Source: Erythrobacteraceae bacterium CCH12-C2 | GTDB lineage: Bacteria; Pseudomonadota; Alphaproteobacteria; Sphingomonadales; Sphingomonadaceae | Reading direction: 5' to 3' | Length of the DNA: 64,000 nucleotides | Assembly (NCBI GenBank): GCA_001556995.1 | Contig: LSKF01000002.1 | Span: 4,845 to 68,844, forward strand | Shown: piece after piece, positions 1 through 64,000 of the stretch | Layout: each line of letters opens with the position of its first letter | Numbering within the stretch: position 1 is the stretch's first letter | The notes under the pieces: model-generated | What the model saw: the letters and a program-made list of their open reading frames with translations, nothing else | Database searches by the model: none | What the model was told of the DNA's origin: nothing | Position numbers and translations under genes: made by a program

Positions 1-1130
1 GCATTTATAATCGCTTGGAATGCCAAAGGCGCCTTTCGTTTAGAGGAAAAAGACGATTTGTAACGTTCAGTTGGGTACAATCCAGTGGTCAAATGCCCGT
101 TCTCGAAAAGTTTCGGATAATCATAGGTGCAAATGGTCTCTAAAACATGATAAAATCTCGAGTATTGCTGCGCGGTGTAGGGGGGATCTAAATAATACAG
201 ATCAGCCCTTTTTCCATCTATGGCATATATTTCAGCGGGCCCCCGCCAAGCTTCATGGTCGCAATCAATTCGGTTCGCGTGATTGTTGATTGCCTCACAG
301 GCTTCTGCGAACCCTCGTTCGATATTTATGCGACGGTCCTGCAAAAGGCGAGCGGCTAGAAATCGTTCGTTTCGTGAACTGCCAGCGTTGAGCGGCTGGG
401 CGAAATGCTTGCCTGCCGTGTGAGCAGCAGCGGAGGCTGCTGACATGATTGCAGTTAGCGAGGCGGAGTACTGCCAATCCGTGATACGGCCTGCCGAGCG
501 AGCCAATTGCACGTTGTGCCTCAATTCGTCTAAGGCGAGTGCTTGCCGGACCCCAAAGTATGAGCCTGCATATATGTTGGTGAGCAGCATGGACTCTTCT
601 AGCGCAGAGCGTCTCTCCCCGGCCTCGACGCGAGCGCGAAGGGCATGATTTGGTGTTCTCCAAATCAGCGGTAGGCTAGAGTAAATCTCTTCCAATGCCA
701 GCGCATCTCCCCGACGAATTGCTTCGTCTTCGCTGACTAAATAAGGCGTCCATTCATCACCAAGATTGATGTTCGATGCAGTTAGTCCAGCCGCTGCAAG
801 CGTGGCGAAGCTACATGACTCGCGAGGTCCTTTGCCGATCCCCAACATAGCTTTCGCAAAGATTACCGCGTACCTCTGCGTATCGACGGCGCTGACTTGA
901 TACCCACGTCGCGCGAACGCCTGCGCTACCACTGTTGTTCCTGTAAACAGGTCTGCAACCCGGCCATGAGACCCAATTAAAGCTTCAGTGGCGTCCAATA
1001 TTTCCGGAAGGGCGCGGAGCTTGTTGCCGAGATACTGTATTGGGCGAAAGGGCAGGTCGCTCGAGCTAGTTTCAGGGAGATGCGTAGCATCACCTCGAGC
1101 GCCATAAACCTCAGCATCAATAAGTGTCAC
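1..1130 (-). CDS. DNA adenine methylase, D12 class (C-terminus beyond window)
   Basis: Predicted N6-adenine DNA methyltransferase. The minus-strand frame is open from a GTG at 1130 to base 1, giving 376 residues with no stop, so the C-terminus lies outside the window. It shows an N-terminal YLGNK motif (about residues 33-37), the SAM-binding DLFTGTT motif (60-66) and the catalytic DPPY motif (315-318) followed by TAQQYSRFYH, as in D12-class adenine methylases (COG3392-like, from memory). The GTG start has a GGGAAGG ribosome site seven bases upstream, and an in-frame stop lies further up. The region is visibly more AT-rich than the rest of the window, which suggests cargo of foreign origin. 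No restriction enzyme is visible; one could lie to the left. The family is clear; the sequence methylated is unknown. Confidence 0.85.
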   Translation of the reverse strand, partial: MTLIDAEVYGARGDATHLPETSSSDLPFRPIQYLGNKLRALPEILDATEALIGSHGRVADLFTGTTVVAQAFARRGYQVSAVDTQRYAVIFAKAMLGIGKGPRESCSFATLAAAGLTASNINLGDEWTPYLVSEDEAIRRGDALALEEIYSSLPLIWRTPNHALRARVEAGERRSALEESMLLTNIYAGSYFGVRQALALDELRHNVQLARSAGRITDWQYSASLTAIMSAASAAAHTAGKHFAQPLNAGSSRNERFLAARLLQDRRINIERGFAEACEAINNHANRIDCDHEAWRGPAEIYAIDGKRADLYYLDPPYTAQQYSRFYHVLETICTYDYPKLFENGHLTTGLYPTERYKSSFSSKRKAPLAFQAIIN

Positions 1131-1324
1131 CAGACTTGCCTTCCCGTTGTTGCAACGGTCGCACAACGACCCAGCCCAATGGCGATGCCGTTACGCGAGG
1201 GCACTGCTCTTCAGCATGATAGTCACCAGCCTGCACGCCTGCAACCAGCTTGCGGTGCCATGAGGCTGTCAGGTGGGTAGCATACGAGCATTTTAGCTGA
1301 GACTGTTTATCGTCAATGGCACCG

Positions 1325-2119
1325 CTATGCCGCCTCGTGCCACTCGTCGCCCATGCGCGTGAACATTTCTGCCCGAAACTGGGCCAGCGGCGCTTCATGG
1401 GCTTCGGCGACGACTTTGTTCCGCAGGCACCAGTCGGCGATGTTGTGGAGGGCGGCGACCTGATCGATGTCGATCAGGTCATTGGCTCTCCAGTAAGCCA
1501 GCGCGATCATGGCGGTGAGGATGCAGTCGGTGCCGACCCGATGGCGCATCGCCTTCCATTCCTCGCCATTCTGCGGTTCGGCGATATCCGCCTTGCCTGC
1601 GAACAACTCGACAGGAAGGCCCAACCTCAGGCCGACCTCTGTCATGTGCGACCAGTCGCGCCCATTGCCCTTCATCTGCAAGGCAAGGTCGATATGGGGG
1701 CGCCATGAACTGCTCCGGGCAGCATACAACATGTTCGCCCGGAGTTGAGGCGGCAGCACGAGGCGGTGCTCGATCGCGGCAAGAGTAAGGAGCGGCAAAT
1801 CGGCCGCGAGCCCGCTCCAGGTCACGGCGTGGGTGTCCGGGCGCTGGCGGAGATGTTCGAACAGCCTGCTTACCACCTCCAGCTCGTCACCATATTGATG
1901 CTCATCCCACGCGCGGAGTCCTCCGATCGCAATCGCGCCGTTGTCCAGCACTTCGATATCGAAGGCTGCGGCGGCGATAACGCGCCGGCAGGCGAGACGG
2001 TGGCGGATATTGCCATGGCGATCGGTATTCCTGTCGCCTTTCGGATCGATCGCGAGATAGGCCTCGTGGAGCTGTGGATCCCAGAGGGACTCGATGTCGA
2101 TGAACGTGAACTTGGGCAT
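1325..2119 (-). CDS. predicted 3'-5' exonuclease (PolB exonuclease-like)
   Basis: 264 residues. The N-terminus reads FTFIDIES, a DEDD-type motif I (D-x-E). A second motif, TWSGLAADLPLL, and a late HRVGTDCILTAM segment fit motifs II and III of the RNase H-fold exonucleases related to the proofreading domain of DNA polymerase B. I chose the ATG at 2119, preceded by AAAGGAAAAAGGAA, over an in-frame ATG ten codons upstream. It is the last of four minus-strand genes between 4545 and 1325 that seem to form a nucleic-acid-processing block of the mobile element. Target and role are unknown; replication or transfer of the element, or defence, are both possible. Confidence 0.6.
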   Translation of the reverse strand: MPKFTFIDIESLWDPQLHEAYLAIDPKGDRNTDRHGNIRHRLACRRVIAAAAFDIEVLDNGAIAIGGLRAWDEHQYGDELEVVSRLFEHLRQRPDTHAVTWSGLAADLPLLTLAAIEHRLVLPPQLRANMLYAARSSSWRPHIDLALQMKGNGRDWSHMTEVGLRLGLPVELFAGKADIAEPQNGEEWKAMRHRVGTDCILTAMIALAYWRANDLIDIDQVAALHNIADWCLRNKVVAEAHEAPLAQFRAEMFTRMGDEWHEAA

Positions 2120-2262
2120 TTCCTTTTTCCTTTCATGGGTTGATCCCAACCCACGCCCTTCCCCCTTCCTTTCGTTGCTCTTCCGGCTGTGCCGCTGTTG
2201 CCCGGGCTATTGCGCCTATGGTGTGCGGCGATCTCGTTCCCTGACGCCATTACGCATTGGCG

Positions 2263-2886
2263 TCAGAACGGGAGCGGCTTTGCCCGCTCGATCGCTTGCC
2301 AGGCATAGAATGCGGCAATCAGCGTCCGTGCTTCTGCCGGGCGACAGAACGCATTGGTGTAGAGTCCCCACAAGGCCATGGCTTCCAGCGGTGCCCGGCG
2401 CCGACGTTTGATCGGCGTAGAAGATCGCAGCGCCATATCGAGGCCAAGCTGCTGTCCGGCTGCGATCAGCCTGCTGTTTGGAACGGTGAATGGCATTGGC
2501 CGGAGACCGGGCACTCGGCGCAAAATCAGCTGCGTGTCATTGGGTGGGCGGACATCACCTTCTGCGCCAGTTCGGCGTAGCGCCTCGAATGCACGTGGTG
2601 GATGGCGAACCAGCAGGGTTGAACCGGCCGGGATGAGCTCGGCCAAGCCATCGATGATGGCGGCTCTGGTATCGTCCCGGCTCCACACCCGATGGACAAT
2701 GTCGAACCGGGCTTCGTGTTTGCCGACCTTGTTCACCGTGAACAGGGCGTAGGACGATATCGCAGAACGCGGGGTGTATTCCGGGCGGCTGCGGATAATG
2801 ATGAGCGAGCACAGCGTCAGAGGGTGGCGCGATCCCGACCCCGGGAGGGCACCGTCATCATCATCGCCGGTATCGTCATCATGCAT
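2263..2886 (-). CDS. conserved hypothetical protein of mobile element
   Basis: 207 residues, function not recognised. The start is the ATG at 2886, with GAAAGAAGA about seven bases upstream; the longer reading of this frame would run through a terminator-like hairpin. After a short Asp-rich stretch (residues 2-11), the protein has an alternating hydrophobic core (SLIIIRSRPEY, ARFDIVHRVWSRDDTRAAII) and a basic patch, KRRRR, near residue 163. The region around residues 85-115 looks like a compact alpha/beta fold, but no catalytic motif is evident. It lies between an exonuclease gene and another unknown gene in the same orientation, so a shared role is likely. Confidence 0.55.
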   Translation of the reverse strand: MHDDDTGDDDDGALPGSGSRHPLTLCSLIIIRSRPEYTPRSAISSYALFTVNKVGKHEARFDIVHRVWSRDDTRAAIIDGLAELIPAGSTLLVRHPPRAFEALRRTGAEGDVRPPNDTQLILRRVPGLRPMPFTVPNSRLIAAGQQLGLDMALRSSTPIKRRRRAPLEAMALWGLYTNAFCRPAEARTLIAAFYAWQAIERAKPLPF

Positions 2887-2908
2887 GCAGTCTTCTTTCA
2901 GATACAGA

Positions 2909-2941
2909 AAAGGGCAGCGTTCCTGAGGAGCGCCGCCCTTT
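2909..2941 (-). terminator. intrinsic terminator or attenuator between two element genes
   Basis: A strong hairpin: AAGGGC (2910-2915) pairs with GCCCTT (2935-2940), and GCG and TCC pair inside it around a TGA loop. On the minus strand it is followed by TTTTCTGT. It sits after the gene ending at 2967 and before the ATG at 2886, so it may terminate or attenuate read-through between the two. Confidence 0.65.
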
Positions 2942-2966
2942 CGCGGTGGTTGGGGATGACGGCCCG

Positions 2967-3509
2967 TCAGCGGGGCCGTGCTTCCTGAACCGGGACAACA
3001 GCGATCCAGCTGCCGAACCGGAACTCGCCTGCTTCGGTGGTCACCGCCAACATGCGGCGGGTGAGATCGGCCCATGCCCGCTCAATGCCCTTCTTGAGCT
3101 TTCCCGCGGAAGGCACGGCACGCTCCACCAGACGGCCAGCCGCATCCAGTTCGAAAGCTTGCATTCGGTCGGCGCTTACCAGGAGCATCGGTTTGCCAAC
3201 CCGGGTAAGGCACGGCTCGACCAGGCAAACATGCAGCTGTCCGTGGAAAGGACGCATCAGCAAAAGCCCGCGCAACTGCGTCGACACTTCATCGGCGAAG
3301 GTGGCCGCCAGCCACGGCCGCCGCTTGTCGATGGCCACGCCGGACAGGACCTGAATGCACTCAGCATATGTGCCGTTGACGGCGAATACCCCGAGGTCGC
3401 AGTCGCCCAATGCAACATCGACCGGTGCGGTCGGATGCAGCATGGCCCGGGCAATGGCGTGCGTGATCGGCCGGCGGGGGCAGGCCCCGCCGAGGTTGAG
3501 ATTTCTCAT
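2967..3509 (-). CDS. hypothetical protein of mobile element
   Basis: 180 residues, not recognised. Start ATG at 3509 (MRNLNLGG), with AAGGA about ten bases upstream. The protein is mixed alpha/beta. In the N-terminal half, the segment VDVALGDCDLGVFAVNGTYAECIQ is followed by a basic DKRRPW; a helical stretch (LKKGIERAWADLTRRML) follows, and the C-terminus is beta-rich (GSWIAVVPV). No enzyme signature was found. It sits 91 bases downstream of the DnaQ-like exonuclease gene and is followed by an apparent intrinsic terminator. The context suggests a part in the element's DNA metabolism; nothing in the sequence proves it. Confidence 0.5.
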   Translation of the reverse strand: MRNLNLGGACPRRPITHAIARAMLHPTAPVDVALGDCDLGVFAVNGTYAECIQVLSGVAIDKRRPWLAATFADEVSTQLRGLLLMRPFHGQLHVCLVEPCLTRVGKPMLLVSADRMQAFELDAAGRLVERAVPSAGKLKKGIERAWADLTRRMLAVTTEAGEFRFGSWIAVVPVQEARPR

Positions 3510-3600
3510 TGTTTGGTAGTTCCTTGTTAGTGTGACGCTCCCCCGCGCATGGGGGAACGAAGCCTTTTCCTTTCCCGGATCCAGCTCACCCACACCGCCC

Positions 3601-4545
3601 TCAGGCGGTAATCTTCGCCTTGCGTTCGACCGGCTTCCACGACCGATCATGGCGATACCTTTCGGTCGCCGGCAGCGGGATGACCGAGGGCTCATGGCCA
3701 ATGACGCTCAGGTGCCAGTCCCATTCCGACTGATACTGATCAGCGCGGATATGCTTGTGCCAGACGCCGCTTCGGCCTTCCGCTCGCCAGCGATAGCGCC
3801 GGTCCCGCAGCAGATCCCGCTGGTGGTAACTCGCCCACGTAGCCTCGAACCGCCACGCCGGCGCATCGATCGCATCCAGAACCTTGGCCATGATGCTCGC
3901 CCCGTCGGCGCAGACATGATCCAGCAGGGCGATCAGCGAAAGCACATCGTCCTTGGCGCGGTGTGCCCCGGCGGCGAACCTGCCCGCTTGCATCAGCAGG
4001 TAGTTCTGGGGGCCTGGCTCGAAGGCAAGCTTGCGCCAAGGGATATCGGCCATGACGCAGCCCCAGCGCATGGCGGGCAGATCTGGCAGCAAGGCCTCGA
4101 CGAAAGGCCGGTCGAACCCCGCATTGAAGGCCAGCACCGCCTCGCACGATGCGAGAAAGGCGCCGAGCTCATTGCGGTCGATTTCCCGGTTGGCGACCAT
4201 GGCATCGGTCAAACCAGTCAGTTCCACGATCTCCGGCGGCAGAGGGTGACCGGGATCGTTCAGCCCCGAACCGAGGGAGGGGATGGCCGCGATCCGCCCC
4301 GCGTCATCGACGAGGACGGCGGCTGCCGCGACCTCGATGACGGAATGCCGGGCCCAGTCCAGACCCGTCGTTTCCGTGTCGATGATGGCGATCCGCCGTA
4401 GCGGTCGATCTTCGGCAGGCTGTTTTGGCCATTCGCTCCGGGTTCGGACCGGCAGCAGCACGCGTTGCTGCAACCCGTTCAGATGTGTGGCATTGTTTGG
4501 GGCGCCCGCGCTGCCGGACGCGCCCTTGTCGGAGTTGGTATTCAT
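3601..4545 (-). CDS. DnaQ-like 3'-5' exonuclease (DEDDh)
   Basis: 314 residues. The exonuclease domain starts near residue 50: motif I IIDTETTGLD (Asp56, Glu58), motif II LAFNAGFDRPFVE, and motif III HRAKDDVLSL with the paired His and Asp of the DEDDh class. Such enzymes remove nucleotides from DNA or RNA 3' ends. The last 100 residues (RFEATWASYHQRDLLRDRRYRW onward) form a Trp/Arg-rich extension without a recognised domain. The start ATG is preceded by GAGGTGAAGC. First gene of the four-gene minus-strand block ending at 1325. It is free-standing rather than a polymerase subunit; the substrate is unknown. Confidence 0.8.
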   Translation of the reverse strand: MNTNSDKGASGSAGAPNNATHLNGLQQRVLLPVRTRSEWPKQPAEDRPLRRIAIIDTETTGLDWARHSVIEVAAAAVLVDDAGRIAAIPSLGSGLNDPGHPLPPEIVELTGLTDAMVANREIDRNELGAFLASCEAVLAFNAGFDRPFVEALLPDLPAMRWGCVMADIPWRKLAFEPGPQNYLLMQAGRFAAGAHRAKDDVLSLIALLDHVCADGASIMAKVLDAIDAPAWRFEATWASYHQRDLLRDRRYRWRAEGRSGVWHKHIRADQYQSEWDWHLSVIGHEPSVIPLPATERYRHDRSWKPVERKAKITA

Positions 4546-4551
4546 GCTTCA

Positions 4552-4567
4552 CCTCGTCGTTACGAGG
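4552..4567 (-). promoter_or_regulatory. hairpin covering the ribosome site of the exonuclease gene
   Basis: On the minus strand CCTCGT-AACG-ACGAGG is a perfect 6-bp stem with a 4-base loop. Its 3' arm holds part of the GAGGTG ribosome site for the ATG at 4545. If it folds in the mRNA it would lower translation. It is short, so chance is possible. Confidence 0.35.
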
Positions 4568-4701
4568 TCAGCCCGAAGGGCAACTTTTCCCCTCTACCTG
4601 CTGACCTCCAACAGAGGCTCAGCCGAGGGACTTTTCCCAAATGAGCGGCATGGGTGAGCCATAAGCTGAAGCTTGCCTGTGCGCCGATGAAATTGACGAG
4701 T

Positions 4702-7389
4702 TCAGCCGCCCATTCCTGGCCCGCCTCGATCCGGGAATGGCCATGGCGGTCTTGTGGGCGCCGCCCTCTGGGACTGCTCAGCTTTTTTGTCATGAGTGTC
4801 GGCCACCTCGTTCTGGTCAAAGATCAGGCTGAGCAGGCGAGCTTGCCGCTCTTCCAAGATCGAAGTGCTGGCCTTTGATGCGGGGGCCATCGATGCGAGC
4901 TCGCCGAAGGCCTTTTGAGCGCGCGGATCGGCGCGCCACATGTGCATTATCCGTCGGAGCCGTTCCGGCGCGCTGGTTGTAAGGCGCCAGCCATTCTCTG
5001 ATTGTACAAGCCAGTCTTGTGGAGCCCCAGCGATGAAGGTGGCCACTTGCCGAAGCTCTTCGACTTGCTTGGCGTTCTCCTTCGCGAGAACACGTTGCAT
5101 CCCGTCGCTGTCGATCTGTTCGAGCGTCAAACCCGCTTCCCGTAAAAGACCGGCTTCCAACGTCCAAAGCCCGCGCTTGTCTTTCCGGATCGACCAGCGA
5201 CGTTCTTCGAGCATCGCGATCAAGAGCCACGGAGAGGTGGATGGCTTGAGGCTGACGCTGGCCCGGACGTCCTTGTTTGATTCCTGTCTGACGTCTGCAA
5301 CATTATCCGCATCTTCGCTCATCAGCGCACGCGCTCTTGCCAATGTGAGTTCGAGTTCGGCCGCTGCGGCCCTGCCTGCCGCTGCGGCGGGAACCGAAAG
5401 ATCCGCGGCGGGCACGACGAAATATGGCGGCGCATAGGGCGTTGCTGGCGGTGGCGTCTTGACATGGCGTGTACGCAGGACCTGAGGGACTGGAGCTATT
5501 GGCGGTACAGTGACGCCGGCCATCATGTTCCCGTAGCGTACGATCATAGCGGGCAACTTGGGAACATCACCGATGGCCTTGGCGGCGCGAAGGATAAACT
5601 TCGACATGGGTGGTGCCTTGAAGGGCTTGACCTCAAATAGCGGCAAGGATGGCGGTGGCGCCGGCTTTCGCCGCATCGCCAGCGTGTGTGGCAGCTTTCC
5701 GCCGACCGGTGGAGACCAAGCCAAGAACACCTCAAATCTGGTGGGTGGTCTGGGTATCACAGGTTGTTTTGCCGGTGCGGGCGGTGCGATGACCGGGTTC
5801 GGAATGGCAAACTTGCCAGCAATGAACGCCTTTGAGGGCACAATTGGCGCCAATGGCACATTCGCGCGCGCTGGGAGGGCCGCATGCGGCACCTGCGCGG
5901 CGAAGGGTTGCGTTGAATACAGCCGTGCGGTGGGCGGTGCCGGAACAACGCCAATTCGCAAATTTGCGAATTTCCTGTCTGAGATGATGGTGCGGACTGC
6001 ATCGATACCCTTGCCGATGGTGACTGGGTTGACCGAGGGCCCCATTGCCGGCGGGGCCTGACAGGCCGGCTCGGCCAAGACAATTGACCGCCATTTATCG
6101 ACTGCGGCAGTTGGGCTGGGCACCGAGAATTTGGACACTGCATAGGTGAAGGCAGGTCGAACCGGGAGCTTTACCAGCCTTGCAATGCCTGCTGCGACTT
6201 TACGTGCCAGTTCCAGTTCCACGGCAAGGCGCTCATCTTCACGTCGCAGATCATCATCAATCAGCGCTGCCTTGGAGCGCATCACGCGTTCATGGTTTTC
6301 CTCGTTATCCGCGACAAACTCGCCCGCTCGCGCCCGGCGAGTCTTGGCTTCGCCCAGTTTCTTTTGCGGTTCGACAGGGAGTCCGCGAGCAGCATGCGAT
6401 AGAGCGGTGTAGACGTCGCAGTCGCCTCGTTCGAAGGACATCAGCGTCGAAATTCCGGCGAAGCGCTCCCGCAGGACCCACATGCCGCGAGCGCCGTCGA
6501 GATCACTGCGGAGGCCCTCGCCGACCAGCCATTCGTGGTCACCGACCCGTCTGAGCGGCCGCCAACTCCAGACGACATGCATGTGCCAGTTGCGATCATC
6601 CCCTTCAGGCGGTGGCGGGTGCAGCGAAATCGCGAAGGGCAAACCGTATTGTCCAAACCTTTCCCGCGCCCAGCGCTCGCCAACATCCAGCATTTGCTCC
6701 GGTGTCCAGCGATGATCCATGGCCAGAACGGCGTGATTGATCACCTTCGCGTTTTTCTGGCTGGACCGGTTGATCAGTTCGATGTGGTCGAACCCGCACA
6801 CCGCCTCGTCGATCGTCTCTCCGACATTGGTCCGCCACATCACATTTCCATCGGCGTCCACATGTGCACCGTGGAAAATGTATTTGACCACCCGTGATGC
6901 AACACCGGGCTTTGCGGTCTTGCTGGAGTAGTAGCGGCTGTCGAAGAACACTCCGAGCCGTCCGCGCCGATCGCGCAGCGGGGCATCATATTTGGGTAGT
7001 GCGACCTTGGAGGCCGGTGGAATGTCGGACTTCGGTTTTGGTGGCTTGTGCTCGATCTTCCGAACTGGGCGGACTTTCGTGGACAGCCACCGGCTGTATA
7101 TGCGCGCCAAGGCAATATCGGCCTCGCGCTCCTGTCGGCGCAGCTTTTGAATGGCACGAGCTGTTTCGCGGTCGGATTCGATGATCGCCTTTTCCATGGC
7201 CAGGTTCGCTCTGCGCTCCATGGCGCGGGAGGCAGCATCCAGCTTCTTCTTGCTGAACGACTTTGCCGCGTCGGAGGTCAGCGCGCGTTCGCGGCCGTAA
7301 TCATCCCTGAAAACGGCGGGTACGAAGCTGTGCACCTTGGGTTGGGGGGTGTTCCGAACCGCAGTGCGGGAGGAAGTTGGTTTCGGCAT
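4702..7389 (-). CDS. MobA/MobL-type relaxase
   Basis: 895 residues from the ATG at 7389; an in-frame ATG at 7515 would add 42. Relaxases nick one strand at oriT and start conjugative transfer. The first 130 residues are basic and helical. A relaxase core follows: YIFHGAHV, NRSSQKNAKVINHAVLAMDH, and near residue 270 the metal-binding HMHVVWSWRPL, the His-rich motif III of MobA/MobL-type proteins. After the core comes a long Pro/Ala-rich region and a C-terminal helical part (LEERRWSIRKDKRGLWTLEAG). Divergent from the TraC-like gene; the 200 bases between them are the likeliest place for oriT. No helicase motifs were seen. Confidence 0.82.
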   Translation of the reverse strand: MPKPTSSRTAVRNTPQPKVHSFVPAVFRDDYGRERALTSDAAKSFSKKKLDAASRAMERRANLAMEKAIIESDRETARAIQKLRRQEREADIALARIYSRWLSTKVRPVRKIEHKPPKPKSDIPPASKVALPKYDAPLRDRRGRLGVFFDSRYYSSKTAKPGVASRVVKYIFHGAHVDADGNVMWRTNVGETIDEAVCGFDHIELINRSSQKNAKVINHAVLAMDHRWTPEQMLDVGERWARERFGQYGLPFAISLHPPPPEGDDRNWHMHVVWSWRPLRRVGDHEWLVGEGLRSDLDGARGMWVLRERFAGISTLMSFERGDCDVYTALSHAARGLPVEPQKKLGEAKTRRARAGEFVADNEENHERVMRSKAALIDDDLRREDERLAVELELARKVAAGIARLVKLPVRPAFTYAVSKFSVPSPTAAVDKWRSIVLAEPACQAPPAMGPSVNPVTIGKGIDAVRTIISDRKFANLRIGVVPAPPTARLYSTQPFAAQVPHAALPARANVPLAPIVPSKAFIAGKFAIPNPVIAPPAPAKQPVIPRPPTRFEVFLAWSPPVGGKLPHTLAMRRKPAPPPSLPLFEVKPFKAPPMSKFILRAAKAIGDVPKLPAMIVRYGNMMAGVTVPPIAPVPQVLRTRHVKTPPPATPYAPPYFVVPAADLSVPAAAAGRAAAAELELTLARARALMSEDADNVADVRQESNKDVRASVSLKPSTSPWLLIAMLEERRWSIRKDKRGLWTLEAGLLREAGLTLEQIDSDGMQRVLAKENAKQVEELRQVATFIAGAPQDWLVQSENGWRLTTSAPERLRRIMHMWRADPRAQKAFGELASMAPASKASTSILEERQARLLSLIFDQNEVADTHDKKAEQSQRAAPTRPPWPFPDRGGPGMGG

Positions 7390-7444
7390 CGCTGAAACAT
7401 TTCTCGCGCCAATTAACCCCCCAACCCTACCCCTCCTTAAAGCC

Positions 7445-7461
7445 TGAAAATCCTCGCAGAA
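7445..7461 (-). promoter_or_regulatory. element motif copy A (TTCTGCGAGGATTTTCA)
   Basis: Read on the minus strand this is TTCTGCGAGGATTTTCA, matching copies B (7535-7548) and C (11185-11203) except for one missing A. It lies 56 bases upstream of the relaxase start. With copy B it forms an inverted pair in the divergent region, as expected of an operator or a transfer-origin element. Confidence 0.5.
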
Positions 7462-7534
7462 TTTAGTCAGATATCCCTCTGCTGACGCTTCGATGGGGAG
7501 CGAACGTGCTGACACCTGCAGGTCGAACGACTTT

Positions 7535-7548
7535 TGCGAGGATTATTC
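7535..7548 (+). promoter_or_regulatory. element motif copy B (TGCGAGGATTATTC)
   Basis: TGCGAGGATTATTC lies 43 bases upstream of the TraC-like gene. The identical 14-mer occurs at 11188-11201, upstream of the ParB-like gene, and an inverted near-copy lies at 7445-7461. Probably an operator for an element-encoded regulator. Confidence 0.5.
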
Positions 7549-7590
7549 CAATGCGCATCTCGGCATTGCTCCTGTGAAAGGAGAACCCCG

Positions 7591-8220
7591 ATGAATTCGC
7601 AAATTTACGAACCCGACGATGAGCCCCGGAAAACCGAGCCGACAATTGCGGCTGCCGATCGCCGGATCGAGGAAATCAACGCGCAGCGAGATGCGATCGC
7701 CGAGCGTCGCCGGACGCTTATGGAACCTGTCGAGAAGTTGGTCGTCGCCAATCCAACCTCGATGCATCACAAAATCACCTTGGGTGGTGTAATGGTCAAC
7801 GCAGGCTTCCAAGCTGCGGATGCTGACGCGCTGGCTGGACTTCTGGACTTAAAGGCTACTGCGCTGGCTGCGCGCATTCATGAGGCGGCAGCAGGACAGA
7901 CGGCAAAAAATGCTGCTGGCGTGATCGCCGATCTTCTCGACACTGGCCATCGAGAGCTGGCTGCGCGGGGCCTTTTCCTGACGTGGCGGAAAAGGCGGGC
8001 CCTCTATCTTGAGGATCGCGCCGAGTGGCTCGCGCGCGACAAAGAATTCCGACTCCATGGCGAGTGGCGAAACGCCGAAATGACGCCTGACCAAAGATGG
8101 TTGATCCGGGTGACGTGTCGCATCCTGCGCATGGCTATGCCAGGCCATCTGCTGCGCGGTCAGGCTGCGGATTGGCTCGACGCGCATGGCGCGAATCTGT
8201 CCTTCGGAGACTTCCGATGA
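7591..8220 (+). CDS. TraC-like conjugal transfer protein
   Basis: 209 residues. Start ATG at 7591 with GAAAGGAG eight bases upstream. The N-terminal half is a coiled coil (AAADRRIEEINAQRDAIAERR), followed by two helical segments and a DLLDTGHRELAARGLFLTWRKRR block like small accessory proteins encoded next to relaxase genes in alphaproteobacterial mobile elements (TraC/TraD, MobC-like). The family call is by resemblance and position. First gene of a tight operon: the next start overlaps its stop in an ATGA. Confidence 0.45.
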   Translation: MNSQIYEPDDEPRKTEPTIAAADRRIEEINAQRDAIAERRRTLMEPVEKLVVANPTSMHHKITLGGVMVNAGFQAADADALAGLLDLKATALAARIHEAAAGQTAKNAAGVIADLLDTGHRELAARGLFLTWRKRRALYLEDRAEWLARDKEFRLHGEWRNAEMTPDQRWLIRVTCRILRMAMPGHLLRGQAADWLDAHGANLSFGDFR

Positions 8221-9047
8221 CTATGTTCATTTGGACCGACCGCCGCGGAGCGGTTCACAATCTCGATACGCCGGAGGCAATCGACGATGAGGCCGAGCAG
8301 ATCGCCGCCGAAATCGATGCGTGTCTGAAGAGAGCACGTGAGGGATCGCCGGACGAAGTCAGGCAAATGCGCGTCCGGATCAGGCTGTTGATGGCAAGGT
8401 ATGCGCAAATCGCAGAAGATGCGAAGCGCTGGAATGAGTTCGCGCTCAATAAGGCGAGGGACGAGGCACGTCGGATCTCCATCGCTATTTCCGAGTTTAT
8501 CGAGGCTGTGCCGCCGGTTGTTTGCCCCGCAGCGCTCCACGAAGAGACCGTGGAGGAACTCGCCGACCCATCGACGCGTGCTCAGCTCCTGAGCGGTCCA
8601 ATGACAGAATGGCAGCAGTGGGCGATAGAGTTTTCGCATCTCGAGCCAAAGCCATCACTGGATGCGACCCGCGGTGAGGCGTTGGAGTGGCTGAACAATG
8701 ATCCTATGTTCTCTCGACCGCTGAGCGATGAGGGAGGCTGGTTTGAATGGAGCGACGCGGACGGGGTAACTCAGAGGCTTGCGAGCCCCCTGAAAATAGA
8801 GGCTGAGATCGGAAGGCTGGCTGAGTCTTTAGATGCCATCGAAACAAAACTGACTGATGAATTTTTGCTAAGAGCAAGTTTGGAGGAGGTCAGGTCAGAG
8901 CTTGAACGTGTCAATATTTTGTTTGCACGACTTGCTATTCTACAATGTGACTTGGAGCGCTTTGCGCAGGAACAGTCAGAACGGGAAGAGCAAGAGTGGG
9001 CACGTTTCGAGAACCAGTGGGAATACCTGAAGAAGCCGACGAAATGA
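8217..9047 (+). CDS. coiled-coil hypothetical protein
   Basis: 276 residues. The ATG at 8217 overlaps the previous stop (ATGA), indicating translational coupling. The sequence has two similar halves. Each opens with a short aromatic beta segment (FIWTDRRGAVHNLDTPEAIDDE and WFEWSDADGVTQRLASPLKIEAE) and continues into a long acidic helix, ending in a Glu/Gln-rich coiled coil (EEVRSELERVNILFARLAI). This internal repeat suggests an ancient tandem duplication. No enzymatic motif. Unknown function, probably acting with its operon neighbours. Confidence 0.6.
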   Translation: MTMFIWTDRRGAVHNLDTPEAIDDEAEQIAAEIDACLKRAREGSPDEVRQMRVRIRLLMARYAQIAEDAKRWNEFALNKARDEARRISIAISEFIEAVPPVVCPAALHEETVEELADPSTRAQLLSGPMTEWQQWAIEFSHLEPKPSLDATRGEALEWLNNDPMFSRPLSDEGGWFEWSDADGVTQRLASPLKIEAEIGRLAESLDAIETKLTDEFLLRASLEEVRSELERVNILFARLAILQCDLERFAQEQSEREEQEWARFENQWEYLKKPTK

Positions 9048-11152
9048 CTGGCGGCAGTAAGATGAACGCTGAGCAGCTGGACGATTGGAGCGGGCTGCTT
9101 GCTGGATGCGGCGGCCTCCAATGGGCCGCTGAAGCTGCCGCTGCGAAGATGTCCCAGTTGCGGCCAATCATAATCGGCGGGATACGCCTCGACAGCGAAG
9201 TTGCGGGCAAGCTTCCGGGCTGGGCGCCCTTTCAGCAAATCGAGGAGGAGCTCTCGGGCTATTCTTCGAACGCCGCACTGGGCGCCTATGGCAACCGGCT
9301 CGCTGGGATGCGGTTGCCGTGGACTCCGGGTGACCCGGAAGTATTGCGATTTAAGAAAGAACTCGTGCGATCCGCTACACCTATTGCGCGCCCTGACCAA
9401 GCTCTGCTCGAAGCACTTGGCTCGCTCGGCAAGATCGAGCAATTCGGGAACCTGGTAACCTGCGACGGGATTCCCATTCCCGTAGGCGAAGGGCAGATAA
9501 AGCAGTTCGTTGCAGCAAGATGGCCTTACGTAGGCGAGAACCTCCTCGTAAATGCAAGCAATCGCAAGGATCTTGCCATCAGCCACGATTGCCATGAGGG
9601 GCTGCTGGCCTACAGCCCCCGGATTCACTGCGAGAATCTGATCCAGCTACAGAAGCATCATCCAGCCCTGTTCTGGGCTGTCTGGCGGCGGGATTTCAAG
9701 GCAATCAGGCGCATCTTGTGGAAGGTGAAACGGGCACAACTCCAAGGATGGCTTGTTTCAGCCGAGAACCTGAAACGCAGAGACCGGCAAGGCCAGCGGC
9801 CGATTAACGAGAAACGTATCAGGGAAGTTTTGAGCGACCCTGCCATGCGCCTGATGTGCGGCACCGCAGTCCTGAGCGAGCTTGAGCGGCTCTGCGAGAT
9901 TCTTGCCTGCCTCAATCGTTACAAGACCATCACGCGAGAGGGCATCAAAAGGTGCCTCAAAGAAAGTACCTCGATCAAAGAGATCATCGAAAGCGACAAA
10001 CCTGGTGCGATTTACCTCGCAGGTGCTGTGGCGCAGATCCGGGGTTCGCACCCCTCTATGAACAAGTTTGAGGCAAGGGGGCACGGGGACCCCAAGCTCA
10101 GGACTATCGACCAGATCGTGAAGAACACAACGGCCTATGGGTCAGACAAGCCGCGCCTGAGCACGCCATTCGGAAAGAAACCGGCGCTGTATTTCATAGG
10201 CGTAGAGCAGGAGCTCATCCCGCTTGTGGCGATCATCATGCTTGTCGATAATCTCAAAGGACTGGAGGGAAGCTTTCGGCACAGAAGAGAAAAGGGCTCC
10301 ACCAGCGAAGTCGCAATTGAGAATGATGTCGTTAGATTCGCGGCTGTAATTGCCGCTCACGTGCATACGCGCTGGGCTCGGGCTTTGCTGAACTCACTCA
10401 GCGAAGCCGAAAATAATAGGGAATGGCTGGAAGCAGGTATGCCTGGGAAACTCAAAAAAACACACACTCAGGAGGATAAACCCAGGAAGCTCGAAGCGAT
10501 CGAACGCCCATTCGTCGGTGATCGCAATCACACGAGACTGTATGGACGAGCCCGAGAGCGCATCGAGCAGTTGCCGAAAGTGTTTGAGCCGGGCTGGACC
10601 CGCGGCTTTTTCTTCCAGGCTTGGATGCAATCCAGTCCCGAGGCGTCATTCCTCAAGAAGTGTGCGACTTTGCAAAGCTTCAGCAGGAAAGGGCTGACTG
10701 CACACAAAGCGCGAATGAAAAAGACGATGGCGGATCCCATCCCTAAGTTCACAGGCTCAGCAAAGACAACGTGGACCGGCCTACCGACAGAAAATCCGGT
10801 CGAGACACAGCACAACCGGATGAGGCCTTTTATCGAGCAGCTTCAGGGCCCCGACAAGATCGATCCCCGCTTTCGAAAACATTTTTTCAGGGAGCGAGAT
10901 ATCATCGTGTCCGAGGTCGGAATGCTGTTCGCAGCAGTGACACCCTTCACGCTTGATCCGTGCCTCCATGAGCAAATCACAACCAAGATTGAGGACAATG
11001 TAGCGCGATTCGCCGTCGAGGCGGCGTGGTATACGACCTTCCGCTCACCTTCACGCGGACGGCAGTTCTCGAAACCTTCCAAAGCGTCTGGGGCCATACG
11101 CTCCTTTGGGCGTGGCACGACACAGAGTCGCAAAAGGCTGGGCGGCCACTGA
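9044..11152 (+). CDS. large hypothetical protein of mobile element
   Basis: 702 residues, no family recognised. Start ATG at 9044, overlapping the previous stop as ATGA; an in-frame ATG at 9062 is an alternative. Mostly helical and basic. Noted segments: a Cys/His-containing stretch (ISHDCHEGLLAYSPRIHCENL) near residue 190, a hydrophobic helix (YFIGVEQELIPLVAIIMLVDNL) near 390, and a C-terminal region (HNRMRPFIEQ through DNVARFAVEAAW) ending in a Ser/Arg/Lys-rich tail of about 30 residues. No Walker, nuclease or recombinase motif was found. The tail suggests nucleic-acid binding, and the size makes it the main unknown of the element. Confidence 0.6.
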   Translation: MTGGSKMNAEQLDDWSGLLAGCGGLQWAAEAAAAKMSQLRPIIIGGIRLDSEVAGKLPGWAPFQQIEEELSGYSSNAALGAYGNRLAGMRLPWTPGDPEVLRFKKELVRSATPIARPDQALLEALGSLGKIEQFGNLVTCDGIPIPVGEGQIKQFVAARWPYVGENLLVNASNRKDLAISHDCHEGLLAYSPRIHCENLIQLQKHHPALFWAVWRRDFKAIRRILWKVKRAQLQGWLVSAENLKRRDRQGQRPINEKRIREVLSDPAMRLMCGTAVLSELERLCEILACLNRYKTITREGIKRCLKESTSIKEIIESDKPGAIYLAGAVAQIRGSHPSMNKFEARGHGDPKLRTIDQIVKNTTAYGSDKPRLSTPFGKKPALYFIGVEQELIPLVAIIMLVDNLKGLEGSFRHRREKGSTSEVAIENDVVRFAAVIAAHVHTRWARALLNSLSEAENNREWLEAGMPGKLKKTHTQEDKPRKLEAIERPFVGDRNHTRLYGRARERIEQLPKVFEPGWTRGFFFQAWMQSSPEASFLKKCATLQSFSRKGLTAHKARMKKTMADPIPKFTGSAKTTWTGLPTENPVETQHNRMRPFIEQLQGPDKIDPRFRKHFFRERDIIVSEVGMLFAAVTPFTLDPCLHEQITTKIEDNVARFAVEAAWYTTFRSPSRGRQFSKPSKASGAIRSFGRGTTQSRKRLGGH

Positions 11153-11184
11153 GCCGCGCAGCCTGAGCTTCAGAAACCATCGAG

Positions 11185-11203
11185 TTCTGCGAGGATTATT
11201 CAG
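11185..11203 (+). promoter_or_regulatory. element motif copy C (TTCTGCGAGGATTATTCAG)
   Basis: TTCTGCGAGGATTATTCAG lies in the 117-base gap before the ParB-like gene. It contains the exact 14-mer of copy B and most of copy A, 67 bases upstream of the start. Confidence 0.5.
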
Positions 11204-11269
11204 ACCGAGGCACTGCGAAAAGCGAATCGCGAAAACAGGAGTGGCCTGTTTACTGCGAGGAGTAATGAC

Positions 11270-12412
11270 ATGGTGTCTAAAAATGAACACATTTCGGAAA
11301 CCGAGAACGAAACGCTTGATGAAGGCGTGGATGCAGAACCTTGGCCGAACTATGATTCTATCGAGAGCGACGAGGATTCAATCGAGAGCGACGAGGAAGA
11401 TATTCCTTCAGTCGACGAAGATGCCGCTGTGGAGCCTCAGGTTACTTCCGCCGAAGGTGAAGAATTCGACGCGGAAGATGATGTGAATCCGAACAAGGGC
11501 TTGCCCTTCTCTGTGCCGTCCCCAGTGCCTGGCGAGGAGAAGGTGCCGTATAGAGATCTGGTTCTGTGGGAACATCATCCCTCTAACGGGTCACGGCTTA
11601 AGGCGACCAACTTCGATGCCTTGTGCGCCAGCGCCAGTGACCCGGCCAACCTGCCGCCCTTGACGGTTCTCCGCACCAACAAGGGCATCATGATCATCGA
11701 TGGCAGGCTGCGGCATTATGCCATCGGTGCAGTCCATGGCGAAGACAGCGACGTGAGTGTGCGGTGCGTTTTCTTCTCCGGCACCGAGGAAGAAGCGGTC
11801 CAGGCCGTGGCCGATTCTGCTCTGGGCGGCACACCGCGGAGCCAGATTGAGATGGCCCGTGCCATCCTCAATCTGCAGCGGGTTGCAGGCATAAGCCAAA
11901 AGGCGATCGGAGAACGCTACCCTATCCTCAAGAAAGATCAGGTCAGCCGCATGACGATAGCGGCGCGGACTGTGGAGCGCTTCCCCATCGTGTTCGAGCT
12001 TCTGGCCGAGCCCGACAGGGTGCCGATCGACACCTGCGTCAAATTTGCTCAGTTCATGAAGGCCGCCACCGATATGGAGCGCGCCCAAGTGCTCGAGAGC
12101 GCCGAAGTTCGCATGAGCGAAGGTGTGATGCTCAAGCCTGGCGACCTCTTCGATGCCCTTGGGATTGAAACGGAGGGCAGCGGCGGAAAAGCGAAGCCAT
12201 CGGCTGCGCAAGATCCTTCGGACGTGCTTGAGACCGTGGATGTGCTGGGCTTCGACGATCAGCCAGTCGGCAAGATCGAGAAACTGGATGAACGTGTAAT
12301 GCGCTTCCAGCTACCTGATCCGGCCACGATGACGCCTGATGAGCGCGAAGTGGCGGCACGGGCGTTCATCGCGGAAATCTGTGCTTACTTCGGACTTAAG
12401 GTCGCCGGGTAA
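11270..12412 (+). CDS. ParB-like N-terminal domain protein
   Basis: 380 residues, start ATG at 11270 preceded by GCGAGGAG. The first 85 residues are strongly acidic and include a tandem repeat (SIESDED then SIESDEE, from a direct DNA repeat at 11357-11398). A ParB/Srx-like domain follows: VPYRDLVLWEHHPSNGSR, then LTVLRTNKGIMIIDGRLRHYAIGA, like the ParB box where the protein is told to 'know its substrate'. A helix-turn-helix (AGISQKAIGERYPILKKDQVSRM) comes after. Such proteins bind DNA, commonly for partition or regulation. No ParA lies beside it. It is a candidate binder of the TGCGAGGATT motif. The C-terminus is helical. Confidence 0.65.
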   Translation: MVSKNEHISETENETLDEGVDAEPWPNYDSIESDEDSIESDEEDIPSVDEDAAVEPQVTSAEGEEFDAEDDVNPNKGLPFSVPSPVPGEEKVPYRDLVLWEHHPSNGSRLKATNFDALCASASDPANLPPLTVLRTNKGIMIIDGRLRHYAIGAVHGEDSDVSVRCVFFSGTEEEAVQAVADSALGGTPRSQIEMARAILNLQRVAGISQKAIGERYPILKKDQVSRMTIAARTVERFPIVFELLAEPDRVPIDTCVKFAQFMKAATDMERAQVLESAEVRMSEGVMLKPGDLFDALGIETEGSGGKAKPSAAQDPSDVLETVDVLGFDDQPVGKIEKLDERVMRFQLPDPATMTPDEREVAARAFIAEICAYFGLKVAG

Positions 12413-12432
12413 GGCCGCGAGAAGAGGCTTCC

Positions 12433-12621
12433 GTGCCTTTGCCTCCAGCCTCACAGGTCAAGAACGGCGTCCCTTCCTCTTCTAGAGGACGGGGCGCCGT
12501 TCGCCGTTTGCCAATTTACAGTGACCTGCCTTTGGACTTGCCAATCACCGCGCAGGAGATTCAAATGGTCGCCGAGGCGCTTGGCGAGGAAATCGCAGCG
12601 CTATTCACCGGAGATGAATGA
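12433..12621 (+). CDS. small hypothetical protein before recombinase
   Basis: 62 residues from a GTG at 12433 with AGAGG upstream. Its stop overlaps the recombinase ATG (ATGA), so it is probably translated and couples recombinase synthesis. The C-terminal half (ITAQEIQMVAEALGEEIAALF) is a predicted amphipathic helix. Codons 11-24 are encoded by an 18-bp hairpin, an unusual constraint. No family recognised; small ORFs in this position sometimes encode recombinase accessory factors, but nothing here shows that. Confidence 0.5.
   Translation: MPLPPASQVKNGVPSSSRGRGAVRRLPIYSDLPLDLPITAQEIQMVAEALGEEIAALFTGDE
12462..12502 (+). promoter_or_regulatory. 18-bp hairpin inside the small ORF upstream of the recombinase
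   Basis: The arms 12462-12479 and 12485-12502 pair over 18 positions with one G-T pair and one mismatch; the loop is TTCTA. No T-run follows, so it is not a typical terminator. Placed between the ParB-like gene and the recombinase, it could attenuate transcription or translation of the recombinase. Confidence 0.5.
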
Positions 12622-14279
12622 TGCGCGCAAAGCCCGCAGCGTGCCAGGCGGCACAGAAAGCCTATTTGTATCTGCGCTTGTCCGTCGATGACGAAGGCGG
12701 AAAGGCGCTTTCGATTGAGGCTCAGCGTTACGCTGGACACCAGTATGCTGAGCGCAACGGGATCGACATTATCGGTGAGTATGTCGACAGCGGGCTGAGT
12801 GGCACGCTCAGTAAGCGGCCACAGTTCAACCGCATGATTGCTGATGCTACCGGGCCCGACCGACCAGTCCAGATCGTCCTCATCTACCGTCAGGCGCGCT
12901 TTGCTCGTAACATGCGCCTGTTCATTAACACGATCCATACTCTGGCCGAAGCCGGCGTCGAGATGGTCAGCGTGACCGAGAACTTCGGCGAGGGCCGCAC
13001 CAAGCGGATGGGGCAGACCATCACCGCTATGGTCGATGAACAGCGCGCGATTGATGATGCGATTTATACTCGCAAGAGTCGGCGCGCGAACGCCCGCAAC
13101 GGGTTCTGGAACGGTGGGCCCGTGCCCTTTGGCTTTAAAACATATGTCGCTCATACCGATGGTAAGAAGCAGCGGATGAAGCTTGAAATCGTGCCGTCCG
13201 AAGCGGCGGTCTTGCGGCAGATCTTCGATTGGGCGGAGCAGGGGCGCGGTGGCCGCTGGATCGTCAAAACGCTTAATGATCGCCGGGTAACGCTTCGTGG
13301 CGCGCGGTTCACAAACGGGAACTTAGCGGGCATTCTCTGCCGCGAGATATACACGGGGCTCTATTACGACAGAACAGCCGATGACGACGGCAATGTGCCC
13401 GATCGCGAAGATTGGATCCCGGTGGAGTGCCCCGCGATTATTACGCGCGAGCAATTCGAGAGAGTTGCGGCGCTGAGATCCTCAAGGGCACCGACACAAA
13501 TGGCTCCCCACGTTGCCGCGGGGACAACGTTGCTGACGGGCATAGCAAGATGCGGCATGCCAGGCTGCGGATCCGGCATGACAATCGGCAGCGGCACGTC
13601 GAGGACCAAGGTCAAATACTACTATTACAAGTGCAATGAGCGGACGAACATTGGGCAAAGGTGTCGGTGTCCGAACGTTCGACGGGAGAAGCTCGATGAG
13701 GCGGTTCTCGGCGCTGTCGAGAAGCGCATCCTTGGCAAAGGGCGCCTTGAGCTCTTGCTCAAGGATGTGCTCGAACTGACCGACCAGAAGCGTCAACTGC
13801 TTGAGCAGGAACTCTCTCAGGCAAGCGCGGAGCGAACACGGCGGCGTACCGCGATCGACCGGCTCCTCGTTCTGATCGAAGATGGCGTGATGAAGGCGAG
13901 TGATCCAGAATTCGCCAATCGCCTGACGGAGAATCGTGAGGCCGTGGCCGCGCTCACCTCAAGGATTGAGGTGCTTGAAAGTCAGCTAGCCAGAGGCTCC
14001 CGGAAAATCACGCCTGAGGCTCTGCGGAAGTTTGCCGATCAACTGCGCGAGAAGCTTCACGATGAGGACAGCACCTTGCGCACCGCCTACCTGCGAATGT
14101 TCGTCTCGCGGGTAGAAGTTTCCGACAAACAGATCGTTATCAGCGGACCCAAGTCCGTGCTGGAGCGGGGCGTTGCAAAGGGTTTGCCGCGTCTTGAGGG
14201 GAGTGTTCCCATCTTTGACCAGCGTTGGTGCCCAGAAGAGGACTCGAACCTCCACGCCCTTGCGAGCGCCGCCACCTGA
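12618..14279 (+). CDS. large serine recombinase (element integrase)
   Basis: 553 residues. The N-terminal resolvase domain has AYLYLRLSVDDEG with the nucleophile at Ser22, SIEAQR, DSGLSGTLSKRPQFNRM and the arginine cluster YRQARFARNMR. A recombinase domain follows (KSRRANARNGFWNGGPVPFGF), then a zinc ribbon (CGMPGCG ... CNERTNIGQRC) and a coiled coil (residues about 390-440). It cuts and joins attachment sites to integrate or excise the element. The last 16 or so codons (CPEEDSNLHALASAAT) read the antisense strand of the tRNA-Leu gene, so the present C-terminus is created by the integration site. The ATGA overlap with the small upstream ORF supports the ATG at 12618. Confidence 0.9.
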   Translation: MMRAKPAACQAAQKAYLYLRLSVDDEGGKALSIEAQRYAGHQYAERNGIDIIGEYVDSGLSGTLSKRPQFNRMIADATGPDRPVQIVLIYRQARFARNMRLFINTIHTLAEAGVEMVSVTENFGEGRTKRMGQTITAMVDEQRAIDDAIYTRKSRRANARNGFWNGGPVPFGFKTYVAHTDGKKQRMKLEIVPSEAAVLRQIFDWAEQGRGGRWIVKTLNDRRVTLRGARFTNGNLAGILCREIYTGLYYDRTADDDGNVPDREDWIPVECPAIITREQFERVAALRSSRAPTQMAPHVAAGTTLLTGIARCGMPGCGSGMTIGSGTSRTKVKYYYYKCNERTNIGQRCRCPNVRREKLDEAVLGAVEKRILGKGRLELLLKDVLELTDQKRQLLEQELSQASAERTRRRTAIDRLLVLIEDGVMKASDPEFANRLTENREAVAALTSRIEVLESQLARGSRKITPEALRKFADQLREKLHDEDSTLRTAYLRMFVSRVEVSDKQIVISGPKSVLERGVAKGLPRLEGSVPIFDQRWCPEEDSNLHALASAAT

Positions 14280-14312
14280 AGACGGTGCGTCTACCAATTC
14301 CGCCATCTGGGC
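14226..14312 (-). tRNA. tRNA-Leu (CAG), element attachment site
   Basis: Minus strand. The 7-bp acceptor stem is GCCCAGA/TCTGGGC, with encoded CCA (14226-14228), D-arm GGCGGAATTGGTAGACGC, anticodon loop TTCAGGT (CAG), a long variable arm (GGCGCTCGCAAGGGCG) and T-arm GGTTCGAGTCC. Length 87 with CCA. Its 3' half is shared with the end of the serine recombinase gene. The tRNA stays intact, so the element lies on its 3' side (lower coordinates) and a second copy of the tRNA 3' end is expected beyond base 1. Confidence 0.95.
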
Positions 14313-14575
14313 ACGGGCCTGACGGTCAAATGCACCGCAGGCTGGGTAGGCGCGGGCCATTAGCTAAGGGGAAGGGGTGCTGTCAACGCAAACCTTGCCA
14401 CGGCGCAAAAGTGCCGTTTTGGGTCGGACCAGGTGTGGTCTTCGCGAGAAGTCTGCAGTGCCCTTCCACATTTTTCCCTGACCGATGGTCTAGGCGGCTC
14501 CATAGGCTTCGCAAGGAGCGCTACCCGCGTACCTTACTGAAAAGATTAGCACGCTTGATGAACAATCTGCGCGGG
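14313..14575. other. intergenic, no gene seen
   Basis: Flank of the tRNA on the non-element side. Short open frames here lack ribosome sites and family features. The final bases run in frame into the ABC-transporter remnant, so part of it may be decayed coding sequence. Confidence 0.5.
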
Positions 14576-14817
14576 GAGGTTCACGACACGATTGCGGGCA
14601 TGTCGATGCGGTCCAGCCGCTGATCGGCGATAAGGGCAATTCGCTGTCTGCCGCGCAGCGCCAGCCCATCCTTCTGGCGCGTTAAATGTACCGTGAACCC
14701 GATGTACTGTTCTTCGATGAGGGCCCCGCCAACTTCGATGTCGTGAACGAGGCTGCGATCGCCGTCATGTTCGCCACCCTGGCGATGACGGTCACAGCGC
14801 AAAGTGGGGTTCCATGA
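14576..14817 (+). pseudogene. fragment of ABC transporter ATPase domain
   Basis: Two frames together read EVHDTIAGMSM, then LIGDKGNSLSAAQRQPILLAR, a TAA stop at 14683-14685, then MYREPDVLFFDEGPANFDVVNEAA. This is the signature loop through Walker B of an ABC exporter ATPase, of the peptidase-C39/type I secretion kind. It lacks the Walker A region and has one frameshift near 14610 and one internal stop. A degraded remnant, next to an integration hot spot. Confidence 0.7.
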
Positions 14818-15052
14818 AGGGCTCCAAGTAGGGGTGGAGCGGCAAGGATTGCGGGGGCGCTCGCGTCAGCTGTTATTGATGGTAAGCTGATCCACAGCTT
14901 TCACGGACCGAGGCGCGGGAAACCGCGCATCGTTTCGCGTCTCCCCGTTTTGTTTGAGCTCATCAAACGTTCGGCGGTAGGCCGGCTCTAACACCGACCT
15001 GGGTCAAGACGCCGCAACACCTCCATCATCAAGCGCAAGTGACAGCAATTGC
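14818..15052. other. intergenic, no gene seen
   Basis: No open frame with a credible start, ribosome site or family match was found on either strand. It ends at the first copy of the 17-bp operator. Confidence 0.5.
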
Positions 15053-15069
15053 CTAATGCAGTGAATTAA
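15053..15069 (+). promoter_or_regulatory. regulon operator site 1
   Basis: CTAATGCAGTGAATTAA; reverse strand TTAAT-TCACTGC-ATTAG. It lies 29 bases upstream of the first MBL-fold hydrolase gene. One of eleven sites with the pattern TTAAT-N7-ATTA(G/C/T). Confidence 0.75.
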
Positions 15070-15098
15070 GTCTAGAGATCTCCCGAGAGGGAAGGCTT

Positions 15099-16169
15099 AT
15101 GATGAAGCGAATCGGCATCGGGTTCCTGGTGATTGTCGCGCTCGTCGCGGCGGCGGCCCTCGTGTTCCAAAAGCGGATTGGTGAGGCCGTCTTTCAGCGC
15201 GCGGCTCAGGCGTTGGCCGGGCGCGATCAGCTGGACAGCCTCGACGATGGCCTTCATGTCGGACTGTGCGGCACGGGTTCGCCCATGCCCAACCCCCAGC
15301 GCGCGGGCCCCTGCAATGTCGTTATCGCGGGCGATCAGGTGTTCGTGGTCGACATGGGCGAGAACGGCAATCGCAACCTCAACATGATGGGCATCAGCGC
15401 CGCCAAGGTGAAGGCGCTGCTGCTCACTCATTTCCATTCGGACCATATCGACGGCATCGGCCCCTTGATGCTGTACCATTGGACCCGCGGCGCGAGCACC
15501 GCGCCGCTGCCGATCTACGGACCGGAAGGGGTTGAACAGGTCGTGGCGGGCTTCAACGCCGCCTATGCGCTCGATCACACCTACCGGATCGCGCATCACG
15601 GCGAGAAGGTCGTGCCACGCAGTGGCGGCGGGGCAGAGGCACGGCCCTTTGCCTTCGCGGGCAAGAGCGCGGTCATCCTGCAAGGCGGAGGCCTTACCGT
15701 GACGGCGTTCACCGTCGATCACGACCCGATCAGGCCCGCAGTCGGCTATCGCTTCGACTACAAGGGGCGCAGCCTTTGCATCAGCGGCGACGCTGCCAAA
15801 TCGGCCAACCTGATCGCCACCTGCAAGGGCGCCGACCTGATAATCCATGATGCTTTGCAGCCGCGCATGGTCAAAGACATTGAGGCGGCCTTTGCGGCGC
15901 AGGGCAATGCCAACACCGCCAAGATCTTCCACGACATCCAGGATTACCACGCCACGCCCGAACAAGCTGCGGAAAGCGCGCGAGACGCGGGCGCGAAGAT
16001 GCTGGTGCTCTCGCACCTCGTGCCGCCGCTGCCATACGCCTATCTCTACCCTGCCTTCCTCGGCGATGCGCCGCAGCGGTTCGATGGTGCAATCGTGGTG
16101 GGGGAGGATGGGATGCTATTCTCGCTCCCACCGCAGAGCGAGGAAATTGAGCGCCGCAAACTCTTGTGA
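15099..16169 (+). CDS. membrane-anchored MBL-fold hydrolase, arylsulfatase/RNase Z-like
   Basis: 356 residues. Start ATG at 15099 after GAGAGGGAAGG; the adjacent ATG at 15102 is equally possible. Residues 3-23 are a hydrophobic signal anchor (IGIGFLVIVALVAAAALVF) without a clear cleavage site. The metallo-beta-lactamase fold shows GLCGTGSPMP (55-64), zinc ligands HFHSDH (111-116), a later ISGDAAKS aspartate and LSHLVPP. This arrangement resembles RNase Z-like hydrolases, which include zinc-dependent alkyl/arylsulfatases such as AtsA of Pseudoalteromonas; a lactonase or phosphodiesterase role cannot be excluded. A paralogue is encoded at 22760-23836. Single-gene unit behind operator 1. Confidence 0.75.
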   Translation: MMKRIGIGFLVIVALVAAAALVFQKRIGEAVFQRAAQALAGRDQLDSLDDGLHVGLCGTGSPMPNPQRAGPCNVVIAGDQVFVVDMGENGNRNLNMMGISAAKVKALLLTHFHSDHIDGIGPLMLYHWTRGASTAPLPIYGPEGVEQVVAGFNAAYALDHTYRIAHHGEKVVPRSGGGAEARPFAFAGKSAVILQGGGLTVTAFTVDHDPIRPAVGYRFDYKGRSLCISGDAAKSANLIATCKGADLIIHDALQPRMVKDIEAAFAAQGNANTAKIFHDIQDYHATPEQAAESARDAGAKMLVLSHLVPPLPYAYLYPAFLGDAPQRFDGAIVVGEDGMLFSLPPQSEEIERRKLL

Positions 16170-16272
16170 GGTGGGCTTACCGCAGCGCCATCATTGGCCG
16201 GGCACGGGAATACCCCGCCTTTCATGACATTGACCGGCTGGTCTGCCGCATCCATTGACACCAGAGACATCA

Positions 16273-16289
16273 AAAATATACTACATTAA
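16273..16289 (+). promoter_or_regulatory. regulon operator site 2 (degenerate half)
   Basis: AAAATATACTACATTAA; reverse strand TTAAT-GTAGTAT-ATTTT. One half-site is intact, the other has two changes. 21 bases upstream of the GTG at 16311. Confidence 0.6.
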
Positions 16290-16310
16290 TTGGGGGCGGG
16301 AGAGCTTGGC

Positions 16311-16700
16311 GTGAAAATCGGTCGATCGGTGCTGCTGGGGCTTGTCACCCTCATTGTGCTCCTCATGGCTGGCAATGCGGCGCTGTGGCTGTTTGTCCCG
16401 GCCCGCGCTGCCGAGGCGTTGAAGATGCCGCTGCTGACTGGCCCGGCGCTGAGCAGCCAGATGGACATCGGCGCGTTCTTTCTTGCCGCTGCCTGCTTCA
16501 TTGGACTTGCGTTAATCACCCGCGAGCGCCCGTGGTTCATCGCTGCCGCCGTGCCGCTGCTGGGCGCGGCCGCTTATCGCACCGCCGCATTCCTGTTCCA
16601 CGGCGCTCCGTTCCTTGCTGACATGGTGACGAACGAGGTGGTGATGGGCGCGATCCTGATCATCGCCAGCCGCGTGCTCGGGCGCGAGAGCAGCGGCTAG
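16311..16700 (+). CDS. small membrane protein, DUF4345-like
   Basis: 129 residues from a GTG at 16311 (GGGAGA eight bases upstream); a TTG at 16290 would overlap the operator. Four predicted membrane helices: LLGLVTLIVLLMAGNAAL, IGAFFLAAACFIGLALI, WFIAAAVPLLGAAAY and VVMGAILIIASRV. The layout resembles DUF4345-type four-helix proteins of unknown function. A similar protein is encoded at 24976-25371; each precedes a hydrolase gene. The sulfatase gene follows after three bases. Confidence 0.6.
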   Translation: MKIGRSVLLGLVTLIVLLMAGNAALWLFVPARAAEALKMPLLTGPALSSQMDIGAFFLAAACFIGLALITRERPWFIAAAVPLLGAAAYRTAAFLFHGAPFLADMVTNEVVMGAILIIASRVLGRESSG

Positions 16701-16703
16701 GCC

Positions 16704-18494
16704 GTGCCGGTGTTCCGCGCCAAGTTGCTGCTGCCGCTCCTCGCCATCGCGGTTCTGGTGGGCGGAGCGGCGCCAAAGGACGCGCCGGACAAGCGCCCGA
16801 ACGTTGTTATTATCCTCGCTGACGATGTCGCGCTGATGGATTTCGGCGCCTATGGCGGCGAGGCCCGCACGCCCAATATCGACGCGCTGGCGGGGCGCGG
16901 GGCGCTGTTCACCCAATACCGCGCTTCGCCGCTGTGTTCGCCCTCGCGCGCGATGCTGCTGACGGGGATCGACGCGCACCTCACCGGGGTCGCCACCATT
17001 CCCGAGGTCCTGCCCAAGGAGCAGAAGGGTAAGCCCGGCTATGGCATGGCGCTGGAGCCTGGGGTGCTGACGCTGGCCGACCGGCTGCGGGCGCAGGGCT
17101 ATCGCACGATCATGTCGGGCAAGTGGCATCTGGGAGAAGCGCCGGGCGAGATGCCGCAGGCCCACGGCTTTGACCGCAGCTTTGCGCTGGCGGCATCGGG
17201 CGCGGACAATTGGGACGACCGCTCCTACATGCCCTATTACAAGGACGCGCCGTGGTTCGAAGACGGGGCCGAGACGAGCCTGCCGGAGGATTTCTATTCC
17301 TCGCGCTTCATCGTCGACACCGCGATCAAATATTTGGCCGAGACCGATCCGGCCAAGCCGTTCTTCGCCTATCTGCCGTTTCAGGCGATCCACATCCCGG
17401 TGCAGGCGCCGCGAGAGTTTATCGATCGCTACAAGGGCCGCTATGATCAAGGCTGGGAGGCCTTGCGCAAGGAACGCCACCAACGGGCGCAGGCACTAGG
17501 CCTGATCCCGCAAGGCGCGCCGCTCGCCGACCTGCCGCCCGATTTTCGCGCCTGGGACAGCCTCTCGGCCGAGGATCGCGCGCTTTATGCCGCGCGGATG
17601 GAGGTGAACGCGGCGATGCTGGAGGCGATGGATTTCCACATCGGGCGGCTGATCGCGCACCTGAAGGCGAAGGGCGAATACGACAACACGATCTTCATCG
17701 TCTCGTCCGACAACGGCCCGGAGCCTTCGCGCGGGGACGACACTGCAACCCTCAGCTTCTATCACTGGCTGACGGGCTACAGCATCGGGGCCGATAACAT
17801 GGGCGGCCCGGGGTCGTGGGGATTCATCGGCCCCGAATGGGCGGCGGCGGCGGCCACGCCGGGCTCGTGGTTCAAGTTCTATGCCACCGAGGGCGGGATC
17901 AGGGTGCCGCTGATCATGGCCGGCCCCGGCATCGCCCCGCAGCAGGTCACCAGCCCGGCGATGGTCACCGATGTTGCCCCGACCGTGCTCGATTGGCTCG
18001 ATGTCGATCCCAAGTCGAGCGCGGGCAAGCCGATGACCGGGCGCAGCCTGCTCCCGGTGCTCGAAGGCACGGCGGCAAGCGCCTATGGCCCCGACGAGGC
18101 CCGCGCGGTCGAGGTTTCAGGCAACTCCGCGCTCTATCTCGGTGATTACAAGATCACCCGCAGCGTGCCCCCGGTCGGCGATGGCCAGTGGCGGCTCTAC
18201 AACCTCGCGCGTGATCCGGGCGAGACCACCGATCTCAGCGCTAGCGAACCTGCGGTCAAGGCACGGCTGCTCGCGGCGTATGACGCCTATGCCGAGCGGG
18301 TCGGCGTGCTGCCGATGCCGGAAGGTTATGATTCCGCAGCGCAAATCGCGCGCAATATCGGCGCGCGACTGCTTAGCAACTATCCGTGGCTTTACGCTGT
18401 GCTGGGCGTTGTGCTTCTGCTGTTCGCTGCGGGAATCTGGCTGGGCCTGCGCGGGATGCTTGCGCTGACGCGCCGCCCGAACAGCGCTCAATAG
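16704..18494 (+). CDS. arylsulfatase (FGly type), secreted or membrane-bound
   Basis: 596 residues from a GTG three bases after the previous stop. A hydrophobic N-terminus (residues 5-22) suggests export. NVVIILADDVALMDFGAYGG gives the metal-binding aspartates (40-41). LCSPSRAMLLTG holds the cysteine to be converted to formylglycine (Cys78, C-x-P-S-R). SGKWHLGE and SSDNGPEPSRG supply further active-site residues. A C-terminal membrane helix (LYAVLGVVLLLFAAGIWLGL) is unusual for sulfatases and suggests anchoring by the tail. It hydrolyses a sulfate ester with Ca2+; the substrate is unknown. The 3' end overlaps the convergent gene by seven bases. Confidence 0.88.
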   Translation: MPVFRAKLLLPLLAIAVLVGGAAPKDAPDKRPNVVIILADDVALMDFGAYGGEARTPNIDALAGRGALFTQYRASPLCSPSRAMLLTGIDAHLTGVATIPEVLPKEQKGKPGYGMALEPGVLTLADRLRAQGYRTIMSGKWHLGEAPGEMPQAHGFDRSFALAASGADNWDDRSYMPYYKDAPWFEDGAETSLPEDFYSSRFIVDTAIKYLAETDPAKPFFAYLPFQAIHIPVQAPREFIDRYKGRYDQGWEALRKERHQRAQALGLIPQGAPLADLPPDFRAWDSLSAEDRALYAARMEVNAAMLEAMDFHIGRLIAHLKAKGEYDNTIFIVSSDNGPEPSRGDDTATLSFYHWLTGYSIGADNMGGPGSWGFIGPEWAAAAATPGSWFKFYATEGGIRVPLIMAGPGIAPQQVTSPAMVTDVAPTVLDWLDVDPKSSAGKPMTGRSLLPVLEGTAASAYGPDEARAVEVSGNSALYLGDYKITRSVPPVGDGQWRLYNLARDPGETTDLSASEPAVKARLLAAYDAYAERVGVLPMPEGYDSAAQIARNIGARLLSNYPWLYAVLGVVLLLFAAGIWLGLRGMLALTRRPNSAQ

Positions 18495-19318
18495 GCGCGG
18501 GTGGCGATCACGCGGGTGCGCTTCAGCCCTGCATCGCGCTCGGCCAGCGCGCGGCGGTAGAACGGGAATTGCTCCATGGCGAAGATGGCGGTGGGGTCAG
18601 GATAGATCATCGCCGCCAGGTCGTCCCACGGCACTTGCCAGTCAGGGCTGCGGGGCTGGACCAGCACGGCGGTGATGGTCCCTGCAAACAGGAACTGCCC
18701 GCCCACAGCATGCACCGCCTTGAAGGCTTGACGGCCATAGCGAAGATAGGCCGCGCGCCCATCCGCCGCGTCACCCTTGGCGATGGCGGGATATTCTAGA
18801 AAGTTCATCATCGCCAAGGACATGTCCTCAGGCAGGGCTTGAGCCTCGGCGATCGCGTCCATGGTTGGAAGTACATCGCGCCGCCCTTCGATGTGATCGA
18901 GCGCGGTCGGTAACGGCGCTGCAGGCCTGCGGGTGAGGCCGAGCAAGTGCCGCAACCGAAGCAGGCCGAGGACCAACAGAGGGACCGGCGTGAGGGCGAT
19001 TTCAGCCACGAAAGCGTCCGACACCCCCGGCTGGGACGTCAGCTCTGCCACATCAACGGTGCTGGTGGGGAGGATCAGGTAATCGGTCCAGTAGGGATCG
19101 CCCTCACCGATTAGCGTGAAGAGGGCCGTGGATGTCCATAGCACATCTCCGGTACTCAGCCGCGCGCCGGGTTGCTCCTGACGCAGCGCGGCAAAGATAG
19201 CGGTGCGGTTCCGATGAATGCGGCGCGATGGCTGGCGCATCCCGATGACTATGGCCAAGGTGAGGGTAAGCGCAATCAACCCGCCGATGACCGCCAAACC
19301 CGCAAGTGCGATGTTCAT
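18488..19318 (-). CDS. membrane-anchored protein with DUF1330-like C-terminal domain
   Basis: 276 residues from the ATG at 19318, which has GAGGGG nine bases upstream; a longer start at 19357 would overlap the sulfatase gene. Residues 2-23 form a membrane anchor. A second hydrophobic helix lies at about 105-120 (ALTPVPLLVLGLLRLRHLLGL). The C-terminal 90 residues (YLRYGRQAFKAVHAVGGQFLFAGTITAVL ... IYPDPTAIFAMEQFPFYRRALAERDAGLKRTRVIAT) look like a DUF1330/dimeric alpha-beta-barrel domain, known for small binding or enzymatic proteins. Thirteen bases after the sulfatase gene, in one operon behind operator 3. Confidence 0.6.
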   Translation of the reverse strand: MNIALAGLAVIGGLIALTLTLAIVIGMRQPSRRIHRNRTAIFAALRQEQPGARLSTGDVLWTSTALFTLIGEGDPYWTDYLILPTSTVDVAELTSQPGVSDAFVAEIALTPVPLLVLGLLRLRHLLGLTRRPAAPLPTALDHIEGRRDVLPTMDAIAEAQALPEDMSLAMMNFLEYPAIAKGDAADGRAAYLRYGRQAFKAVHAVGGQFLFAGTITAVLVQPRSPDWQVPWDDLAAMIYPDPTAIFAMEQFPFYRRALAERDAGLKRTRVIATRAY

Positions 19319-19331
19319 TCTGGCCGACCCC

Positions 19332-21005
19332 TCAATTGGGCCACATGATATATTCATCGCCCTTGGCCACGGCCTGATCGAGGGTCTTGTCGATCGCGAT
19401 CGGGCTGATCAGGCTGTGCGGCCAAAGCGAGGGGACGGCGTTGGCGTGATGCGCGGCGAGTAGGGCCTTCAGTTCCTTGACCTTTTGCGGCTGCTTGGTT
19501 GCCAGATTGGTCTTCTCGGTCGGATCGGCGGCGAGATTGAACAGCCACAGTTTGTTCTGATAGCCATCGACCTGCAGCTTCCAGTCGCCCGCGCGCACCA
19601 CGCGGTAATTGCCCGATTGCCAGAAGATTGCATCATCCTTGCGCTGCAATGGCCCGGTGCCGAAGGCGGGCGGCATGAAGTTGACACCGTCAATCACCCG
19701 GTCCGATGGCAGCGCCACACCGGCGGCTGAGGCGAGACTGGGGAAGAGGTCGATATGCGCCACCGGCGTGTCGACCACCGTTCCCGGGGCGATACGCTGC
19801 GGCCACTTGACGAACATCGGTACGCGGATGCCGCCCTCGAACAGCGTGATCTTCCAGCCCCTGAACGGCGCATTGACCTCGGGGAGGCCGATGTAACCCG
19901 GCGCACCATTGTCGCTGCTCAGCACCACGATAGTGTTGTCGGCCAGACCCTCGGCCTCGAGCTTGTCTATCACGCGCCCGACGCTGCGATCCACCGCGCG
20001 GATCATGGCGGCATAGACCCGCTCGCGATGCGTCGGGAATTCGCCGACCGCGTCGAAATCGGCCTTGGTGGCTTGGAGCGGCGTGTGCGGCGCCCAGTGG
20101 GCGAGGTGGAGGAAGAACGGGCGGTTGCGGTTGGCCTCAATCACGCGCAGCGTTTCGTCAGTCCACCAGTCGGTGAGATAGCCGCCGGGCTTGAACGGCT
20201 CGCCGCCATTGTATGACGCGGCAAAGCTGAAGGCGGCCCACAGGAATTGGTCGATCGGATCGAAATCGATCTTGGCGTTGACGACGTTAGGGTCATCGTC
20301 AGGCAGGTACAGTCCGCTGTGCATCAGCAGGCTTTCATCAAAGCCTTGGGCATTGGGCAGGAACTGCGGGCTGTTGCCCAAGTGCCATTTGCCGATGTGG
20401 ACGGTGTGGTAATCGCGGCTCTTGAGCAGTTCGGCAATCGTGATCTCCGATTGCGGCAGGCCCTTGTTGCGGAACGGCAGGTCATCGTCATTCACCGCAG
20501 CGTTGACCTCAAGCAGAGGCAGGTAGGGTTGCTCGCGGCCTGCGGCGAAGGCGGCGATCACATTGGTCATGCCATCGGGCGTGGGCGTGAATTCAAACCC
20601 GGTGCGGGTGGGATAGCGCCCGGTCATCAGCATCGCGCGGGACGGCGCGCAGGTGCCGGTCCCCGAATAGGCCTGACTAAAGATCGCCCCCTGCGCCGCC
20701 AGCTTGTCGATATTGGGCGTGGGCACGCGGCCCCCGGCAATACCGCCGCCGAAGGTGGTGATGTCGTTGTAACCGAGGTCGTCGAGCAGGATGAAGACGA
20801 TGTTGGGCGGCCGGTCAGTGAGCGGCGCGGCCGCTTGGGCAGGGCCCTGTTCCCACGGCACGGTCTGCGTCGGACCGGCCTCGATCCGGTTCGCCTTCGC
20901 CCGGTTGAGCGCGATCGCCTGAATGATGGCCACGCGGTTGATCCATCCCAGCGCACCGATCAGCAGCACGGCGACAAGCGCGCCGATCCCGATCTTCTTC
21001 AGCAA
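19332..21005 (-). CDS. membrane-anchored arylsulfatase (FGly type)
   Basis: 557 residues from a TTG at 21005 (TTG CTG AAG AAG) with GAGGGGAA six bases upstream. The in-frame ATG at 21074 lies inside operator 3 and is rejected. The choice makes it exactly as long as the paralogue at 28608 and keeps the FGly cysteine at residue 119 in both. N-terminal anchor KKIGIGALVAVLLIGALGWI; metal site NIVFILLDDLGYND; FGly motif TCAPSRAMLMTGRYPTRTG; HIGKWHLG; SSDNGAPG. A sulfatase of the arylsulfatase A type, acting outside the cytoplasmic membrane. Substrate unknown. First gene of a two-gene minus-strand unit. Confidence 0.88.
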   Translation of the reverse strand: MLKKIGIGALVAVLLIGALGWINRVAIIQAIALNRAKANRIEAGPTQTVPWEQGPAQAAAPLTDRPPNIVFILLDDLGYNDITTFGGGIAGGRVPTPNIDKLAAQGAIFSQAYSGTGTCAPSRAMLMTGRYPTRTGFEFTPTPDGMTNVIAAFAAGREQPYLPLLEVNAAVNDDDLPFRNKGLPQSEITIAELLKSRDYHTVHIGKWHLGNSPQFLPNAQGFDESLLMHSGLYLPDDDPNVVNAKIDFDPIDQFLWAAFSFAASYNGGEPFKPGGYLTDWWTDETLRVIEANRNRPFFLHLAHWAPHTPLQATKADFDAVGEFPTHRERVYAAMIRAVDRSVGRVIDKLEAEGLADNTIVVLSSDNGAPGYIGLPEVNAPFRGWKITLFEGGIRVPMFVKWPQRIAPGTVVDTPVAHIDLFPSLASAAGVALPSDRVIDGVNFMPPAFGTGPLQRKDDAIFWQSGNYRVVRAGDWKLQVDGYQNKLWLFNLAADPTEKTNLATKQPQKVKELKALLAAHHANAVPSLWPHSLISPIAIDKTLDQAVAKGDEYIMWPN

Positions 21006-21061
21006 TTCGGTTCCCCTCTTCTGCCGCGTGGTGGTGCTTGCACACCGTTCTTGGACGAGAA

Positions 21062-21078
21062 TTAATGGAAGCAATTAG
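21062..21078 (-). promoter_or_regulatory. regulon operator site 3
   Basis: TTAAT-GGAAGCA-ATTAG (plus strand), 56 bases upstream of the sulfatase TTG at 21005 on the minus strand. Sites 3 and 4 lie between divergent units, one for each. Confidence 0.75.
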
Positions 21079-21136
21079 GAAATGCAATCCTACGCTGTGC
21101 CGCTTGATCGGCGTACCGAATGGGGTTATCGGACAA

Positions 21137-21153
21137 ATAATGCTATACATTAA
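21137..21153 (+). promoter_or_regulatory. regulon operator site 4
   Basis: ATAATGCTATACATTAA; reverse strand TTAAT-GTATAGC-ATTAT. 33 bases upstream of the GTG at 21187. Confidence 0.75.
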
Positions 21154-21186
21154 TGAGGTGCACTGGCAGGCAAGGGAGGCTCAAGC

Positions 21187-22221
21187 GTGGCGATGAATTG
21201 GCTGATCGGGATCGGCATCGTGGCAGTCCTCGCGCTCGTGGGCGTGATGTGGATGACCCGCGACGGTTCGATGGTGGCACCCAAGGGGGCGGGCACGGTT
21301 TCAACCGCTTCGGGCACCTTCGAAGCCTTACCCCTGCCAGACTATGCCGCCGCGGTCCTGCCCGAAGGCTACAAGAGCTACCTCGTCGAGGTCGCGCCGG
21401 GGATCAAAATCCACGTGTTGGAGGCTGGGACGGGCATCCCGGTCTATCTCCAGCATGGCAACCCCACCAATGGCCTCCTTTACCGTAAAGTCTGGCAGGA
21501 ACTGCCGACCGATCAGATGCGGCTGATCCTACCGACCATGGTGGGCCTGGGCTTCTCCTCCAAGATCCCGGCGAGCCAGCACACGCTCGAAAATCATATC
21601 CGTTGGATGAATGCTGCGCTGCGCCAGCTCGATCTGGGAGAGGTGGTTTATGTCGGGCAGGATTGGGGCGGGGCGGTGGGGCTGGGCGCACTGATGCGCT
21701 CGCCCGAACTGCTCAAGGGCATGGTCATTCTCAACACCGGCTGGAGCGCACCCAAGGAGAAGTTCGCGCTCTCCCGCCCGCACGCCATCGCCGCCACGCC
21801 GATCATCGGCGAACTCCTGCTGGAAAACGTCGTCTCGGTGTTCGATCGGATCCATGAGGCGCAGGGTGATCCGGCATCGATCCCACCGGCAGTCGCGGCG
21901 CTTTATGCCCGCCCGGTGCGCGAGAGTGGCAACATCAAGGGTCCGCTGGCATTGATGCGGATGGTGCCGACCGGGCCCCAACACCCGACCTCCAAGCCGA
22001 TGAGCGAAGTCGAGGTCTATGCCAGAACGCTCAATGTACCCACCGAGATCGTGTGGGGAATGCGCGACCCGATCCTCGCGCGCATCTTGCCGAATATGAC
22101 TGCGATGTACCCCCACGCGCGGGTGACCGAGACGCAGGCGGGGCACTTCCTTCAGGAAGAGGTGCCGGCGGAGATCGCCGAGGCGATCAAACGCGTGGTC
22201 GCGGCGGTGGAGGCGAAGTAA
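21187..22221 (+). CDS. membrane-anchored haloalkane-dehalogenase-like hydrolase
   Basis: 344 residues from a GTG (GGGAGG eight bases upstream). Residues 4-22 are a membrane anchor, and about 65 residues precede the hydrolase core, so it is longer than the usual 300-residue dehalogenase. The alpha/beta-hydrolase core has HGNPT (90-94), nucleophile GQDWGG (Asp159), acid WGMRDP (Asp294) and base AGHFLQEE (His320). HGNP plus a Trp after the nucleophile are the halide-binding features of haloalkane dehalogenases; epoxide hydrolases usually have HGFP. Halogen removal is therefore plausible, but other ester or epoxide substrates remain possible. Colinear with its paralogue at 25417. Confidence 0.72.
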   Translation: MAMNWLIGIGIVAVLALVGVMWMTRDGSMVAPKGAGTVSTASGTFEALPLPDYAAAVLPEGYKSYLVEVAPGIKIHVLEAGTGIPVYLQHGNPTNGLLYRKVWQELPTDQMRLILPTMVGLGFSSKIPASQHTLENHIRWMNAALRQLDLGEVVYVGQDWGGAVGLGALMRSPELLKGMVILNTGWSAPKEKFALSRPHAIAATPIIGELLLENVVSVFDRIHEAQGDPASIPPAVAALYARPVRESGNIKGPLALMRMVPTGPQHPTSKPMSEVEVYARTLNVPTEIVWGMRDPILARILPNMTAMYPHARVTETQAGHFLQEEVPAEIAEAIKRVVAAVEAK

Positions 22222-22683
22222 CCGCCGCGCGCCGTAATCGGCCAGCCCCCGTTCGTCTCATGCAGATTCGCCCATGACCACAAGTGCGCTTCGGGCCTTT
22301 TCGGCCTCGCAGCCGCTGATGCCGAAGTGTGGGGCGTCGACCTGCACGCAGCTTCAGGAACCTTCCCCAAGCCGCCGGCAACAGGAGTAGCCGCAATGGA
22401 GCCCGCCTGTCCCGGTGTTGAGGGTAAGGGCCAACCCGATGTTATTTGTGCCGAGGTCGCGTTCCTGAATCTGGCGTGCGGCAGCGCAGTATTCGGGGCT
22501 CTACGGTGTGATGGCGGGTGTGGCGGTACTTGGCTGGGACGTCGTCTGGGGCCCTTTCAGAGCGCTGTACCGGCTTTGTCGCCGATCCGGCCCGTTGATA
22601 TCGCCGCTGCGGCAAGTTCGAGGCCGAACCGGCCTCTCGTCGGCCCGAAACCCATACGATTTTTAACCGTCCTTGATCTCTCG
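22222..22683. other. intergenic, no gene seen
   Basis: 462 bases with no credible gene. An open frame crosses the region but lacks a ribosome site and family features, and would run through operator 5. The sequence may be decayed coding DNA. Confidence 0.45.
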
Positions 22684-22700
22684 TTAATGCATGGTATTAG
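22684..22700 (+). promoter_or_regulatory. regulon operator site 5
   Basis: TTAAT-GCATGGT-ATTAG, 59 bases upstream of the second MBL-fold gene's GTG. Confidence 0.78.
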
Positions 22701-22759
22701 TTTCTCGCGTTATCGGCGGGCCAACTCTTGCGGACTACCTCGATGGAAGGAGCCTTATT

Positions 22760-23836
22760 GTGACCTGGTTCAAACGTATCGGCTTGGCGGCACTCGCTCT
22801 CGTTATCATCGGGGCCGGAGCTGCCTACGCGTTTCAGGCGCGAATCGGCATGTGGCTGTTTGAGCGCGGCACGGCGCAGCGAATGGTCGTCGACAATGTT
22901 GCTGCGCTGGATGACGGTCTACACGTCGGGCTGTGCGGCACGGGCTCTCCCATGCCAAACCTCGATCGGGCGGGGCCGTGCAACGTCGTGATCGCCGGCA
23001 AGCAGATGTACTTGGTGGATATCGGCGAGGGCGGCGGCGAGACGCTGAATGTGATGGGTATCAGCTCCGGCAGGGCCGACGGACTGCTGCTGACCCATTT
23101 CCATTCCGACCACATCGACGGTCTCGGCCCGCTGATGCTGTTCCACTGGACCCGCGGATCGAGCACGGCACCGCTGCCGGTCTATGGCCCGAAGGGCGTC
23201 GAAGCGATCGTGGCCGGTTTCAACGCTGGTTATGCCACCGACAACACCTATCGCATCGCGCATCACGGGGCCGAGGTGGTCCCACCAAGCGGCGCTGGCG
23301 GCATCGCACGCCCGTTCGACATGGCTGGCTTGGCGACAGTGGTGCTCGAACGAGACGGCCTCAGGATTACCGCCTTCAAGGTCGACCACGAACCCATCGA
23401 GCCTGCCGTCGGCTACCGCTTCGACTACAAGGGACGCTCGCTGTGCATCAGCGGTGACACCAAGAAATCGCCCAATCTCGAAGCCGTCTGCAAGGGCGTT
23501 GACATTCTTGTGCACGAGGCCTTGGACCCCGAATTGCTCCAGACAATGGAAGCCAGCGCGGCGACAAATGGGCAGGTCGGCGCGGCGAAGATCTTCCACG
23601 ACATACGAGATTACCATACGACCCCGGAAGAAGCGGCCGAAAGTGCGCAGACCGTCGGCGCCGGAATGCTGGTTCTCAGCCATCTTGTGCCGCCCCTGCC
23701 CAGCCGATGGCTTTACGCCGCATTTCTCGGCGATGCGGAAAGCCGCTTCTCTGGCTCGATCGTAGTCGGCGAGGATGGCATGATGTTCTCGCTGCCCGCC
23801 GGCAGCAAGACGATCGACCGGACACGGTTGATGTAA
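22760..23836 (+). CDS. membrane-anchored MBL-fold hydrolase, paralogue 2
   Basis: 358 residues from a GTG at 22760 with GGAAGGAG eight bases upstream; an ATG at 22691 lies inside operator 5 and is rejected. Residues 6-25 form the anchor (RIGLAALALVIIGAGAAYAF). The motifs match the first copy: LDDGLHVGLCGTGSPMPN, HFHSDHIDG (113-121), RFDYKGRSLCISGDTKKS, LVLSHLVPPLP. Long stretches are identical to the protein at 15099, so the two are recent or constrained paralogues of the same hydrolase (possibly a zinc-dependent sulfatase). The EF-hand gene follows 85 bases later and is probably co-transcribed. Confidence 0.75.
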   Translation: MTWFKRIGLAALALVIIGAGAAYAFQARIGMWLFERGTAQRMVVDNVAALDDGLHVGLCGTGSPMPNLDRAGPCNVVIAGKQMYLVDIGEGGGETLNVMGISSGRADGLLLTHFHSDHIDGLGPLMLFHWTRGSSTAPLPVYGPKGVEAIVAGFNAGYATDNTYRIAHHGAEVVPPSGAGGIARPFDMAGLATVVLERDGLRITAFKVDHEPIEPAVGYRFDYKGRSLCISGDTKKSPNLEAVCKGVDILVHEALDPELLQTMEASAATNGQVGAAKIFHDIRDYHTTPEEAAESAQTVGAGMLVLSHLVPPLPSRWLYAAFLGDAESRFSGSIVVGEDGMMFSLPAGSKTIDRTRLM

Positions 23837-23921
23837 GGCGGCGGCCCGTCCGCCGTTGCCTGTGGGCTTACCTCGCCCCCTCCCTGCCACCCCCTACCCC
23901 CCCTTAGAAGGAAAATGACTG

Positions 23922-24194
23922 ATGAAGACGATATTCCCCATTGCCGCCGTCATGGCGGTTACGCTGGCCCTTACCCCTGCGGCCCACGCCCAATCCTATG
24001 ACATGGCGCTGTCGCAGCTGACGGCCAAGTTCAAGGCGTCCGACAAGAACGGCGACGGCAAGCTTACCTTACAGGAAGCCAAGGACGGCGGCATGACCCG
24101 CGTGGTCGCCAACTTCAAGACGATCGACACCGACAAGGACGGTTTCGTGACCTTTGCCCAGCTCAAGGCGCAGCTGGATGCGCGCTACAAATAA
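23922..24194 (+). CDS. secreted EF-hand protein, two sites
   Basis: 90 residues. The signal peptide ends at AHA-Q near residue 23. Two EF-hand loops follow: DKNGDGKLTLQEA and DTDKDGFVTFAQL, both with full Ca2+ ligand spacing. Likely a periplasmic Ca2+-binding protein. The nearby FGly sulfatases require Ca2+, so a supporting role is possible but unproven. Ribosome site AGAAGG upstream of the ATG. A perfect terminator hairpin follows the stop. Confidence 0.85.
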   Translation: MKTIFPIAAVMAVTLALTPAAHAQSYDMALSQLTAKFKASDKNGDGKLTLQEAKDGGMTRVVANFKTIDTDKDGFVTFAQLKAQLDARYK

Positions 24195-24208
24195 TTGCTG
24201 AAATTCGA

Positions 24209-24236
24209 GACGCGCCGGAAAGAGATCCGGCGCGTC
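24209..24236 (+). terminator. transcription terminator hairpin
   Basis: A perfect 11-bp stem (24209-24219 with 24226-24236, loop AAGAGA) 15 bases after the EF-hand stop. The following bases (CTGTCGT) are T-poor, so termination may be partial. The stem can also serve the convergent EF-hand gene. Confidence 0.65.
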
Positions 24237-24291
24237 CTGTCGTCAAGAGTGTCTCTGTTCCCGACTCCGGGTCGCACGGGGGCAGAGATGA

Positions 24292-24708
24292 TCAAAGCGT
24301 CGGCAGATCGGCGAGCATGATGATGCCGTCCTCGTCCTGATCGATCAGGGCGAAGATATCGCGTTCGGGCTGATCCCATTCGGCGCGGGACAGCAATCCG
24401 TCACCGTTCTTGTCAGCCATCGCCAGAATCTGTTCCAGCTTTTCGGTGAACTTTTTCCTGGCAATCCTGATCTTCGGGGCGTCTTCCTCGCTTGCCACGC
24501 CGTTGCCATTGCGATCGAGCTTGGCGAACATGTCGGCACGATGCGCGTCATATTCTCGGCGCGCAACCCTTCCGTCGCCGTTGGCATCGGATTCGATGAG
24601 GATGTCGCGCAGCTTTTCGATTTGCTCGGCCGAGAGCTGGGCCACTGCCGGAAAACAAGCGCAGGCCAGAGCGGCAGCGGCTAGGATGCGGGAGGTGTGT
24701 TTCATCAT
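24292..24708 (-). CDS. secreted EF-hand protein, four sites
   Basis: 138 residues. Signal peptide to about residue 23 (ACACFPAVAQ). Four EF-hand loops: DANGDGRVARREY, DRNGNGVASEEDA, DKNGDGLLSRAEW and DQDEDGIIMLADL. A calmodulin-like periplasmic Ca2+ binder. Start ATG at 24708; the next codon is also ATG. It has its own copy of the operator (site 6), so it belongs to the regulon independently of the other EF-hand gene, which it faces tail to tail. Confidence 0.85.
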   Translation of the reverse strand: MMKHTSRILAAAALACACFPAVAQLSAEQIEKLRDILIESDANGDGRVARREYDAHRADMFAKLDRNGNGVASEEDAPKIRIARKKFTEKLEQILAMADKNGDGLLSRAEWDQPERDIFALIDQDEDGIIMLADLPTL

Positions 24709-24771
24709 CGTCTTGCTCCGTTGGTTGTGCCACGGCGTTCGCCGCGCGAAAATGTCGGCTGATGCCCTGTA

Positions 24772-24788
24772 TTAATGCGTTCTATTAC
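24772..24788 (-). promoter_or_regulatory. regulon operator site 6
   Basis: TTAAT-GCGTTCT-ATTAC (plus strand), 63 bases upstream of the minus-strand EF-hand gene. Confidence 0.72.
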
Positions 24789-24912
24789 ATGCGCAAGACG
24801 TGGCATCTTAGCTGATGACTGCAAGTCACCGGGGAGAGGCTGAACGGGGTCGGGCGCGCGGCGGCTCGACGGACTGCGCAGTTTCGGGATTTTAGCCATT
24901 GCCCGGCGCGTC

Positions 24913-24929
24913 GTAATGTCACATATTAA
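24913..24929 (+). promoter_or_regulatory. regulon operator site 7
   Basis: GTAATGTCACATATTAA; reverse strand TTAAT-ATGTGAC-ATTAC. 46 bases upstream of the ATG at 24976. Confidence 0.72.
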
Positions 24930-24975
24930 TTGTCGGGGCCCCGATCGGGCGCAGGCGCATAGAATTGGAAGTGCG

Positions 24976-25371
24976 ATGGCGAAAATTCTGGGCTTGGCGG
25001 TGCGCGTGCCGCCCTTTCTGCTGGCAATCCTGTTCGGGTTCCTCGGGATCAGGTCGATGACCAACCCCGACCGGGCAGCGGCGTTTTTCGGCTACGCGTT
25101 CCCCGAAAACGGGCTTGGAGTCAGCTCACTTGCCGGACACTCGGCCAGTTGGGCGCTGACGATCGCGGTCTGCTTAGCTCTCGGTCTGGTCCGCAAGGAA
25201 CGCGTCTGGTTTTACCCGGCGATGATGCTGTTCGGGTTTTTCGCGCTGGGCCGGATTGCGGCGACACTATTTCATGGCGCGGCGGTTTATCCAGAGCGGC
25301 TCATACCGGAACTTGTATTTGTCGCCCTGCTCTATCTCGCAGCGCGGCAAATGACCGAAACCAGCCGGTGA
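24976..25371 (+). CDS. small membrane protein, DUF4345-like, paralogue 2
   Basis: 131 residues from the ATG at 24976 (GGAAG upstream). Four hydrophobic helices: VPPFLLAILFGFLGI, WALTIAVCLALGLV, WFYPAMMLFGFFAL and LVFVALLYLAA. Size and helix layout match the protein at 16311, with a shared arrangement of a basic residue pair before helix 3 (RKERVWFYP against RERPWFIA) and a FHGA motif after it. Unknown role; it precedes the dehalogenase-like gene by 45 bases and is probably co-transcribed. Confidence 0.6.
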   Translation: MAKILGLAVRVPPFLLAILFGFLGIRSMTNPDRAAAFFGYAFPENGLGVSSLAGHSASWALTIAVCLALGLVRKERVWFYPAMMLFGFFALGRIAATLFHGAAVYPERLIPELVFVALLYLAARQMTETSR

Positions 25372-25416
25372 GCGCGGGGGCGGCGCAGGGTCGAATGGAT
25401 TGAAGGGGAGCAAGGC

Positions 25417-26481
25417 ATGGTTGAGACAATCCTGATCGGCGCGGGTGCGCTGGGCGCGGCAGCGGCAGCGGGCGCATTCGCGATCACCCGGGACGGGTCG
25501 ATCGTCACCCCTCAGGGGTTAGGCAAGGTCACCACGGCCTCGGGCACCTTCGAGGGCTTCCCGCTTCCCGGCTATGCGCAGAAGTTCGTGACCGACGGCT
25601 ACAAGAGCTATTTCATCGAGGTCGAGCCGGGCATCAAGGTGCACATGCTCGAAGTCGGCGAAGGCTATCCGGTTTTTATGCAGCACGGCAATCCGACCTC
25701 GGGCTTTCTATACCGCAAGGTGGTCGAACAATTGCCGCTCGACCGGGTGCGGGTGATCATGCCGACTCTGGTCGGACTCGGTTTTTCCTCGAAGGTGCCG
25801 GTCAGCATGCACACGGCGGCGAATCACAATCGCTGGATCAACGCGGCGCTGAAGCAGCTCGGGCTCGAACATGTGATCTATGTCGGGCAGGATTGGGGCG
25901 GCCCGATCGGCATCGGCGCGCTGTCGCTGTCGCCCGGGATGGTCAGGGGCATCGTCATCATGAACACCGCGATCCGCGTGACCGAGGTCAAGACCCGCCT
26001 GTCCAAGATCCATGACCTGATGAAGACCCCGATTGTCGGCGAATTTCTTGGCAATGTCCGCAACGCGATCTTCAGGGGCTTGCATCGCCCGCAGCACGAT
26101 CCCGCCTCGATGCCGCAGCCAGTCAAGGATCTCTACGCCCGCCCGGTGCGCGAAAGCGGCAACCACAAGGCACCGCTGGCGATGATGCGGATGGTGCCCG
26201 ACGGGCCCGATCACCCGAGTACGCCGGTGATGCGCGAGCTTGTCCCGTTTGTGCGCGGGCTCGATGTTCCGGTCGAGATCGTATGGGGGATCAACGATCC
26301 GATCCTCGGCGGCGCGGTGCCCGCGATGCTCGAGAATTTTCCTAACGCCCGGGTAACCGAGACACCGGCCGGACACTTCCTGCAGGAAGAGGTCCCCGAG
26401 GTGATCGCGGAGGCGGTGCTGCGCGTGTTCGACCATATTCGCCAGGCCGGACCGCAAACAACGGCAGCATCTGCGGGGTAG
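25417..26481 (+). CDS. membrane-anchored haloalkane-dehalogenase-like hydrolase, paralogue 2
   Basis: 354 residues, start ATG with GGGGAGCAAGG upstream. N-terminal anchor (residues 2-22), then a segment shared with the first copy (TRDGSIVTPQGLGKVTTASGTF, matching in most positions). Core motifs at the same residue numbers: HGNPT (90-94) and GQDWGG (Asp159), followed by WGINDPIL and AGHFLQEEVPE. Conserved halide-site features again point to dehalogenase-like chemistry. A short Ala/Gly-rich tail ends the protein. Retaining two anchored copies suggests two related substrates or steps. Confidence 0.72.
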   Translation: MVETILIGAGALGAAAAAGAFAITRDGSIVTPQGLGKVTTASGTFEGFPLPGYAQKFVTDGYKSYFIEVEPGIKVHMLEVGEGYPVFMQHGNPTSGFLYRKVVEQLPLDRVRVIMPTLVGLGFSSKVPVSMHTAANHNRWINAALKQLGLEHVIYVGQDWGGPIGIGALSLSPGMVRGIVIMNTAIRVTEVKTRLSKIHDLMKTPIVGEFLGNVRNAIFRGLHRPQHDPASMPQPVKDLYARPVRESGNHKAPLAMMRMVPDGPDHPSTPVMRELVPFVRGLDVPVEIVWGINDPILGGAVPAMLENFPNARVTETPAGHFLQEEVPEVIAEAVLRVFDHIRQAGPQTTAASAG

Positions 26482-26557
26482 CGCCGCGGCGTCTGGCGCT
26501 GACGGGACGGACAGCGCCAGACATAAAGCGCTTGCCCCCACCGCGTGCAGCCGCTAA

Positions 26558-26574
26558 TTAATGCAATATATTAG
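26558..26574 (+). promoter_or_regulatory. regulon operator site 8
   Basis: TTAAT-GCAATAT-ATTAG, 86 bases upstream of the monooxygenase ATG. Confidence 0.78.
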
Positions 26575-26660
26575 ACAGTGACGACATGGGTCGGCGCGCC
26601 TCATCTATGGGCGCGTTGCCGGGTGCCGCTTGTCGCGATTAACAAACGAGAGGCAACTGT

Positions 26661-28508
26661 ATGACCACCGTGCTGGACAAGGAAGCCATCCGGCAGAAAT
26701 ACGCAGCCGAACGCGCCAAGCGCCTGCGGCCGGAAGGCAACGAACAATACCAGCGCCTCTCGGGCAAGTTCGCCGATTTCGCTGTCGATCCTCACACGCC
26801 CTTCGTGCCCCGCGATCCCGTAACCGATCATGTCTCCTTCGCCTTCATCGGCGCGGGCATGTCCGGACTCGTCACCGCTGCGCGTCTCAAGGAGGCGGGG
26901 ATCGAAAGTGTCCGGCTGATCGACAAGGCCGGCGGGGTCGGCGGCACCTGGTACTGGAACCGCTATCCCGGCGTGCGCTGCGATACGGCGGCGATGATCT
27001 ACCTGCCGTTGCTCGAGGAAACCGGCTACATGCCGAGCCAGAAATACGTGCCCGGTCACGAAATTCTCGGCCATTGCGAGCGGATCGCGAAGCATTACGG
27101 CCTCTATGACAAGGCCCTGTTCCATACCGAAATCGGTTCGGTGGAATGGCAGGAAGATGCACGGGTGTGGCGCATCACCACCAATCGCGGAGACGATTTC
27201 ACCGCCAAATACCTCGGCATGGGAACCGGCCCGCTGCACGTCGCCAAGCTGCCGGGAATCCCCGGTATCGAGACTTTCAAGGGCAAGCAGTTCCACACCA
27301 GCCGGTGGGATTACGACTACACCGGTGGCGATGCGCTCGGCGCACCGATGGACAGGCTTACGGACAAGCGGGTGGCGGTGATCGGCACCGGCGCGACCGG
27401 GGTTCAGTGCATTCCGCAGGTCGCCAAGACTGCCGGCCAGCTGTTCGTTTTCCAACGCACACCATCTTCGGTCGATGTGCGCGGCAATCACCCGATCGAT
27501 CCGCAGTGGTTCGCTCAGATTGCCACACCGGGCTGGCAGAAGCGCTGGATGGACAATTTCGTCGACAATGTCGGGCGCGGTCTGCCGTCCGAAGATCTGA
27601 TCAACGATGGCTGGACCGCGATCTCGCGGCGCATCCGGGAGAAGGTTCTTGATGGTCGGCCGATGTGGTTGGCAAGGCTGGCCACGCGGATAGCGGGCGC
27701 GCTGGGGCGTCCCCCGCGCCAGATGAGCCCGGAGAAGATCCTGGCAGCGATCGAGGATGCCGATATCGAGAAGATGGAGGAAATCCGCGCCCGGGTAGAT
27801 GCGGTCGTCAAGGACCGGGACACCGCCGAGCATCTCAAGGCGTGGTATTCGCAGCTCTGCAAGCGCCCCTGCTTCAGCGACGAATATCTCGATTCTTTCA
27901 ATTCGCCCAACACGACGCTGGTGGACACCGACGGCAAGGGCGTTGAGCGGATCACCGAAACCGGACTGGTGGTGGGCGGCGAGCATTACGAGGTCGATTG
28001 CATCGTCTATGCATCGGGCTTCGAGTTCGGGGCCAACTTCCAGATGAAGACTGGGTTCGATATCAAGGGGCGCGGTGGCCAGCTCTTGTCGGAATATTGG
28101 GCCGAGGGGCTGCGCACTCTGCACGGCCTGCATGTCCCCGGGTTCCCGAATGCGTTCATGGTGCAGATGAACCAGGCCGCCAACATGGTGACCAACATCC
28201 CTCACAACATTGTCGATCACGCGGCAACCGTCGCGCAGGTGATCGCCCATGCCGAGCGCGAAGGTTATGCTGAGGTCGAGCCGACCGAGGAGGCGGTCTC
28301 TCAATGGGTCGAGTTGATCCTGACCGGCCAAGGCTCGCTGATCGCCTCGACAGACTGCACACCCGGCTTCTGGAACAATGAAGGCCAGGGCTGGAGCAAG
28401 GAATTCCGGCAATCGCAGGGCCATCCGGGCGGCGCGGAAGGGTACTTCAATCATATCAACGCGTGGCGCCGATCGGGCACTTACGAAGGGCTGGTCTTCA
28501 AGAAATGA
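26661..28508 (+). CDS. Baeyer-Villiger-type flavin monooxygenase
   Basis: 615 residues. FAD-binding GAGMSG (64-69), [11 protein letters not shown] (94-104), the Baeyer-Villiger fingerprint [12 protein letters not shown] (206-217) and the NADPH site VIGTGATG (241-248) are all present. Such enzymes insert oxygen next to a ketone to give an ester or lactone, using NADPH and O2. The long N-terminus ([18 protein letters not shown]) and overall length recall the roughly 600-residue class that accepts large cyclic ketones or steroids; that sub-class call is from memory. No signal peptide, so it acts in the cytoplasm. Start ATG preceded by GAGAGG. Single-gene unit behind operator 8. Confidence 0.88.
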
Positions 28509-28553
28509 GACCGCGCTGGGCGGGCCCTTGATCGCCTTCTCGTCTTGCACCAG

Positions 28554-28570
28554 TTAATTCATCGCATTAG
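28554..28570 (+). promoter_or_regulatory. regulon operator site 9
   Basis: TTAAT-TCATCGC-ATTAG, 37 bases upstream of the third sulfatase ATG. It differs from the reverse of site 1 at only two spacer positions. Confidence 0.78.
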
Positions 28571-28607
28571 AGCTTGGTGGTGACTGCGACTGCGATTGGG
28601 GAAAGTG

Positions 28608-30281
28608 ATGCTGAGAAAGATCCTGGTTGCAGTTGTCGGGCTGGTCATCCTTGCCGGGGCCATCGGCTGGTTCAACCGCAATGCGATAATGACCGCGCTG
28701 CTGATGCTTCGGATCGAGGCGACCAAGGAACATGTCGATCCCCCTCGAGACATCGTATGGGATCAGGGGCCAGCCACTGTCGACACGACCGTCTCGCAGC
28801 GGCCGCCCAACGTGGTGTTCATCCTGTTCGACGATTTCGGCTACAATGATCTCACCACATTTGGCGGCGGCGTGGCGGGCGGCAGGGTGCCCACCCCGAA
28901 CATCGACAAGTTCGCTGGTCAGGGCGCGATCTTCAATCAGGCCTATTCCGGCACATCGACCTGCGCGCCGTCGCGGGCGATGCTAATGACTGGGCGCTAT
29001 CCGACCCGCACGGGTTTCGAATTCACGCCGATCCCCGATGGCATGGCAAAGGCGCTACCGATCTTCGCGGCAGGAATGGATCGCGGTGAGATGCCGCCGA
29101 CCGTGTTCAATCCCGAGTTCGACGAAGAGAAGATGCCCTTCAAAAATCAGGGGCTCCGCGGCTCGGAAGTCACCATCGCGGAACTGCTCAAGACCAAGGG
29201 CTACCACACTGTCCACATCGGCAAGTGGCACCTTGGCGAGGCGGACGAGTTCAAGGCCAATGCGCAAGGCTTCGACGAGAGCCTGAACATGCACAATGGG
29301 ATGTATCTCCCTGAAGACGATCCCAACGTCGTCAACGCCAAGCTCGATTTCGACCCGATCGACAAGTTCTTCTGGGCCAAGCTGCAATTCGCCGCGACCT
29401 TTAACGGGAGCAAGCCCTTCGAACCGGGCGGCTACATCACCGATTGGTGGACCGACCAGTCACTCAAGGTCATCGAGGCCAACCGCAACCGGCCGTTCTT
29501 TCTCTACATGGCCCATTGGGGCGTGCACACGCCGCTTCAAGCGACACGGGAGGACTTTGAGGCGGTGGGCGACATAAGGCCTCACCGCCTGCGGGTATAT
29601 GCCGCGATGGTGCGCGCGCTGGACCGCAGCGTCGGACGGATCATGGCGAAGCTCGACGAGGAAGGCCTCGCCGATAACACCATCGTCGTGCTCAGCAGCG
29701 ATAATGGCGGGGCGGGCTATGTCGGCTTACCCGACATCAATGCCCCCTATCGCGGCTGGAAGATCACGCTGTTCGAAGGCGGCATTCGCGTGCCGATGTT
29801 CGTGCGCTGGCCGAAAGCCATTACCCCCGGCACGCGGATCGACACCCCAGTTGCGCATATCGATCTCCTGCCGACCCTCGCATCGGCTGCCGGCGTGCCG
29901 CTGCCCAAGGACAGAATCATCGACGGACGCAATATCCTCCCGCTCGCAACCGGGACCGGCGCCTTCTCACGCCCCAATAATGCAATTTTCTGGCAATCGG
30001 GCGCCTATCAGGTGGTGCGGGCGGGCGACTGGAAGCTCCAGATCGATGGCACGCGCAAGAAGACATGGCTGTTCGACCTTGCTGCGGATCCCACTGAGCA
30101 GAACAACCTCGCCGCAAAGCAACCGGGCAAAGTCTCCGAACTCACGCAATTGCTGGCCGACCACCGCAAAGGCGCGGTGAAGCCGCTCTACCCCTTCAAG
30201 CTCGCCAGCCCGGTCTTGATCGACAAGACCGAAGGCCAGAAGGCCGTCCGCGGTGACGAATACGTGATCTGGCCGAACTAG
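28608..30281 (+). CDS. membrane-anchored arylsulfatase (FGly type), paralogue
   Basis: 557 residues from the ATG at 28608 (GGGGAAAG upstream); TTG at 28596 and GTG at 28605 are weaker options. Anchor KILVAVVGLVILAGAIGWF, metal site NVVFILFDDFGYND, FGly motif TCAPSRAMLMTGRYPTRTG (Cys119), HIGKWHLGEAD, SSDNGGAG, and a C-terminal RAGDWKLQIDG segment. Colinear and very similar to the sulfatase at 19332, differing mainly in the loop after the FGly helix, a region often involved in substrate choice. Substrate unknown. Ends with an EYVIWPN tail almost identical to that of the paralogue. Confidence 0.88.
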   Translation: MLRKILVAVVGLVILAGAIGWFNRNAIMTALLMLRIEATKEHVDPPRDIVWDQGPATVDTTVSQRPPNVVFILFDDFGYNDLTTFGGGVAGGRVPTPNIDKFAGQGAIFNQAYSGTSTCAPSRAMLMTGRYPTRTGFEFTPIPDGMAKALPIFAAGMDRGEMPPTVFNPEFDEEKMPFKNQGLRGSEVTIAELLKTKGYHTVHIGKWHLGEADEFKANAQGFDESLNMHNGMYLPEDDPNVVNAKLDFDPIDKFFWAKLQFAATFNGSKPFEPGGYITDWWTDQSLKVIEANRNRPFFLYMAHWGVHTPLQATREDFEAVGDIRPHRLRVYAAMVRALDRSVGRIMAKLDEEGLADNTIVVLSSDNGGAGYVGLPDINAPYRGWKITLFEGGIRVPMFVRWPKAITPGTRIDTPVAHIDLLPTLASAAGVPLPKDRIIDGRNILPLATGTGAFSRPNNAIFWQSGAYQVVRAGDWKLQIDGTRKKTWLFDLAADPTEQNNLAAKQPGKVSELTQLLADHRKGAVKPLYPFKLASPVLIDKTEGQKAVRGDEYVIWPN

Positions 30282-30425
30282 CCCGAGAACGGGCGGGCCG
30301 GAATGGGCCGATCGTCCGCAAGGCAGCTTGCCAAAACAGAGCTTTGACGAACCCCTTGTCTCTTCAGCATAGCCGTCCGCCCCGGCGACGCGGTGCGCAT
30401 GCAATTCCCCCTTGCGAAACCGCGC

Positions 30426-30442
30426 ATAATATTTAACATTAA
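30426..30442 (+). promoter_or_regulatory. regulon operator site 10
   Basis: ATAATATTTAACATTAA; reverse strand TTAAT-GTTAAAT-ATTAT. 52 bases upstream of the TonB-dependent receptor. Confidence 0.75.
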
Positions 30443-30494
30443 TGCTTCGCAGTAGAGCGGGCCGGAACCCGACGCTGCCCGATGGAGGGGAAAC

Positions 30495-33146
30495 ATGGTC
30501 AAGGTAACTCGTCAGCGTCTCGCACAGCGGCGCAAGGTGGCGTTGTTCGCGGGTACGGCGCTGCCGGTTCTGTTGCTGGGATTGGCCGCACCCGCATCGG
30601 CGCAGGATCAGGCTGATCCCGATCAGAGCGACCCGGCATCGGCCGCGCCGCGCGTGCCGACCATCGTGGTGACCGCAAACAAGCGCGAGGAGACGCTGCA
30701 GGACACACCGATCGCGGTCTCGGTGGTTCAAGCCGAGGAGATCGAACAGGCTGAGATCCAGGACCTGCTTGACCTCCAGACGCTGGTTCCCTCGCTCGCC
30801 ATCCGGCAGGGCCAGACTTCGGGTAATACCAATTTCTTCATCCGCGGCTTCGGCAACGGCCAGAACGCGATCGGGCTCGAGCCGTCGGTCGGGGTGTTCA
30901 TCGACGGGGTCTATCGCTCGCGCTCGGCTGCTTCGATCTCCGACCTGCCGAACCTTGAGCGGGTCGAGGTCCTGCGCGGCCCCCAATCGACCCTGTTCGG
31001 CAAGAACGCGTCGGTGGGCGTGATTTCGGTGACTACGCGCAAGCCGCAGTTCGAGCTGGGCGGCCATGTCGAAGCCAGCGTTGGCAACTATGGTCTGCAC
31101 CGCTTGGAAGCGTATATTACAGGTCCGATTAACGATACGCTGGCGGTTGCCTTGGGTGGCAATGTCAACCTGCGTGACGGCTATGTCGAGGATCTCGGCA
31201 CCGGAGGCGACTACAACGAACGCGACCGTTCGGGCATCCGCGGCGATATCCTGTGGGAGCCCTCGCTCGATGTCAGCTTCCGCCTGATCGCCGACTATGA
31301 CGAGATCGACGAGAATTGCTGCATCCTTACCAATCTCGTCGAAGGCCCGACCGGCGCCAGCATCCGCGCGCTGGGCGGGCAATTCGTCTCGGAAGACCCG
31401 TTCTCGTACAACGTGTTCTACGATATCGTGCCGAGCAACCGGATCGAGAACTACGGCGTATCCCTTGAGGGCGATTTCGACTTCGACTTCGCGACGTTGA
31501 CCAGCATCACTGCCTATCGCCGCAACGACGTCGAGTCCCAGTTCGATCCCGATGCGACCAGCCTCCGATTGTTTGCAACAAACTCAGGCCAATCGGAAAT
31601 CGAGACCTTCACGCAGGAAGTCCGGTTGCAATCCAACGGCGCGGGCAAGCTGTTGGACTGGATGATCGGGGGCTTCTACTTCGATGAGCGGCTCCAGTCC
31701 GGCAACGACCTCTTCTATGGCGCGGACTACCGGCGCTATCTGGGCGCGCTGCTGGGCAACCCCACGCAGGTTGCCACATTCGAGGCCGCTGCCGGGGTGC
31801 CGGCCGGCACCTTTGCCGCACCCGGACAAGGCATTTCCGAGAGGAGCGAGCAGGACAACACCGCCTGGTCGATCTTCGGCAATGTCGATTTGCATCTGAC
31901 CGACCGTCTGACCGCCACTTTCGGGATCAGCCACACCGAAGATCGCAAGGACGTTTCAGTCACCGCGCTCAGCACCGATGCGCTGGCAGCGGTCAATCTC
32001 GACCAGCTCGGCTACAACACCACGCTCAGGAACCTGCTGGCTGCGCGCGGCGTGAATTTGCAGAATCCGGCGTCGGTGGGGCCGTTCGTCGCAGCCAATC
32101 CGGGCATCTACGCGCAACTCCAGCAGCAGTCCCTGACGACCGCGCTTGGCACCGGCAACCCCTTCAATGCACTTCGTGCGCTGCAGTTCTTCCCACCCTT
32201 CGTCAATCTCCCCAACGCAGTGGAAGACGGACAATCGCGCGACAACAGCACCGACTTCACGATCCGCCTCGCTTATGAGCTGACTGACCAGATCAGCGTC
32301 TATGCGTCCTATGCGACGGGCTTCAAGGCGAGTTCGTGGAACCTGTCGCGGCAGAGCAGGCCGCCGGCCGCGATCCTCGTCCCCGGCAATCCGGTGGTCG
32401 ATCCGGTCACCCGCCAGGTTGTCCGAGCGACGCCTGCCTCGCCTGTCACAAGCGCGGGCCTTTACTCGACAAATCTCCTGCCTGGGACACGCCTTGCCTC
32501 GCCCGAGGACGCCGAGGTCTATGAGTTGGGAATCAAGGGCACATTCGATAATTTCGCCTTCACTCTCACGGTGTTCGATCAGACACTGAAGAACTTCCAG
32601 ACCACTGTCTTCACGCAGAACGGCTTCGTATTTGCCAACGCCGCCGAGCAATCGACATTTGGCGTGGAGGCCGACTTCCGCTGGAGCCCGCTCGACGGGC
32701 TGTTCTTGATCGGGGGCGCTACATTCCTCGACCCAGTCTATGACAGCTTCCCCAATTTCGGGCCGGGCATCGACATCTCCGGGCAACAGCCGCAGGGCGT
32801 TGCCGAGACGCAGTTCACGCTCGGCTCGAACTACAATTTCACCATCGGCAACCTCGACGCTTTCGTTCGGGCGGATTGGCAGTATATCGGCAATTCGCCG
32901 TTCCTCGATGATCCGAACGAGGCGGCCCGGCTGGTGGGCAGCGGCTTTTCGCGCGAGCAGAACCTCGTGAACATGTCGGTCGGGATCAGGACCTCCGGCG
33001 ATTTTGCGATGTCCTTGTGGGCGCGCAACCTGCTCGACGATGAGCATATCGTTTTCGCCACGCCCGCCCTGGCACAGGCCGGCACGATCAACGGCGCGCC
33101 CAATCAGCCGCGCACGTACGGGGTGACGATCCGCAAGTCGTTCTAA
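30495..33146 (+). CDS. TonB-dependent outer-membrane receptor
   Basis: 883 residues. Signal peptide ending at ASA-Q (about residue 36). Plug domain: TIVVTANKREETLQDTPIAVSVV (a TonB-box-like start), IRGFGNG, GVFIDGVYRSRSA and LRGPQSTLFGKNASVGVISVTTRKP. The C-terminal beta barrel ends with YGVTIRKSF and its terminal Phe. It would import the compound handled by the cluster across the outer membrane. Start ATG with GGAGGGGAAAC upstream. Control by operator 10 ties uptake to the enzymes. No SusD-like partner is present, as is normal in sphingomonads. Confidence 0.92.
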   Translation: MVKVTRQRLAQRRKVALFAGTALPVLLLGLAAPASAQDQADPDQSDPASAAPRVPTIVVTANKREETLQDTPIAVSVVQAEEIEQAEIQDLLDLQTLVPSLAIRQGQTSGNTNFFIRGFGNGQNAIGLEPSVGVFIDGVYRSRSAASISDLPNLERVEVLRGPQSTLFGKNASVGVISVTTRKPQFELGGHVEASVGNYGLHRLEAYITGPINDTLAVALGGNVNLRDGYVEDLGTGGDYNERDRSGIRGDILWEPSLDVSFRLIADYDEIDENCCILTNLVEGPTGASIRALGGQFVSEDPFSYNVFYDIVPSNRIENYGVSLEGDFDFDFATLTSITAYRRNDVESQFDPDATSLRLFATNSGQSEIETFTQEVRLQSNGAGKLLDWMIGGFYFDERLQSGNDLFYGADYRRYLGALLGNPTQVATFEAAAGVPAGTFAAPGQGISERSEQDNTAWSIFGNVDLHLTDRLTATFGISHTEDRKDVSVTALSTDALAAVNLDQLGYNTTLRNLLAARGVNLQNPASVGPFVAANPGIYAQLQQQSLTTALGTGNPFNALRALQFFPPFVNLPNAVEDGQSRDNSTDFTIRLAYELTDQISVYASYATGFKASSWNLSRQSRPPAAILVPGNPVVDPVTRQVVRATPASPVTSAGLYSTNLLPGTRLASPEDAEVYELGIKGTFDNFAFTLTVFDQTLKNFQTTVFTQNGFVFANAAEQSTFGVEADFRWSPLDGLFLIGGATFLDPVYDSFPNFGPGIDISGQQPQGVAETQFTLGSNYNFTIGNLDAFVRADWQYIGNSPFLDDPNEAARLVGSGFSREQNLVNMSVGIRTSGDFAMSLWARNLLDDEHIVFATPALAQAGTINGAPNQPRTYGVTIRKSF

Positions 33147-33181
33147 CCGCTACGCCGAAACCAACTCGGCTTCGACCTCGC

Positions 33182-33215
33182 GAAAACCTCAGGAGCCCAG
33201 CTTCCTGAGGTTTTC
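33182..33215. terminator. bidirectional terminator inside the transporter gene end
   Basis: GAAAACCTCAGGA (33182-33194) pairs perfectly over 13 bp with TCCTGAGGTTTTC (33203-33215). The A/T-rich ends let it serve both strands. It spans the stop and last codons of the minus-strand transporter and lies 36 bases after the receptor stop. Confidence 0.75.
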
Positions 33216-34685
33216 CTCGTGGGTGGCCCGATCGATCCGGTAGGTCGAGATGACCCCTATCATCGCGATCCAGAGCGCCAGCACGAGCGGCACGTAATAG
33301 GCCCCCATCCGCCAGACGGCATCGGCACTGACTTCCTCCGGCTTGGCACCTGGCGAGACGCCGGCGAGCGTCAGGATCGTCGTTGCAGCCATCACCCCGA
33401 TGCCGCGCACGGCCTTGTCGATGAAGGTCTCGGCAGCAATGAAGACGCCTTCGGATCGTCGGCCGGTCTGCAGTTCGCTGTCCTCCACCAGATCGGCGAG
33501 CATCGATGCGAACAGGATCTGGAAGCAGATGATCAGCCCGATATCGAGGATGTTGGTGATGGTCACGAACCAGAAGATGAAAGGCGTCCCGTTGGGCGGC
33601 AGCAGGTTGAGCAGCCGCAGAATGATCGGTACGGGCGCGCCGACGAAGGCTGCCAACCCGACAAGGATGGCGCCGCGCTTCTTGCCCAGTTTGCGCGAGA
33701 CGAAAGGTGCCAGAACCAGCCCGATGCCCGCAGCAACAAAGGTACCGATGAAGATCGCGCCTGTCTGGCGCTCGTCGAAGCCCCAGAAATAGGTGAGGAA
33801 ATAGAGCGAAAGACCCGCGGCAAGCCCACCTGCGATGGCCGCCAGCGTCGCCGCGATGAACAGCGAAAGGAAGGAGCGGTTGGAAAGCGTCTCGATCAGC
33901 TCGACGAAGATGAGCCCGATCGTCAGCCTGCGTGGCGGAGGAGCGGACTTCAGGTAGGGAATACGCGAATGGGTGCCGGCCGCGCTAACGATGACTGACA
34001 GCAGGATGGCCACCGCCCCCACCAGGCCGTAGACAGGGTAGGCATCGCGGTTGAACCGCCCGTCGGAAATGGCGGCGGTCACGAACGTCGGGAACAAAAC
34101 CGCGAACATCCAGACCGATATCGCGTTGCCTCCCACCCAGGCGAGAAAATACCTCAGGCTGTAGAGCGCTGTGCGCTCGTGATAGTCCGGCGTGAGTTCG
34201 GGCACGAGTGCACTGGCCGGGGTGCGGTAGAAGGTGATCGCGGTCCGCACGATCACCGCCATCGTCATAAGGTACCAGAACAGCACTGTCTGGCTGGCGT
34301 TTGCGGGCGGGGTCCACAGGAAATAGAAGCTCGCCGCCAGCGGGATAGCCGAGGCATAGAGAAACGGGTGGCGCCTGCCCCAGCGCGAATGCAGATTATC
34401 GGACCAATAGCCGACCACCGGATCGCTGATCGCATCGCAAACCAGCGAGATCAGGATCGCCAATCCGACCAGCCGCGCATCGAGGCCGACAACCTGACTG
34501 TAGAAGATCAGCAGAAAGAAATCGAAAGCCGCCGCGGTTATTCCTGGACCGATCGCACCAATCCCGAATGCGAGCTTGGTGGGCCTCGAAAGCGGCTGCT
34601 GAGCACCATCGCGCTTTGCAGGAAAAGTTGGTTGAGGTAGATGGGATGAGCACCCAGGTGCTGGGGTATCAGATTGATTGGACAC
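33189..34685 (-). CDS. GPH-family (MelB-like) cation symporter
   Basis: 498 residues from a GTG at 34685 with GAGGGGAA seven bases upstream; ATGs at 34709 and 34796 are weaker. Twelve membrane segments can be followed. The MFS/GPH signature LVCDAISDPVVGYWSDNLHSRWGRRHPFLYASAIPL lies after the second helix. GPH proteins import sugars, glycosides or other solutes with Na+ or H+. It probably carries the cluster substrate, or a product made in the periplasm, into the cytoplasm. Divergent from tetR with operator 11 between them. Confidence 0.82.
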   Translation of the reverse strand: MSNQSDTPAPGCSSHLPQPTFPAKRDGAQQPLSRPTKLAFGIGAIGPGITAAAFDFFLLIFYSQVVGLDARLVGLAILISLVCDAISDPVVGYWSDNLHSRWGRRHPFLYASAIPLAASFYFLWTPPANASQTVLFWYLMTMAVIVRTAITFYRTPASALVPELTPDYHERTALYSLRYFLAWVGGNAISVWMFAVLFPTFVTAAISDGRFNRDAYPVYGLVGAVAILLSVIVSAAGTHSRIPYLKSAPPPRRLTIGLIFVELIETLSNRSFLSLFIAATLAAIAGGLAAGLSLYFLTYFWGFDERQTGAIFIGTFVAAGIGLVLAPFVSRKLGKKRGAILVGLAAFVGAPVPIILRLLNLLPPNGTPFIFWFVTITNILDIGLIICFQILFASMLADLVEDSELQTGRRSEGVFIAAETFIDKAVRGIGVMAATTILTLAGVSPGAKPEEVSADAVWRMGAYYVPLVLALWIAMIGVISTYRIDRATHEENLRKLGS

Positions 34686-34785
34686 GCATTCGTTCCCCTC
34701 GCGGGCCATTTTGCGATTGCCAGCCGGACGCGCGATCTTCTTTCCTTGGCACTCAGTCGGAGAGTGTGGTATCCCATGGACTGCA

Positions 34786-34802
34786 TTAATGTGCAATATT
34801 AG
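34786..34802 (+). promoter_or_regulatory. regulon operator site 11, next to the tetR start
   Basis: TTAAT-GTGCAAT-ATTAG ends two bases before the tetR ATG and lies 100 bases upstream of the transporter GTG. This placement fits autorepression plus control of the divergent transporter. No ribosome site precedes the ATG at 34805, so the mRNA may be leaderless. Confidence 0.78.
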
Positions 34803-34804
34803 AC

Positions 34805-35437
34805 ATGAGACTTATGCGCCAACCGCCACCCCAAGACACCCGTACAGCTCTGCTCCAGTCCGCACAGCGTCTCATCGCCGAGCGAGGCTTCGCGACCGTC
34901 TCCGTTAAGGACATTACCAGCGCCGCTGGGGCGCGGAATCCGAGCGCGGTGCATTACCACTTCGGCAATGTGGAAGAGCTATTCAAGGAGGTGTTCATCC
35001 ACCGCTTCAGAGCGATCGAGCAGGAGCGCGCCCTACGTCTCGCCAAGGTCGATGAAGCGGATCCCGCGCGACGCGTCGTTGCACTGATGGCGGCGGCGAT
35101 TGCTCCCTTCATGGAGACCTGCCTTGACGAGGAGGGACGGCTTTATGTCAGGTTCTGCCTCCAGTTCTCGTCCGACCCGCGCTTCAACTTGCTCGAATTG
35201 GTCACCGAATACGGCATGCCCAGCCTCATTTCGCTGCGCGCCCAGATGGTCAATTGTTTGCCGGATTTGCCCGAAGATGTTCTGAACAGGCGTCTTCGCC
35301 AGGCCTTTTCGATCTCTCTCGCGCAAGCAGCGGGCTATGCTAGTCAGTTGGAAGCGGGATTGCAGATCACAGCTGAATCCGCGGTCAGCGAAGCCTCCGT
35401 GACTCTGGCGAGCTATATCGCTGCACAAATCCAGTAA
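34805..35437 (+). CDS. TetR-family transcriptional regulator
   Basis: 210 residues. The N-terminal helix-turn-helix domain (about residues 12-58) reads TRTALLQSAQRLIAERGFATVSVKDITSAAGA ... SAVHYHFGNVEELFKEVF, typical of TetR repressors. The C-terminal helical domain would sense a ligand. It is the only regulator in the 15-35 kb island, so it is the natural candidate for binding the eleven operator copies. The start could also be the ATG at 34814. Most TetR proteins repress and release DNA on ligand binding; that direction is assumed here, not shown. Confidence 0.9.
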   Translation: MRLMRQPPPQDTRTALLQSAQRLIAERGFATVSVKDITSAAGARNPSAVHYHFGNVEELFKEVFIHRFRAIEQERALRLAKVDEADPARRVVALMAAAIAPFMETCLDEEGRLYVRFCLQFSSDPRFNLLELVTEYGMPSLISLRAQMVNCLPDLPEDVLNRRLRQAFSISLAQAAGYASQLEAGLQITAESAVSEASVTLASYIAAQIQ

Positions 35438-36084
35438 GCGCGGCAAGCACCTGAGTAGCGCTTGTCCGCTTGGCGGTTTTCAGCCCAGCGACTGAAGAGA
35501 GGCGTCCGGTTTTTGGCGAGAATCCTGCCGACAGACACCTTGCTGCGGAATGACCGCAAAGTCCCAAACTCGGACATCCAGGCCGATTGGAAGCCTAGTC
35601 CGCTTTCAGGCGATCGGTACGCGAGCTGCAATGTCCCACATGGGGGCGCAAAGCGGCCATCATGCCACCGTCTATCGATGTGCTTAGCTTAAATCTGGAA
35701 AGCCCTTTCATTTTGGATAGTCGCGAGAATTTTCAGGGCAAAATTTCTGGGAGCGACCTCGAAGCCCCCCACGTCTTAGTGGAAATTCATCCCCCACGGG
35801 GCCGCCCAAGGAAAAAAGGATTCTTTTTTCTACCGCTTACCGGTCCCTTCGTAGCACGGTAATCGGTTGCATGTGCCGCGCCGCACAAAGGAGCGTGTGC
35901 ACTGCCAACGGATTAACCCGCTTTCCCACTGGGCACGCGGGCAGACTAAGCAGCGGGTAATCATCGCAGTTCTAATGAGGCGGGCGGGAACTCGTTGCGC
36001 TGCCCCAATTCCCCTCGAACCTACCCATGACCTACCCAGATTTTAATCTAGACCTTCATGCGCTGGGTAAGTCTTTGTAAAACA
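35438..36084. other. intergenic, no supported gene
   Basis: 647 bases without a gene I can support. A 66-codon frame (35662-35862) has no family match and no good ribosome site. This is the right edge of the catabolic island. Confidence 0.5.
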
Positions 36085-36161
36085 TGGCGCACCCGACAGG
36101 ATTCGAACCTGTGACCTCTGCCTTCGGAGGGCAGCACTCTATCCAGCTGAGCTACGGGTGC
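36085..36161 (-). tRNA. tRNA-Arg (CCG)
   Basis: Minus strand, 77 bases with encoded CCA. Acceptor GCACCCG/CGGGTGC, D-arm GCTCAGCTGGATAGAGT, anticodon stem-loop CTGCC-CTCCGAA-GGCAG (anticodon CCG), T-arm with GGTTCGAATCC. It stands next to the right edge of the catabolic island. Confidence 0.96.
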
Positions 36162-36350
36162 ATCGGGCCGTGCTTTGCACGATCCGCAGCGCGCGCTTAG
36201 CAAGGCCGCGCCCGCTGCGCCAGATATTTGTGCTGGCCTTCGCGGCGCGCCCCACGGGCCCCGCCCGTCGCACCCCGCCCTTCGCGCCCCCCAATGTCGC
36301 CGGAGAAGCCGCTTAACCAATCGGCAAGGACGCAGGCCTAGGCTTCCCCC

Positions 36351-36764
36351 ATGGCAACGCTTCCGCCCGAGACGATTCTTCCCCGCGATTGCGCCGATCA
36401 CATCGGCGTGGAGTCGGATGATGCGCGGGCGATCGCTGAGGCCAATGCGGTGCTCACGGAGGGATGGATCACGCTCCATGCGCAGGCGGCTCGCCTTGCC
36501 CTGCTCGCCCGGATCAATCCTGAGCCCGAGCGGGCGCAGGATGGTTTTGCCGCGCTGCTCTCGCTTGCACGGCCATGGCAGCGGACGCTGGTGGCGCAGG
36601 GCATCGACGACATCGCTGCGATGCTCGGCAGTGGTCTTGCCGCGCTAGCGACCCTGTCTGGCCGCGCACAGGACACGGCCGCTCCGGCTCTGGCGTTGTG
36701 GCGCGAATTCCATGCGGCGCGGGCCGCGCTCTTGGATGTCTTGAAAGCGGAATCGGTCAGCTAG
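36351..36764 (+). CDS. hypothetical protein
   Basis: 137 residues, all helical and Ala/Leu-rich (ITLHAQAARLALLARINPEPERAQDGFAALLSLARPW). No signal peptide, no membrane segment and no motif that I recognise. The codon use matches the surrounding chromosome. Start ATG at 36351 lacks a strong ribosome site. It precedes mmcB by 44 bases in the same direction, so the two may be co-transcribed. Confidence 0.55.
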   Translation: MATLPPETILPRDCADHIGVESDDARAIAEANAVLTEGWITLHAQAARLALLARINPEPERAQDGFAALLSLARPWQRTLVAQGIDDIAAMLGSGLAALATLSGRAQDTAAPALALWREFHAARAALLDVLKAESVS

Positions 36765-36808
36765 GCGGTGACGCCAGCCAAACTGGCAATCTTGACTAAG
36801 TTCGCCTT

Positions 36809-37330
36809 ATGTTCCATCCATCGGGGATGGCCGATCATCGCCCTCTCACCTCGGATATGGCTGTCACCGGTGCGCCCACTGCGGCTGACGTCGCGCGCGG
36901 GATCGGGCGGCTTTTTGCCCGCAACGACATCTGGTGCCTACCAGAAGTGCCGCTGCGCAATGGCCGCCGCGCCGATCTGATGGGGATCGATGCGCGCGGA
37001 CAGGTGGTGATTGTCGAAATCAAAGTCGCACGCGGCGATTTGCTGGGCGATGCGAAGTGGCCTGATTACCTCGATTTTTGCGACCGTTTCTATTGGGGCC
37101 TGCCGCCCGGCCTGGATCGCACTCCGCTCGAAAGCGAGGCCTTCCGCCCGGATACCTGCGGGCTGATCGTGGCGGATGGTTATGATGCCGAAATCCTGCG
37201 CCCCGCCGCGCTTGCCCCGCTGGCTGCGGCGCGCCGCAAGGCTGAGGTTGAGCGGCTGGCCCGGATCGCGATGCGGCGGCACACGGCGCTGATCGACCCG
37301 CTGTGCGCGGCGCTCGATACGCTGCCCTGA
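36809..37330 (+). CDS. mmcB: MmcB-family DNA repair protein
   Basis: 173 residues; the real start may be the ATG at 36827 or 36857. The nuclease-like core is LPEVPLRNGRRADLMGIDARGQVVIVEIKVARGDLLGDAKWPDYLDFCDRFYW cut here into its parts: a D-x(n)-E-x-K pattern of PD-(D/E)XK nucleases (Asp at RRADL, EIK) and the KWPDY-x(2)-FCD-x-FYWG box conserved in MmcB (DUF1052). MmcB is a damage-response protein of alphaproteobacteria. Soluble; cytoplasmic. Confidence 0.8.
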   Translation: MFHPSGMADHRPLTSDMAVTGAPTAADVARGIGRLFARNDIWCLPEVPLRNGRRADLMGIDARGQVVIVEIKVARGDLLGDAKWPDYLDFCDRFYWGLPPGLDRTPLESEAFRPDTCGLIVADGYDAEILRPAALAPLAAARRKAEVERLARIAMRRHTALIDPLCAALDTLP

Positions 37331-37387
37331 TTGCGCACGGCAATTCCGGCTGTCCCGGAGGCGCATTTTGCGTCATAGGCTGAAGCG

Positions 37388-38164
37388 ATGCTGCCGCCCG
37401 ATCTGCCCGTCCCGCTTGCCCTGCTGATTGTCAGCATCGCGGTGACGCTGATCGTGGCGCTGCGTTATGCGCTGACCAGCGGGCTGTTCGCGCTCGCCAC
37501 CGCGCGGATGCGGCCGGGGCTTTATGCGGGGCGGCGCGAACAGATTGCGCGCGAAATCCGCTGGTCGCTGGCGTCTGCCGCGATTTATGGCACCCCGGCA
37601 GGCATCGTGCTATGGGGCTGGAAGCATCACGGCTGGACCATGCTCAGCGCCGATCTTGCCGCCCTTCCGTGGTGGTATCATCCGCTCAGCGTGCTGATCT
37701 ACCTGTTCGTGCAGGACACCTGTTTCTACTGGAGCCACCGCTGGATGCATCAGCCCAAGTGGTTCCGCATTGCCCATGCCGTCCACCATCAGAGCAAGCC
37801 GCCGACCGCTTGGACCGCGATGAGCTTTCACCCGATCGAGGCTGTGACGGGCGCCATAGTGGTGCCGGTGCTGGTGTTTTTCGTGCCGATCAATATCGCC
37901 ATGCTTGGCGTGGTATTGACCGTAGCGACGGTGATGGGCGTCACCAATCACATGGGCTGGGAGATGTTCCCGCGCTGGCTTGTTCACTCGCCGTTGGGGA
38001 ACTGGCTGATAACCGCCAGTCATCACGAGCGTCACCACGAGGAATACAAATGCAATTACGGGCTCTATTTCCGCATCTGGGATCGGCTCTGCGGAACCGA
38101 CAAGGGCCTGTCGCGGCGGATCGTGGCCGAAGCCGGGCACGCAATTCCGATCGCGGCATCTTGA
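37388..38164 (+). CDS. sterol desaturase / fatty acid hydroxylase family protein
   Basis: 258 residues, membrane-bound. Four or more hydrophobic helices surround the di-iron histidine boxes: HRWMH, HAVHHQS, and a late HHERHHEE. Such enzymes hydroxylate or desaturate lipids, sterols or carotenoids with O2; in sphingomonads carotenoid hydroxylation or lipid modification are both possible. The ATG at 37388 has no strong ribosome site. It overlaps the next gene by four bases if that starts at TTG 38161. Confidence 0.82.
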   Translation: MLPPDLPVPLALLIVSIAVTLIVALRYALTSGLFALATARMRPGLYAGRREQIAREIRWSLASAAIYGTPAGIVLWGWKHHGWTMLSADLAALPWWYHPLSVLIYLFVQDTCFYWSHRWMHQPKWFRIAHAVHHQSKPPTAWTAMSFHPIEAVTGAIVVPVLVFFVPINIAMLGVVLTVATVMGVTNHMGWEMFPRWLVHSPLGNWLITASHHERHHEEYKCNYGLYFRIWDRLCGTDKGLSRRIVAEAGHAIPIAAS

Positions 38165-38598
38165 GGCTCGGGGTGCTCGCGCTGGCGGGGTTGGCTGCTG
38201 CTTTGCCTGCCGCCCCGGTGCTGGCGGGCGATGTGGTGATCACTGTCACCGATCTCAGATCAAGCAAGGGCGTGGTGCGCGCCTGCATGACGATGAAAGA
38301 CAACATATTCCCCAAATGCATCAAGGATCCGAGCGCCCACCGCACCGTGGTGCCTGCGGGCGAAAGGATCGAAATCCGCTTCACTGGCGTGAAGCCCGGC
38401 AACTACGCGATCGCGCTGCTGCATGACGAGAACGACAACGGCAAGGCCGACCGGGCGATGGGGATGATGCCCAAGGAAGGCTATGGCTTTTCGCGCGATG
38501 CCCCGGTCAAAATGGCGCCGCCCAAGTTCACCGATGCGGTGTTCGCGGTCGGCGACGGCTTGCAGCGGGTCACGATCAAGATGCGCTATTTCCTGTAA
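38161..38598 (+). CDS. DUF2141 secreted protein
   Basis: 145 residues from a TTG overlapping the preceding stop (TTGA); a GTG at 38173 is an alternative. Signal peptide LALAGLAAALPAAPVLAG, then a beta-sandwich: VVITVTDLRSSKGVVRACM, IEIRFTGVKPGNYAIALLHDENDNGKAD and YGFSRDAPVKMAPPKFTDAVF. This matches the DUF2141 pattern (GxYai-xxxHDeN-n-GkxD). Periplasmic; function unknown for the family. Co-translated with the hydroxylase-family gene. Confidence 0.8.
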   Translation: MRLGVLALAGLAAALPAAPVLAGDVVITVTDLRSSKGVVRACMTMKDNIFPKCIKDPSAHRTVVPAGERIEIRFTGVKPGNYAIALLHDENDNGKADRAMGMMPKEGYGFSRDAPVKMAPPKFTDAVFAVGDGLQRVTIKMRYFL

Positions 38599-38697
38599 TC
38601 CGCGCACCTCAAGAACTTCGCGCCCTGTTTAACGTGATGTTTACCACGCCGCGCCAATACGGACGGGTATTTGTTCACAAAGGGGCGGACCACAGCC

Positions 38698-40371
38698 ATG
38701 GACACTCTGCGCGGCACTTTTGATGCTGGCGACTCGGCGGATCGGGGCTGGTCAGCGCCCGAGGAAGAAAGCGCCGAACCGGCAAGCCGCCGCGATCTTC
38801 CCCCTCATGCCATCGGCCAGGATGAACGGCGGATGCAGGTGCGGGCCTATAATCACTGGGCCAGCCTGCTCGGCGACCGGTTGTTCCCTCATATCGAGGA
38901 CCTCGATCCGGCCAATCTGCCCGATTTCGGCCCGCACAGCGTGTTGCTCGATTTCTCGTTCGGGCTTGAAAATCCGGCGGTGCGGTTTCTGGGTGAGAAG
39001 CTTGCGCGTGAATGTAGCTCGAATGGGGTGATTACCCGTCTTTCGGACGTTCCGCCGCGCTCGCTGCTCAGCCGCATCACCGATCATTACATGCAGATTC
39101 TCGCCAATCAGGCGCCGATCGGGTTTGAGGCCGAATTCGTCAATCAGCGCGGCGTAACGGTGCTCTATCGCGGCATCCTGCTGCCCTATTCCAGCGACGA
39201 CGAGACGATCGATTTCATCTTTGGCGTGATCAACTGGAAGGAAATGGCCGACCAGCTGACCGCCGATGAGCTGCTGCTGGAAATCGATCAGGCGCTCGAC
39301 CTCAATGTCGACGACATGGTGGAAGAGCCGGTCTCACTGCGCTCGGCCGACCCGATGACGGATTGGGCCGACTCCCCGGCAAGCGAAGTCGCCGACAGCA
39401 CGATCCCGTCGCAAGACGCGCCGGTCGCGCCTGCATTCGGTTCGTCGCTTGACGATGATTTCGGCAATGTCACCCCGCTCGATGGCGCGCAGCCCGCGGC
39501 GGCAGGCTCGTATGATCTGCCGATGCCTGATTTCGGCCGCTTCAGCCTCGACGATGATGACGAGGAATATGACGAGGACGAAGGCGAGGGCGAGAGCGCT
39601 GGCTACAACTTCGCCTCGCTTGCCGATTACATCGAGGCCCCGGCCAAGAAAGCGATCGATCCGGCTGAATTTGCGCTGGAACCTTACGCGCCCGGCGATG
39701 ACCAGCAAGAATTCGCGCCCTACGCCGATGAGGATGCCGAAGCGTTCGTCGATGAATTGCCCGCGGATGCGGGGCTTTACGATTACCTCGCCTCGGCCCG
39801 CGAACTCGCGCGCGCGGCGGACAGCACCGAAGATCGCAGCCGCAGTGCGCTTTATGCGGCGGTCAGCCGGGCTTACGATTTCTCGCTCGCCGCCTTGGCC
39901 CAGCCTGATGACTACGCCGAGCTGATCGCCGAAAACGGCCTTGCGGTGCAGGATCGCGCGCCGATGACGCCGGTGGTAAAGCTCGTTTTTGGCGCGGACT
40001 ACGATAAGACCCGGTTGACCGAATACGCCGCAGTTCTGACTCACGCCCACCGGCTGCAACTGCCGCACGGTAGCCTCGTGGACTTCCTCGCGGAAACCGA
40101 AGGTGGCCTCAAGGCGGTGGTCAAGGCTGAACGCCGGCTGAGGCGTGAGGAACAGGGCAAGCCGGTTGAAGATCCCGCAGCCGTGCGTGAGGCGCTGGCC
40201 GAGCAGCTACGTGCGCTCGAAGCGATCTCGCTCGAAGCGCTCGATGGGGCCGGGCCGGAATTTGCGCTGGTGCTGATCCGCCGTGACGAAATCGGCTGCG
40301 CGGAAATCCTCGCCGAATTGCCGGAAGACATCGGCCAGATCGAACGCGCGGCGCGTAAGCTGTTGGGGTAA
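38698..40371 (+). CDS. PAS-domain-containing protein, acidic linker
   Basis: 557 residues from the ATG at 38698 (GGGGCGG 11 bases upstream; a TTG at 38671 is less likely). Residues about 45-195 form a PAS-like domain (YNHWASLLGDRLFPHIEDLDP ... VTVLYRGILLPYSSDDETIDFIFGVINWKE), a type of light/ligand sensor often found in alphaproteobacterial signalling. A long, very acidic low-complexity linker follows (DDDDEEYDEDEGEGES, near 285). The C-terminal 180 residues are helical. No kinase or cyclase domain. Output unknown. Confidence 0.65.
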   Translation: MDTLRGTFDAGDSADRGWSAPEEESAEPASRRDLPPHAIGQDERRMQVRAYNHWASLLGDRLFPHIEDLDPANLPDFGPHSVLLDFSFGLENPAVRFLGEKLARECSSNGVITRLSDVPPRSLLSRITDHYMQILANQAPIGFEAEFVNQRGVTVLYRGILLPYSSDDETIDFIFGVINWKEMADQLTADELLLEIDQALDLNVDDMVEEPVSLRSADPMTDWADSPASEVADSTIPSQDAPVAPAFGSSLDDDFGNVTPLDGAQPAAAGSYDLPMPDFGRFSLDDDDEEYDEDEGEGESAGYNFASLADYIEAPAKKAIDPAEFALEPYAPGDDQQEFAPYADEDAEAFVDELPADAGLYDYLASARELARAADSTEDRSRSALYAAVSRAYDFSLAALAQPDDYAELIAENGLAVQDRAPMTPVVKLVFGADYDKTRLTEYAAVLTHAHRLQLPHGSLVDFLAETEGGLKAVVKAERRLRREEQGKPVEDPAAVREALAEQLRALEAISLEALDGAGPEFALVLIRRDEIGCAEILAELPEDIGQIERAARKLLG

Positions 40372-40446
40372 TTATTGGCCCTCGCGGGGGCCACGCGGCG
40401 CGCGCTTCAGTTTGAGTTCAGATCGAATCGCGGTAGGGGTAAGGCG

Positions 40447-41814
40447 ATGATCCGCCGCCGCTCTCCCTTCGCCTATGCACTGGCTTTGCTGCTGAGCGGG
40501 CTGGTCGCAGTTCAGCCGATCGCTGCGCAATCCATCTTGCGCGATGCCGAGACCGAGCAGCTCTTGCTCGATATGGCTGCGCCGCTGATCGAAGCGAGCG
40601 AGCTGGAACCCGGCAATGTCGAGCTGGTGCTAATCAATGACGGCTCGATCAACGCCTTTGTTGCCGGGGGGCAGGCGATCTATGTTCACAGCGGGCTTTT
40701 GAACGAGGCGGGGTCTGCCAACGAGGTTCAGGGCGTCCTCGCGCACGAGCTGGGGCATATCACCGCGGGGCATGCGGTGCGCTTCAACGAACGCACCAAA
40801 GTGGCCAACAATATCTCCATCTTGTCGCTTTTGCTCGGCGTTGGCGCGGCGCTGGCGGGAGCAGGGGAGGCGGCCATGGGCGTGATTGCGGCGGGCCAGC
40901 AGGCCGCGCTGGGCAGCTTTCTTTCCTTCAACCGCGATCAGGAGGCGTCGACCGATCTGGCCGGGGCGCGCTATCTCTCCGGCGCGGGGATCAGCGGGCA
41001 GGGGATGCTCAAGTTTTTCGAGCGGCTGCGCAATTTCGAGATCCGGCGCGGGTATAGTCAGGCCGATGAAGCCGCATACGCGCGCACCCACCCGCTATCG
41101 GGCGACCGCATCGAGACCTTGCGCGGCCTGCTGGAGCAGGACCCGGCCTGGAACAGACCGCTCGATCCCGATCTTGAAGAGCGGTTCCAGCGCGCCAAGG
41201 CCAAGCTTTACGGCTACCTTGCCGAGCCGCGCCGCACGTTTGCCCTTTTCCCGCCGAGCAACACCAGCATTCCCGCGCGCTATGCCCGGGCCTATGCCTA
41301 TCACAAGGATGCGCGGGTTGATCTGGCGCTGGCCGAGGCCGATGCGCTGCTCGACGAGGAGCCCGACAACCCCTATTTCCTTGAGCTGAAGGGCCAGGTG
41401 CTGCTCGAATCCGGACGCCCGCAAGAGGCTCTGGCGCCGCTGCGCCGCGCGACCGAACTGACCCGTGCGCACCCATTGATCACTGGGATCCTCGGCCACG
41501 CACTGATCGCGACCGAGAAGCCTGACAATTTCGCCGAGGCGGAGAGTGTGCTGCGCGCCTCGGTCCAGCGCGACCGCTACAATCCCTTTGCATGGTATCA
41601 GCTCGGCGTGGTTTATGCCGCGCGCGGCGATATTCCGCGGGCCCGGCTCGCCAGTGCCGAGCAGCAGGTGATGAACCGTCGCTATCCCGAAGCGCTTCAG
41701 AACGCGCAGGCAGCCGAGGCGTATCTGCCCTATGGCTCGGCCGACTGGATCCGCGCGCAGGATATTGCTCTTCAGGCGCGCGCCGAACTGGAACGCGTTC
41801 GCGACCAGCGCTAG
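40447..41814 (+). CDS. M48-family metalloprotease with TPR repeats (BepA-like)
   Basis: 455 residues from the ATG at 40447 (AGGGGTAAGG upstream). Signal peptide to AIAAQS (about 28). Zinc motif HELGH (100-104) with the third ligand in the RDQEASTDLAGARYL segment. The C-terminal half has TPR-like helix pairs (ALAEADALLDEEPDNPYFLELKGQVLLESG ...). This is the layout of BepA/YfgC-type periplasmic proteases that check outer-membrane protein assembly. Confidence 0.85.
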   Translation: MIRRRSPFAYALALLLSGLVAVQPIAAQSILRDAETEQLLLDMAAPLIEASELEPGNVELVLINDGSINAFVAGGQAIYVHSGLLNEAGSANEVQGVLAHELGHITAGHAVRFNERTKVANNISILSLLLGVGAALAGAGEAAMGVIAAGQQAALGSFLSFNRDQEASTDLAGARYLSGAGISGQGMLKFFERLRNFEIRRGYSQADEAAYARTHPLSGDRIETLRGLLEQDPAWNRPLDPDLEERFQRAKAKLYGYLAEPRRTFALFPPSNTSIPARYARAYAYHKDARVDLALAEADALLDEEPDNPYFLELKGQVLLESGRPQEALAPLRRATELTRAHPLITGILGHALIATEKPDNFAEAESVLRASVQRDRYNPFAWYQLGVVYAARGDIPRARLASAEQQVMNRRYPEALQNAQAAEAYLPYGSADWIRAQDIALQARAELERVRDQR

Positions 41815-41851
41815 GTTGCGCCTGCTCTGATCTGCTGCTGACGGAACCCCG

Positions 41852-42565
41852 ATGCCAACCACCCCGCCCGAACCCGCGCCCTCAACTCTGCGCCACACGC
41901 TGCTGACAGCGCTCATCGCGCTGGTGTTCGGCTTTCTGGGAGCGGCGCTGTGGTCTTACACGGGCCTTGCCGACAATCGCACGCGGGCGTTCCTGCTCGG
42001 CAATCCCGAGATGCTGCCGCAAATGGTCGAAGCCTACGAGGCGCAGGAGGCCGAAAAGCGGCTGGCGGGGATGGGCGAGGAGGTCTTCACCCCCTTCCCC
42101 GGCGCCGTGCTCGGCAATCCGGCGGGCAGCAAGGTTCTGGTCGAATTCACCGACTACAATTGCCCCTATTGCGAGGCGAGCCTCAAGGATGTCGCCCGGC
42201 TGGTGGCCGAAGACCCTGATCTCAAGGTGGTAATCCGCGAATGGCCGATCTTCGAAGGCAGCGATGCCGCTTCGCGCATGGCGCTCGCGGCGGGTCTTCA
42301 GGGCAAGTACCGCGCGTTTCACGAAGCGATGTTCCGCACCGGCGATGTTGCGGTTGCGGCACGGGCGGCGGGGCTCGATATGGCGCGGGCCGAGGCTGAT
42401 GCTGCCTCGGATGCGGTCTCGGTAGAGATCGCGCGCAACCTCGATCTGGCCCGCTCGCTTGGCTTTACCGGCACCCCGGCATGGATCGCGGGCAAGAAAC
42501 CGATTGGTGGGGCGGTGGGGTACGACAAGCTCAAGGCAGCCTTGGCGGGCGGCGAGCCGGGGTAA
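41852..42565 (+). CDS. DsbA-family thiol-disulfide oxidoreductase
   Basis: 237 residues. N-terminal membrane anchor (residues 16-37), then a thioredoxin fold with CPYC (104-107) in FTDYNCPYCEASL and the cis-Pro motif GFTGTPAW near 205. A helical insert (LAAGLQGKYRAFHEAMFRTG) is typical of DsbA/ScsC-like proteins. Periplasmic thiol exchange. The next gene overlaps its stop (TAATG), and both neighbours are exported peptidases. Confidence 0.85.
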   Translation: MPTTPPEPAPSTLRHTLLTALIALVFGFLGAALWSYTGLADNRTRAFLLGNPEMLPQMVEAYEAQEAEKRLAGMGEEVFTPFPGAVLGNPAGSKVLVEFTDYNCPYCEASLKDVARLVAEDPDLKVVIREWPIFEGSDAASRMALAAGLQGKYRAFHEAMFRTGDVAVAARAAGLDMARAEADAASDAVSVEIARNLDLARSLGFTGTPAWIAGKKPIGGAVGYDKLKAALAGGEPG

Positions 42566-43557
42566 TGCGCCGGGCTTGGATCGCGGCCACCGCGGGGTTG
42601 TTGCTTGCCGCTCCGCTCGCTGCCCAACCCATCGACTACGTGGCCGAGCGTGCCGCCATCGCGCGGTTTCAGGATGCTGACCAGCGCTTGCAGGATGTGG
42701 GCTGGCAGTTGGCGCGCGGCAATGTGCGGTTTTGCCCCAAGGTGGTGCCCGCGATCGGGCTGCAATTGCAGGACATGGCGAGTTACGGCGTCCCGGCGAT
42801 TGCCCGCAAGGCGCTGGGGCTGACCCGTGACTTTGCCGTGGAGTCCGCCGCGCGCGGATCGCCAGCGGCCGCCAGCGGCGCGTTGACCCGCAACCGCGAG
42901 ATCGTGGCGCTCGAACGGTTCGACCCCAACCAATGGCCTGCCGCCGCCAAGATGGACTGGCAGCGGCTGGTCCGGGCGCATGACCATATCGAGGCGATGC
43001 TGACCGAGCACGGCGGGATCGCGGTGAGCTTTGCCGATGGCAGCACTGTGAGGCTTCAGCCAGTCGAGGTGTGCGCCAGCCGGTTTGAGCTGATGGGCGA
43101 AGGCACCAAGGCCGTGGCAGACGGCAACCGAGTGGTGATCGGGGTGGACTTCCCCGCCTTCGCCTATGACGAGCCGCTATTCGCGGCGCTGGTCGCGCAT
43201 GAGCTGGCGCATAATGTGCTGGAGCACGATGCATGGCTCGACCGCAATCGGCGCAGCCGCAAGCACGTCCGCCGGACCGAGCGCGAGGCTGACCGCCTTA
43301 TTCCGTGGTTGCTCGCCAATGCGGGTTATGACCCGGCGGCCGGGGTGAACTTCATGCGGCAATGGGGATCGAAGCATGATGCGGGCCTGATGCTGCTGCG
43401 CAAGCACGATGGCTGGGATGAGCGGGCTGATTTCATCGCGGCTGAACTGCCGATCATCGCCGACCTGATGGCACGCGAGGGGCGGGCGGATTGGAGCCGC
43501 CATTTCCGCCGCGAAATCGATCCGAATGGCGGCCTGATGCCGGAGCGCAAGCGGTGA
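42565..43557 (+). CDS. M48-like secreted metallopeptidase
   Basis: 330 residues from the ATG at 42565, which shares one base with the previous stop. Signal peptide to APLAAQ (about 21). Zinc motif HELAHN (about 212-217) followed by RRTEREADRLIPWLLANAGYDP, carrying the third Glu ligand. A PDZ-like region precedes it. The substrate is unknown; co-translation with the DsbA-like protein suggests envelope quality control. Confidence 0.75.
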   Translation: MRRAWIAATAGLLLAAPLAAQPIDYVAERAAIARFQDADQRLQDVGWQLARGNVRFCPKVVPAIGLQLQDMASYGVPAIARKALGLTRDFAVESAARGSPAAASGALTRNREIVALERFDPNQWPAAAKMDWQRLVRAHDHIEAMLTEHGGIAVSFADGSTVRLQPVEVCASRFELMGEGTKAVADGNRVVIGVDFPAFAYDEPLFAALVAHELAHNVLEHDAWLDRNRRSRKHVRRTEREADRLIPWLLANAGYDPAAGVNFMRQWGSKHDAGLMLLRKHDGWDERADFIAAELPIIADLMAREGRADWSRHFRREIDPNGGLMPERKR

Positions 43558-43643
43558 GAGGTGCGCCGAGCCGAGGCGATGCTGCGCCGATTGACGCGAA
43601 TTGCGGTGCGATGCCCCGCGAAATCGGTTAGACCCCTGTAGCT

Positions 43644-44870
43644 ATGGCCGTGCTCCAGATCCAGGCAGCGCCGTTCTTCGCGAGCAAGAACCGGGCGTTC
43701 TGGAACCTCCAATTGGCGGGGTGGATGGGTGCGTTCCTGTACCGCGGGGTGGTGGCAGTCTCCAATGATCAGCCGCTGAAACTGCTGGCGCTGGTCCTGA
43801 TCACCACCATCACGGGCTTTTCGATCAGCCTGATCCTGTCAGTGATCTACCGCTACCTGATCCGCCAGCGACCGCTTGTGACCTGGGGTGTCACCGCGCT
43901 CGTCCTGATCATCGCAGTGATAATCCACACCTCGATCGATACTTGGGTGCAGGGCATTTATTACGGTGTCAGCCGCGACACCACCTTTGCCCAGCGGTTT
44001 GTGGGCCTGTCCTATATCCCCATGGCTCTGCTGGGCGGGTGGAGCGCGCTGTATTACGCGATCAATTTCTTTCTGACAGTGGAGCAGCAGGCCGACCGGC
44101 TCGAGCGCCTTGAAGCGCAGGCGACCGCGGCGCAACTCGCCATGCTGCGGTATCAGCTCAACCCGCACTTCCTGTTCAACACCCTGAATTCGATCAGCAC
44201 GCTCGTGCTGCTGAAACAGACCGAGCCTGCCAATGCCATGCTCACCCGCCTGTCGGGCTTCTTGCGCCACACGCTGATCACCGAGCCCGGCAGTCAGGTC
44301 AGCCTCGCGCAGGAGATTGAAACCCTGCAGCTCTATCTCGACATTGAACGGATGCGGTTTGAGGAACGCCTGCGCACCCATTTCGAAATCGAGGATGCCG
44401 CGCTTGAAGCCCAGCTTCCCGCGATGCTGCTGCAACCGCTGGTCGAGAATGCGATCAAATACGCCGTCAGCCCGCAGGAGGAAGGCGCGCGCATTTCGCT
44501 GACCGCGAGGGTGATCGGCGATCGGCTGCGGCTGATGGTTGAGGATACCGGACCGGGGGTCGATGATGCACGGCGGCTCCAGACCCGCGATGCCGCCGAT
44601 TTCAATGCCTCGCCGGTGCCGGCCAGGCCCATCTCGACCGGGGTGGGTCTCGCCAATATCCGTAACCGGCTGATGCAGGCCTATGGTGACAGCCAGATGT
44701 TCGAAACCCGATCGGAGCCGGGCGGCGGCTTCACCGTGCTGATCGAAATACCCTATACCCGCGCTGACGCTCCAGCGGCGTCCGTCACGCCGCCGCACGC
44801 GCCGGCAGCCGCGGCAGACAACGTCGTTCCCCTACCCCCCCCGCAACGAACCATCGGAACCCCCGCATGA
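43644..44870 (+). CDS. LytS-type sensor histidine kinase
   Basis: 408 residues. Four membrane helices in the first 150 residues, then the His_kinase motif YQLNPHFLFNTLNSIS with the probable phospho-accepting His175. The HATPase domain has LLQPLVENAIKYA and the G boxes VEDTGPGV and STGVGLANIRNRL. It senses an unknown membrane or envelope signal and phosphorylates the LytTR regulator encoded immediately downstream (ATGA overlap). Confidence 0.9.
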   Translation: MAVLQIQAAPFFASKNRAFWNLQLAGWMGAFLYRGVVAVSNDQPLKLLALVLITTITGFSISLILSVIYRYLIRQRPLVTWGVTALVLIIAVIIHTSIDTWVQGIYYGVSRDTTFAQRFVGLSYIPMALLGGWSALYYAINFFLTVEQQADRLERLEAQATAAQLAMLRYQLNPHFLFNTLNSISTLVLLKQTEPANAMLTRLSGFLRHTLITEPGSQVSLAQEIETLQLYLDIERMRFEERLRTHFEIEDAALEAQLPAMLLQPLVENAIKYAVSPQEEGARISLTARVIGDRLRLMVEDTGPGVDDARRLQTRDAADFNASPVPARPISTGVGLANIRNRLMQAYGDSQMFETRSEPGGGFTVLIEIPYTRADAPAASVTPPHAPAAAADNVVPLPPPQRTIGTPA

Positions 44871-45673
44871 CGATCAGAACTATCCTCGTCGACGACGAGA
44901 AGCTTGCCATTCAGGGCCTGCAATTGCGGCTGGCCCCGTTCGAGGACGTCGAAATCATCGACACCTGCGCCAACGGGCGCGAGGCGATCCGCAAGATCAA
45001 GACCGAAAAGCCCGATCTGGTGTTCCTCGACATCCAGATGCCCGGCTTCGACGGCTTCAGCGTGGTCAAGGGCGTGATGGATATCGAGCCGCCGCTGTTC
45101 GTCTTCGTCACCGCTTATGAAGAACACGCGATCCGCGCGTTTGAGGCCAATGCCGTCAATTACCTGATGAAGCCGGTCGACGAACAGAAGCTTGCCGACA
45201 CCATCGAGCGCGTGCGTCAGCGTCTGGCGGAGAAGAAATCGGCCGAGGATGCCGGGCAATTGCTCGACGTGCTGGCCGAAGTCGCCCCCGAACGCGCGGC
45301 GGATTTCGTCGAGACTGTCACCCCCGCCGCTGACAGCGCCGACCGCTTCGAAAAGCTCATCAACATCAAGGATCGCGGCCAGATTTTTCGGGTCGAGGTC
45401 GACACCATCGAGCATATCGAGGCCGCAGGCGATTACATGATCATCTCCACCGGCGACAATTCGCTGGTGCTGCGCGAGACGATGAAGGATCTGGAACGCC
45501 GCCTTGATCCCCGCAAGTTCCAGCGGGTGCACCGCAGCACCATCGTCAACCTCGATCTGGTCCGGCAAGTGCGCCCGCACACCAACGGCGAATGCTTCCT
45601 GGTGCTGGAGAGCGGCGCTGAGGTGAAGGTGAGCCGCAGCTACAGGGACGTGGTGGCGCGGTTCGTGCACTAA
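44867..45673 (+). CDS. LytTR-family response regulator
   Basis: 268 residues. Receiver domain with DDE (9-11), phospho-acceptor LVFLDIQMPG (Asp55), and Lys in MKPVD. The C-terminal LytTR DNA-binding domain (KLINIKDRGQIFRVEVDTIEHIEAAGDYMII ... FQRVHRSTIVNLDLVRQVRP) is clear. It overlaps the kinase gene by four bases and forms its cognate pair. Target genes are not visible here. Confidence 0.92.
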   Translation: MTIRTILVDDEKLAIQGLQLRLAPFEDVEIIDTCANGREAIRKIKTEKPDLVFLDIQMPGFDGFSVVKGVMDIEPPLFVFVTAYEEHAIRAFEANAVNYLMKPVDEQKLADTIERVRQRLAEKKSAEDAGQLLDVLAEVAPERAADFVETVTPAADSADRFEKLINIKDRGQIFRVEVDTIEHIEAAGDYMIISTGDNSLVLRETMKDLERRLDPRKFQRVHRSTIVNLDLVRQVRPHTNGECFLVLESGAEVKVSRSYRDVVARFVH

Positions 45674-45681
45674 GCTCTAAT

Positions 45682-45764
45682 CCGTTCGTGCTGAGCTTGT
45701 CGAAGCACTGCTTTTCCCTCTACCAAAGAAAAGTGCAGCCCTTCGACAAGCTCGGGGCGAACGG
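45682..45764. repeat. long intergenic inverted repeat (REP-like)
   Basis: Arms 45682-45716 and 45728-45764 are inverted copies built around GAGCTTGTCGAAG / CTTCGACAAGCTC, with a few mismatches and a short loop. This core is a common dispersed intergenic palindrome in many proteobacteria. It lies after the regulator stop and could terminate transcription. Confidence 0.75.
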
Positions 45765-45772
45765 AGTTTGTT

Positions 45773-46645
45773 GTGACTTTCACCCTCCCCGGCTTTGATC
45801 TCGCCAAATTCATCCGCGAAACCCTCGCCGAGGATCTCGGGGAAGGGCTCCCCGGCGGCGGTCGGGATGTGACCAGTGAGAGCGTCATCCCCGCCGATGC
45901 GCGCTTCACCGGGGTGATGGACAGCCGCGATGCCATCGTGGTCGCGGGCCTACCGCTGGCCGAGGCGTTCTTCCGCCACCTCGATCCCGACTGCACCATC
46001 GAAGCACTGGTGCAGGATGGCGACAAGATCGCACCCGGCACTGATTTGATGCGGATCGAAGGCAAGGCCCGCGCGCTTCTGACAGCGGAGCGCAGCGCGC
46101 TCAACATCGTGCAGCACCTGTCGGGCATCGCCACGATGACGCAGGCCTATGTCACCGCGATGCGAGGGCCGGGGGGTAATCCTGCCTGCACCCTGCTCGA
46201 CACGCGCAAGACCATTCCCGGCCTCAGGTTCCTCGAGAAATACGCCACCCGGATGGGCGGTGCGCAGAACCACCGGATGGGCCTGTGGGACGCGGCGATG
46301 ATCAAGGACAATCATGTCGCAGTCGCGGGCAGCGTTGGCGAGGCGGTGCGGCGCGCGCGCGATGCGGGCGTCACCCGGATCATCTGCGAGGTCGACACGC
46401 TCGATCAGATCGAGCCTGCGCTGGCCGCCGGGGCGCATCACCTGCTGCTCGATAACATGGACCCGGCCAACCTTGCCGAGGCCGTGGCGCTCGTCGCTGG
46501 CCGGGTACCGACCGAGGCGAGCGGGGGCGTCAACCTCGAGACCATCGCCGCCAAGGCGGCAAGCGGGGTCGATTACATCTCCGTCGGCCGCCTTACCCAA
46601 AGCGCGCCTGCCGCTGACATCGGGCTGGATTTCACCCCCGCATGA
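45773..46645 (+). CDS. nadC: nicotinate-nucleotide pyrophosphorylase (carboxylating)
   Basis: 290 residues from a GTG at 45773. It converts quinolinate and PRPP to nicotinate mononucleotide in NAD synthesis. Family landmarks: EDLGEG ... GRDVTSE, ALLTAERSALNIVQHLSGIAT, LLDTRKTIPGLRFLEKYATRMGG (split here into TRKT and KYA), HRMGLWDAAMIKDNH and LLLDNMDP, plus ASGGVNLETI. Length is normal. Its stop overlaps the next start (ATGA). The RBS is weak. Confidence 0.93.
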   Translation: MTFTLPGFDLAKFIRETLAEDLGEGLPGGGRDVTSESVIPADARFTGVMDSRDAIVVAGLPLAEAFFRHLDPDCTIEALVQDGDKIAPGTDLMRIEGKARALLTAERSALNIVQHLSGIATMTQAYVTAMRGPGGNPACTLLDTRKTIPGLRFLEKYATRMGGAQNHRMGLWDAAMIKDNHVAVAGSVGEAVRRARDAGVTRIICEVDTLDQIEPALAAGAHHLLLDNMDPANLAEAVALVAGRVPTEASGGVNLETIAAKAASGVDYISVGRLTQSAPAADIGLDFTPA

Positions 46646-47088
46646 TCCCGCTGTCCCGCACCCGCCCACTCACCATCAACGTCTTTGCTGCGGCCTTTTT
46701 GACCGCGGCACTGATCGCCTTTCTCGATGGTTTGCGGGATATTCCCGATATGCAGGCGCTGCTCAGCGCCAACGTCCCCGGCATCGATTGGAGCCGCGAT
46801 GCGGTGATCGTGACGCTGAGCGCGCGACTGTCGATCGCGCTGATCCCGATTGCGATGGTGTGGTTGTCGGCGGTGCGCTTTGCGCGCTGGATGGTGACGG
46901 CGCTGGGGCTGGGCAAGCTGCTCAACCTGCCAGAAGGCCTCCGTCTGATTGCCGACGGCGCGCCGCTGGATACAGCGTGGCTGACCTCTATGGTGCTCGG
47001 TGTTTTTGCGATTGCGATGCTGTTCACCCCCGCCAGCAATCGCTGGTTCGCGCGCTCGCAGGAGGCGGACCCTGCGGTGTTCGAGTAG
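46642..47088 (+). CDS. small membrane protein
   Basis: 148 residues, ATGA overlap with nadC. Four hydrophobic segments: INVFAAAFLTAALIAFLDGL, IALIPIAMVWLSAV, WMVTALGLGKLL and TSMVLGVFAIAMLF. No motif recognised. Its last codons carry the ribosome site for the RNase T2 gene that begins inside it. Confidence 0.6.
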   Translation: MIPLSRTRPLTINVFAAAFLTAALIAFLDGLRDIPDMQALLSANVPGIDWSRDAVIVTLSARLSIALIPIAMVWLSAVRFARWMVTALGLGKLLNLPEGLRLIADGAPLDTAWLTSMVLGVFAIAMLFTPASNRWFARSQEADPAVFE

Positions 47089-47785
47089 CCTGACTGCCAC
47101 GCTACTGCTGCTGGCGCTGACCACCCCCGGCGTGGCCCATGCGCAGGCCTATCAATGCCGCGCGCCGCTTGTGGCGAATGTCCCGAAGATTACCCCCGAT
47201 GGCCCGCGCCGGGTGCTGCCGGTGACCGGCTATACCCTCGCGCTGAGCTGGTCGCCGGAGTTCTGCAAGCCGCGCAAGGAGGATCGCGCGTACGCGGTGC
47301 AGTGCTCCGGTAAGAACGGCAGCTTTGGGCTGGTGGTGCATGGGCTGTGGCCCGAAAGCGGGCAGAGCTGGCCGCAATGGTGCGCAGCGGGCGCGGCGCT
47401 CACCCCCAGCGACATTCGCGGGGCGATGTGCATCTCGCCCTCGCAGCGCCTGATCGCCCGGCAATGGGCCAAGCACGGCAGCTGCATGGTGAAGCGCCCC
47501 GCCCAATACCTCAAGGTCACCCGCATTCTGTGGGAGGGTCTGCGGATCCCCGATTACGACCGAATCAGCCGCGAGGAGGCGCTGACCGCCGGCCGCATCC
47601 GCGCCGCCTTTGCCGATGCCAATCCCGGCTGGCCCGAAAGCGCGATCGGGGTGAAGCTGAACAAGCGCGGCTGGCTTGAGGAAATCCGCCTCTGCTATGC
47701 CAAGACCTTCCGTCCGGCGCGGTGCTCGGCTGCGCGGTGGGGAGCGAAGGATGGGACGGCAGCGAAGATCTGGCGGGGGTTGTAG
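47072..47785 (+). CDS. ribonuclease T2 family protein, apparent CTG start
   Basis: 237 residues if started at a CTG (47072), which has a perfect AGGAGG six bases upstream and opens a clean signal peptide (LTATLLLLALTTPGVAHA). No ATG or GTG gives such a start; a GTG at 47000 would put 24 Arg-rich residues before the signal. The two catalytic segments are HGLWPES (His90) and QWAKHGSCM (His135), with paired cysteines. It cleaves RNA in the periplasm or outside the cell, for scavenging. Overlaps the preceding gene by 17 bases. Confidence 0.82.
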   Translation: MRCSSSLTATLLLLALTTPGVAHAQAYQCRAPLVANVPKITPDGPRRVLPVTGYTLALSWSPEFCKPRKEDRAYAVQCSGKNGSFGLVVHGLWPESGQSWPQWCAAGAALTPSDIRGAMCISPSQRLIARQWAKHGSCMVKRPAQYLKVTRILWEGLRIPDYDRISREEALTAGRIRAAFADANPGWPESAIGVKLNKRGWLEEIRLCYAKTFRPARCSAARWGAKDGTAAKIWRGL

Positions 47786-47844
47786 CATGCGCTACGCGCA
47801 TTATCTGACCGCATAGGCACTCAGTTGATTACAAGGCATGCCCG

Positions 47845-48231
47845 ATGGCGTTCACGCTTGATCACCTCACCATTCTCTCGCGCTCAACCGAGCAAGCCGA
47901 GGTGTTCTACGGCTTTCTGCTTCCCCGGCTGGGCTTTGTGCAGAAGAAGCCGCGCATCTGGGCCAATGACGAAGGGCTGCACATCCAATTCGGCAAGGCC
48001 AAGGAAGGCACTGGTGACTATGGCCGCTATGCCCCCGGCCTCAACCATTTTGGCTTTAACGCGCCCAGTCCGGAAGCCGTGCGGGCGCTGGCGGCGGAAC
48101 TCGAAGCGGCGGGCATTGAGGCGCGGCTCCAGACCTTCGAGCCGGGGATCACAGCGCTGTTCGTGCCCGATCCAGACGGGTTGCGGGTGGAGATCAGCTA
48201 CTACCCGCCGGGCGTCCCGCCGGTTGATTGA
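47845..48231 (+). CDS. VOC-family (glyoxalase-like) protein
   Basis: 128 residues with the paired beta-alpha-beta-beta-beta layout of the vicinal-oxygen-chelate fold: FTLDHLTILSRSTEQAEVFYGFLLPRLGF, LNHFGFNAPSPEAVRALAAEL and DPDGLRVEISYYPPG. His and Glu metal-ligand candidates are present (DHLT, HFGF, VEIS). Reaction unknown: isomerase, dioxygenase and resistance proteins share this fold. Convergent with the reductase gene. Confidence 0.8.
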   Translation: MAFTLDHLTILSRSTEQAEVFYGFLLPRLGFVQKKPRIWANDEGLHIQFGKAKEGTGDYGRYAPGLNHFGFNAPSPEAVRALAAELEAAGIEARLQTFEPGITALFVPDPDGLRVEISYYPPGVPPVD

Positions 48232-48279
48232 TGGGACGGGGGGAGGCCGGCGTCGTGCGGCAGCCTCCGCAGGCCCGCC

Positions 48280-49002
48280 TCAATACATGTGCTGGCCGCC
48301 GTTGATGCTCATGGTGGAGCCCGTCATGAAGCCGCCGTTTTCGCTGGTCAGGAACGCCACGCCGCGGGCGATTTCCTCCGCCATGCCGAGCCGGCCGACG
48401 GGGATTTTGGCGACGATCTTTTCGAGCACCGCAGGCGGGACGGCGGCGACCATGTCGGTGTCGATATAGCCGGGCGCGATCGCGTTCACGGTCACCCCGA
48501 ACTTCGCGCCTTCCTGCGCCAAGGCCTTGGTAAAGCCGTGAATTCCGCTCTTGGCGGCGGCATAGTTGACCTGCCCGTATTGCCCCGCCTGCCCGTTGAT
48601 CGAGCCGATGTTGACGATCCGCCCCCACCCGCGTTCGCGCATCCCGGGAAAGGTCGCCTTGGCCATGTTGAAGCACCCGCCAAGATTGATGCGCATCACA
48701 TCGTTCCAGTCTTCAAAGCTCATCTTGTGGAGCGTGCCGTCGCGGGTGATACCGGCGTTGTTCACGACGATGTCGACCGGGCCGTACTGCGCTTCTACCT
48801 TCGCACAGCCCTCGAGCGTCGCTTCGTGATCGCCGACATCCCAGCACATCGAGGGGATACCGGTCTTCTCGGTGAAGACGCGGGCCTTTTCGTCGTTGCA
48901 GGCGTAGTTGGCGATGACGATGTGGCCTTGCCGCTGGAGCCGCTTGCAGATCGCCTCGCCGATCCCGCGCGTGCCCCCGGTGACGATTGCTACCCGGCCC
49001 AT
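48280..49002 (-). CDS. phbB: acetoacetyl-CoA reductase (PhaB/PhbB)
   Basis: 240 residues, short-chain dehydrogenase. NADPH site TGGTRGIGEA (9-18), NNAG, catalytic Ser in GSINGQAGQ, YAAAKSG (Tyr-x3-Lys) and NAIAPGYIDTDM. The extended match through GQAGQYGQVNYAAAKSG and ISINGG-like C-terminus (STMSINGGQHMY) is typical of PhaB, which makes (R)-3-hydroxybutyryl-CoA for polyhydroxybutyrate. A 3-ketoacyl-ACP reductase is the alternative. AGGGAGAGA precedes the ATG. Confidence 0.88.
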   Translation of the reverse strand: MGRVAIVTGGTRGIGEAICKRLQRQGHIVIANYACNDEKARVFTEKTGIPSMCWDVGDHEATLEGCAKVEAQYGPVDIVVNNAGITRDGTLHKMSFEDWNDVMRINLGGCFNMAKATFPGMRERGWGRIVNIGSINGQAGQYGQVNYAAAKSGIHGFTKALAQEGAKFGVTVNAIAPGYIDTDMVAAVPPAVLEKIVAKIPVGRLGMAEEIARGVAFLTSENGGFMTGSTMSINGGQHMY

Positions 49003-49169
49003 ATCTCTCTCCCTTTTGATGCTGTCATGGCAACCTAGCGGTGCCGTAGCGTCAGGGAAAGATGGGAATAGCTATGCGCGTGCGCACCACGTGAGGCGAC
49101 AATGATGATGCAATGACCCGTGAATGACCGCGCTACGACCCGCCTACGCGCAGCCGTTGAACGCAGGGA

Positions 49170-49934
49170 TCAGAACTTGATCTGCGTGCCGACGTAAACC
49201 GCCTGGCTATCCTGCACCGAATTGGTGAGCGGGTTCAGGCGTTCGCGCTCTTGCGAATAGCGCACCCCCGCGGTCACCTTGAGGTTGGGCGAAAGCCGGA
49301 AGCTGCCGCCCAGGTCCACCGTCTGTGCGGCAATCGAATCGAGGGTATTGGGCGAACGCCCGGCGATTTCGCGGTCTTCCAGCTCGATCCGGGGTTGCAG
49401 GCGGCTGGGCTTATCCTCGGCGATCGGGCGTGAGGGTTCGAACTGCGCGAGATCGGGCAGGCTCAAACGGCGGACTTCGGACGGCAATTCCACCGGCACC
49501 GGGCGGGCGAAGCTTTTGTAGCCGCGCGCTGCGCCAAGTTGGAAACGGCTGGCGTCAAGCCCGGCAAGGCCGACCCCGCGACCGGGGGCCTGTTCCACCA
49601 TCTTGCGCACCGAAATCGCCCGCGCTGTATCATCATCCACGCGAACCGCGACCGTGACCGTGCGTTCGCCGGACACCGCCATGGCGCGTGCCGGGGTAAA
49701 GCGGATGCCGCGCGCCCGGGCTTTGTCAGCAACGCGGGCGGCAAGAGCCGGATCGACCGAAGCGGGGGTGAAGAGATCCAGCCCGCTTTTGGCGAAAGAG
49801 ATCGCACCGCGGCTCGGCGCAGAATCGGCCAGCGCAAGGCCCGTGCTTGGCAAGGCGAGTGCCAGCGCGCCGCACAGGGCAAAGGGCAGCCAGCGATGCT
49901 GCGCTCCTGCGATCCTGTTCGGCTGCGGTGCCAT
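49170..49934 (-). CDS. hypothetical exported protein with C-terminal beta segment
   Basis: 254 residues from the ATG at 49934; ATG at 49985 is a possible earlier start. Signal peptide (LPFALCGALALALPSTGLALA). The middle is Ala/Arg-rich. The C-terminus (DLGGSFRLSPNLKVTAGVRYSQERERLNPLTNS ... QAVYVGTQIKF) shows alternating beta strands and a terminal Phe, like an outer-membrane barrel end. The barrel would be too small alone, so it may be a fragment of a beta protein or form oligomers. No family recognised. Confidence 0.55.
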   Translation of the reverse strand: MAPQPNRIAGAQHRWLPFALCGALALALPSTGLALADSAPSRGAISFAKSGLDLFTPASVDPALAARVADKARARGIRFTPARAMAVSGERTVTVAVRVDDDTARAISVRKMVEQAPGRGVGLAGLDASRFQLGAARGYKSFARPVPVELPSEVRRLSLPDLAQFEPSRPIAEDKPSRLQPRIELEDREIAGRSPNTLDSIAAQTVDLGGSFRLSPNLKVTAGVRYSQERERLNPLTNSVQDSQAVYVGTQIKF

Positions 49935-50280
49935 ACCCGTGATCCGTATCCTATCTCTTGCCCGGCATTCGCTCTGCCAAAGCATTGACAACCTTAACCC
50001 ACCATGAGTCGTCGGTCTTTTCACAAATATGGTGATAAGCGCCGCGCAATCGGTTGCAATGCTCTTACGCAAGACCCCGGAGCGTTCCTGTTAGACCTGT
50101 GGCACCATGCACACAGGCGGGGACACAGGCAGGGGCACAGGCACAGGCCGTTCACGGCAGGGTCAGGCTGCACGCTGTCTAGCCACCGGGTCACCATGGT
50201 CCGGCGGCGGATGATGCTTGCCGCGCGGCCCGTCGCGGTTATAGAGCATCGGCACATTTGATGATAAGGATTACCCGGCA
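49935..50280. other. intergenic, short GGCACAGG-type repeats
   Basis: No gene supported. Around 50110-50150 there is a run of imperfect repeats of ACACAGGC/GGGG units (CACACAGGCGGGGACACAGG ...). No hairpin with a T-run. Confidence 0.45.
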
Positions 50281-50748
50281 GTGACACGCGCCAACTCCGC
50301 CAATGCCCGCCCGGCTTCTAGCCGCACCATGCGTATTGCCTTTATTGGCGGTGCGCTCGGCCTGCTGGCAGCCTGCAGTGGCTCCGAGCGTCCGCGCACC
50401 GAGCTGGCGGCGGCGCAGCTCAACACCATCGGGGTCAATGCCTATCTCTGGCGCGCGGCGCTGGACACGGTGAGCTTTGCCCCGCTGTTGCAGGCGGACA
50501 GCGCGGGCGGGGTGATCGTGACCGATTGGTACGCCAATCCCTCCAACCCCAATGAGCGGGTCAAGCTGACCGTGACGATCCTCGATCAGGATCTGCGCGC
50601 CGATGCGCTGCGAGTCGCGGCGAGCCGTCAGGTGAGCGAGGGCGGCAACTGGGTTGAAGCCCCGGTGCAGGCAGCCACGGTGCAGAAGCTTGAGGATATT
50701 ATCCTCACCAAGGCTCGCGATCTGCGCCGCCAAGCCCTCGCTTCGTGA
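50281..50748 (+). CDS. DUF3576-type lipoprotein
   Basis: 155 residues from a GTG at 50281; the ATG at 50329 would place the signal peptide at the very N-terminus and is equally likely. Lipobox LLAAC suggests a lipoprotein. The rest (LNTIGVNAYLWRAALDTVSFAPLLQADSAGGVIVTDWYANPSNPNERVKLTV) matches the DUF3576 pattern commonly found next to leuS in alphaproteobacteria. Possibly outer-membrane related. Confidence 0.8.
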   Translation: MTRANSANARPASSRTMRIAFIGGALGLLAACSGSERPRTELAAAQLNTIGVNAYLWRAALDTVSFAPLLQADSAGGVIVTDWYANPSNPNERVKLTVTILDQDLRADALRVAASRQVSEGGNWVEAPVQAATVQKLEDIILTKARDLRRQALAS

Positions 50749-50803
50749 CACCGCTGGCGTCCTGAGGCGCTTCCAGAGTTTCCATCCGCACGGATAACAC
50801 CGC

Positions 50804-53326
50804 ATGACCGATACCCGTTTCGATCCGTCCACGGCTGACGGGCGCTGGCAGCGCGCGTGGGAAGCAGCGGGCACCTTCACCGCTGACAGCGACAGCACCA
50901 AGCCCAAGAGCTACATTCTCGAGATGTTCCCCTATCCCTCGGGGCGCATCCACATGGGGCATGTGCGCAACTACACGATGGGCGACGTGCTGGCGCGCTA
51001 CCAGAAGATGCGCGGGTTCGAGGTGTTGCACCCAATGGGCTGGGACGCCTTCGGGATGCCGGCCGAAAATGCGGCGATGGAAAAGGGCGTCCACCCCGGC
51101 GGCTGGACCCGCCAGAACATCGCGCAGATGAAGGCGCAGTTGCAGCGCATCGGCTTCGCGCTCGACTGGACCCGCGAATTCGCCACCTGCGATCCCGAAT
51201 ATTACGGCCACGAACAGGCGCTGTTCTGCGATCTGTATGAGGCCGGGCTGGTCTATCGCAAGGAGAGCACGGTCAACTGGGACCCGGTCGACATGACCGT
51301 GCTCGCCAACGAGCAGGTGATCGACGGCAAGGGCTGGCGTTCGGGCGCAGAGGTCGAGAAGTGCAAGCTGAACCAGTGGTTCCTAAAGATCACCGATTTT
51401 GCCGATGATCTGCTGGAGGGGCTGGGGAGCCTTGAGGACTGGCCCGAGAAGGTGCGCCTGATGCAGGAGAACTGGATCGGCAAGTCGCAGGGGCTCGAAT
51501 TCAGCTTTGACCTTTCGGACGGCGGCAAGCTGGCGGTCTATTCGACGCGGCCCGATACGATCTTTGGCGCGAGTTTCTGCGCCTTCGCAGCCGATCACCC
51601 GATTGCACAAGGGCTGGCAGGCGACCCCGAGGTCGCGGCCTTCATCGAGCAGTGCAAGAAGGGCGCGACCACCGCCGCAGCGCTCGAAACGGCGGAAAAG
51701 CTGGGCTATCGCACCCCGATCACGGCCAAGCATCCGTTCACCGGGGCGGACCTGCCGGTCTTCATCGCCAACTTCGTGCTGATGGAATACGGCACCGGCG
51801 CGGTGATGGGCGTGCCGGGGCACGACCAGCGCGACTTCGAATTTGCGACCAAGTACGAGCTGCCGATCCTGCGCGTGGTCGCCAGTGATCCCGCGCGCGC
51901 CGACGAGTCCTTCAAGGGCGAGGCCGAGGCGGGGGACGGGGTGATCGTCAACTCCGACTTCCTTAATGGCATGAGCGTCGAGGACGCCAAGGCCGCCGTC
52001 ATCGCCCGCGCCGAAAGCGGCGGCTGGGGTGAGGGGCGCACCGTGTGGCGCCTGCGCGACTGGGGCGTTTCGCGTCAGCGTTACTGGGGGACGCCGATCC
52101 CCTTTATTCATTGCGACATCTGCGGCGTTGTGCCGGTGCCCAAGGACCAGCTCCCCGTGACCCTGCCCGAGGATGTCAGCTTCGACATCCCCGGCAACCC
52201 GCTCGAACGTCACCCGACTTGGAAGCATGTCGATTGCCCCAAGTGCGGCAAACCGGCGCGGCGCGAGACTGATACGCTCGACACCTTCGTCGACAGCTCG
52301 TGGTACTTCCTGCGCTTCGCCAGCCAGCCTGCGGATCATCCCTTCGACCCGGAGGAAGTCGCCAAGTGGATGCCGGTGCAGCACTATATCGGCGGCATCG
52401 AGCACGCGATCCTGCACCTGCTCTATGCGCGGTTCTGGACGCGGGCGCTGGCGCATACGGGCAAGATCACCGTGCAGGAGCCGTTTGCGGCGCTGTTCAC
52501 GCAAGGTATGGTAACGCACGAAACCTATAGCCGGATCGATGCTGCGCGCGGCGTGCCGGTGTTCTTCGGCCCCGAAGAGGTCGACCGTGCCTCGGACGGC
52601 GCGACATTGCTGGCGGACGGGCATCCTGTGGATGTCGGCCGCGTCATCAAGATGTCGAAGTCGAAGAAGAACGTCGTCGATCCCGATGCCATCATCGCCC
52701 GCCACGGGGCGGATGCGGTGCGGTGGTTCATGCTCTCGGACAGCCCGCCTGAGCGCGACCTGCCGTGGTCCGACGCCGGGATCGAGGGCTGCGCGCGCTT
52801 CGTCCAGCGGTTGTGGCGGCTGTTCAGCGCCTATGATGGCGGGGCGAACGGCGAGGACAAGGGCCTCGACCGCAAGACCCACCAGACCATCGCGGCGGTC
52901 GCTTCCGACATCGAAGCGCTCAGCTTCAACAAGGCGGTAGCGCGCATTTACGAGCTGACCGGCGCGACCGAGAAAGCCGCGCCTTCGGCGAGCCGTAGCG
53001 CCGCCATCCGTGCGCTCGTCCACCTCGCTGCGCCGATGATGCCGCACCTCGCCGAAGAAGCGTGGGCCGCGATGGGCAACACCACGCTCATCGCCGATGC
53101 GCCTTGGCCCGCTGTCGATCCCGCGCTGCTGGTCGATGACGAGGTCACCATCGCGATCCAGCACATGGGCAAGCTGCGCGACACCGTCACCGCGCCCAAG
53201 GGGGCTTCCAAGGAAGACCTCGAAGCGCTGGCGCTGGCATCCGCCAACCTGCAGCGCTCGGTTGATGGCGCGGCGGTGCGCAAGGTCATTGTCGTGCCCG
53301 ACCGATTGGTGAATATCGTCACCTGA
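50804..53326 (+). CDS. leuS: leucyl-tRNA synthetase
   Basis: 840 residues. Class I synthetase: [15 protein letters not shown] (HMGH at 50-53), the CP1 editing domain with [29 protein letters not shown] sequence, a zinc-like CDICG and CPKCG pair, and [12 protein letters not shown] near residue 616. Normal length. Its stop shares one base with the lptE start (TGATG). Essential housekeeping gene. Confidence 0.97.
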
Positions 53327-53826
53327 TGCGCGCCCTTCTCGCCCTCCTCGTTTGCTTTGCGCTCGCCGCTTGCGGCCTGTCGCCGATGTATGCTGGCGGC
53401 AGTCCAGCGGCGACCGCGCAGGGGCTCGCTGCAGTTGATGTGCCGGCCATTCAGGGGCGCGGCGGCTGGCTGGTCAAAAACGCGCTCGACGCCCGGCTGG
53501 GGGTCGGCGGGCAGGTGACACCGCAATATCGGCTTGATGTGCGCCTCGACGATTCGCTCGAAGCGCTGGGTGTGCTCAACGACGACACCATCAGCCGCGA
53601 ACGGCGCATACTGCGCGCCCGGTATCAGCTGATCGACCTCGCCACCGGGGCGGTGTTGCTCGATGCCACAGCCGGATCGGACGCCGGGATTGATGTGGTC
53701 TCTTCCGAATATGCCACCATCGCTGCGGAACAGACCGCGCTCGAAAACCTCGCCCGCGATGTTGCCGACCGGATCGTGACGCAGGTTTCGCTGACGATGC
53801 GCAACCACATGGCCGGGACGCCGTGA
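53326..53826 (+). CDS. lptE: LPS-assembly lipoprotein LptE
   Basis: 166 residues. Lipoprotein signal LLALLVCFALAACG (lipobox LAAC, Cys16), followed by the LSPMYAGG segment typical of LptE and an alpha/beta domain (YRLDVRLDDSLEALGVLNDDTISRERRILRARYQL). LptE plugs the LptD barrel that inserts LPS or lipid A-type glycolipids into the outer membrane. The position between leuS and holA is the standard one. Confidence 0.88.
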   Translation: MRALLALLVCFALAACGLSPMYAGGSPAATAQGLAAVDVPAIQGRGGWLVKNALDARLGVGGQVTPQYRLDVRLDDSLEALGVLNDDTISRERRILRARYQLIDLATGAVLLDATAGSDAGIDVVSSEYATIAAEQTALENLARDVADRIVTQVSLTMRNHMAGTP

Positions 53827-54890
53827 AGGCGACCCAGAAGGATTTCGCCCGCGGCCTGCCCGCAGGCGCAACCAGCTTGCGCATCTTTTTCTTCTGCGGC
53901 CCGGACGAGGCGGGTGCCAGTGCTGCTGCCAATCGCCTTGCCGCCGCATTTCCCGACGCGGGCGAGCGGGTGGAGCTCGCCGGAGCCGACTGCAAGCGCG
54001 ATCCCGCTCTCCTTGGTGATGAAGCGCGCTCGACCTCGCTGTTCGGCGGCGCGCGCCATATCTGGGTGCGCGCCAGCGGCGATGAGGCGCATGATGCGCT
54101 GCAATTCCTGATCGAAACCGCCGAGGCGGGCGCGGGCGAAGCGGCCCCGGTCATCGTTATCGCCACCAGCGCCACAGACAAATCGCGCACGGCCAAACTG
54201 CTGGAAAAGCGCAAGGATGCGCTCGTGGCAATGTTCCACCCGCCTGACCTCGCATCCGTCGCCAGCGCGGTGCGGGCCATGGCGGATGCCGCGGGCCTCA
54301 GGCTCGGCGGCGATCTGGCGGAGCGCATCGCGCGCGGTGCGGGGCTCGATGTGCGGCTGGCGCAGTCCGAGATCGACAAGCTCGCGCTTTATTGCGATGC
54401 CGATCCCCAATCGCCCAAGTCCGCCACGCCGGAAGATCACGCCGCCATCGGCGCGGCGACCGAGGAGGACGGCCTGGCCCCGCTGGTCAATGCCGTGCTG
54501 GGCGGTGAAATGGGCCGGGTCGGCGGCGAGGTCAGGCGGATGCGCGAGCTGGGGCTGAACCCGGTGGGCATTGCGTTGGCACTGGAGCGTCGGGCGGCGC
54601 AGCTGGCGCAGATCGCGGCGCGGATCGGGCCGGGCGGCAAGATCCAGTCCTTGGGGCCGGGTGACAAGATGCAGCTGGGCATTTTCTTCCGCGAAGAACG
54701 CGCGATCATCCATCAATTCGAGCGCTGGACGGCCCCCGCCAGCCGAGGATCGCAGACAACCCGGCTCGACCGGCTGGTCGGGCGACTTGTTACGCTGCAC
54801 CGCAACCTGCTGGCAAACAGCCAGACGGCTGAATTGCTGCTGGCGCAGGAATTGACGGAAATTGCCCGGTTTGCGGCGAAGCGAGCGTGA
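53823..54890 (+). CDS. holA: DNA polymerase III delta subunit
   Basis: 355 residues from a GTG overlapping the lptE stop (GTGA). The clamp-loader delta pattern is visible: IFFFCGPDEAGASAAANRLAA at the N-terminus, ARSTSLFGGARHIWVRASG, and the C-terminal helical domain (ELGLNPVGIALALERRAAQLAQIAARIG ... LLLAQELTEIARFAA). Part of the complex that loads the beta clamp. Conserved leuS-lptE-holA order supports the call. Confidence 0.9.
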   Translation: MKATQKDFARGLPAGATSLRIFFFCGPDEAGASAAANRLAAAFPDAGERVELAGADCKRDPALLGDEARSTSLFGGARHIWVRASGDEAHDALQFLIETAEAGAGEAAPVIVIATSATDKSRTAKLLEKRKDALVAMFHPPDLASVASAVRAMADAAGLRLGGDLAERIARGAGLDVRLAQSEIDKLALYCDADPQSPKSATPEDHAAIGAATEEDGLAPLVNAVLGGEMGRVGGEVRRMRELGLNPVGIALALERRAAQLAQIAARIGPGGKIQSLGPGDKMQLGIFFREERAIIHQFERWTAPASRGSQTTRLDRLVGRLVTLHRNLLANSQTAELLLAQELTEIARFAAKRA

Positions 54891-55000
54891 AACAAGGCGG
54901 ATCGGACTTCGCAGTCGCACAATTTATCGCGGCCCATGTTTATACAGCTTAATCTGCAACAGAGGTTCCCAATAAGAGCGAATTGCGGACTAAGGGGCGT

Positions 55001-56410
55001 ATGAAACGCATGAACCTCGCGCCGGTAAGACTGTCCGAGCCTGGGCTCGCGGCAGGTTCCAAGGGACTTGCCCCGTCGCTCGAGCGGCGGCGGCTGCGCG
55101 CCTATATGCTGATGCTGCTTTTTGACGGCGTCCTTCTCAATTTCAGCTTCTCGATTGCAGGCTTGGCGTGGGAAGGGCGCTGGTGGGAGCCGCGCTCCAT
55201 GCTGGCTGCCCAGGCGATGTTGCCAGTGTTCTTCACGATTGCATTCTACAATGCCTCATATGGTTTGAAGGCGCTGGCGGATTGGCAATTTGGTGCACGC
55301 CAGGTGGTGATCGCGCTGGTCATATCGGCCGGCCTGATCAATTTCGTCGGCTTCTACACCAAGACCAATGAGGATTTCTCGCGCGGGGCCGTGACCCTCG
55401 GCCTGTTGTTTACAGCGATAGCCTTGGTGGCCATACGGCGGGTGCAGGCCATGGTGATCGAGCGGCGCTGGGGCGGGCGGATCGCCAATCGGCTGGTGAT
55501 TGACGATGGGGGCGGCGGCTTCCCTGATGCCGAGGCTGATTTGGTGATCGCGGCAGACCTTAATCTTGATCCTTCAAGCCATGATCCCTTCATGCTGGAT
55601 CGCTTGGGCAGGGTGTTGCGCAATCAGGACAAGGTGATTGTCAGCTGCCCTCCCGAACGGCGCGATGACTGGGGATTTTTGCTCAAGTCGGCCGGGGTGT
55701 ATGGCGAGATCGTGAGCCCTCAGGCGCATAAGCTCGGTGCGCTCAGCGTGCATCGCTACGATGATCTCGGTCGCACCACGCTGGTGGTGTCCACCGGACC
55801 GCTGAACCTGCGCGCACGCATCCTGAAGCGAGCCTTCGATATTGTCGGGGCCCTGGCAGGCCTCCTCGTGCTGTCACCGCTGTTCCTTGTCGTTGCCGTG
55901 ATGATCAAGCTGGAAGATGGCGGCCCTGTGCTGTTCATTCAGCGCCGGATGGGGCGCGGCAACCAGTTCTTCAACATGTTCAAGTTCCGATCGATGCGCG
56001 AGGAAAAGCTCGATCACGATGGCAACCGCTCGGCCTCGCGCGATGATGACCGGATCACCCGCATCGGTGCCTTTATCCGCCGCACCAGCATTGATGAACT
56101 GCCGCAACTCATCAACGTATTGCAAGGTGACATGTCGATCGTCGGCCCGCGACCGCATGCGATTGGATCACGGGCCAACAACAAGTATTTCTGGGACATC
56201 GACCGCAAATACTGGCAGCGCCACAGCCTCAAGCCCGGGTTGACGGGCCTGGCCCAGGTGCGTGGGCACTGCGGCGCGACCGAGAAGGAGCAGGATCTGA
56301 CCGACCGCTTGCAGTCCGATTTGGAATATATCGCCGGATGGACGCTGTTGCGCGACATCGTGATCGTGCTGCGCACCGTGATGGTGCTGCGGCACGACAA
56401 TGCTTATTGA
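55001..56410 (+). CDS. polyprenyl-phosphate glycosylphosphotransferase (exopolysaccharide)
   Basis: 469 residues from the ATG at 55001 (AAGGGG upstream); TTG at 54983 and ATG at 55010 are alternatives. Four N-terminal membrane helices, a central Rossmann-like region, a fifth helix (FDIVGALAGLLVLSPLFLVVAVMIK), then the bacterial sugar transferase domain: DGGPVLFIQRRMGRGN, MFKFRSM, IRRTSIDELPQLINVLQGDMSIVGPRPH and PGLTGLAQVRG. It starts exopolysaccharide repeat synthesis by placing a sugar phosphate on undecaprenyl phosphate. No other polysaccharide genes are adjacent. Confidence 0.9.
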   Translation: MKRMNLAPVRLSEPGLAAGSKGLAPSLERRRLRAYMLMLLFDGVLLNFSFSIAGLAWEGRWWEPRSMLAAQAMLPVFFTIAFYNASYGLKALADWQFGARQVVIALVISAGLINFVGFYTKTNEDFSRGAVTLGLLFTAIALVAIRRVQAMVIERRWGGRIANRLVIDDGGGGFPDAEADLVIAADLNLDPSSHDPFMLDRLGRVLRNQDKVIVSCPPERRDDWGFLLKSAGVYGEIVSPQAHKLGALSVHRYDDLGRTTLVVSTGPLNLRARILKRAFDIVGALAGLLVLSPLFLVVAVMIKLEDGGPVLFIQRRMGRGNQFFNMFKFRSMREEKLDHDGNRSASRDDDRITRIGAFIRRTSIDELPQLINVLQGDMSIVGPRPHAIGSRANNKYFWDIDRKYWQRHSLKPGLTGLAQVRGHCGATEKEQDLTDRLQSDLEYIAGWTLLRDIVIVLRTVMVLRHDNAY

Positions 56411-56419
56411 GGGTTGGGC

Positions 56420-57001
56420 TTACTGAGGCTTGTCGTCGCGGCCCTGCGGCACAGTAAAGGTGCCGGTGACCCGGCCCGGCCGCGCCCCGGTTGAATTGCC
56501 GCCGCCGCCTGCGGCGCTGCCATCGACACTCGCAAGCCCGCTTTCGAGATCAATCACCAGGCGCCCGCCGTTCAATGTGTCACTGGCGCGGCGCAGGCTC
56601 ACATTGCCGGCCATGGTGATGATCCGGCGGTTGAAATCATAAACCGCATTGTCCCCGCTCGCGCGCTCATTGCCGCGGGTCACCACCACGCCGCCGGTCG
56701 CGGTGATACGCTGGATGCTGAGCTTGTCGGTGTCGTCGTAATTCAATAGCGTGCGCGCCGAACGCAGCGTCAGCCCGGCCTGTTCGATCACCACATCGCC
56801 CGACAGGATGACGCGGTTCTCGCGGTCTTGCAGCTCGATCCGATCAGCATCGAAGGTCACAGGGGCGCGCGAATTGTGCGCAGCGATGGTCTGGGCATGG
56901 GCGTGCATCCCGCCAACCAGGGCTGCGGTGAGCGCGAACCCGCCGATCCCCCAACCAAGGGCGATGCGTGACAGGGTGGTGCGGGGAGAATTGGGACTCA
57001 T
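56420..57001 (-). CDS. lptA: LptA / OstA-like LPS transport protein
   Basis: 193 residues. Signal peptide to AHAQ (about 36). OstA fold repeats: VTFDADRIELQDRENRVILSGDVVIEQAGLTLRSARTLLNY and ITATGGVVVTRGNERASGDNAVYDFNRRIITMAGNVSL. A Gly/Ser-rich tail follows. It bridges the inner and outer membrane for lipopolysaccharide transport. Start overlaps the lptC stop (ATGA). Confidence 0.88.
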   Translation of the reverse strand: MSPNSPRTTLSRIALGWGIGGFALTAALVGGMHAHAQTIAAHNSRAPVTFDADRIELQDRENRVILSGDVVIEQAGLTLRSARTLLNYDDTDKLSIQRITATGGVVVTRGNERASGDNAVYDFNRRIITMAGNVSLRRASDTLNGGRLVIDLESGLASVDGSAAGGGGNSTGARPGRVTGTFTVPQGRDDKPQ

Positions 57002-57669
57002 TGCGGCATCCTCAGCTGACCGGGGACCATGGAAAGGCGGGCATTGCCTTTCAGCACCAGCGTGCGGGTGGCAAGATCGGCGCGCAGGGTATCGGCGGAG
57101 AAGGTGCCCGCCGGGACTTCGCCCGACACGCCCTCATCCCCGCGCATCACCCGCGCCTTGAGATCAAGCGAGACCCCGCGCGCCACCATCGCGTAGCCAT
57201 CGCTGGCGGCAAGCCGCAAGGGACCATCGACCGTTACTGACTCGGCATCGATATCGTAAGCCCCGCCCGCAGCACTCAGCCGGGCCGGGCCTTCTGCGAG
57301 CAGCAGCTGCGCCACCAATTCGCGCATCCGCACCACACCTTCGACGCTGGAAGCCTGCACCGCCTCGCCTGCCAGCAGCGAGAACGGGCGGCCCTGATTG
57401 TCGCGCCCGCGATACATCGCATTGTCGACCCGCAGCCGCTCATCGATCAGCGCGACCTTGTTGCGATCGAGCAGAAAGCTCACCTCGCCGCGCGGCGAGA
57501 GCGGCGAAATCACCATCATTGCGGCTACCACGCCGATGGCCATCGGCAAGGCGCGGGCGAGGAAGCCGATCAACCGGTCATGCGATCCGCCGGGCGCTGC
57601 AAACCGCTGGCGGCGGCTGCGCAGCGCGCGCGCTTCGGACGTTTCGATGCTCGGTTCGATGAGGGCCAT
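56998..57669 (-). CDS. lptC: LptC LPS export protein
   Basis: 223 residues from the ATG at 57669. One N-terminal membrane helix (LPMAIGVVAAMMVISPL, near 45-62), then the periplasmic LptC domain (FLLDRNKVALIDERLRVDNAMYRGRDNQGRPFSLLAGEAVQ). LptC passes LPS from the LptBFG transporter to LptA. Translationally coupled to lptA and 25 bases after the RNase D-like gene, a common alphaproteobacterial order. Confidence 0.88.
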   Translation of the reverse strand: MALIEPSIETSEARALRSRRQRFAAPGGSHDRLIGFLARALPMAIGVVAAMMVISPLSPRGEVSFLLDRNKVALIDERLRVDNAMYRGRDNQGRPFSLLAGEAVQASSVEGVVRMRELVAQLLLAEGPARLSAAGGAYDIDAESVTVDGPLRLAASDGYAMVARGVSLDLKARVMRGDEGVSGEVPAGTFSADTLRADLATRTLVLKGNARLSMVPGQLRMPQ

Positions 57670-57694
57670 GGTGCAACCGCTAACGCGCGCGTCC

Positions 57695-58315
57695 TTACAT
57701 GTGGCTGAAGATATCGCTTTCGGCCCAGCCAGCGATATCGAGCAGCGCGCGGGTGGGGAGGAAGTCGAAACAGGCCTGCGCAAGCGCCGTGCGCCCTTCG
57801 CGTTCGAGCCGCGCGGTCAGCTCATCGCGCAACCGGTGGAGATAGCGCACATCGCTCGCGGCGTAATCGCGCTGCGCTTCGGAGAGGACCGGCCCGCCCC
57901 AGTCCGAGCTTTGCTGCTGCTTGGAGATACTCTCGCCCAGCAGTTCCTCGACGAGGTTCTTGAGGCCGTGGCGGTCGGTATAGGTGCGGGTCAGCTTGCT
58001 GGCGATCTTCGTGCAGAACACCGGGCCTGCCATAACGCCCAGATAGTGGTGGATCGCCGCGAGATCAAAGCGCGCGAAGTGGTAGATCTTGACCCGATTG
58101 GGGTCACCCAACACCGCCTTCAAGTTCGGCGCGTCGTAAGCGCTGCCGGGGCCAAAGCGCACCAGATGTTCGGTGCCGCTGCCATCGGACAGTTGCACCA
58201 CGCACAGCCGGTCGCGGGTGGTGACGAGGCCCATGGTCTCGGTATCGACCGCAATCGCGCTGTCGCCCGCAAGCACGCCGGGGGGGAGGTCTTCTTCGTG
58301 AAAATGCACTGTCAT
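57695..58315 (-). CDS. ribonuclease D-like 3'-5' exonuclease
   Basis: 206 residues from the ATG at 58315. DEDD exonuclease: IAVDTETMGL (motif I), VKIYHFARFDLAAIHHYLG (motif II), YAASDVRYLHRL (motif III). It is the short form without HRDC domains found in alphaproteobacteria. Trims RNA 3' ends such as tRNA precursors. First gene of the exonuclease-lptC-lptA unit. Confidence 0.9.
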   Translation of the reverse strand: MTVHFHEEDLPPGVLAGDSAIAVDTETMGLVTTRDRLCVVQLSDGSGTEHLVRFGPGSAYDAPNLKAVLGDPNRVKIYHFARFDLAAIHHYLGVMAGPVFCTKIASKLTRTYTDRHGLKNLVEELLGESISKQQQSSDWGGPVLSEAQRDYAASDVRYLHRLRDELTARLEREGRTALAQACFDFLPTRALLDIAGWAESDIFSHM

Positions 58316-58395
58316 GGCGCCCGCCCTACGCCGATTGGGGAAAGAGGGAAAGCGCAGAGTAGCGCCCGCGCGGTGGGCGTGTAGGTTCGCGCGCC

Positions 58396-59094
58396 ATGGG
58401 ACACGAAACCATCCCCGAAAGCTGGCGGGCTGTGCTGGAAACAGTGCTGGCCACACCCGAGGCGCGGCGCTTGGGCGGGTGGCTCAAGGCTGAGGAAGCG
58501 GCGGGCAAGCTGGTCTATCCGCCGCAGGGGACACGGCTGGCGGCGCTGGCGCTGACCCCGCTCGATCAGGTGCGCTGCGTGATCCTGGGGCAGGATCCCT
58601 ACCACGGTGCGGGGCAGGCGCATGGGCTGGCTTTCTCGGTGCAGGACGGCGTGCGCCCGCCGCCCTCGCTGGTCAATATCTTCAAGGAGCTGGAGAGTGA
58701 CCTCGGCCTGCCGCGCCCGCAGACCGGCGATCTGTCGCGCTGGGCGCAGCAGGGCGTGCTGCTGCTCAACAACACGCTGACGGTTGAGGCTGGGCAGGCG
58801 GGCAGCCATGCGGGGCGCGGGTGGGATGCCGTCACCGATGCCTGCGTTGCTGCGGTGGCTGCGCAGGCGGAGCCGACCGTATTCATCCTGTGGGGTAGCC
58901 ACGCGCGCAAGAAGGCGAGCCGCGTGCCGGCGCTGGCCCGCGCGCTCCAACACGCGGGCCATCATTTAGTGCTGACCTCGGCGCACCCCAGCCCGCTTTC
59001 GGCCCATAACGGCTTCTTCGGCTCAAGGCCGTTCAGCCAGACCAATATTTTCCTTGAAAGCCACGGGCGCGGGGCGATCGATTGGCGTTTGTGA
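58396..59094 (+). CDS. ung: uracil-DNA glycosylase
   Basis: 232 residues. Family 1 UDG motifs: GQDPYHGAGQAHGLAFSV with catalytic Asp67, LLLNNTLTVEAGQAGSH, and HPSPLSAHNGFFGSRPFSQTN with the His/Leu intercalation loop. Removes uracil from DNA in base-excision repair. The short N-terminus is normal. Divergent from the exonuclease gene at 58315. Confidence 0.95.
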   Translation: MGHETIPESWRAVLETVLATPEARRLGGWLKAEEAAGKLVYPPQGTRLAALALTPLDQVRCVILGQDPYHGAGQAHGLAFSVQDGVRPPPSLVNIFKELESDLGLPRPQTGDLSRWAQQGVLLLNNTLTVEAGQAGSHAGRGWDAVTDACVAAVAAQAEPTVFILWGSHARKKASRVPALARALQHAGHHLVLTSAHPSPLSAHNGFFGSRPFSQTNIFLESHGRGAIDWRL

Positions 59095-59112
59095 TAGCAG
59101 GTGCCCCCGCGC

Positions 59113-60309
59113 TCACTCCGTCCCCAGTCTGCTGACCCGGTAATCCGCCAGCGACATCCAATAGGCCGCCCGCCAGCGCAGCCGCGCAAAGAACGTCGCC
59201 TTCTCCGCATACCATGCGCGCGTCACCGGCTGGCTCGCGGCTTCAAGATGGTCGATCATCTCGCGCAGCGCCGCCGCCAGCCCGGCATCCTCCACCCGCA
59301 CCATCAGCTCAACATTGACCCGGAAAGACCGCTTGTCGAGGTTCGCGCTGCCGACATAGCTCGCATCGTCGACCACCAGCAGCTTCATGTGCAGTTTGCA
59401 CGGCTGAAACTCGAACAGCCTCGCCCCGGCCCTCAGCAACGGCTTGTATTGCAGCCGCGCCATGTCGATTGCAGCGCCGATATCGGATTTGCCCGCCATC
59501 ACCATGCGCGCCTCGCCGCGCCGCGCCACCTGCGCGATCTGACGGCGGAAGCTCCGCGGCGGGGAGTAATAGGCCGAGACCGTATCGAGACGCCGCGCGC
59601 TCACCAGATCGCGCCGCAGCACCCAGGCCCAGTGGCCGCGCCGCACCAGCGGCCCGCCGACCAGCAACCGCACCGGGCCATCGCCTCCGTCCCACTCCCT
59701 GACGATATCGCGCAGTTGCCGCAGCCGCGCCACCCGGCCCTTGGCATCGCTGTCGACCCAGGCGCTCAGCAGCCGCCACCAGCGCACAAACTGCGCCACC
59801 ACCGCGCCCTCGATCAGCACCGATAGATCGCACCAGCCATTATCGGCGGGGGGCTTGAAGTAATGATCGGAGACATTCGCGCCGCCCGTCATAACCCGCG
59901 CTTCATCGGCAATCGCGAATTTCTGATGGTTGCGCACCAGATAGCGGGTGCCCCATTTGGGCGAGAAGATTGCGAACTGGCCCCCGGCCTCGGTCAGCGG
60001 GACAAAGAAAGCCGCGCCTGCATCATTGCCGAAATCGTCGATGATCAGGCTAACCTTCACGCCGCGCGCCGCCGCTGCAACGAGTGCGTCGCGCACGGCA
60101 GTGCCGGAGGTGTCGCTGTCGAACAAGTAGTAGAACACCAGCAGCGTCTCACGCGCGCCCTCGATCAGCGCCAGCAGAGCCGCCAGCCGATCCGCTCCGT
60201 GCGGGTAAAAGGTGAAGCTGTGCCCCTGCGCAGCGACGTGGAAGGGTTCCGGGTCGCGGTACAGCAGGGCTGGCTCTGCAGGCGGGTCCGGGCTGAGGTC
60301 AGGGTCCAT
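59113..60309 (-). CDS. phospholipase D-family protein (cardiolipin synthase-like)
   Basis: 398 residues. Two HKD motifs: HQKFAIADEARVMTGGANVSDHY and HMKLLVVDDASYVGSANLDKRSFRVNVE (His-x-Lys-x4-Asp). No membrane helices precede them, unlike long cardiolipin synthases, so it is of the ClsB/short type. It probably transfers phosphatidyl groups to make cardiolipin or related lipids. Convergent with ung. Confidence 0.85.
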   Translation of the reverse strand: MDPDLSPDPPAEPALLYRDPEPFHVAAQGHSFTFYPHGADRLAALLALIEGARETLLVFYYLFDSDTSGTAVRDALVAAAARGVKVSLIIDDFGNDAGAAFFVPLTEAGGQFAIFSPKWGTRYLVRNHQKFAIADEARVMTGGANVSDHYFKPPADNGWCDLSVLIEGAVVAQFVRWWRLLSAWVDSDAKGRVARLRQLRDIVREWDGGDGPVRLLVGGPLVRRGHWAWVLRRDLVSARRLDTVSAYYSPPRSFRRQIAQVARRGEARMVMAGKSDIGAAIDMARLQYKPLLRAGARLFEFQPCKLHMKLLVVDDASYVGSANLDKRSFRVNVELMVRVEDAGLAAALREMIDHLEAASQPVTRAWYAEKATFFARLRWRAAYWMSLADYRVSRLGTE

Positions 60310-60437
60310 TACGCCTTCTTAGCGCCAGAGACAGCGAATGGGACACCCCTTTGCGGTGAAGCGCACTTGCCAGACTGGCCGAGACGGCAGACAAGCATTT
60401 TGGCCACTGCCAATACGCCTGAAGGAGCACCGCATCC

Positions 60438-61142
60438 GTGACCTCTGCCAGCGCTCATCCCGATGATCCGCACTACGTCCACCGCACGGGTTGGCTCCGG
60501 GCCGCTGTGCTGGGCGGGAATGATGGGGTTATTTCGGTCTCCTCGCTGATTATCGGGGTGGCCGCGGCGACCCCGGAACCGGCAGCGATCATGGTCGCCG
60601 GGGTCGCGGCGCTGATGGCGGGGGCAATGTCGATGGCGGCGGGCGAGTATATCTCGGTCTCCTCGCAGTCCGATTCCGAACAGGCCGATATTCGCCGCGA
60701 ACGGGAAGCCTTGGCACAAACGCCTGCGGCCGAAGAAGCCGAGCTTGCGGCGATCTATCGCAGTCGCGGCCTGAGCAGTGAGACGGCCGCCGCGGTCGCC
60801 CGCGAGCTGACCGCGCTCGATCCGCTGGCCGCGCATGTGCGCGACGAGCTTGGCCTGTCCGAAAATCTGGCCGCGCGCCCGTTGCAGGCCGCGCTGGCAT
60901 CCGGCGCGACCTTTAGCGCGGCGGCGGCGGTGCCGCTGGTGGCGGCCTGGCTCGCACCGCCCGGCAGCGTGATCGCGGTGGTGGTGACGGTTTCGATCCT
61001 GGCGCTCGGAGTGCTCGGCGCGCTGGGAGCGAAGGCCGGGGCTGCGCCGCTGCTCCCGGCGATCTTGCGGGTGGTGGGCTGGGGGGTCTTTGCGATGGCC
61101 ACCACGGCAGCGGTGGGCCGGCTGTTCGGCGTGAGCGTCTGA
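60438..61142 (+). CDS. VIT/CCC1-family membrane transporter
   Basis: 234 residues from a GTG at 60438. Five predicted membrane helices. Landmarks: RAAVLGGNDGVISVSSLIIGVAAA, AGAMSMAAGEYISVSSQSDSEQADI and a metal-binding-type acidic helix (REREALAQTPAAEEAELAAIYRSRG). The VIT family moves Fe2+ or Mn2+ out of the cytosol. Substrate uncertain. Divergent from the PLD gene. Confidence 0.88.
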   Translation: MTSASAHPDDPHYVHRTGWLRAAVLGGNDGVISVSSLIIGVAAATPEPAAIMVAGVAALMAGAMSMAAGEYISVSSQSDSEQADIRREREALAQTPAAEEAELAAIYRSRGLSSETAAAVARELTALDPLAAHVRDELGLSENLAARPLQAALASGATFSAAAAVPLVAAWLAPPGSVIAVVVTVSILALGVLGALGAKAGAAPLLPAILRVVGWGVFAMATTAAVGRLFGVSV

Positions 61143-61240
61143 GAGCCGCCATTGGGCTGACTCCCGTTTTTCTTGACTTTGCGCCCCCCCGTGCCTAGCT
61201 GCGCGCTTCCCTTTCCCAAGCGAATCCGAAAAGGCCGTCC

Positions 61241-61585
61241 ATGGCACGCGTTACCGTTGAAGATTGCGTCGACAAGGTTCCCAACCGGTTTGACCTCGTC
61301 CTGCTGGCCGCCCAGCGTGCGCGCGAGATTTCGGGTGGCAGCGAACTGACCATTGATCGTGATCGTGACAAGAACCCGGTCGTGGCGCTGCGCGAAATCG
61401 CCGAGGAAACCATCCGCCCGCGCGATCTGCACGAAGGGCTGGTCGTCAGCCTGCAGAAGATCCTTCCCGACGATGAAGATGAAGCCGATGAAATCGGCTC
61501 TCTCAGCCAGTCGGCCGAAGCCCTGCGGATCACCGCATCGGCCCCGGCGCGCACCTCGTCGCTCGGCGGCGATTACGACGGGTAA
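61241..61585 (+). CDS. rpoZ: RNA polymerase omega subunit
   Basis: 114 residues. [30 protein letters not shown] followed by the [15 protein letters not shown] segment is diagnostic of omega. It helps assemble RNA polymerase and binds ppGpp with beta-prime. The acidic C-terminal tail is normal in alphaproteobacteria. Good match, normal length. Confidence 0.95.
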
Positions 61586-61596
61586 TCTTCGCGTTT

Positions 61597-61614
61597 CTCA
61601 GCCGCTTGGCTGAG
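61597..61614 (+). terminator. weak terminator hairpin after rpoZ
   Basis: CTCAGCC (61597-61603), loop GCTT, GGCTGAG (61608-61614), 11 bases after the rpoZ stop. No T-run follows, so activity is uncertain. Confidence 0.35.
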
Positions 61615-61763
61615 GTCCGACGCGCCTCCAGTCTGTTTCAGGCTTCTGCAATCCCCTGCTTGACCGGTTCGTGACCCGGGCCTGATGGCGCTTGCCATCG
61701 CGGCTTGCTGCGCTATTTCTGAGCGTTGTAATCGAACTGTAACATCAGGGACGCGCGGCAAGC

Positions 61764-62495
61764 ATGTCATCCATCGCAGTCTACAGCGTCAAGGGCGGGG
61801 TCGGCAAAACCACGCTGGCGGTGAACCTTGCGTGGTGCGCAGCGAGCATCTCGCGCCGCAAGACGCTGCTGTGGGACTTGGATGCGGCCAATGGCGCAGG
61901 GTTCCTGCTGGGGGTCGATCCTAAGAAAAAGCGTAGCGCCGACAGTGTGTTCGCCGATGGCAGCGATCCGGCCAAACTGATCCAGCCGACCGCCTATCCG
62001 GGGCTCGACCTGCTCCCCGCCGATGAAAGCATTCGCGCGCTTGACCGCCAGCTCGACCGGCTGGGCAAGAAGCGCCGCCTCGCCAAGCTGGTTGAGGGGC
62101 TGAGCAAGGAATATGACCGGGTGGTGTTCGATTGTCCGCCGGTTCTCAATGAGTTGAGCGCGCAGGTGATCCGCGCGGCCGACCTGATCATCGTCCCCCT
62201 GCCGCCCTCGCCGCTCTCGGCCCGGGCCTTCGACGTGGTGGTTGAGGAAGTGCGGGGGCAAGGCAAAGGCCATCCGCCGATCCTTCCCGTCTTGTCGATG
62301 ATCGATCTTCGCCGCACCCTTCACCGCGAGGCGCGCGAGGCCAATCCCAAATGGCCCGCGATCCCGCTGGCGAGCGCGGTTGAGCAATGCGCGGTGGAGC
62401 GCAAGCCCGTCGGCGCCTTCGCTCCGCGCTCCCCCGCCGCGCGCGCCATCGCACAGCTATGGACCGCGATCGAGCGCAAGCTGGCGAGCAAGTAA
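61764..62495 (+). CDS. ParA-family ATPase
   Basis: 243 residues. Deviant Walker A VKGGVGKTTLAVNLA (9-23), LLWDLDAANGAGFLLG, and Walker B-like VVFDCPPVLNELS. ParA/MinD-type ATPases position DNA or protein complexes. No ParB is adjacent, and the gene stands alone between rpoZ and the DUF3667 gene, so it is more likely an orphan ParA than the chromosome partition protein. Confidence 0.85.
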   Translation: MSSIAVYSVKGGVGKTTLAVNLAWCAASISRRKTLLWDLDAANGAGFLLGVDPKKKRSADSVFADGSDPAKLIQPTAYPGLDLLPADESIRALDRQLDRLGKKRRLAKLVEGLSKEYDRVVFDCPPVLNELSAQVIRAADLIIVPLPPSPLSARAFDVVVEEVRGQGKGHPPILPVLSMIDLRRTLHREAREANPKWPAIPLASAVEQCAVERKPVGAFAPRSPAARAIAQLWTAIERKLASK

Positions 62496-62585
62496 CCCGC
62501 TCTATTCGCCGCCGAACATCGCCGCTTTTGCGCCTGCGAAGAATCTGCCTATAGTGTCGTATTCTCAGCCACGGGGGCGAAGGCG

Positions 62586-63644
62586 ATGAACGGCGTGGGC
62601 GACAGCATCGGCACGATGATCGAAGGCGGATTGCTCGGCCGCGCGGTCGAACCGGCCGCGGGTGAGGCGCATGGACACGCCGAAGGCCCCACTACCTGCG
62701 CCAATTGCCAGACCCGCTTTACCGGCCATTTCTGCCCCCAATGCGGCCAGAAAGCCCACATCCATCGCAGCCTTGCCGCGATCGGACACGACATCATGCA
62801 TGGGGTGCTGCACCTCGATGGCAAGCTGTGGCACACCCTGCCGCTGCTGACCCTGAAGCCCGGCGAGCTGACCCGCCGCTATATCGCGGGCGAGCGGGCC
62901 AAATTCGTCAGTCCGATGTCGATGTTCCTGTTCACCGTCTTCGCGATGTTCGCGGTGTTCCAAATAGTAGGCATCTCGGCGCCCACAGATCTTCCAACCA
63001 ACATGTTTGCAGAGGGGCAAAAGGACCCTTTCGTGTCGGAGGTCGCTGGGCAGATTGCCGCGCTCGAACAGGAGCAGGAGAAGCTGCCCAAGAACAGCGC
63101 GCGGCGTGAGGAAATCGCTGATGAGTTGAAGGGGCTTGAGCGTGTGCTCGAGAAGAACGCGCCAAGCATCGATGCCGCAGGCGGCGCGATAAAGATGTCG
63201 TCCGGGACTGGCATCGCCTGGCTTGATGAGGCGCTGATCAAGAAGTGGAAGAAGAACCCTGGCCTGATGCTCTACAAGCTCCAGGCTAATGGCTACAAAT
63301 TCAGCTGGCTGCTGATTCCCTTGTCGGTTCCGTTTCTGTGGCTGATGTTCCTGTGGCGGCGGCAGTACAAGGCCTATGACCATGCCATCTTCGTCACCTA
63401 TTCGCTCAGCTTCATGTCGTTGCTGTTTATCGCCATGTCGATCCTCAGCACGATCCCCGGTGGCGGCGAATGGGCGGTCCTGCTGTTCGTGATCGGCGCG
63501 CCGCTGCACCTCTACAAGCAGCTGCGCTATGCCTATGGGCTGTCACGTTTTTCCGCGCTGTGGCGGTTTTTGGTGCTCCAGATTTGCGTCCAGATTGTGC
63601 TGGTGACGTTCCTGCTGATCCTGGGAGTGCTTGGCGCGTTCTGA
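62586..63644 (+). CDS. DUF3667 membrane protein
   Basis: 352 residues. A zinc-ribbon-like pair (CANCQTRFTGHFCPQCGQK, residues 37-55), a DUF3667 segment (IGHDIMHGVLHLDGKLWHTLPLLTLKPGELTRRYIAGERAKFVSPMSMFLF), a long soluble helical loop (about 135-215), and further membrane helices to the C-terminus. Function unknown for the family. Confidence 0.8.
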   Translation: MNGVGDSIGTMIEGGLLGRAVEPAAGEAHGHAEGPTTCANCQTRFTGHFCPQCGQKAHIHRSLAAIGHDIMHGVLHLDGKLWHTLPLLTLKPGELTRRYIAGERAKFVSPMSMFLFTVFAMFAVFQIVGISAPTDLPTNMFAEGQKDPFVSEVAGQIAALEQEQEKLPKNSARREEIADELKGLERVLEKNAPSIDAAGGAIKMSSGTGIAWLDEALIKKWKKNPGLMLYKLQANGYKFSWLLIPLSVPFLWLMFLWRRQYKAYDHAIFVTYSLSFMSLLFIAMSILSTIPGGGEWAVLLFVIGAPLHLYKQLRYAYGLSRFSALWRFLVLQICVQIVLVTFLLILGVLGAF

Positions 63645-63648
63645 GTGA

Positions 63649-64000
63649 TCAGGGGCAAGGGAACCGGTGGGCCAGAAATCCTGCCATCACTTGATCCAGC
63701 GTCGTGCCGTATTCGCTCGGCGGGCGGCTGTAGAACCACTTTCCGATCTCGCCTGAGTCCAGCTCGGCCGTGCCCGGCGCCGGCAGGCATGTGGCGCTCT
63801 TCTGACCGGCGGCAGCCTTGGCATCCTCGGCCATCCGCACCGCCTTCACCGCCGCGATGATGTCGGCATGCAAGGTTGCCCCTGCAGCGTCGCGTTCGGG
63901 AGACTCGGGCATGCGCCCCACGGCCTGATCGCGCTCGATCCATTCCAACTGATGTCGTGGACGGCTCTCCACCCCGCGGGGTAATTTCTGCGGATCAGTC
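63649..64000 (-). CDS. Rap1a/Tai-like protein (N-terminus beyond window)
   Basis: The minus frame is open from 64000 to a stop at 63649, so the start may lie outside; a GTG at 63972 would give 107 residues. The C-terminal half (TCLPAPGTAELDSGEIGKWFYSRPPSEYGTTLDQVMAGFLAHRFPCP) has the Cys-Leu-Pro start and Phe-Pro-Cys-Pro end typical of Rap1a/Tai proteins, a family first known as type VI secretion immunity proteins but widespread with other roles. Convergent with the DUF3667 gene. Confidence 0.65.
   Translation of the reverse strand, partial: TDPQKLPRGVESRPRHQLEWIERDQAVGRMPESPERDAAGATLHADIIAAVKAVRMAEDAKAAAGQKSATCLPAPGTAELDSGEIGKWFYSRPPSEYGTTLDQVMAGFLAHRFPCP

Follow-up and report, generated by a model that had tools for sequence, protein, structure and literature searches.

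A palindromic 17-bp operator very probably places a 20-kb sulfatase and hydrolase island under its own TetR repressor

A 20-kb island of Erythrobacteraceae bacterium CCH12-C2 has the organization of a conserved TetR regulon, a reading to which we assign a probability of about 0.9. Within the window, that is, the whole 64,000-nucleotide stretch of DNA that was analysed, each inferred transcription unit of the cluster is fronted by a site of the same kind, and the cluster's own TetR very probably controls these units. The repressor would bind 17-bp palindromes (about TTAATGYANTRCATTAA) at the island promoters, its own included. It would act by covering the promoter, and would let go once an inducer derived from the substrate appears. 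Read directly from the DNA are the sites and where they lie, the fact that they accompany orthologous TetRs, and the modularity of the island. The enzymes comprise three formylglycine sulfatases (Sulf), two metallo-hydrolases (MBL), two dehalogenase-like hydrolases (ABH) and one Baeyer-Villiger monooxygenase (BVMO). The features are as follows, in window coordinates.

15053..15069, + strand: operator 1 (MBL1), CTAATGCAGTGAATTAA
15099..16169, + strand: MBL1, metallo-beta-lactamase-fold hydrolase with hydrophobic N-terminus
16273..16289, + strand: operator 2 (hyp16290-Sulf1), the weakest of the eleven (AAAATATACTACATTA), one core mismatch
16290..16700, + strand: hyp16290, small hydrophobic protein, start probably later
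16704..18494, + strand: Sulf1, formylglycine sulfatase, CSPSR
18488..19357, - strand: hyp18488, behind Sulf2
19332..21074, - strand: Sulf2, formylglycine sulfatase, CAPSR, start uncertain
21062..21078, - strand: operator 3 (Sulf2), from the motif scan
21137..21153, + strand: operator 4 (ABH1), from the motif scan
21187..22221, + strand: ABH1, haloalkane-dehalogenase-like hydrolase with hydrophobic N-terminus; HGNP, DWGG, WGMRDP, GHFLQEE
22684..22700, + strand: operator 5 (MBL2), 17/17 bp the same in G403, flanks 61%
22691..23836, + strand: MBL2, paralogue of MBL1 (64.5%), listed ORF start within the operator, real one probably further in
23922..24194, + strand: EF1, small EF-hand protein behind MBL2
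24292..24708, - strand: EF2, EF-hand protein
24772..24788, - strand: operator 6 (EF2), from the motif scan
24913..24929, + strand: operator 7 (hyp24916-ABH2), from the motif scan
24916..25371, + strand: hyp24916, small hydrophobic protein, ORF start inside the operator
25417..26481, + strand: ABH2, haloalkane-dehalogenase-like hydrolase, 57.8% to ABH1, same pentad
26558..26574, + strand: operator 8 (BVMO), from the motif scan
26661..28508, + strand: BVMO, Baeyer-Villiger monooxygenase-like flavoprotein (closest PDB 5mq6; NCBIfam PtlE)
28554..28570, + strand: operator 9 (Sulf3), from the motif scan
28596..30281, + strand: Sulf3, formylglycine sulfatase, CAPSR, 65.5% to Sulf2
30426..30442, + strand: operator 10 (TBDR), with a partial half-sharing site at 30438, present in G403 too
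30495..33146, + strand: TonB-dependent receptor (TBDR)
33189..34796, - strand: MFS_2 (GPH-type) transporter, start probably later
34786..34802, no strand assigned: operator 11, common to MFS (-) and TetR (+), 17/17 bp the same in G403
34805..35437, + strand: TetR regulator (TetR_N, TetR_C_30)

The sequence-only reading had placed one site upstream of the first start codon of every unit. A site does stand before each of them; the refinement is that several listed ORF starts (MBL2, hyp24916, Sulf2 and MFS) overlap the operator, so that the true starts are probably further in. Two of the divergent gene pairs carry a pair of sites (21062/21137 and 24772/24913), the MFS and TetR genes share the one at 34786, and Sulf1, hyp18488, EF1 and ABH2 lie downstream of another gene on the same strand. 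The AATTA half of operator 1 also precedes MBL1 in the related clusters L001, L003 and L004. As for the small proteins, hyp16290 is a distant paralogue of hyp24916 (36% over 70 residues), hyp24916 has a weak DUF4267 match below the cut-off, and hyp18488 has no Pfam domain above cut-off.

A motif scan of the window returns the same eleven positions as that reading, with TTAAT at the start in 11/11 and ATTA at the end in 10/11 on the better strand of each, and its palindromic 17-bp operator is borne out, now as an odd palindrome. Exact TAATN7ATTA occurs ten times, always between 15.05 and 34.8 kb, where the eleventh site has one mismatch; the rest of the window has none. The pattern had been thought rare by chance, and so it is: the expectation is about 0.02 (0.017 per 19.8 kb in a first-order Markov simulation of 300 runs, maximum 1). 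When one mismatch is allowed, TTAATN7ATTA gives 24 strand-matches in the window against a mean of 1.29 in 100 dinucleotide shuffles (sd 1.32, maximum 6). Twenty-three of them fall inside 15053-34802, the remaining one at 50258. Chance or AT-rich composition as the origin of the sites is thus ruled out by both shuffles and simulation. The spacing is also strict. Among TAAT-Nn-ATTA patterns with n from 0 to 15 in 15001-34900, n=7 gives ten and n=11 one, all others being absent, so that spacings other than 7 show no enrichment. Partial additional sites, at 24760 and 30438, have a half-site in common with a full operator.

The same association recurs in relatives. Exact sites lie near a TetR gene in 11 of 12 related clusters, the window being counted among the 12: 10 in the window, 8 in G403, 8 in L001, 1 in L002, 5 in L003, 2 in L004, 3 in L005, 4 in L006, 2 in L103, 3 in L107, 4 in L108 and 0 in L113, where TetR and enzymes are present with a single degenerate site only. 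The window TetR has a TetR_N DNA-binding domain (36.7 bits, cut-off 24); most homologues among the matches listed are 207 aa long, three residues fewer. The other cluster TetRs are 48-81% identical to it, and the recognition segment AGA[RK]NxSA[VL]HYHFG is conserved in 12/12. From this conservation and from the co-occurrence of sites we infer that TetR binds the operator. A scan of 80 TetR loci points the same way: six at 49-57% identity carry 23 sites, and of the other 74 only five have any (9 in total). The last copy had been noticed to adjoin tetR. The same arrangement, a site immediately 5' of the TetR gene, is found in 8/12 clusters (window, G403, L004, L005, L006, L103, L107, L108); L001, L002 and L003 have no site immediately before the gene, which follows ABH1 in L001 and L003. 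At the putative promoter of the window TetR itself the palindrome occupies 34786-34802, identical over 17/17 bp in G403, and TetR probably represses its own synthesis. When sites of the window and of G403 are paired, the 17 bp are identical in 2/7 and 13-15 bp in 5/7, with flanks 52-72% identical, the pairs having been picked for exact cores, so that core identity is there by construction. TTG, a hallmark of the -35 element, lies 5-18 bases upstream of 27/45 gene-oriented sites, against 11, 5, 10 and 16/45 in four other upstream stretches (42 sites minus the one at 16220 of L006, four shared sites being entered once per direction, hence 45 rows). This enrichment is spread over a range, the promoter logo having no -35 consensus at any single fixed distance.

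The sequence-only reading had made the scarcity of the pattern elsewhere in the genome a touchstone. In scans of relatives' genomes with an orthologous TetR, the regulon reading passes this check, though the outcome differs from genome to genome. In G403 (a 3.5-Mb assembly), 8/8 exact TAATN7ATTA sites are in the cluster (2 for the reversed-pattern control). With the stricter TAATGN6ATTA, the strand-hits at the TetR locus are 11/11 in G001 (control 0), 8/8 in G006 (control 2) and 8/10 in G003 (control 2). That the operator is widespread in the host chromosome at large is thereby ruled out in G403, G001, G006 and largely in G003. The pattern is unspecific in G717 (3/6 genomic matches in the cluster, control 0), G641 (2/11, the total of 11 not being above a reversed control of 17) and G723 (4/16, the total of 16 against a control of 20); judged by the motif alone, a chromosome-wide distribution stands in G641 and G723, and in part in G717, G004, G005 and G002. 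Overall, the concentration of sites at orthologous TetR loci in several relatives supports the regulon. That another host regulator reads a palindrome merely located in the cluster is very improbable: its case draws on TetR binding being a prediction from sequence, on the genomes where sites elsewhere are as many as in the reversed control, and on L023, an Achromobacter TetR locus whose recognition segment is the same (AGARNLSAVHYHFG) although its 18 kb contain no site, against which stand sites that accompany orthologous TetRs across several genera, the site directly 5' of TetR in most clusters and the full confinement in G403.

The island is also composite. MBL1, Sulf1, Sulf2 and ABH1 are 81-89% identical to their counterparts in L001, L003 and L004 where present, and the stretch from MBL2 through TetR is 75-90% identical to G403, thus making two modules, each like a different relative's cluster. 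The cluster of Sandarakinorhabdus sp. AAP62 (L001), a strain from a freshwater lake according to the title of PMC3587927, and that of G403 have the same operators, with orthologous TetR and enzymes, but only a single MBL and a single ABH apiece, whereas the window has two of each and one TetR; L001 also carries a formylglycine-generating enzyme (FGE) and a GST. Searched with the TetRs of L001 and L006 at E values up to 1, the window yields no TetR besides this one. The island probably arose from two paralogous modules joined under one repressor, which is possible because related TetRs would read the same operator. Plasmid relatives were sought and set aside: a TetR protein search of a plasmid collection gave 56 records, all below 60% identity, and a DNA search 15 records, every match within the monooxygenase gene. 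Between 11.0-15.06 kb and 35.4-37.5 kb there are no attachment-site repeats of at least 12 bases.

What the island is for is a separate matter. Gene content suggests that the cluster digests a natural compound with sulfate, and perhaps halogen, groups. Sulf1-3 all combine the CxPSR motif with a sulfatase domain (192-197 bits, Pfam cut-off 25). An FGE gene is found in 8/8 relatives searched, inside or adjoining the cluster in G001, G005 and G717; tblastn with the FGE of L005 finds none in the window, the search covering these 64 kb only. The nearest solved structure to MBL1, by sequence, is an arylsulfatase (8gyg). The catalytic pentad pattern (HGNP, DWGG, WGxxDP, GHFLQEE) is present in 7/7 aligned HGNP-type proteins, ABH1 and ABH2 among them, the protein of L113 lying outside this set and the acid position judged by eye; the pentad is that defined in the accessible part of PMC10503415. 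Like subfamily III of the haloalkane dehalogenases (DhmeA) as this part presents it, ABH1 and ABH2 have an Asp nucleophile, an Asp acid, a His base and an Asn and Trp halide pair. Unlike that subfamily, they have an N-terminal hydrophobic segment, and they score 119-120 bits with NCBIfam haloalkane dehalogenase models, below the cut-offs of 241-265, so that we class them as working like haloalkane dehalogenases rather than as members. Two relatives, L006 and L103, fill the hydrolase slot with a protein that is not an orthologue; its identity to ABH2 is 24-25%, and it scores 394 and 381 bits with the NCBIfam haloalkane dehalogenase model, above the cut-off of 265. These proteins have no N-terminal hydrophobic segment, hence their compartment may differ. 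ABH2 has at least 2206 relatives, and is therefore not specific to this regulon.

A pathway may be sketched along these lines. The TonB-dependent receptor would import an amphipathic, sulfated, halogenated natural compound; sulfatases and metallo-hydrolases, periplasmic or membrane-anchored as judged by eye from hydrophobic N-termini, would strip sulfate or other ester groups; the dehalogenase-like hydrolases would break carbon-halogen bonds; the MFS_2 symporter (best PDB match MFSD2A/lysophosphatidylcholine symporter, weak at 79 bits) would carry the product inward; and the monooxygenase would cleave a ketone, making chain or ring degradable. An alcohol dehydrogenase that would supply this ketone was not found among the regulon genes, and the BVMO was not seen in the stretches of L005 and L107 examined. 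Chlorosulfolipids have been reported from freshwater chrysophytes and coastal seawater, and algal chlorosulfolipids are, on gene content, one candidate. The complete proposal, a regulon dedicated to natural halogenated sulfate esters such as these, with one TetR switching sulfatases, membrane-anchored dehalogenases and the ketone-cleaving monooxygenase as a set, and in which two ancestral versions of the pathway fused because their repressors share an operator, is tentative and rather doubtful.

The same TetR regulon might instead serve a halogen-free sulfated polycyclic compound (steroid, terpenoid or polyketide), with the ABHs as hydrolases of a beta-lactone or of the ester or lactone that the BVMO forms. 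This differs over the substrate only, and is quite possible, if short of even odds. The closest PDB entry to the BVMO is polycyclic ketone monooxygenase-like 5mq6 (438 bits), followed by phenylacetone and steroid monooxygenases, and its nearest NCBIfam model is PtlE (pentalenolactone D synthase), at 663 bits below the equivalog cut-off of 1100; it is alike to 5mq6 and PtlE over most of its length, in a different gene setting. Subfamily III dehalogenase-like enzymes, moreover, show little dehalogenase activity or serve other functions, an example being the beta-lactone decarboxylase OleB (accessible part of PMC10503415). Retention of the halide-binding Asn and Trp in all seven aligned proteins argues for a halogen, as does the finding of two different dehalogenase-type proteins in the same slot, one of them above the dehalogenase cut-off. 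Chloroalkyl-phosphate degrading sphingomonads use phosphoesterases plus dehalogenases. That the island targets a man-made chlorinated organophosphate or sulfate, its 'sulfatases' and MBLs being phosphoesterases and its ABHs dehalogenases, is nonetheless improbable, since its enzymes are of old standing and have diverged (identities of roughly 45-90% among the Sandarakinorhabdus, Erythrobacter and Henriciella relatives) and three genomes have a linked FGE gene, even if the fold families overlap and the MBLs give matches, all under the respective cut-off, to models of PhnP, RNase Z and cyclic-nucleotide phosphodiesterase.

Returning to the regulon, its plan recalls catabolic regulons of the KstR/KstR2 type, in which a single TetR acts on a palindrome repeated at its own and many catabolic promoters, and repression is lifted by a pathway intermediate. 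Here, likewise, one TetR would serve its own and many catabolic promoters sharing a palindrome; KstR2 is a weak PDB match to the window TetR (E 8e-5), the enzymes differ, and the comparison covers the regulator and the layout. The SLF alkyl-sulfate module of Psychrobacter plasmid pP62BP1 (PMC10779009) is also a compact regulated sulfatase cluster for amphipathic sulfate esters. The accessible part of its description names an AraC/XylS regulator, an alkyl sulfatase, alcohol and aldehyde oxidoreductases and an acyl-CoA synthetase; a dehalogenase, a BVMO and a TonB receptor are not among the genes stated there. A literature search found no description of the present regulon or pathway, and the word 'undescribed' in the sequence-only reading has that search as its sole ground. 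No paper matched sulfatase, dehalogenase and BVMO together with the remaining theme of the search, and bacterial breakdown is absent from the titles and abstract openings of the chlorosulfolipid papers searched. If the regulon is as we read it, one 17-bp sequence marks each transcription unit of a pathway, so that its members could be sought by motif and its inducer screened with a simple reporter. The common operator also points to a way in which a pair of catabolic modules may come together under a single repressor. And were the substrate a halogenated sulfate, the island would offer a testable genetic route for the bacterial removal of algal organohalides.

A motif scan of the window confirmed all eleven positions that the sequence-only reading had assigned to the 17-bp palindrome, and its argument from rarity holds as well: about 0.017 exact cores (TAAT-N7-ATTA) are expected by chance in a stretch of the cluster's length, and ten are present, the eleventh site (16273) having one change. 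None of the ten lies outside the cluster in the 64 kb scanned. With at most one mismatch allowed, TTAATN7ATTA gives 24 strand-matches in 64 kb versus 1.29 in shuffles, and 23 of these fall within 15053-34802. Among spacers of 0 to 15 compared in the cluster, 7 alone is enriched (10 copies), 11 occurring once and all others never.

The cluster is ordered MBL1 / hyp16290-Sulf1 / Sulf2-hyp18488 (-) / ABH1 / MBL2-EF1 / EF2 (-) / hyp24916-ABH2 / BVMO / Sulf3 / TBDR / MFS (-) / TetR, where MBL is a metallo-beta-lactamase-fold hydrolase, Sulf a formylglycine sulfatase, ABH a haloalkane-dehalogenase-like hydrolase, EF an EF-hand protein, BVMO a Baeyer-Villiger monooxygenase-like flavoprotein, TBDR a TonB-dependent receptor, MFS an MFS_2 transporter, and hyp a small or uncharacterised protein. 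Counted by strand and spacing, with operon limits drawn from gene order, there are twelve transcription units, and each is headed by an operator, as had been proposed, MFS and TetR having one in common. Four listed ORF starts overlap an operator, which suggests that the true starts lie further in. Upstream of TBDR, the operator overlaps a second, partial palindrome through a common half-site (together 30426-30454, TTAATGCTTCGCAGTA); a relative, G403, keeps this arrangement with its GCAGTAG end, and two TetR dimers may bind there.

Of 45 gene-oriented sites, 27 have TTG at a distance of 5-18 bases upstream, while four control stretches give 5-16 of 45; the difference fits an operator that would cover the promoter core and hence act by repression. 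In a symmetrised profile of 42 sites TAAT/ATTA is fixed or nearly so, followed inward by 70% G, 85% C or T and 54% A; as 41 of the sites were chosen for their exact core, the profile is informative solely for positions inside and outside that core. When seven sites of the window are paired with those of G403, two agree at all 17 bp and the rest at 13-15 of 17, and the flanks are 52-72% identical. All twelve cluster TetRs have the recognition segment AGA[RK]NxSA[VL]HYHFG. This segment is insufficient for operator presence, because an Achromobacter locus whose TetR has the same segment (AGARNLSAVHYHFG) contains no exact operator in its 18 kb, nor do six actinobacterial loci with AGQRNNSAVHYHFG or ANQRNNSAVHYHFG. 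A site stands directly before the TetR gene in 8 of the 12 clusters; L001 (the Sandarakinorhabdus sp. AAP62 cluster), L002 and L003 have none there, and in L113, from G938, a degenerate site alone occupies this place. We give a probability of roughly 0.9 that the cluster is a TetR regulon; this figure does not extend to the substrate.

Whether the motif is rarer elsewhere depends on the relative. Exact TAATN7ATTA falls in the cluster in 8 of 8 cases in G403 and 3 of 6 in G717 (reversed-pattern controls 2 and 0). The stricter TAATGN6ATTA (controls 0-2 per genome, both strands) has strand-hits on the TetR contig in 11/11 cases in G001, 8/8 in G006, 8/10 in G003, 4/9 in G005, 3/7 in G004 and 2/4 in G002. 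The expected rarity stands in G403, G001 and G006 but not in G641 (exact TAATN7ATTA, 2/11 in the cluster, control 17) and G723 (4/16 likewise, control 20), where the motif alone is indistinguishable from background. In genomes with little background, then, the regulon hardly reaches beyond its own locus.

A protein search returned 166 TetR homologues at E <=0.001 (best 120 listed), and a scan of genome contigs kept at least 80 TetR loci. Among these, six at 49-57% identity all have exact sites, 23 in total (hosts: Sandarakinorhabdus AAP62, Sphingomonas, two Erythrobacter, Henriciella and an unassigned alphaproteobacterium). The other 74 among the matches listed include only five loci with sites, 9 in total, and four of these five loci are L042 (an alphaproteobacterial MAG) and Kordiimonas loci. 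L042, L047, L065 and L069 each have two exact sites near distant TetR genes, reading TAATGN4TCATTA in L042 and L047, possibly a related operator class. Further genomes with a related TetR are G403 (81%), G641, G717, G723 and G938. Counting the window, one or more exact sites are present in 11 of 12 related clusters, not all independent since L005 and L107 are closely related; in G938 the sole site has one mismatch. Three more distant TetRs (L114, L115, L116; 38-39% identity, segment AGA[RK]NESALHYHFG) lie amid other neighbours. Immediately upstream of each of these genes stands a single similar site, exact in one case and with one mismatch in the other two, hinting that the operator may be older than the pathway.

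The cluster looks like two merged modules. It holds paralogous pairs (MBL1/MBL2 64.5%, Sulf2/Sulf3 65.5%, ABH1/ABH2 57.8%). MBL1, Sulf2 and ABH1 are 81-88% identical to their counterparts, where present, in L001, L003 or L004, and Sulf1 82% to L001 and 89% to L004, while MBL2 through TetR match G403 at 75-90% identity. The L001-type clusters carry a TetR of their own (51-53%) along with a BVMO (79%); in the window there is one TetR and one BVMO. Gene-specific operators are alike under both TetR versions, for example in the AATTA half before MBL1, so that both repressors would read one operator; the window's TetR would now control both modules.

As to the enzymes, the sulfatases have CxPSR and the Pfam Sulfatase domain, and every one of the 8 relatives searched encodes a formylglycine-generating enzyme (FGE), with the gene inside or next to the cluster in G001, G005 and G717. 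The AAP62 cluster places a glutathione S-transferase and an FGE, the sole FGE match of that genome, between MBL1 and Sulf1 (L001:2359-4286). A DSBA-fold protein, possibly a glutathione-dependent isomerase, is found together with the regulon in five of the relatives (L001:12626-13279, L005:11909-12556, L006:14088-14738, with matches in L003 and L107); it gave no tblastn match in the window, and G403 has a longer DSBA-domain protein divergent from Sulf1 across an operator. BVMO scores 438 bits against 5mq6 and 663 bits against PtlE, below the PtlE cut-off of 1100, and the best solved match of MFS, a weak one (79 bits), is the lipid symporter MFSD2A. ABH1 and ABH2 score below the NCBIfam cut-offs; their pattern, Asn (HGNP), Asp-Trp (DWGG), Asp (WGxxDP) and His (GHFLQEE), with the acid placed by eye, is common to them and haloalkane dehalogenase subfamily III as given in PMC10503415. 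In L006 and L103 the corresponding gene, adjoining BVMO, encodes a protein only 24-25% identical, with HGEP, above the haloalkane dehalogenase cut-off; that of L006, which the search covered, scores 308-315 bits against solved dehalogenases. That a dehalogenase of a different type has taken over this slot of the regulon is the strongest hint of carbon-halogen hydrolysis in the pathway.

Every part would suit a membrane-active molecule that is both sulfated and halogenated; we regard a natural halogenated sulfate as a possible but less than even choice of substrate, and a steroid, terpenoid or polyketide sulfate is possible. Chlorosulfolipids, originally reported from freshwater chrysophytes, were also detected in coastal water of the Eastern Pacific (PMC13413282), and AAP62 is an isolate from a freshwater lake (PMC3587927), a circumstantial link.

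The surroundings of the cluster comprise:

1325-2149 and 3601-4545: two exonuclease-like proteins, upstream
4702-7515: 937-aa protein with a sub-threshold MobA/MobL relaxase match, upstream
12618-14279, +: large serine recombinase, 3' end inside the tRNA-Leu gene, just before the cluster
14226-14312, -: tRNA-Leu, just before the cluster
36085-36161, -: tRNA-Arg, after the cluster

The exonuclease-like pair and the MobA/MobL match suggest a mobile element upstream (1325-7515). No flanking repeats of at least 12 bases were found around the cluster, but it may still belong to an integrated island. Protein or profile searches recovered the TetR in 1/397, 2/24, 2/396, 2/60, 3/105 and 5/385 genomes, in samples that overlap and include the starting genome, and counts may be low because some of the searches scored only 7-8 candidates per genome; three of the five in 385 are members of the 38-39% group described above. 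The pathway has a patchy distribution, such as an accessory island would be expected to show.
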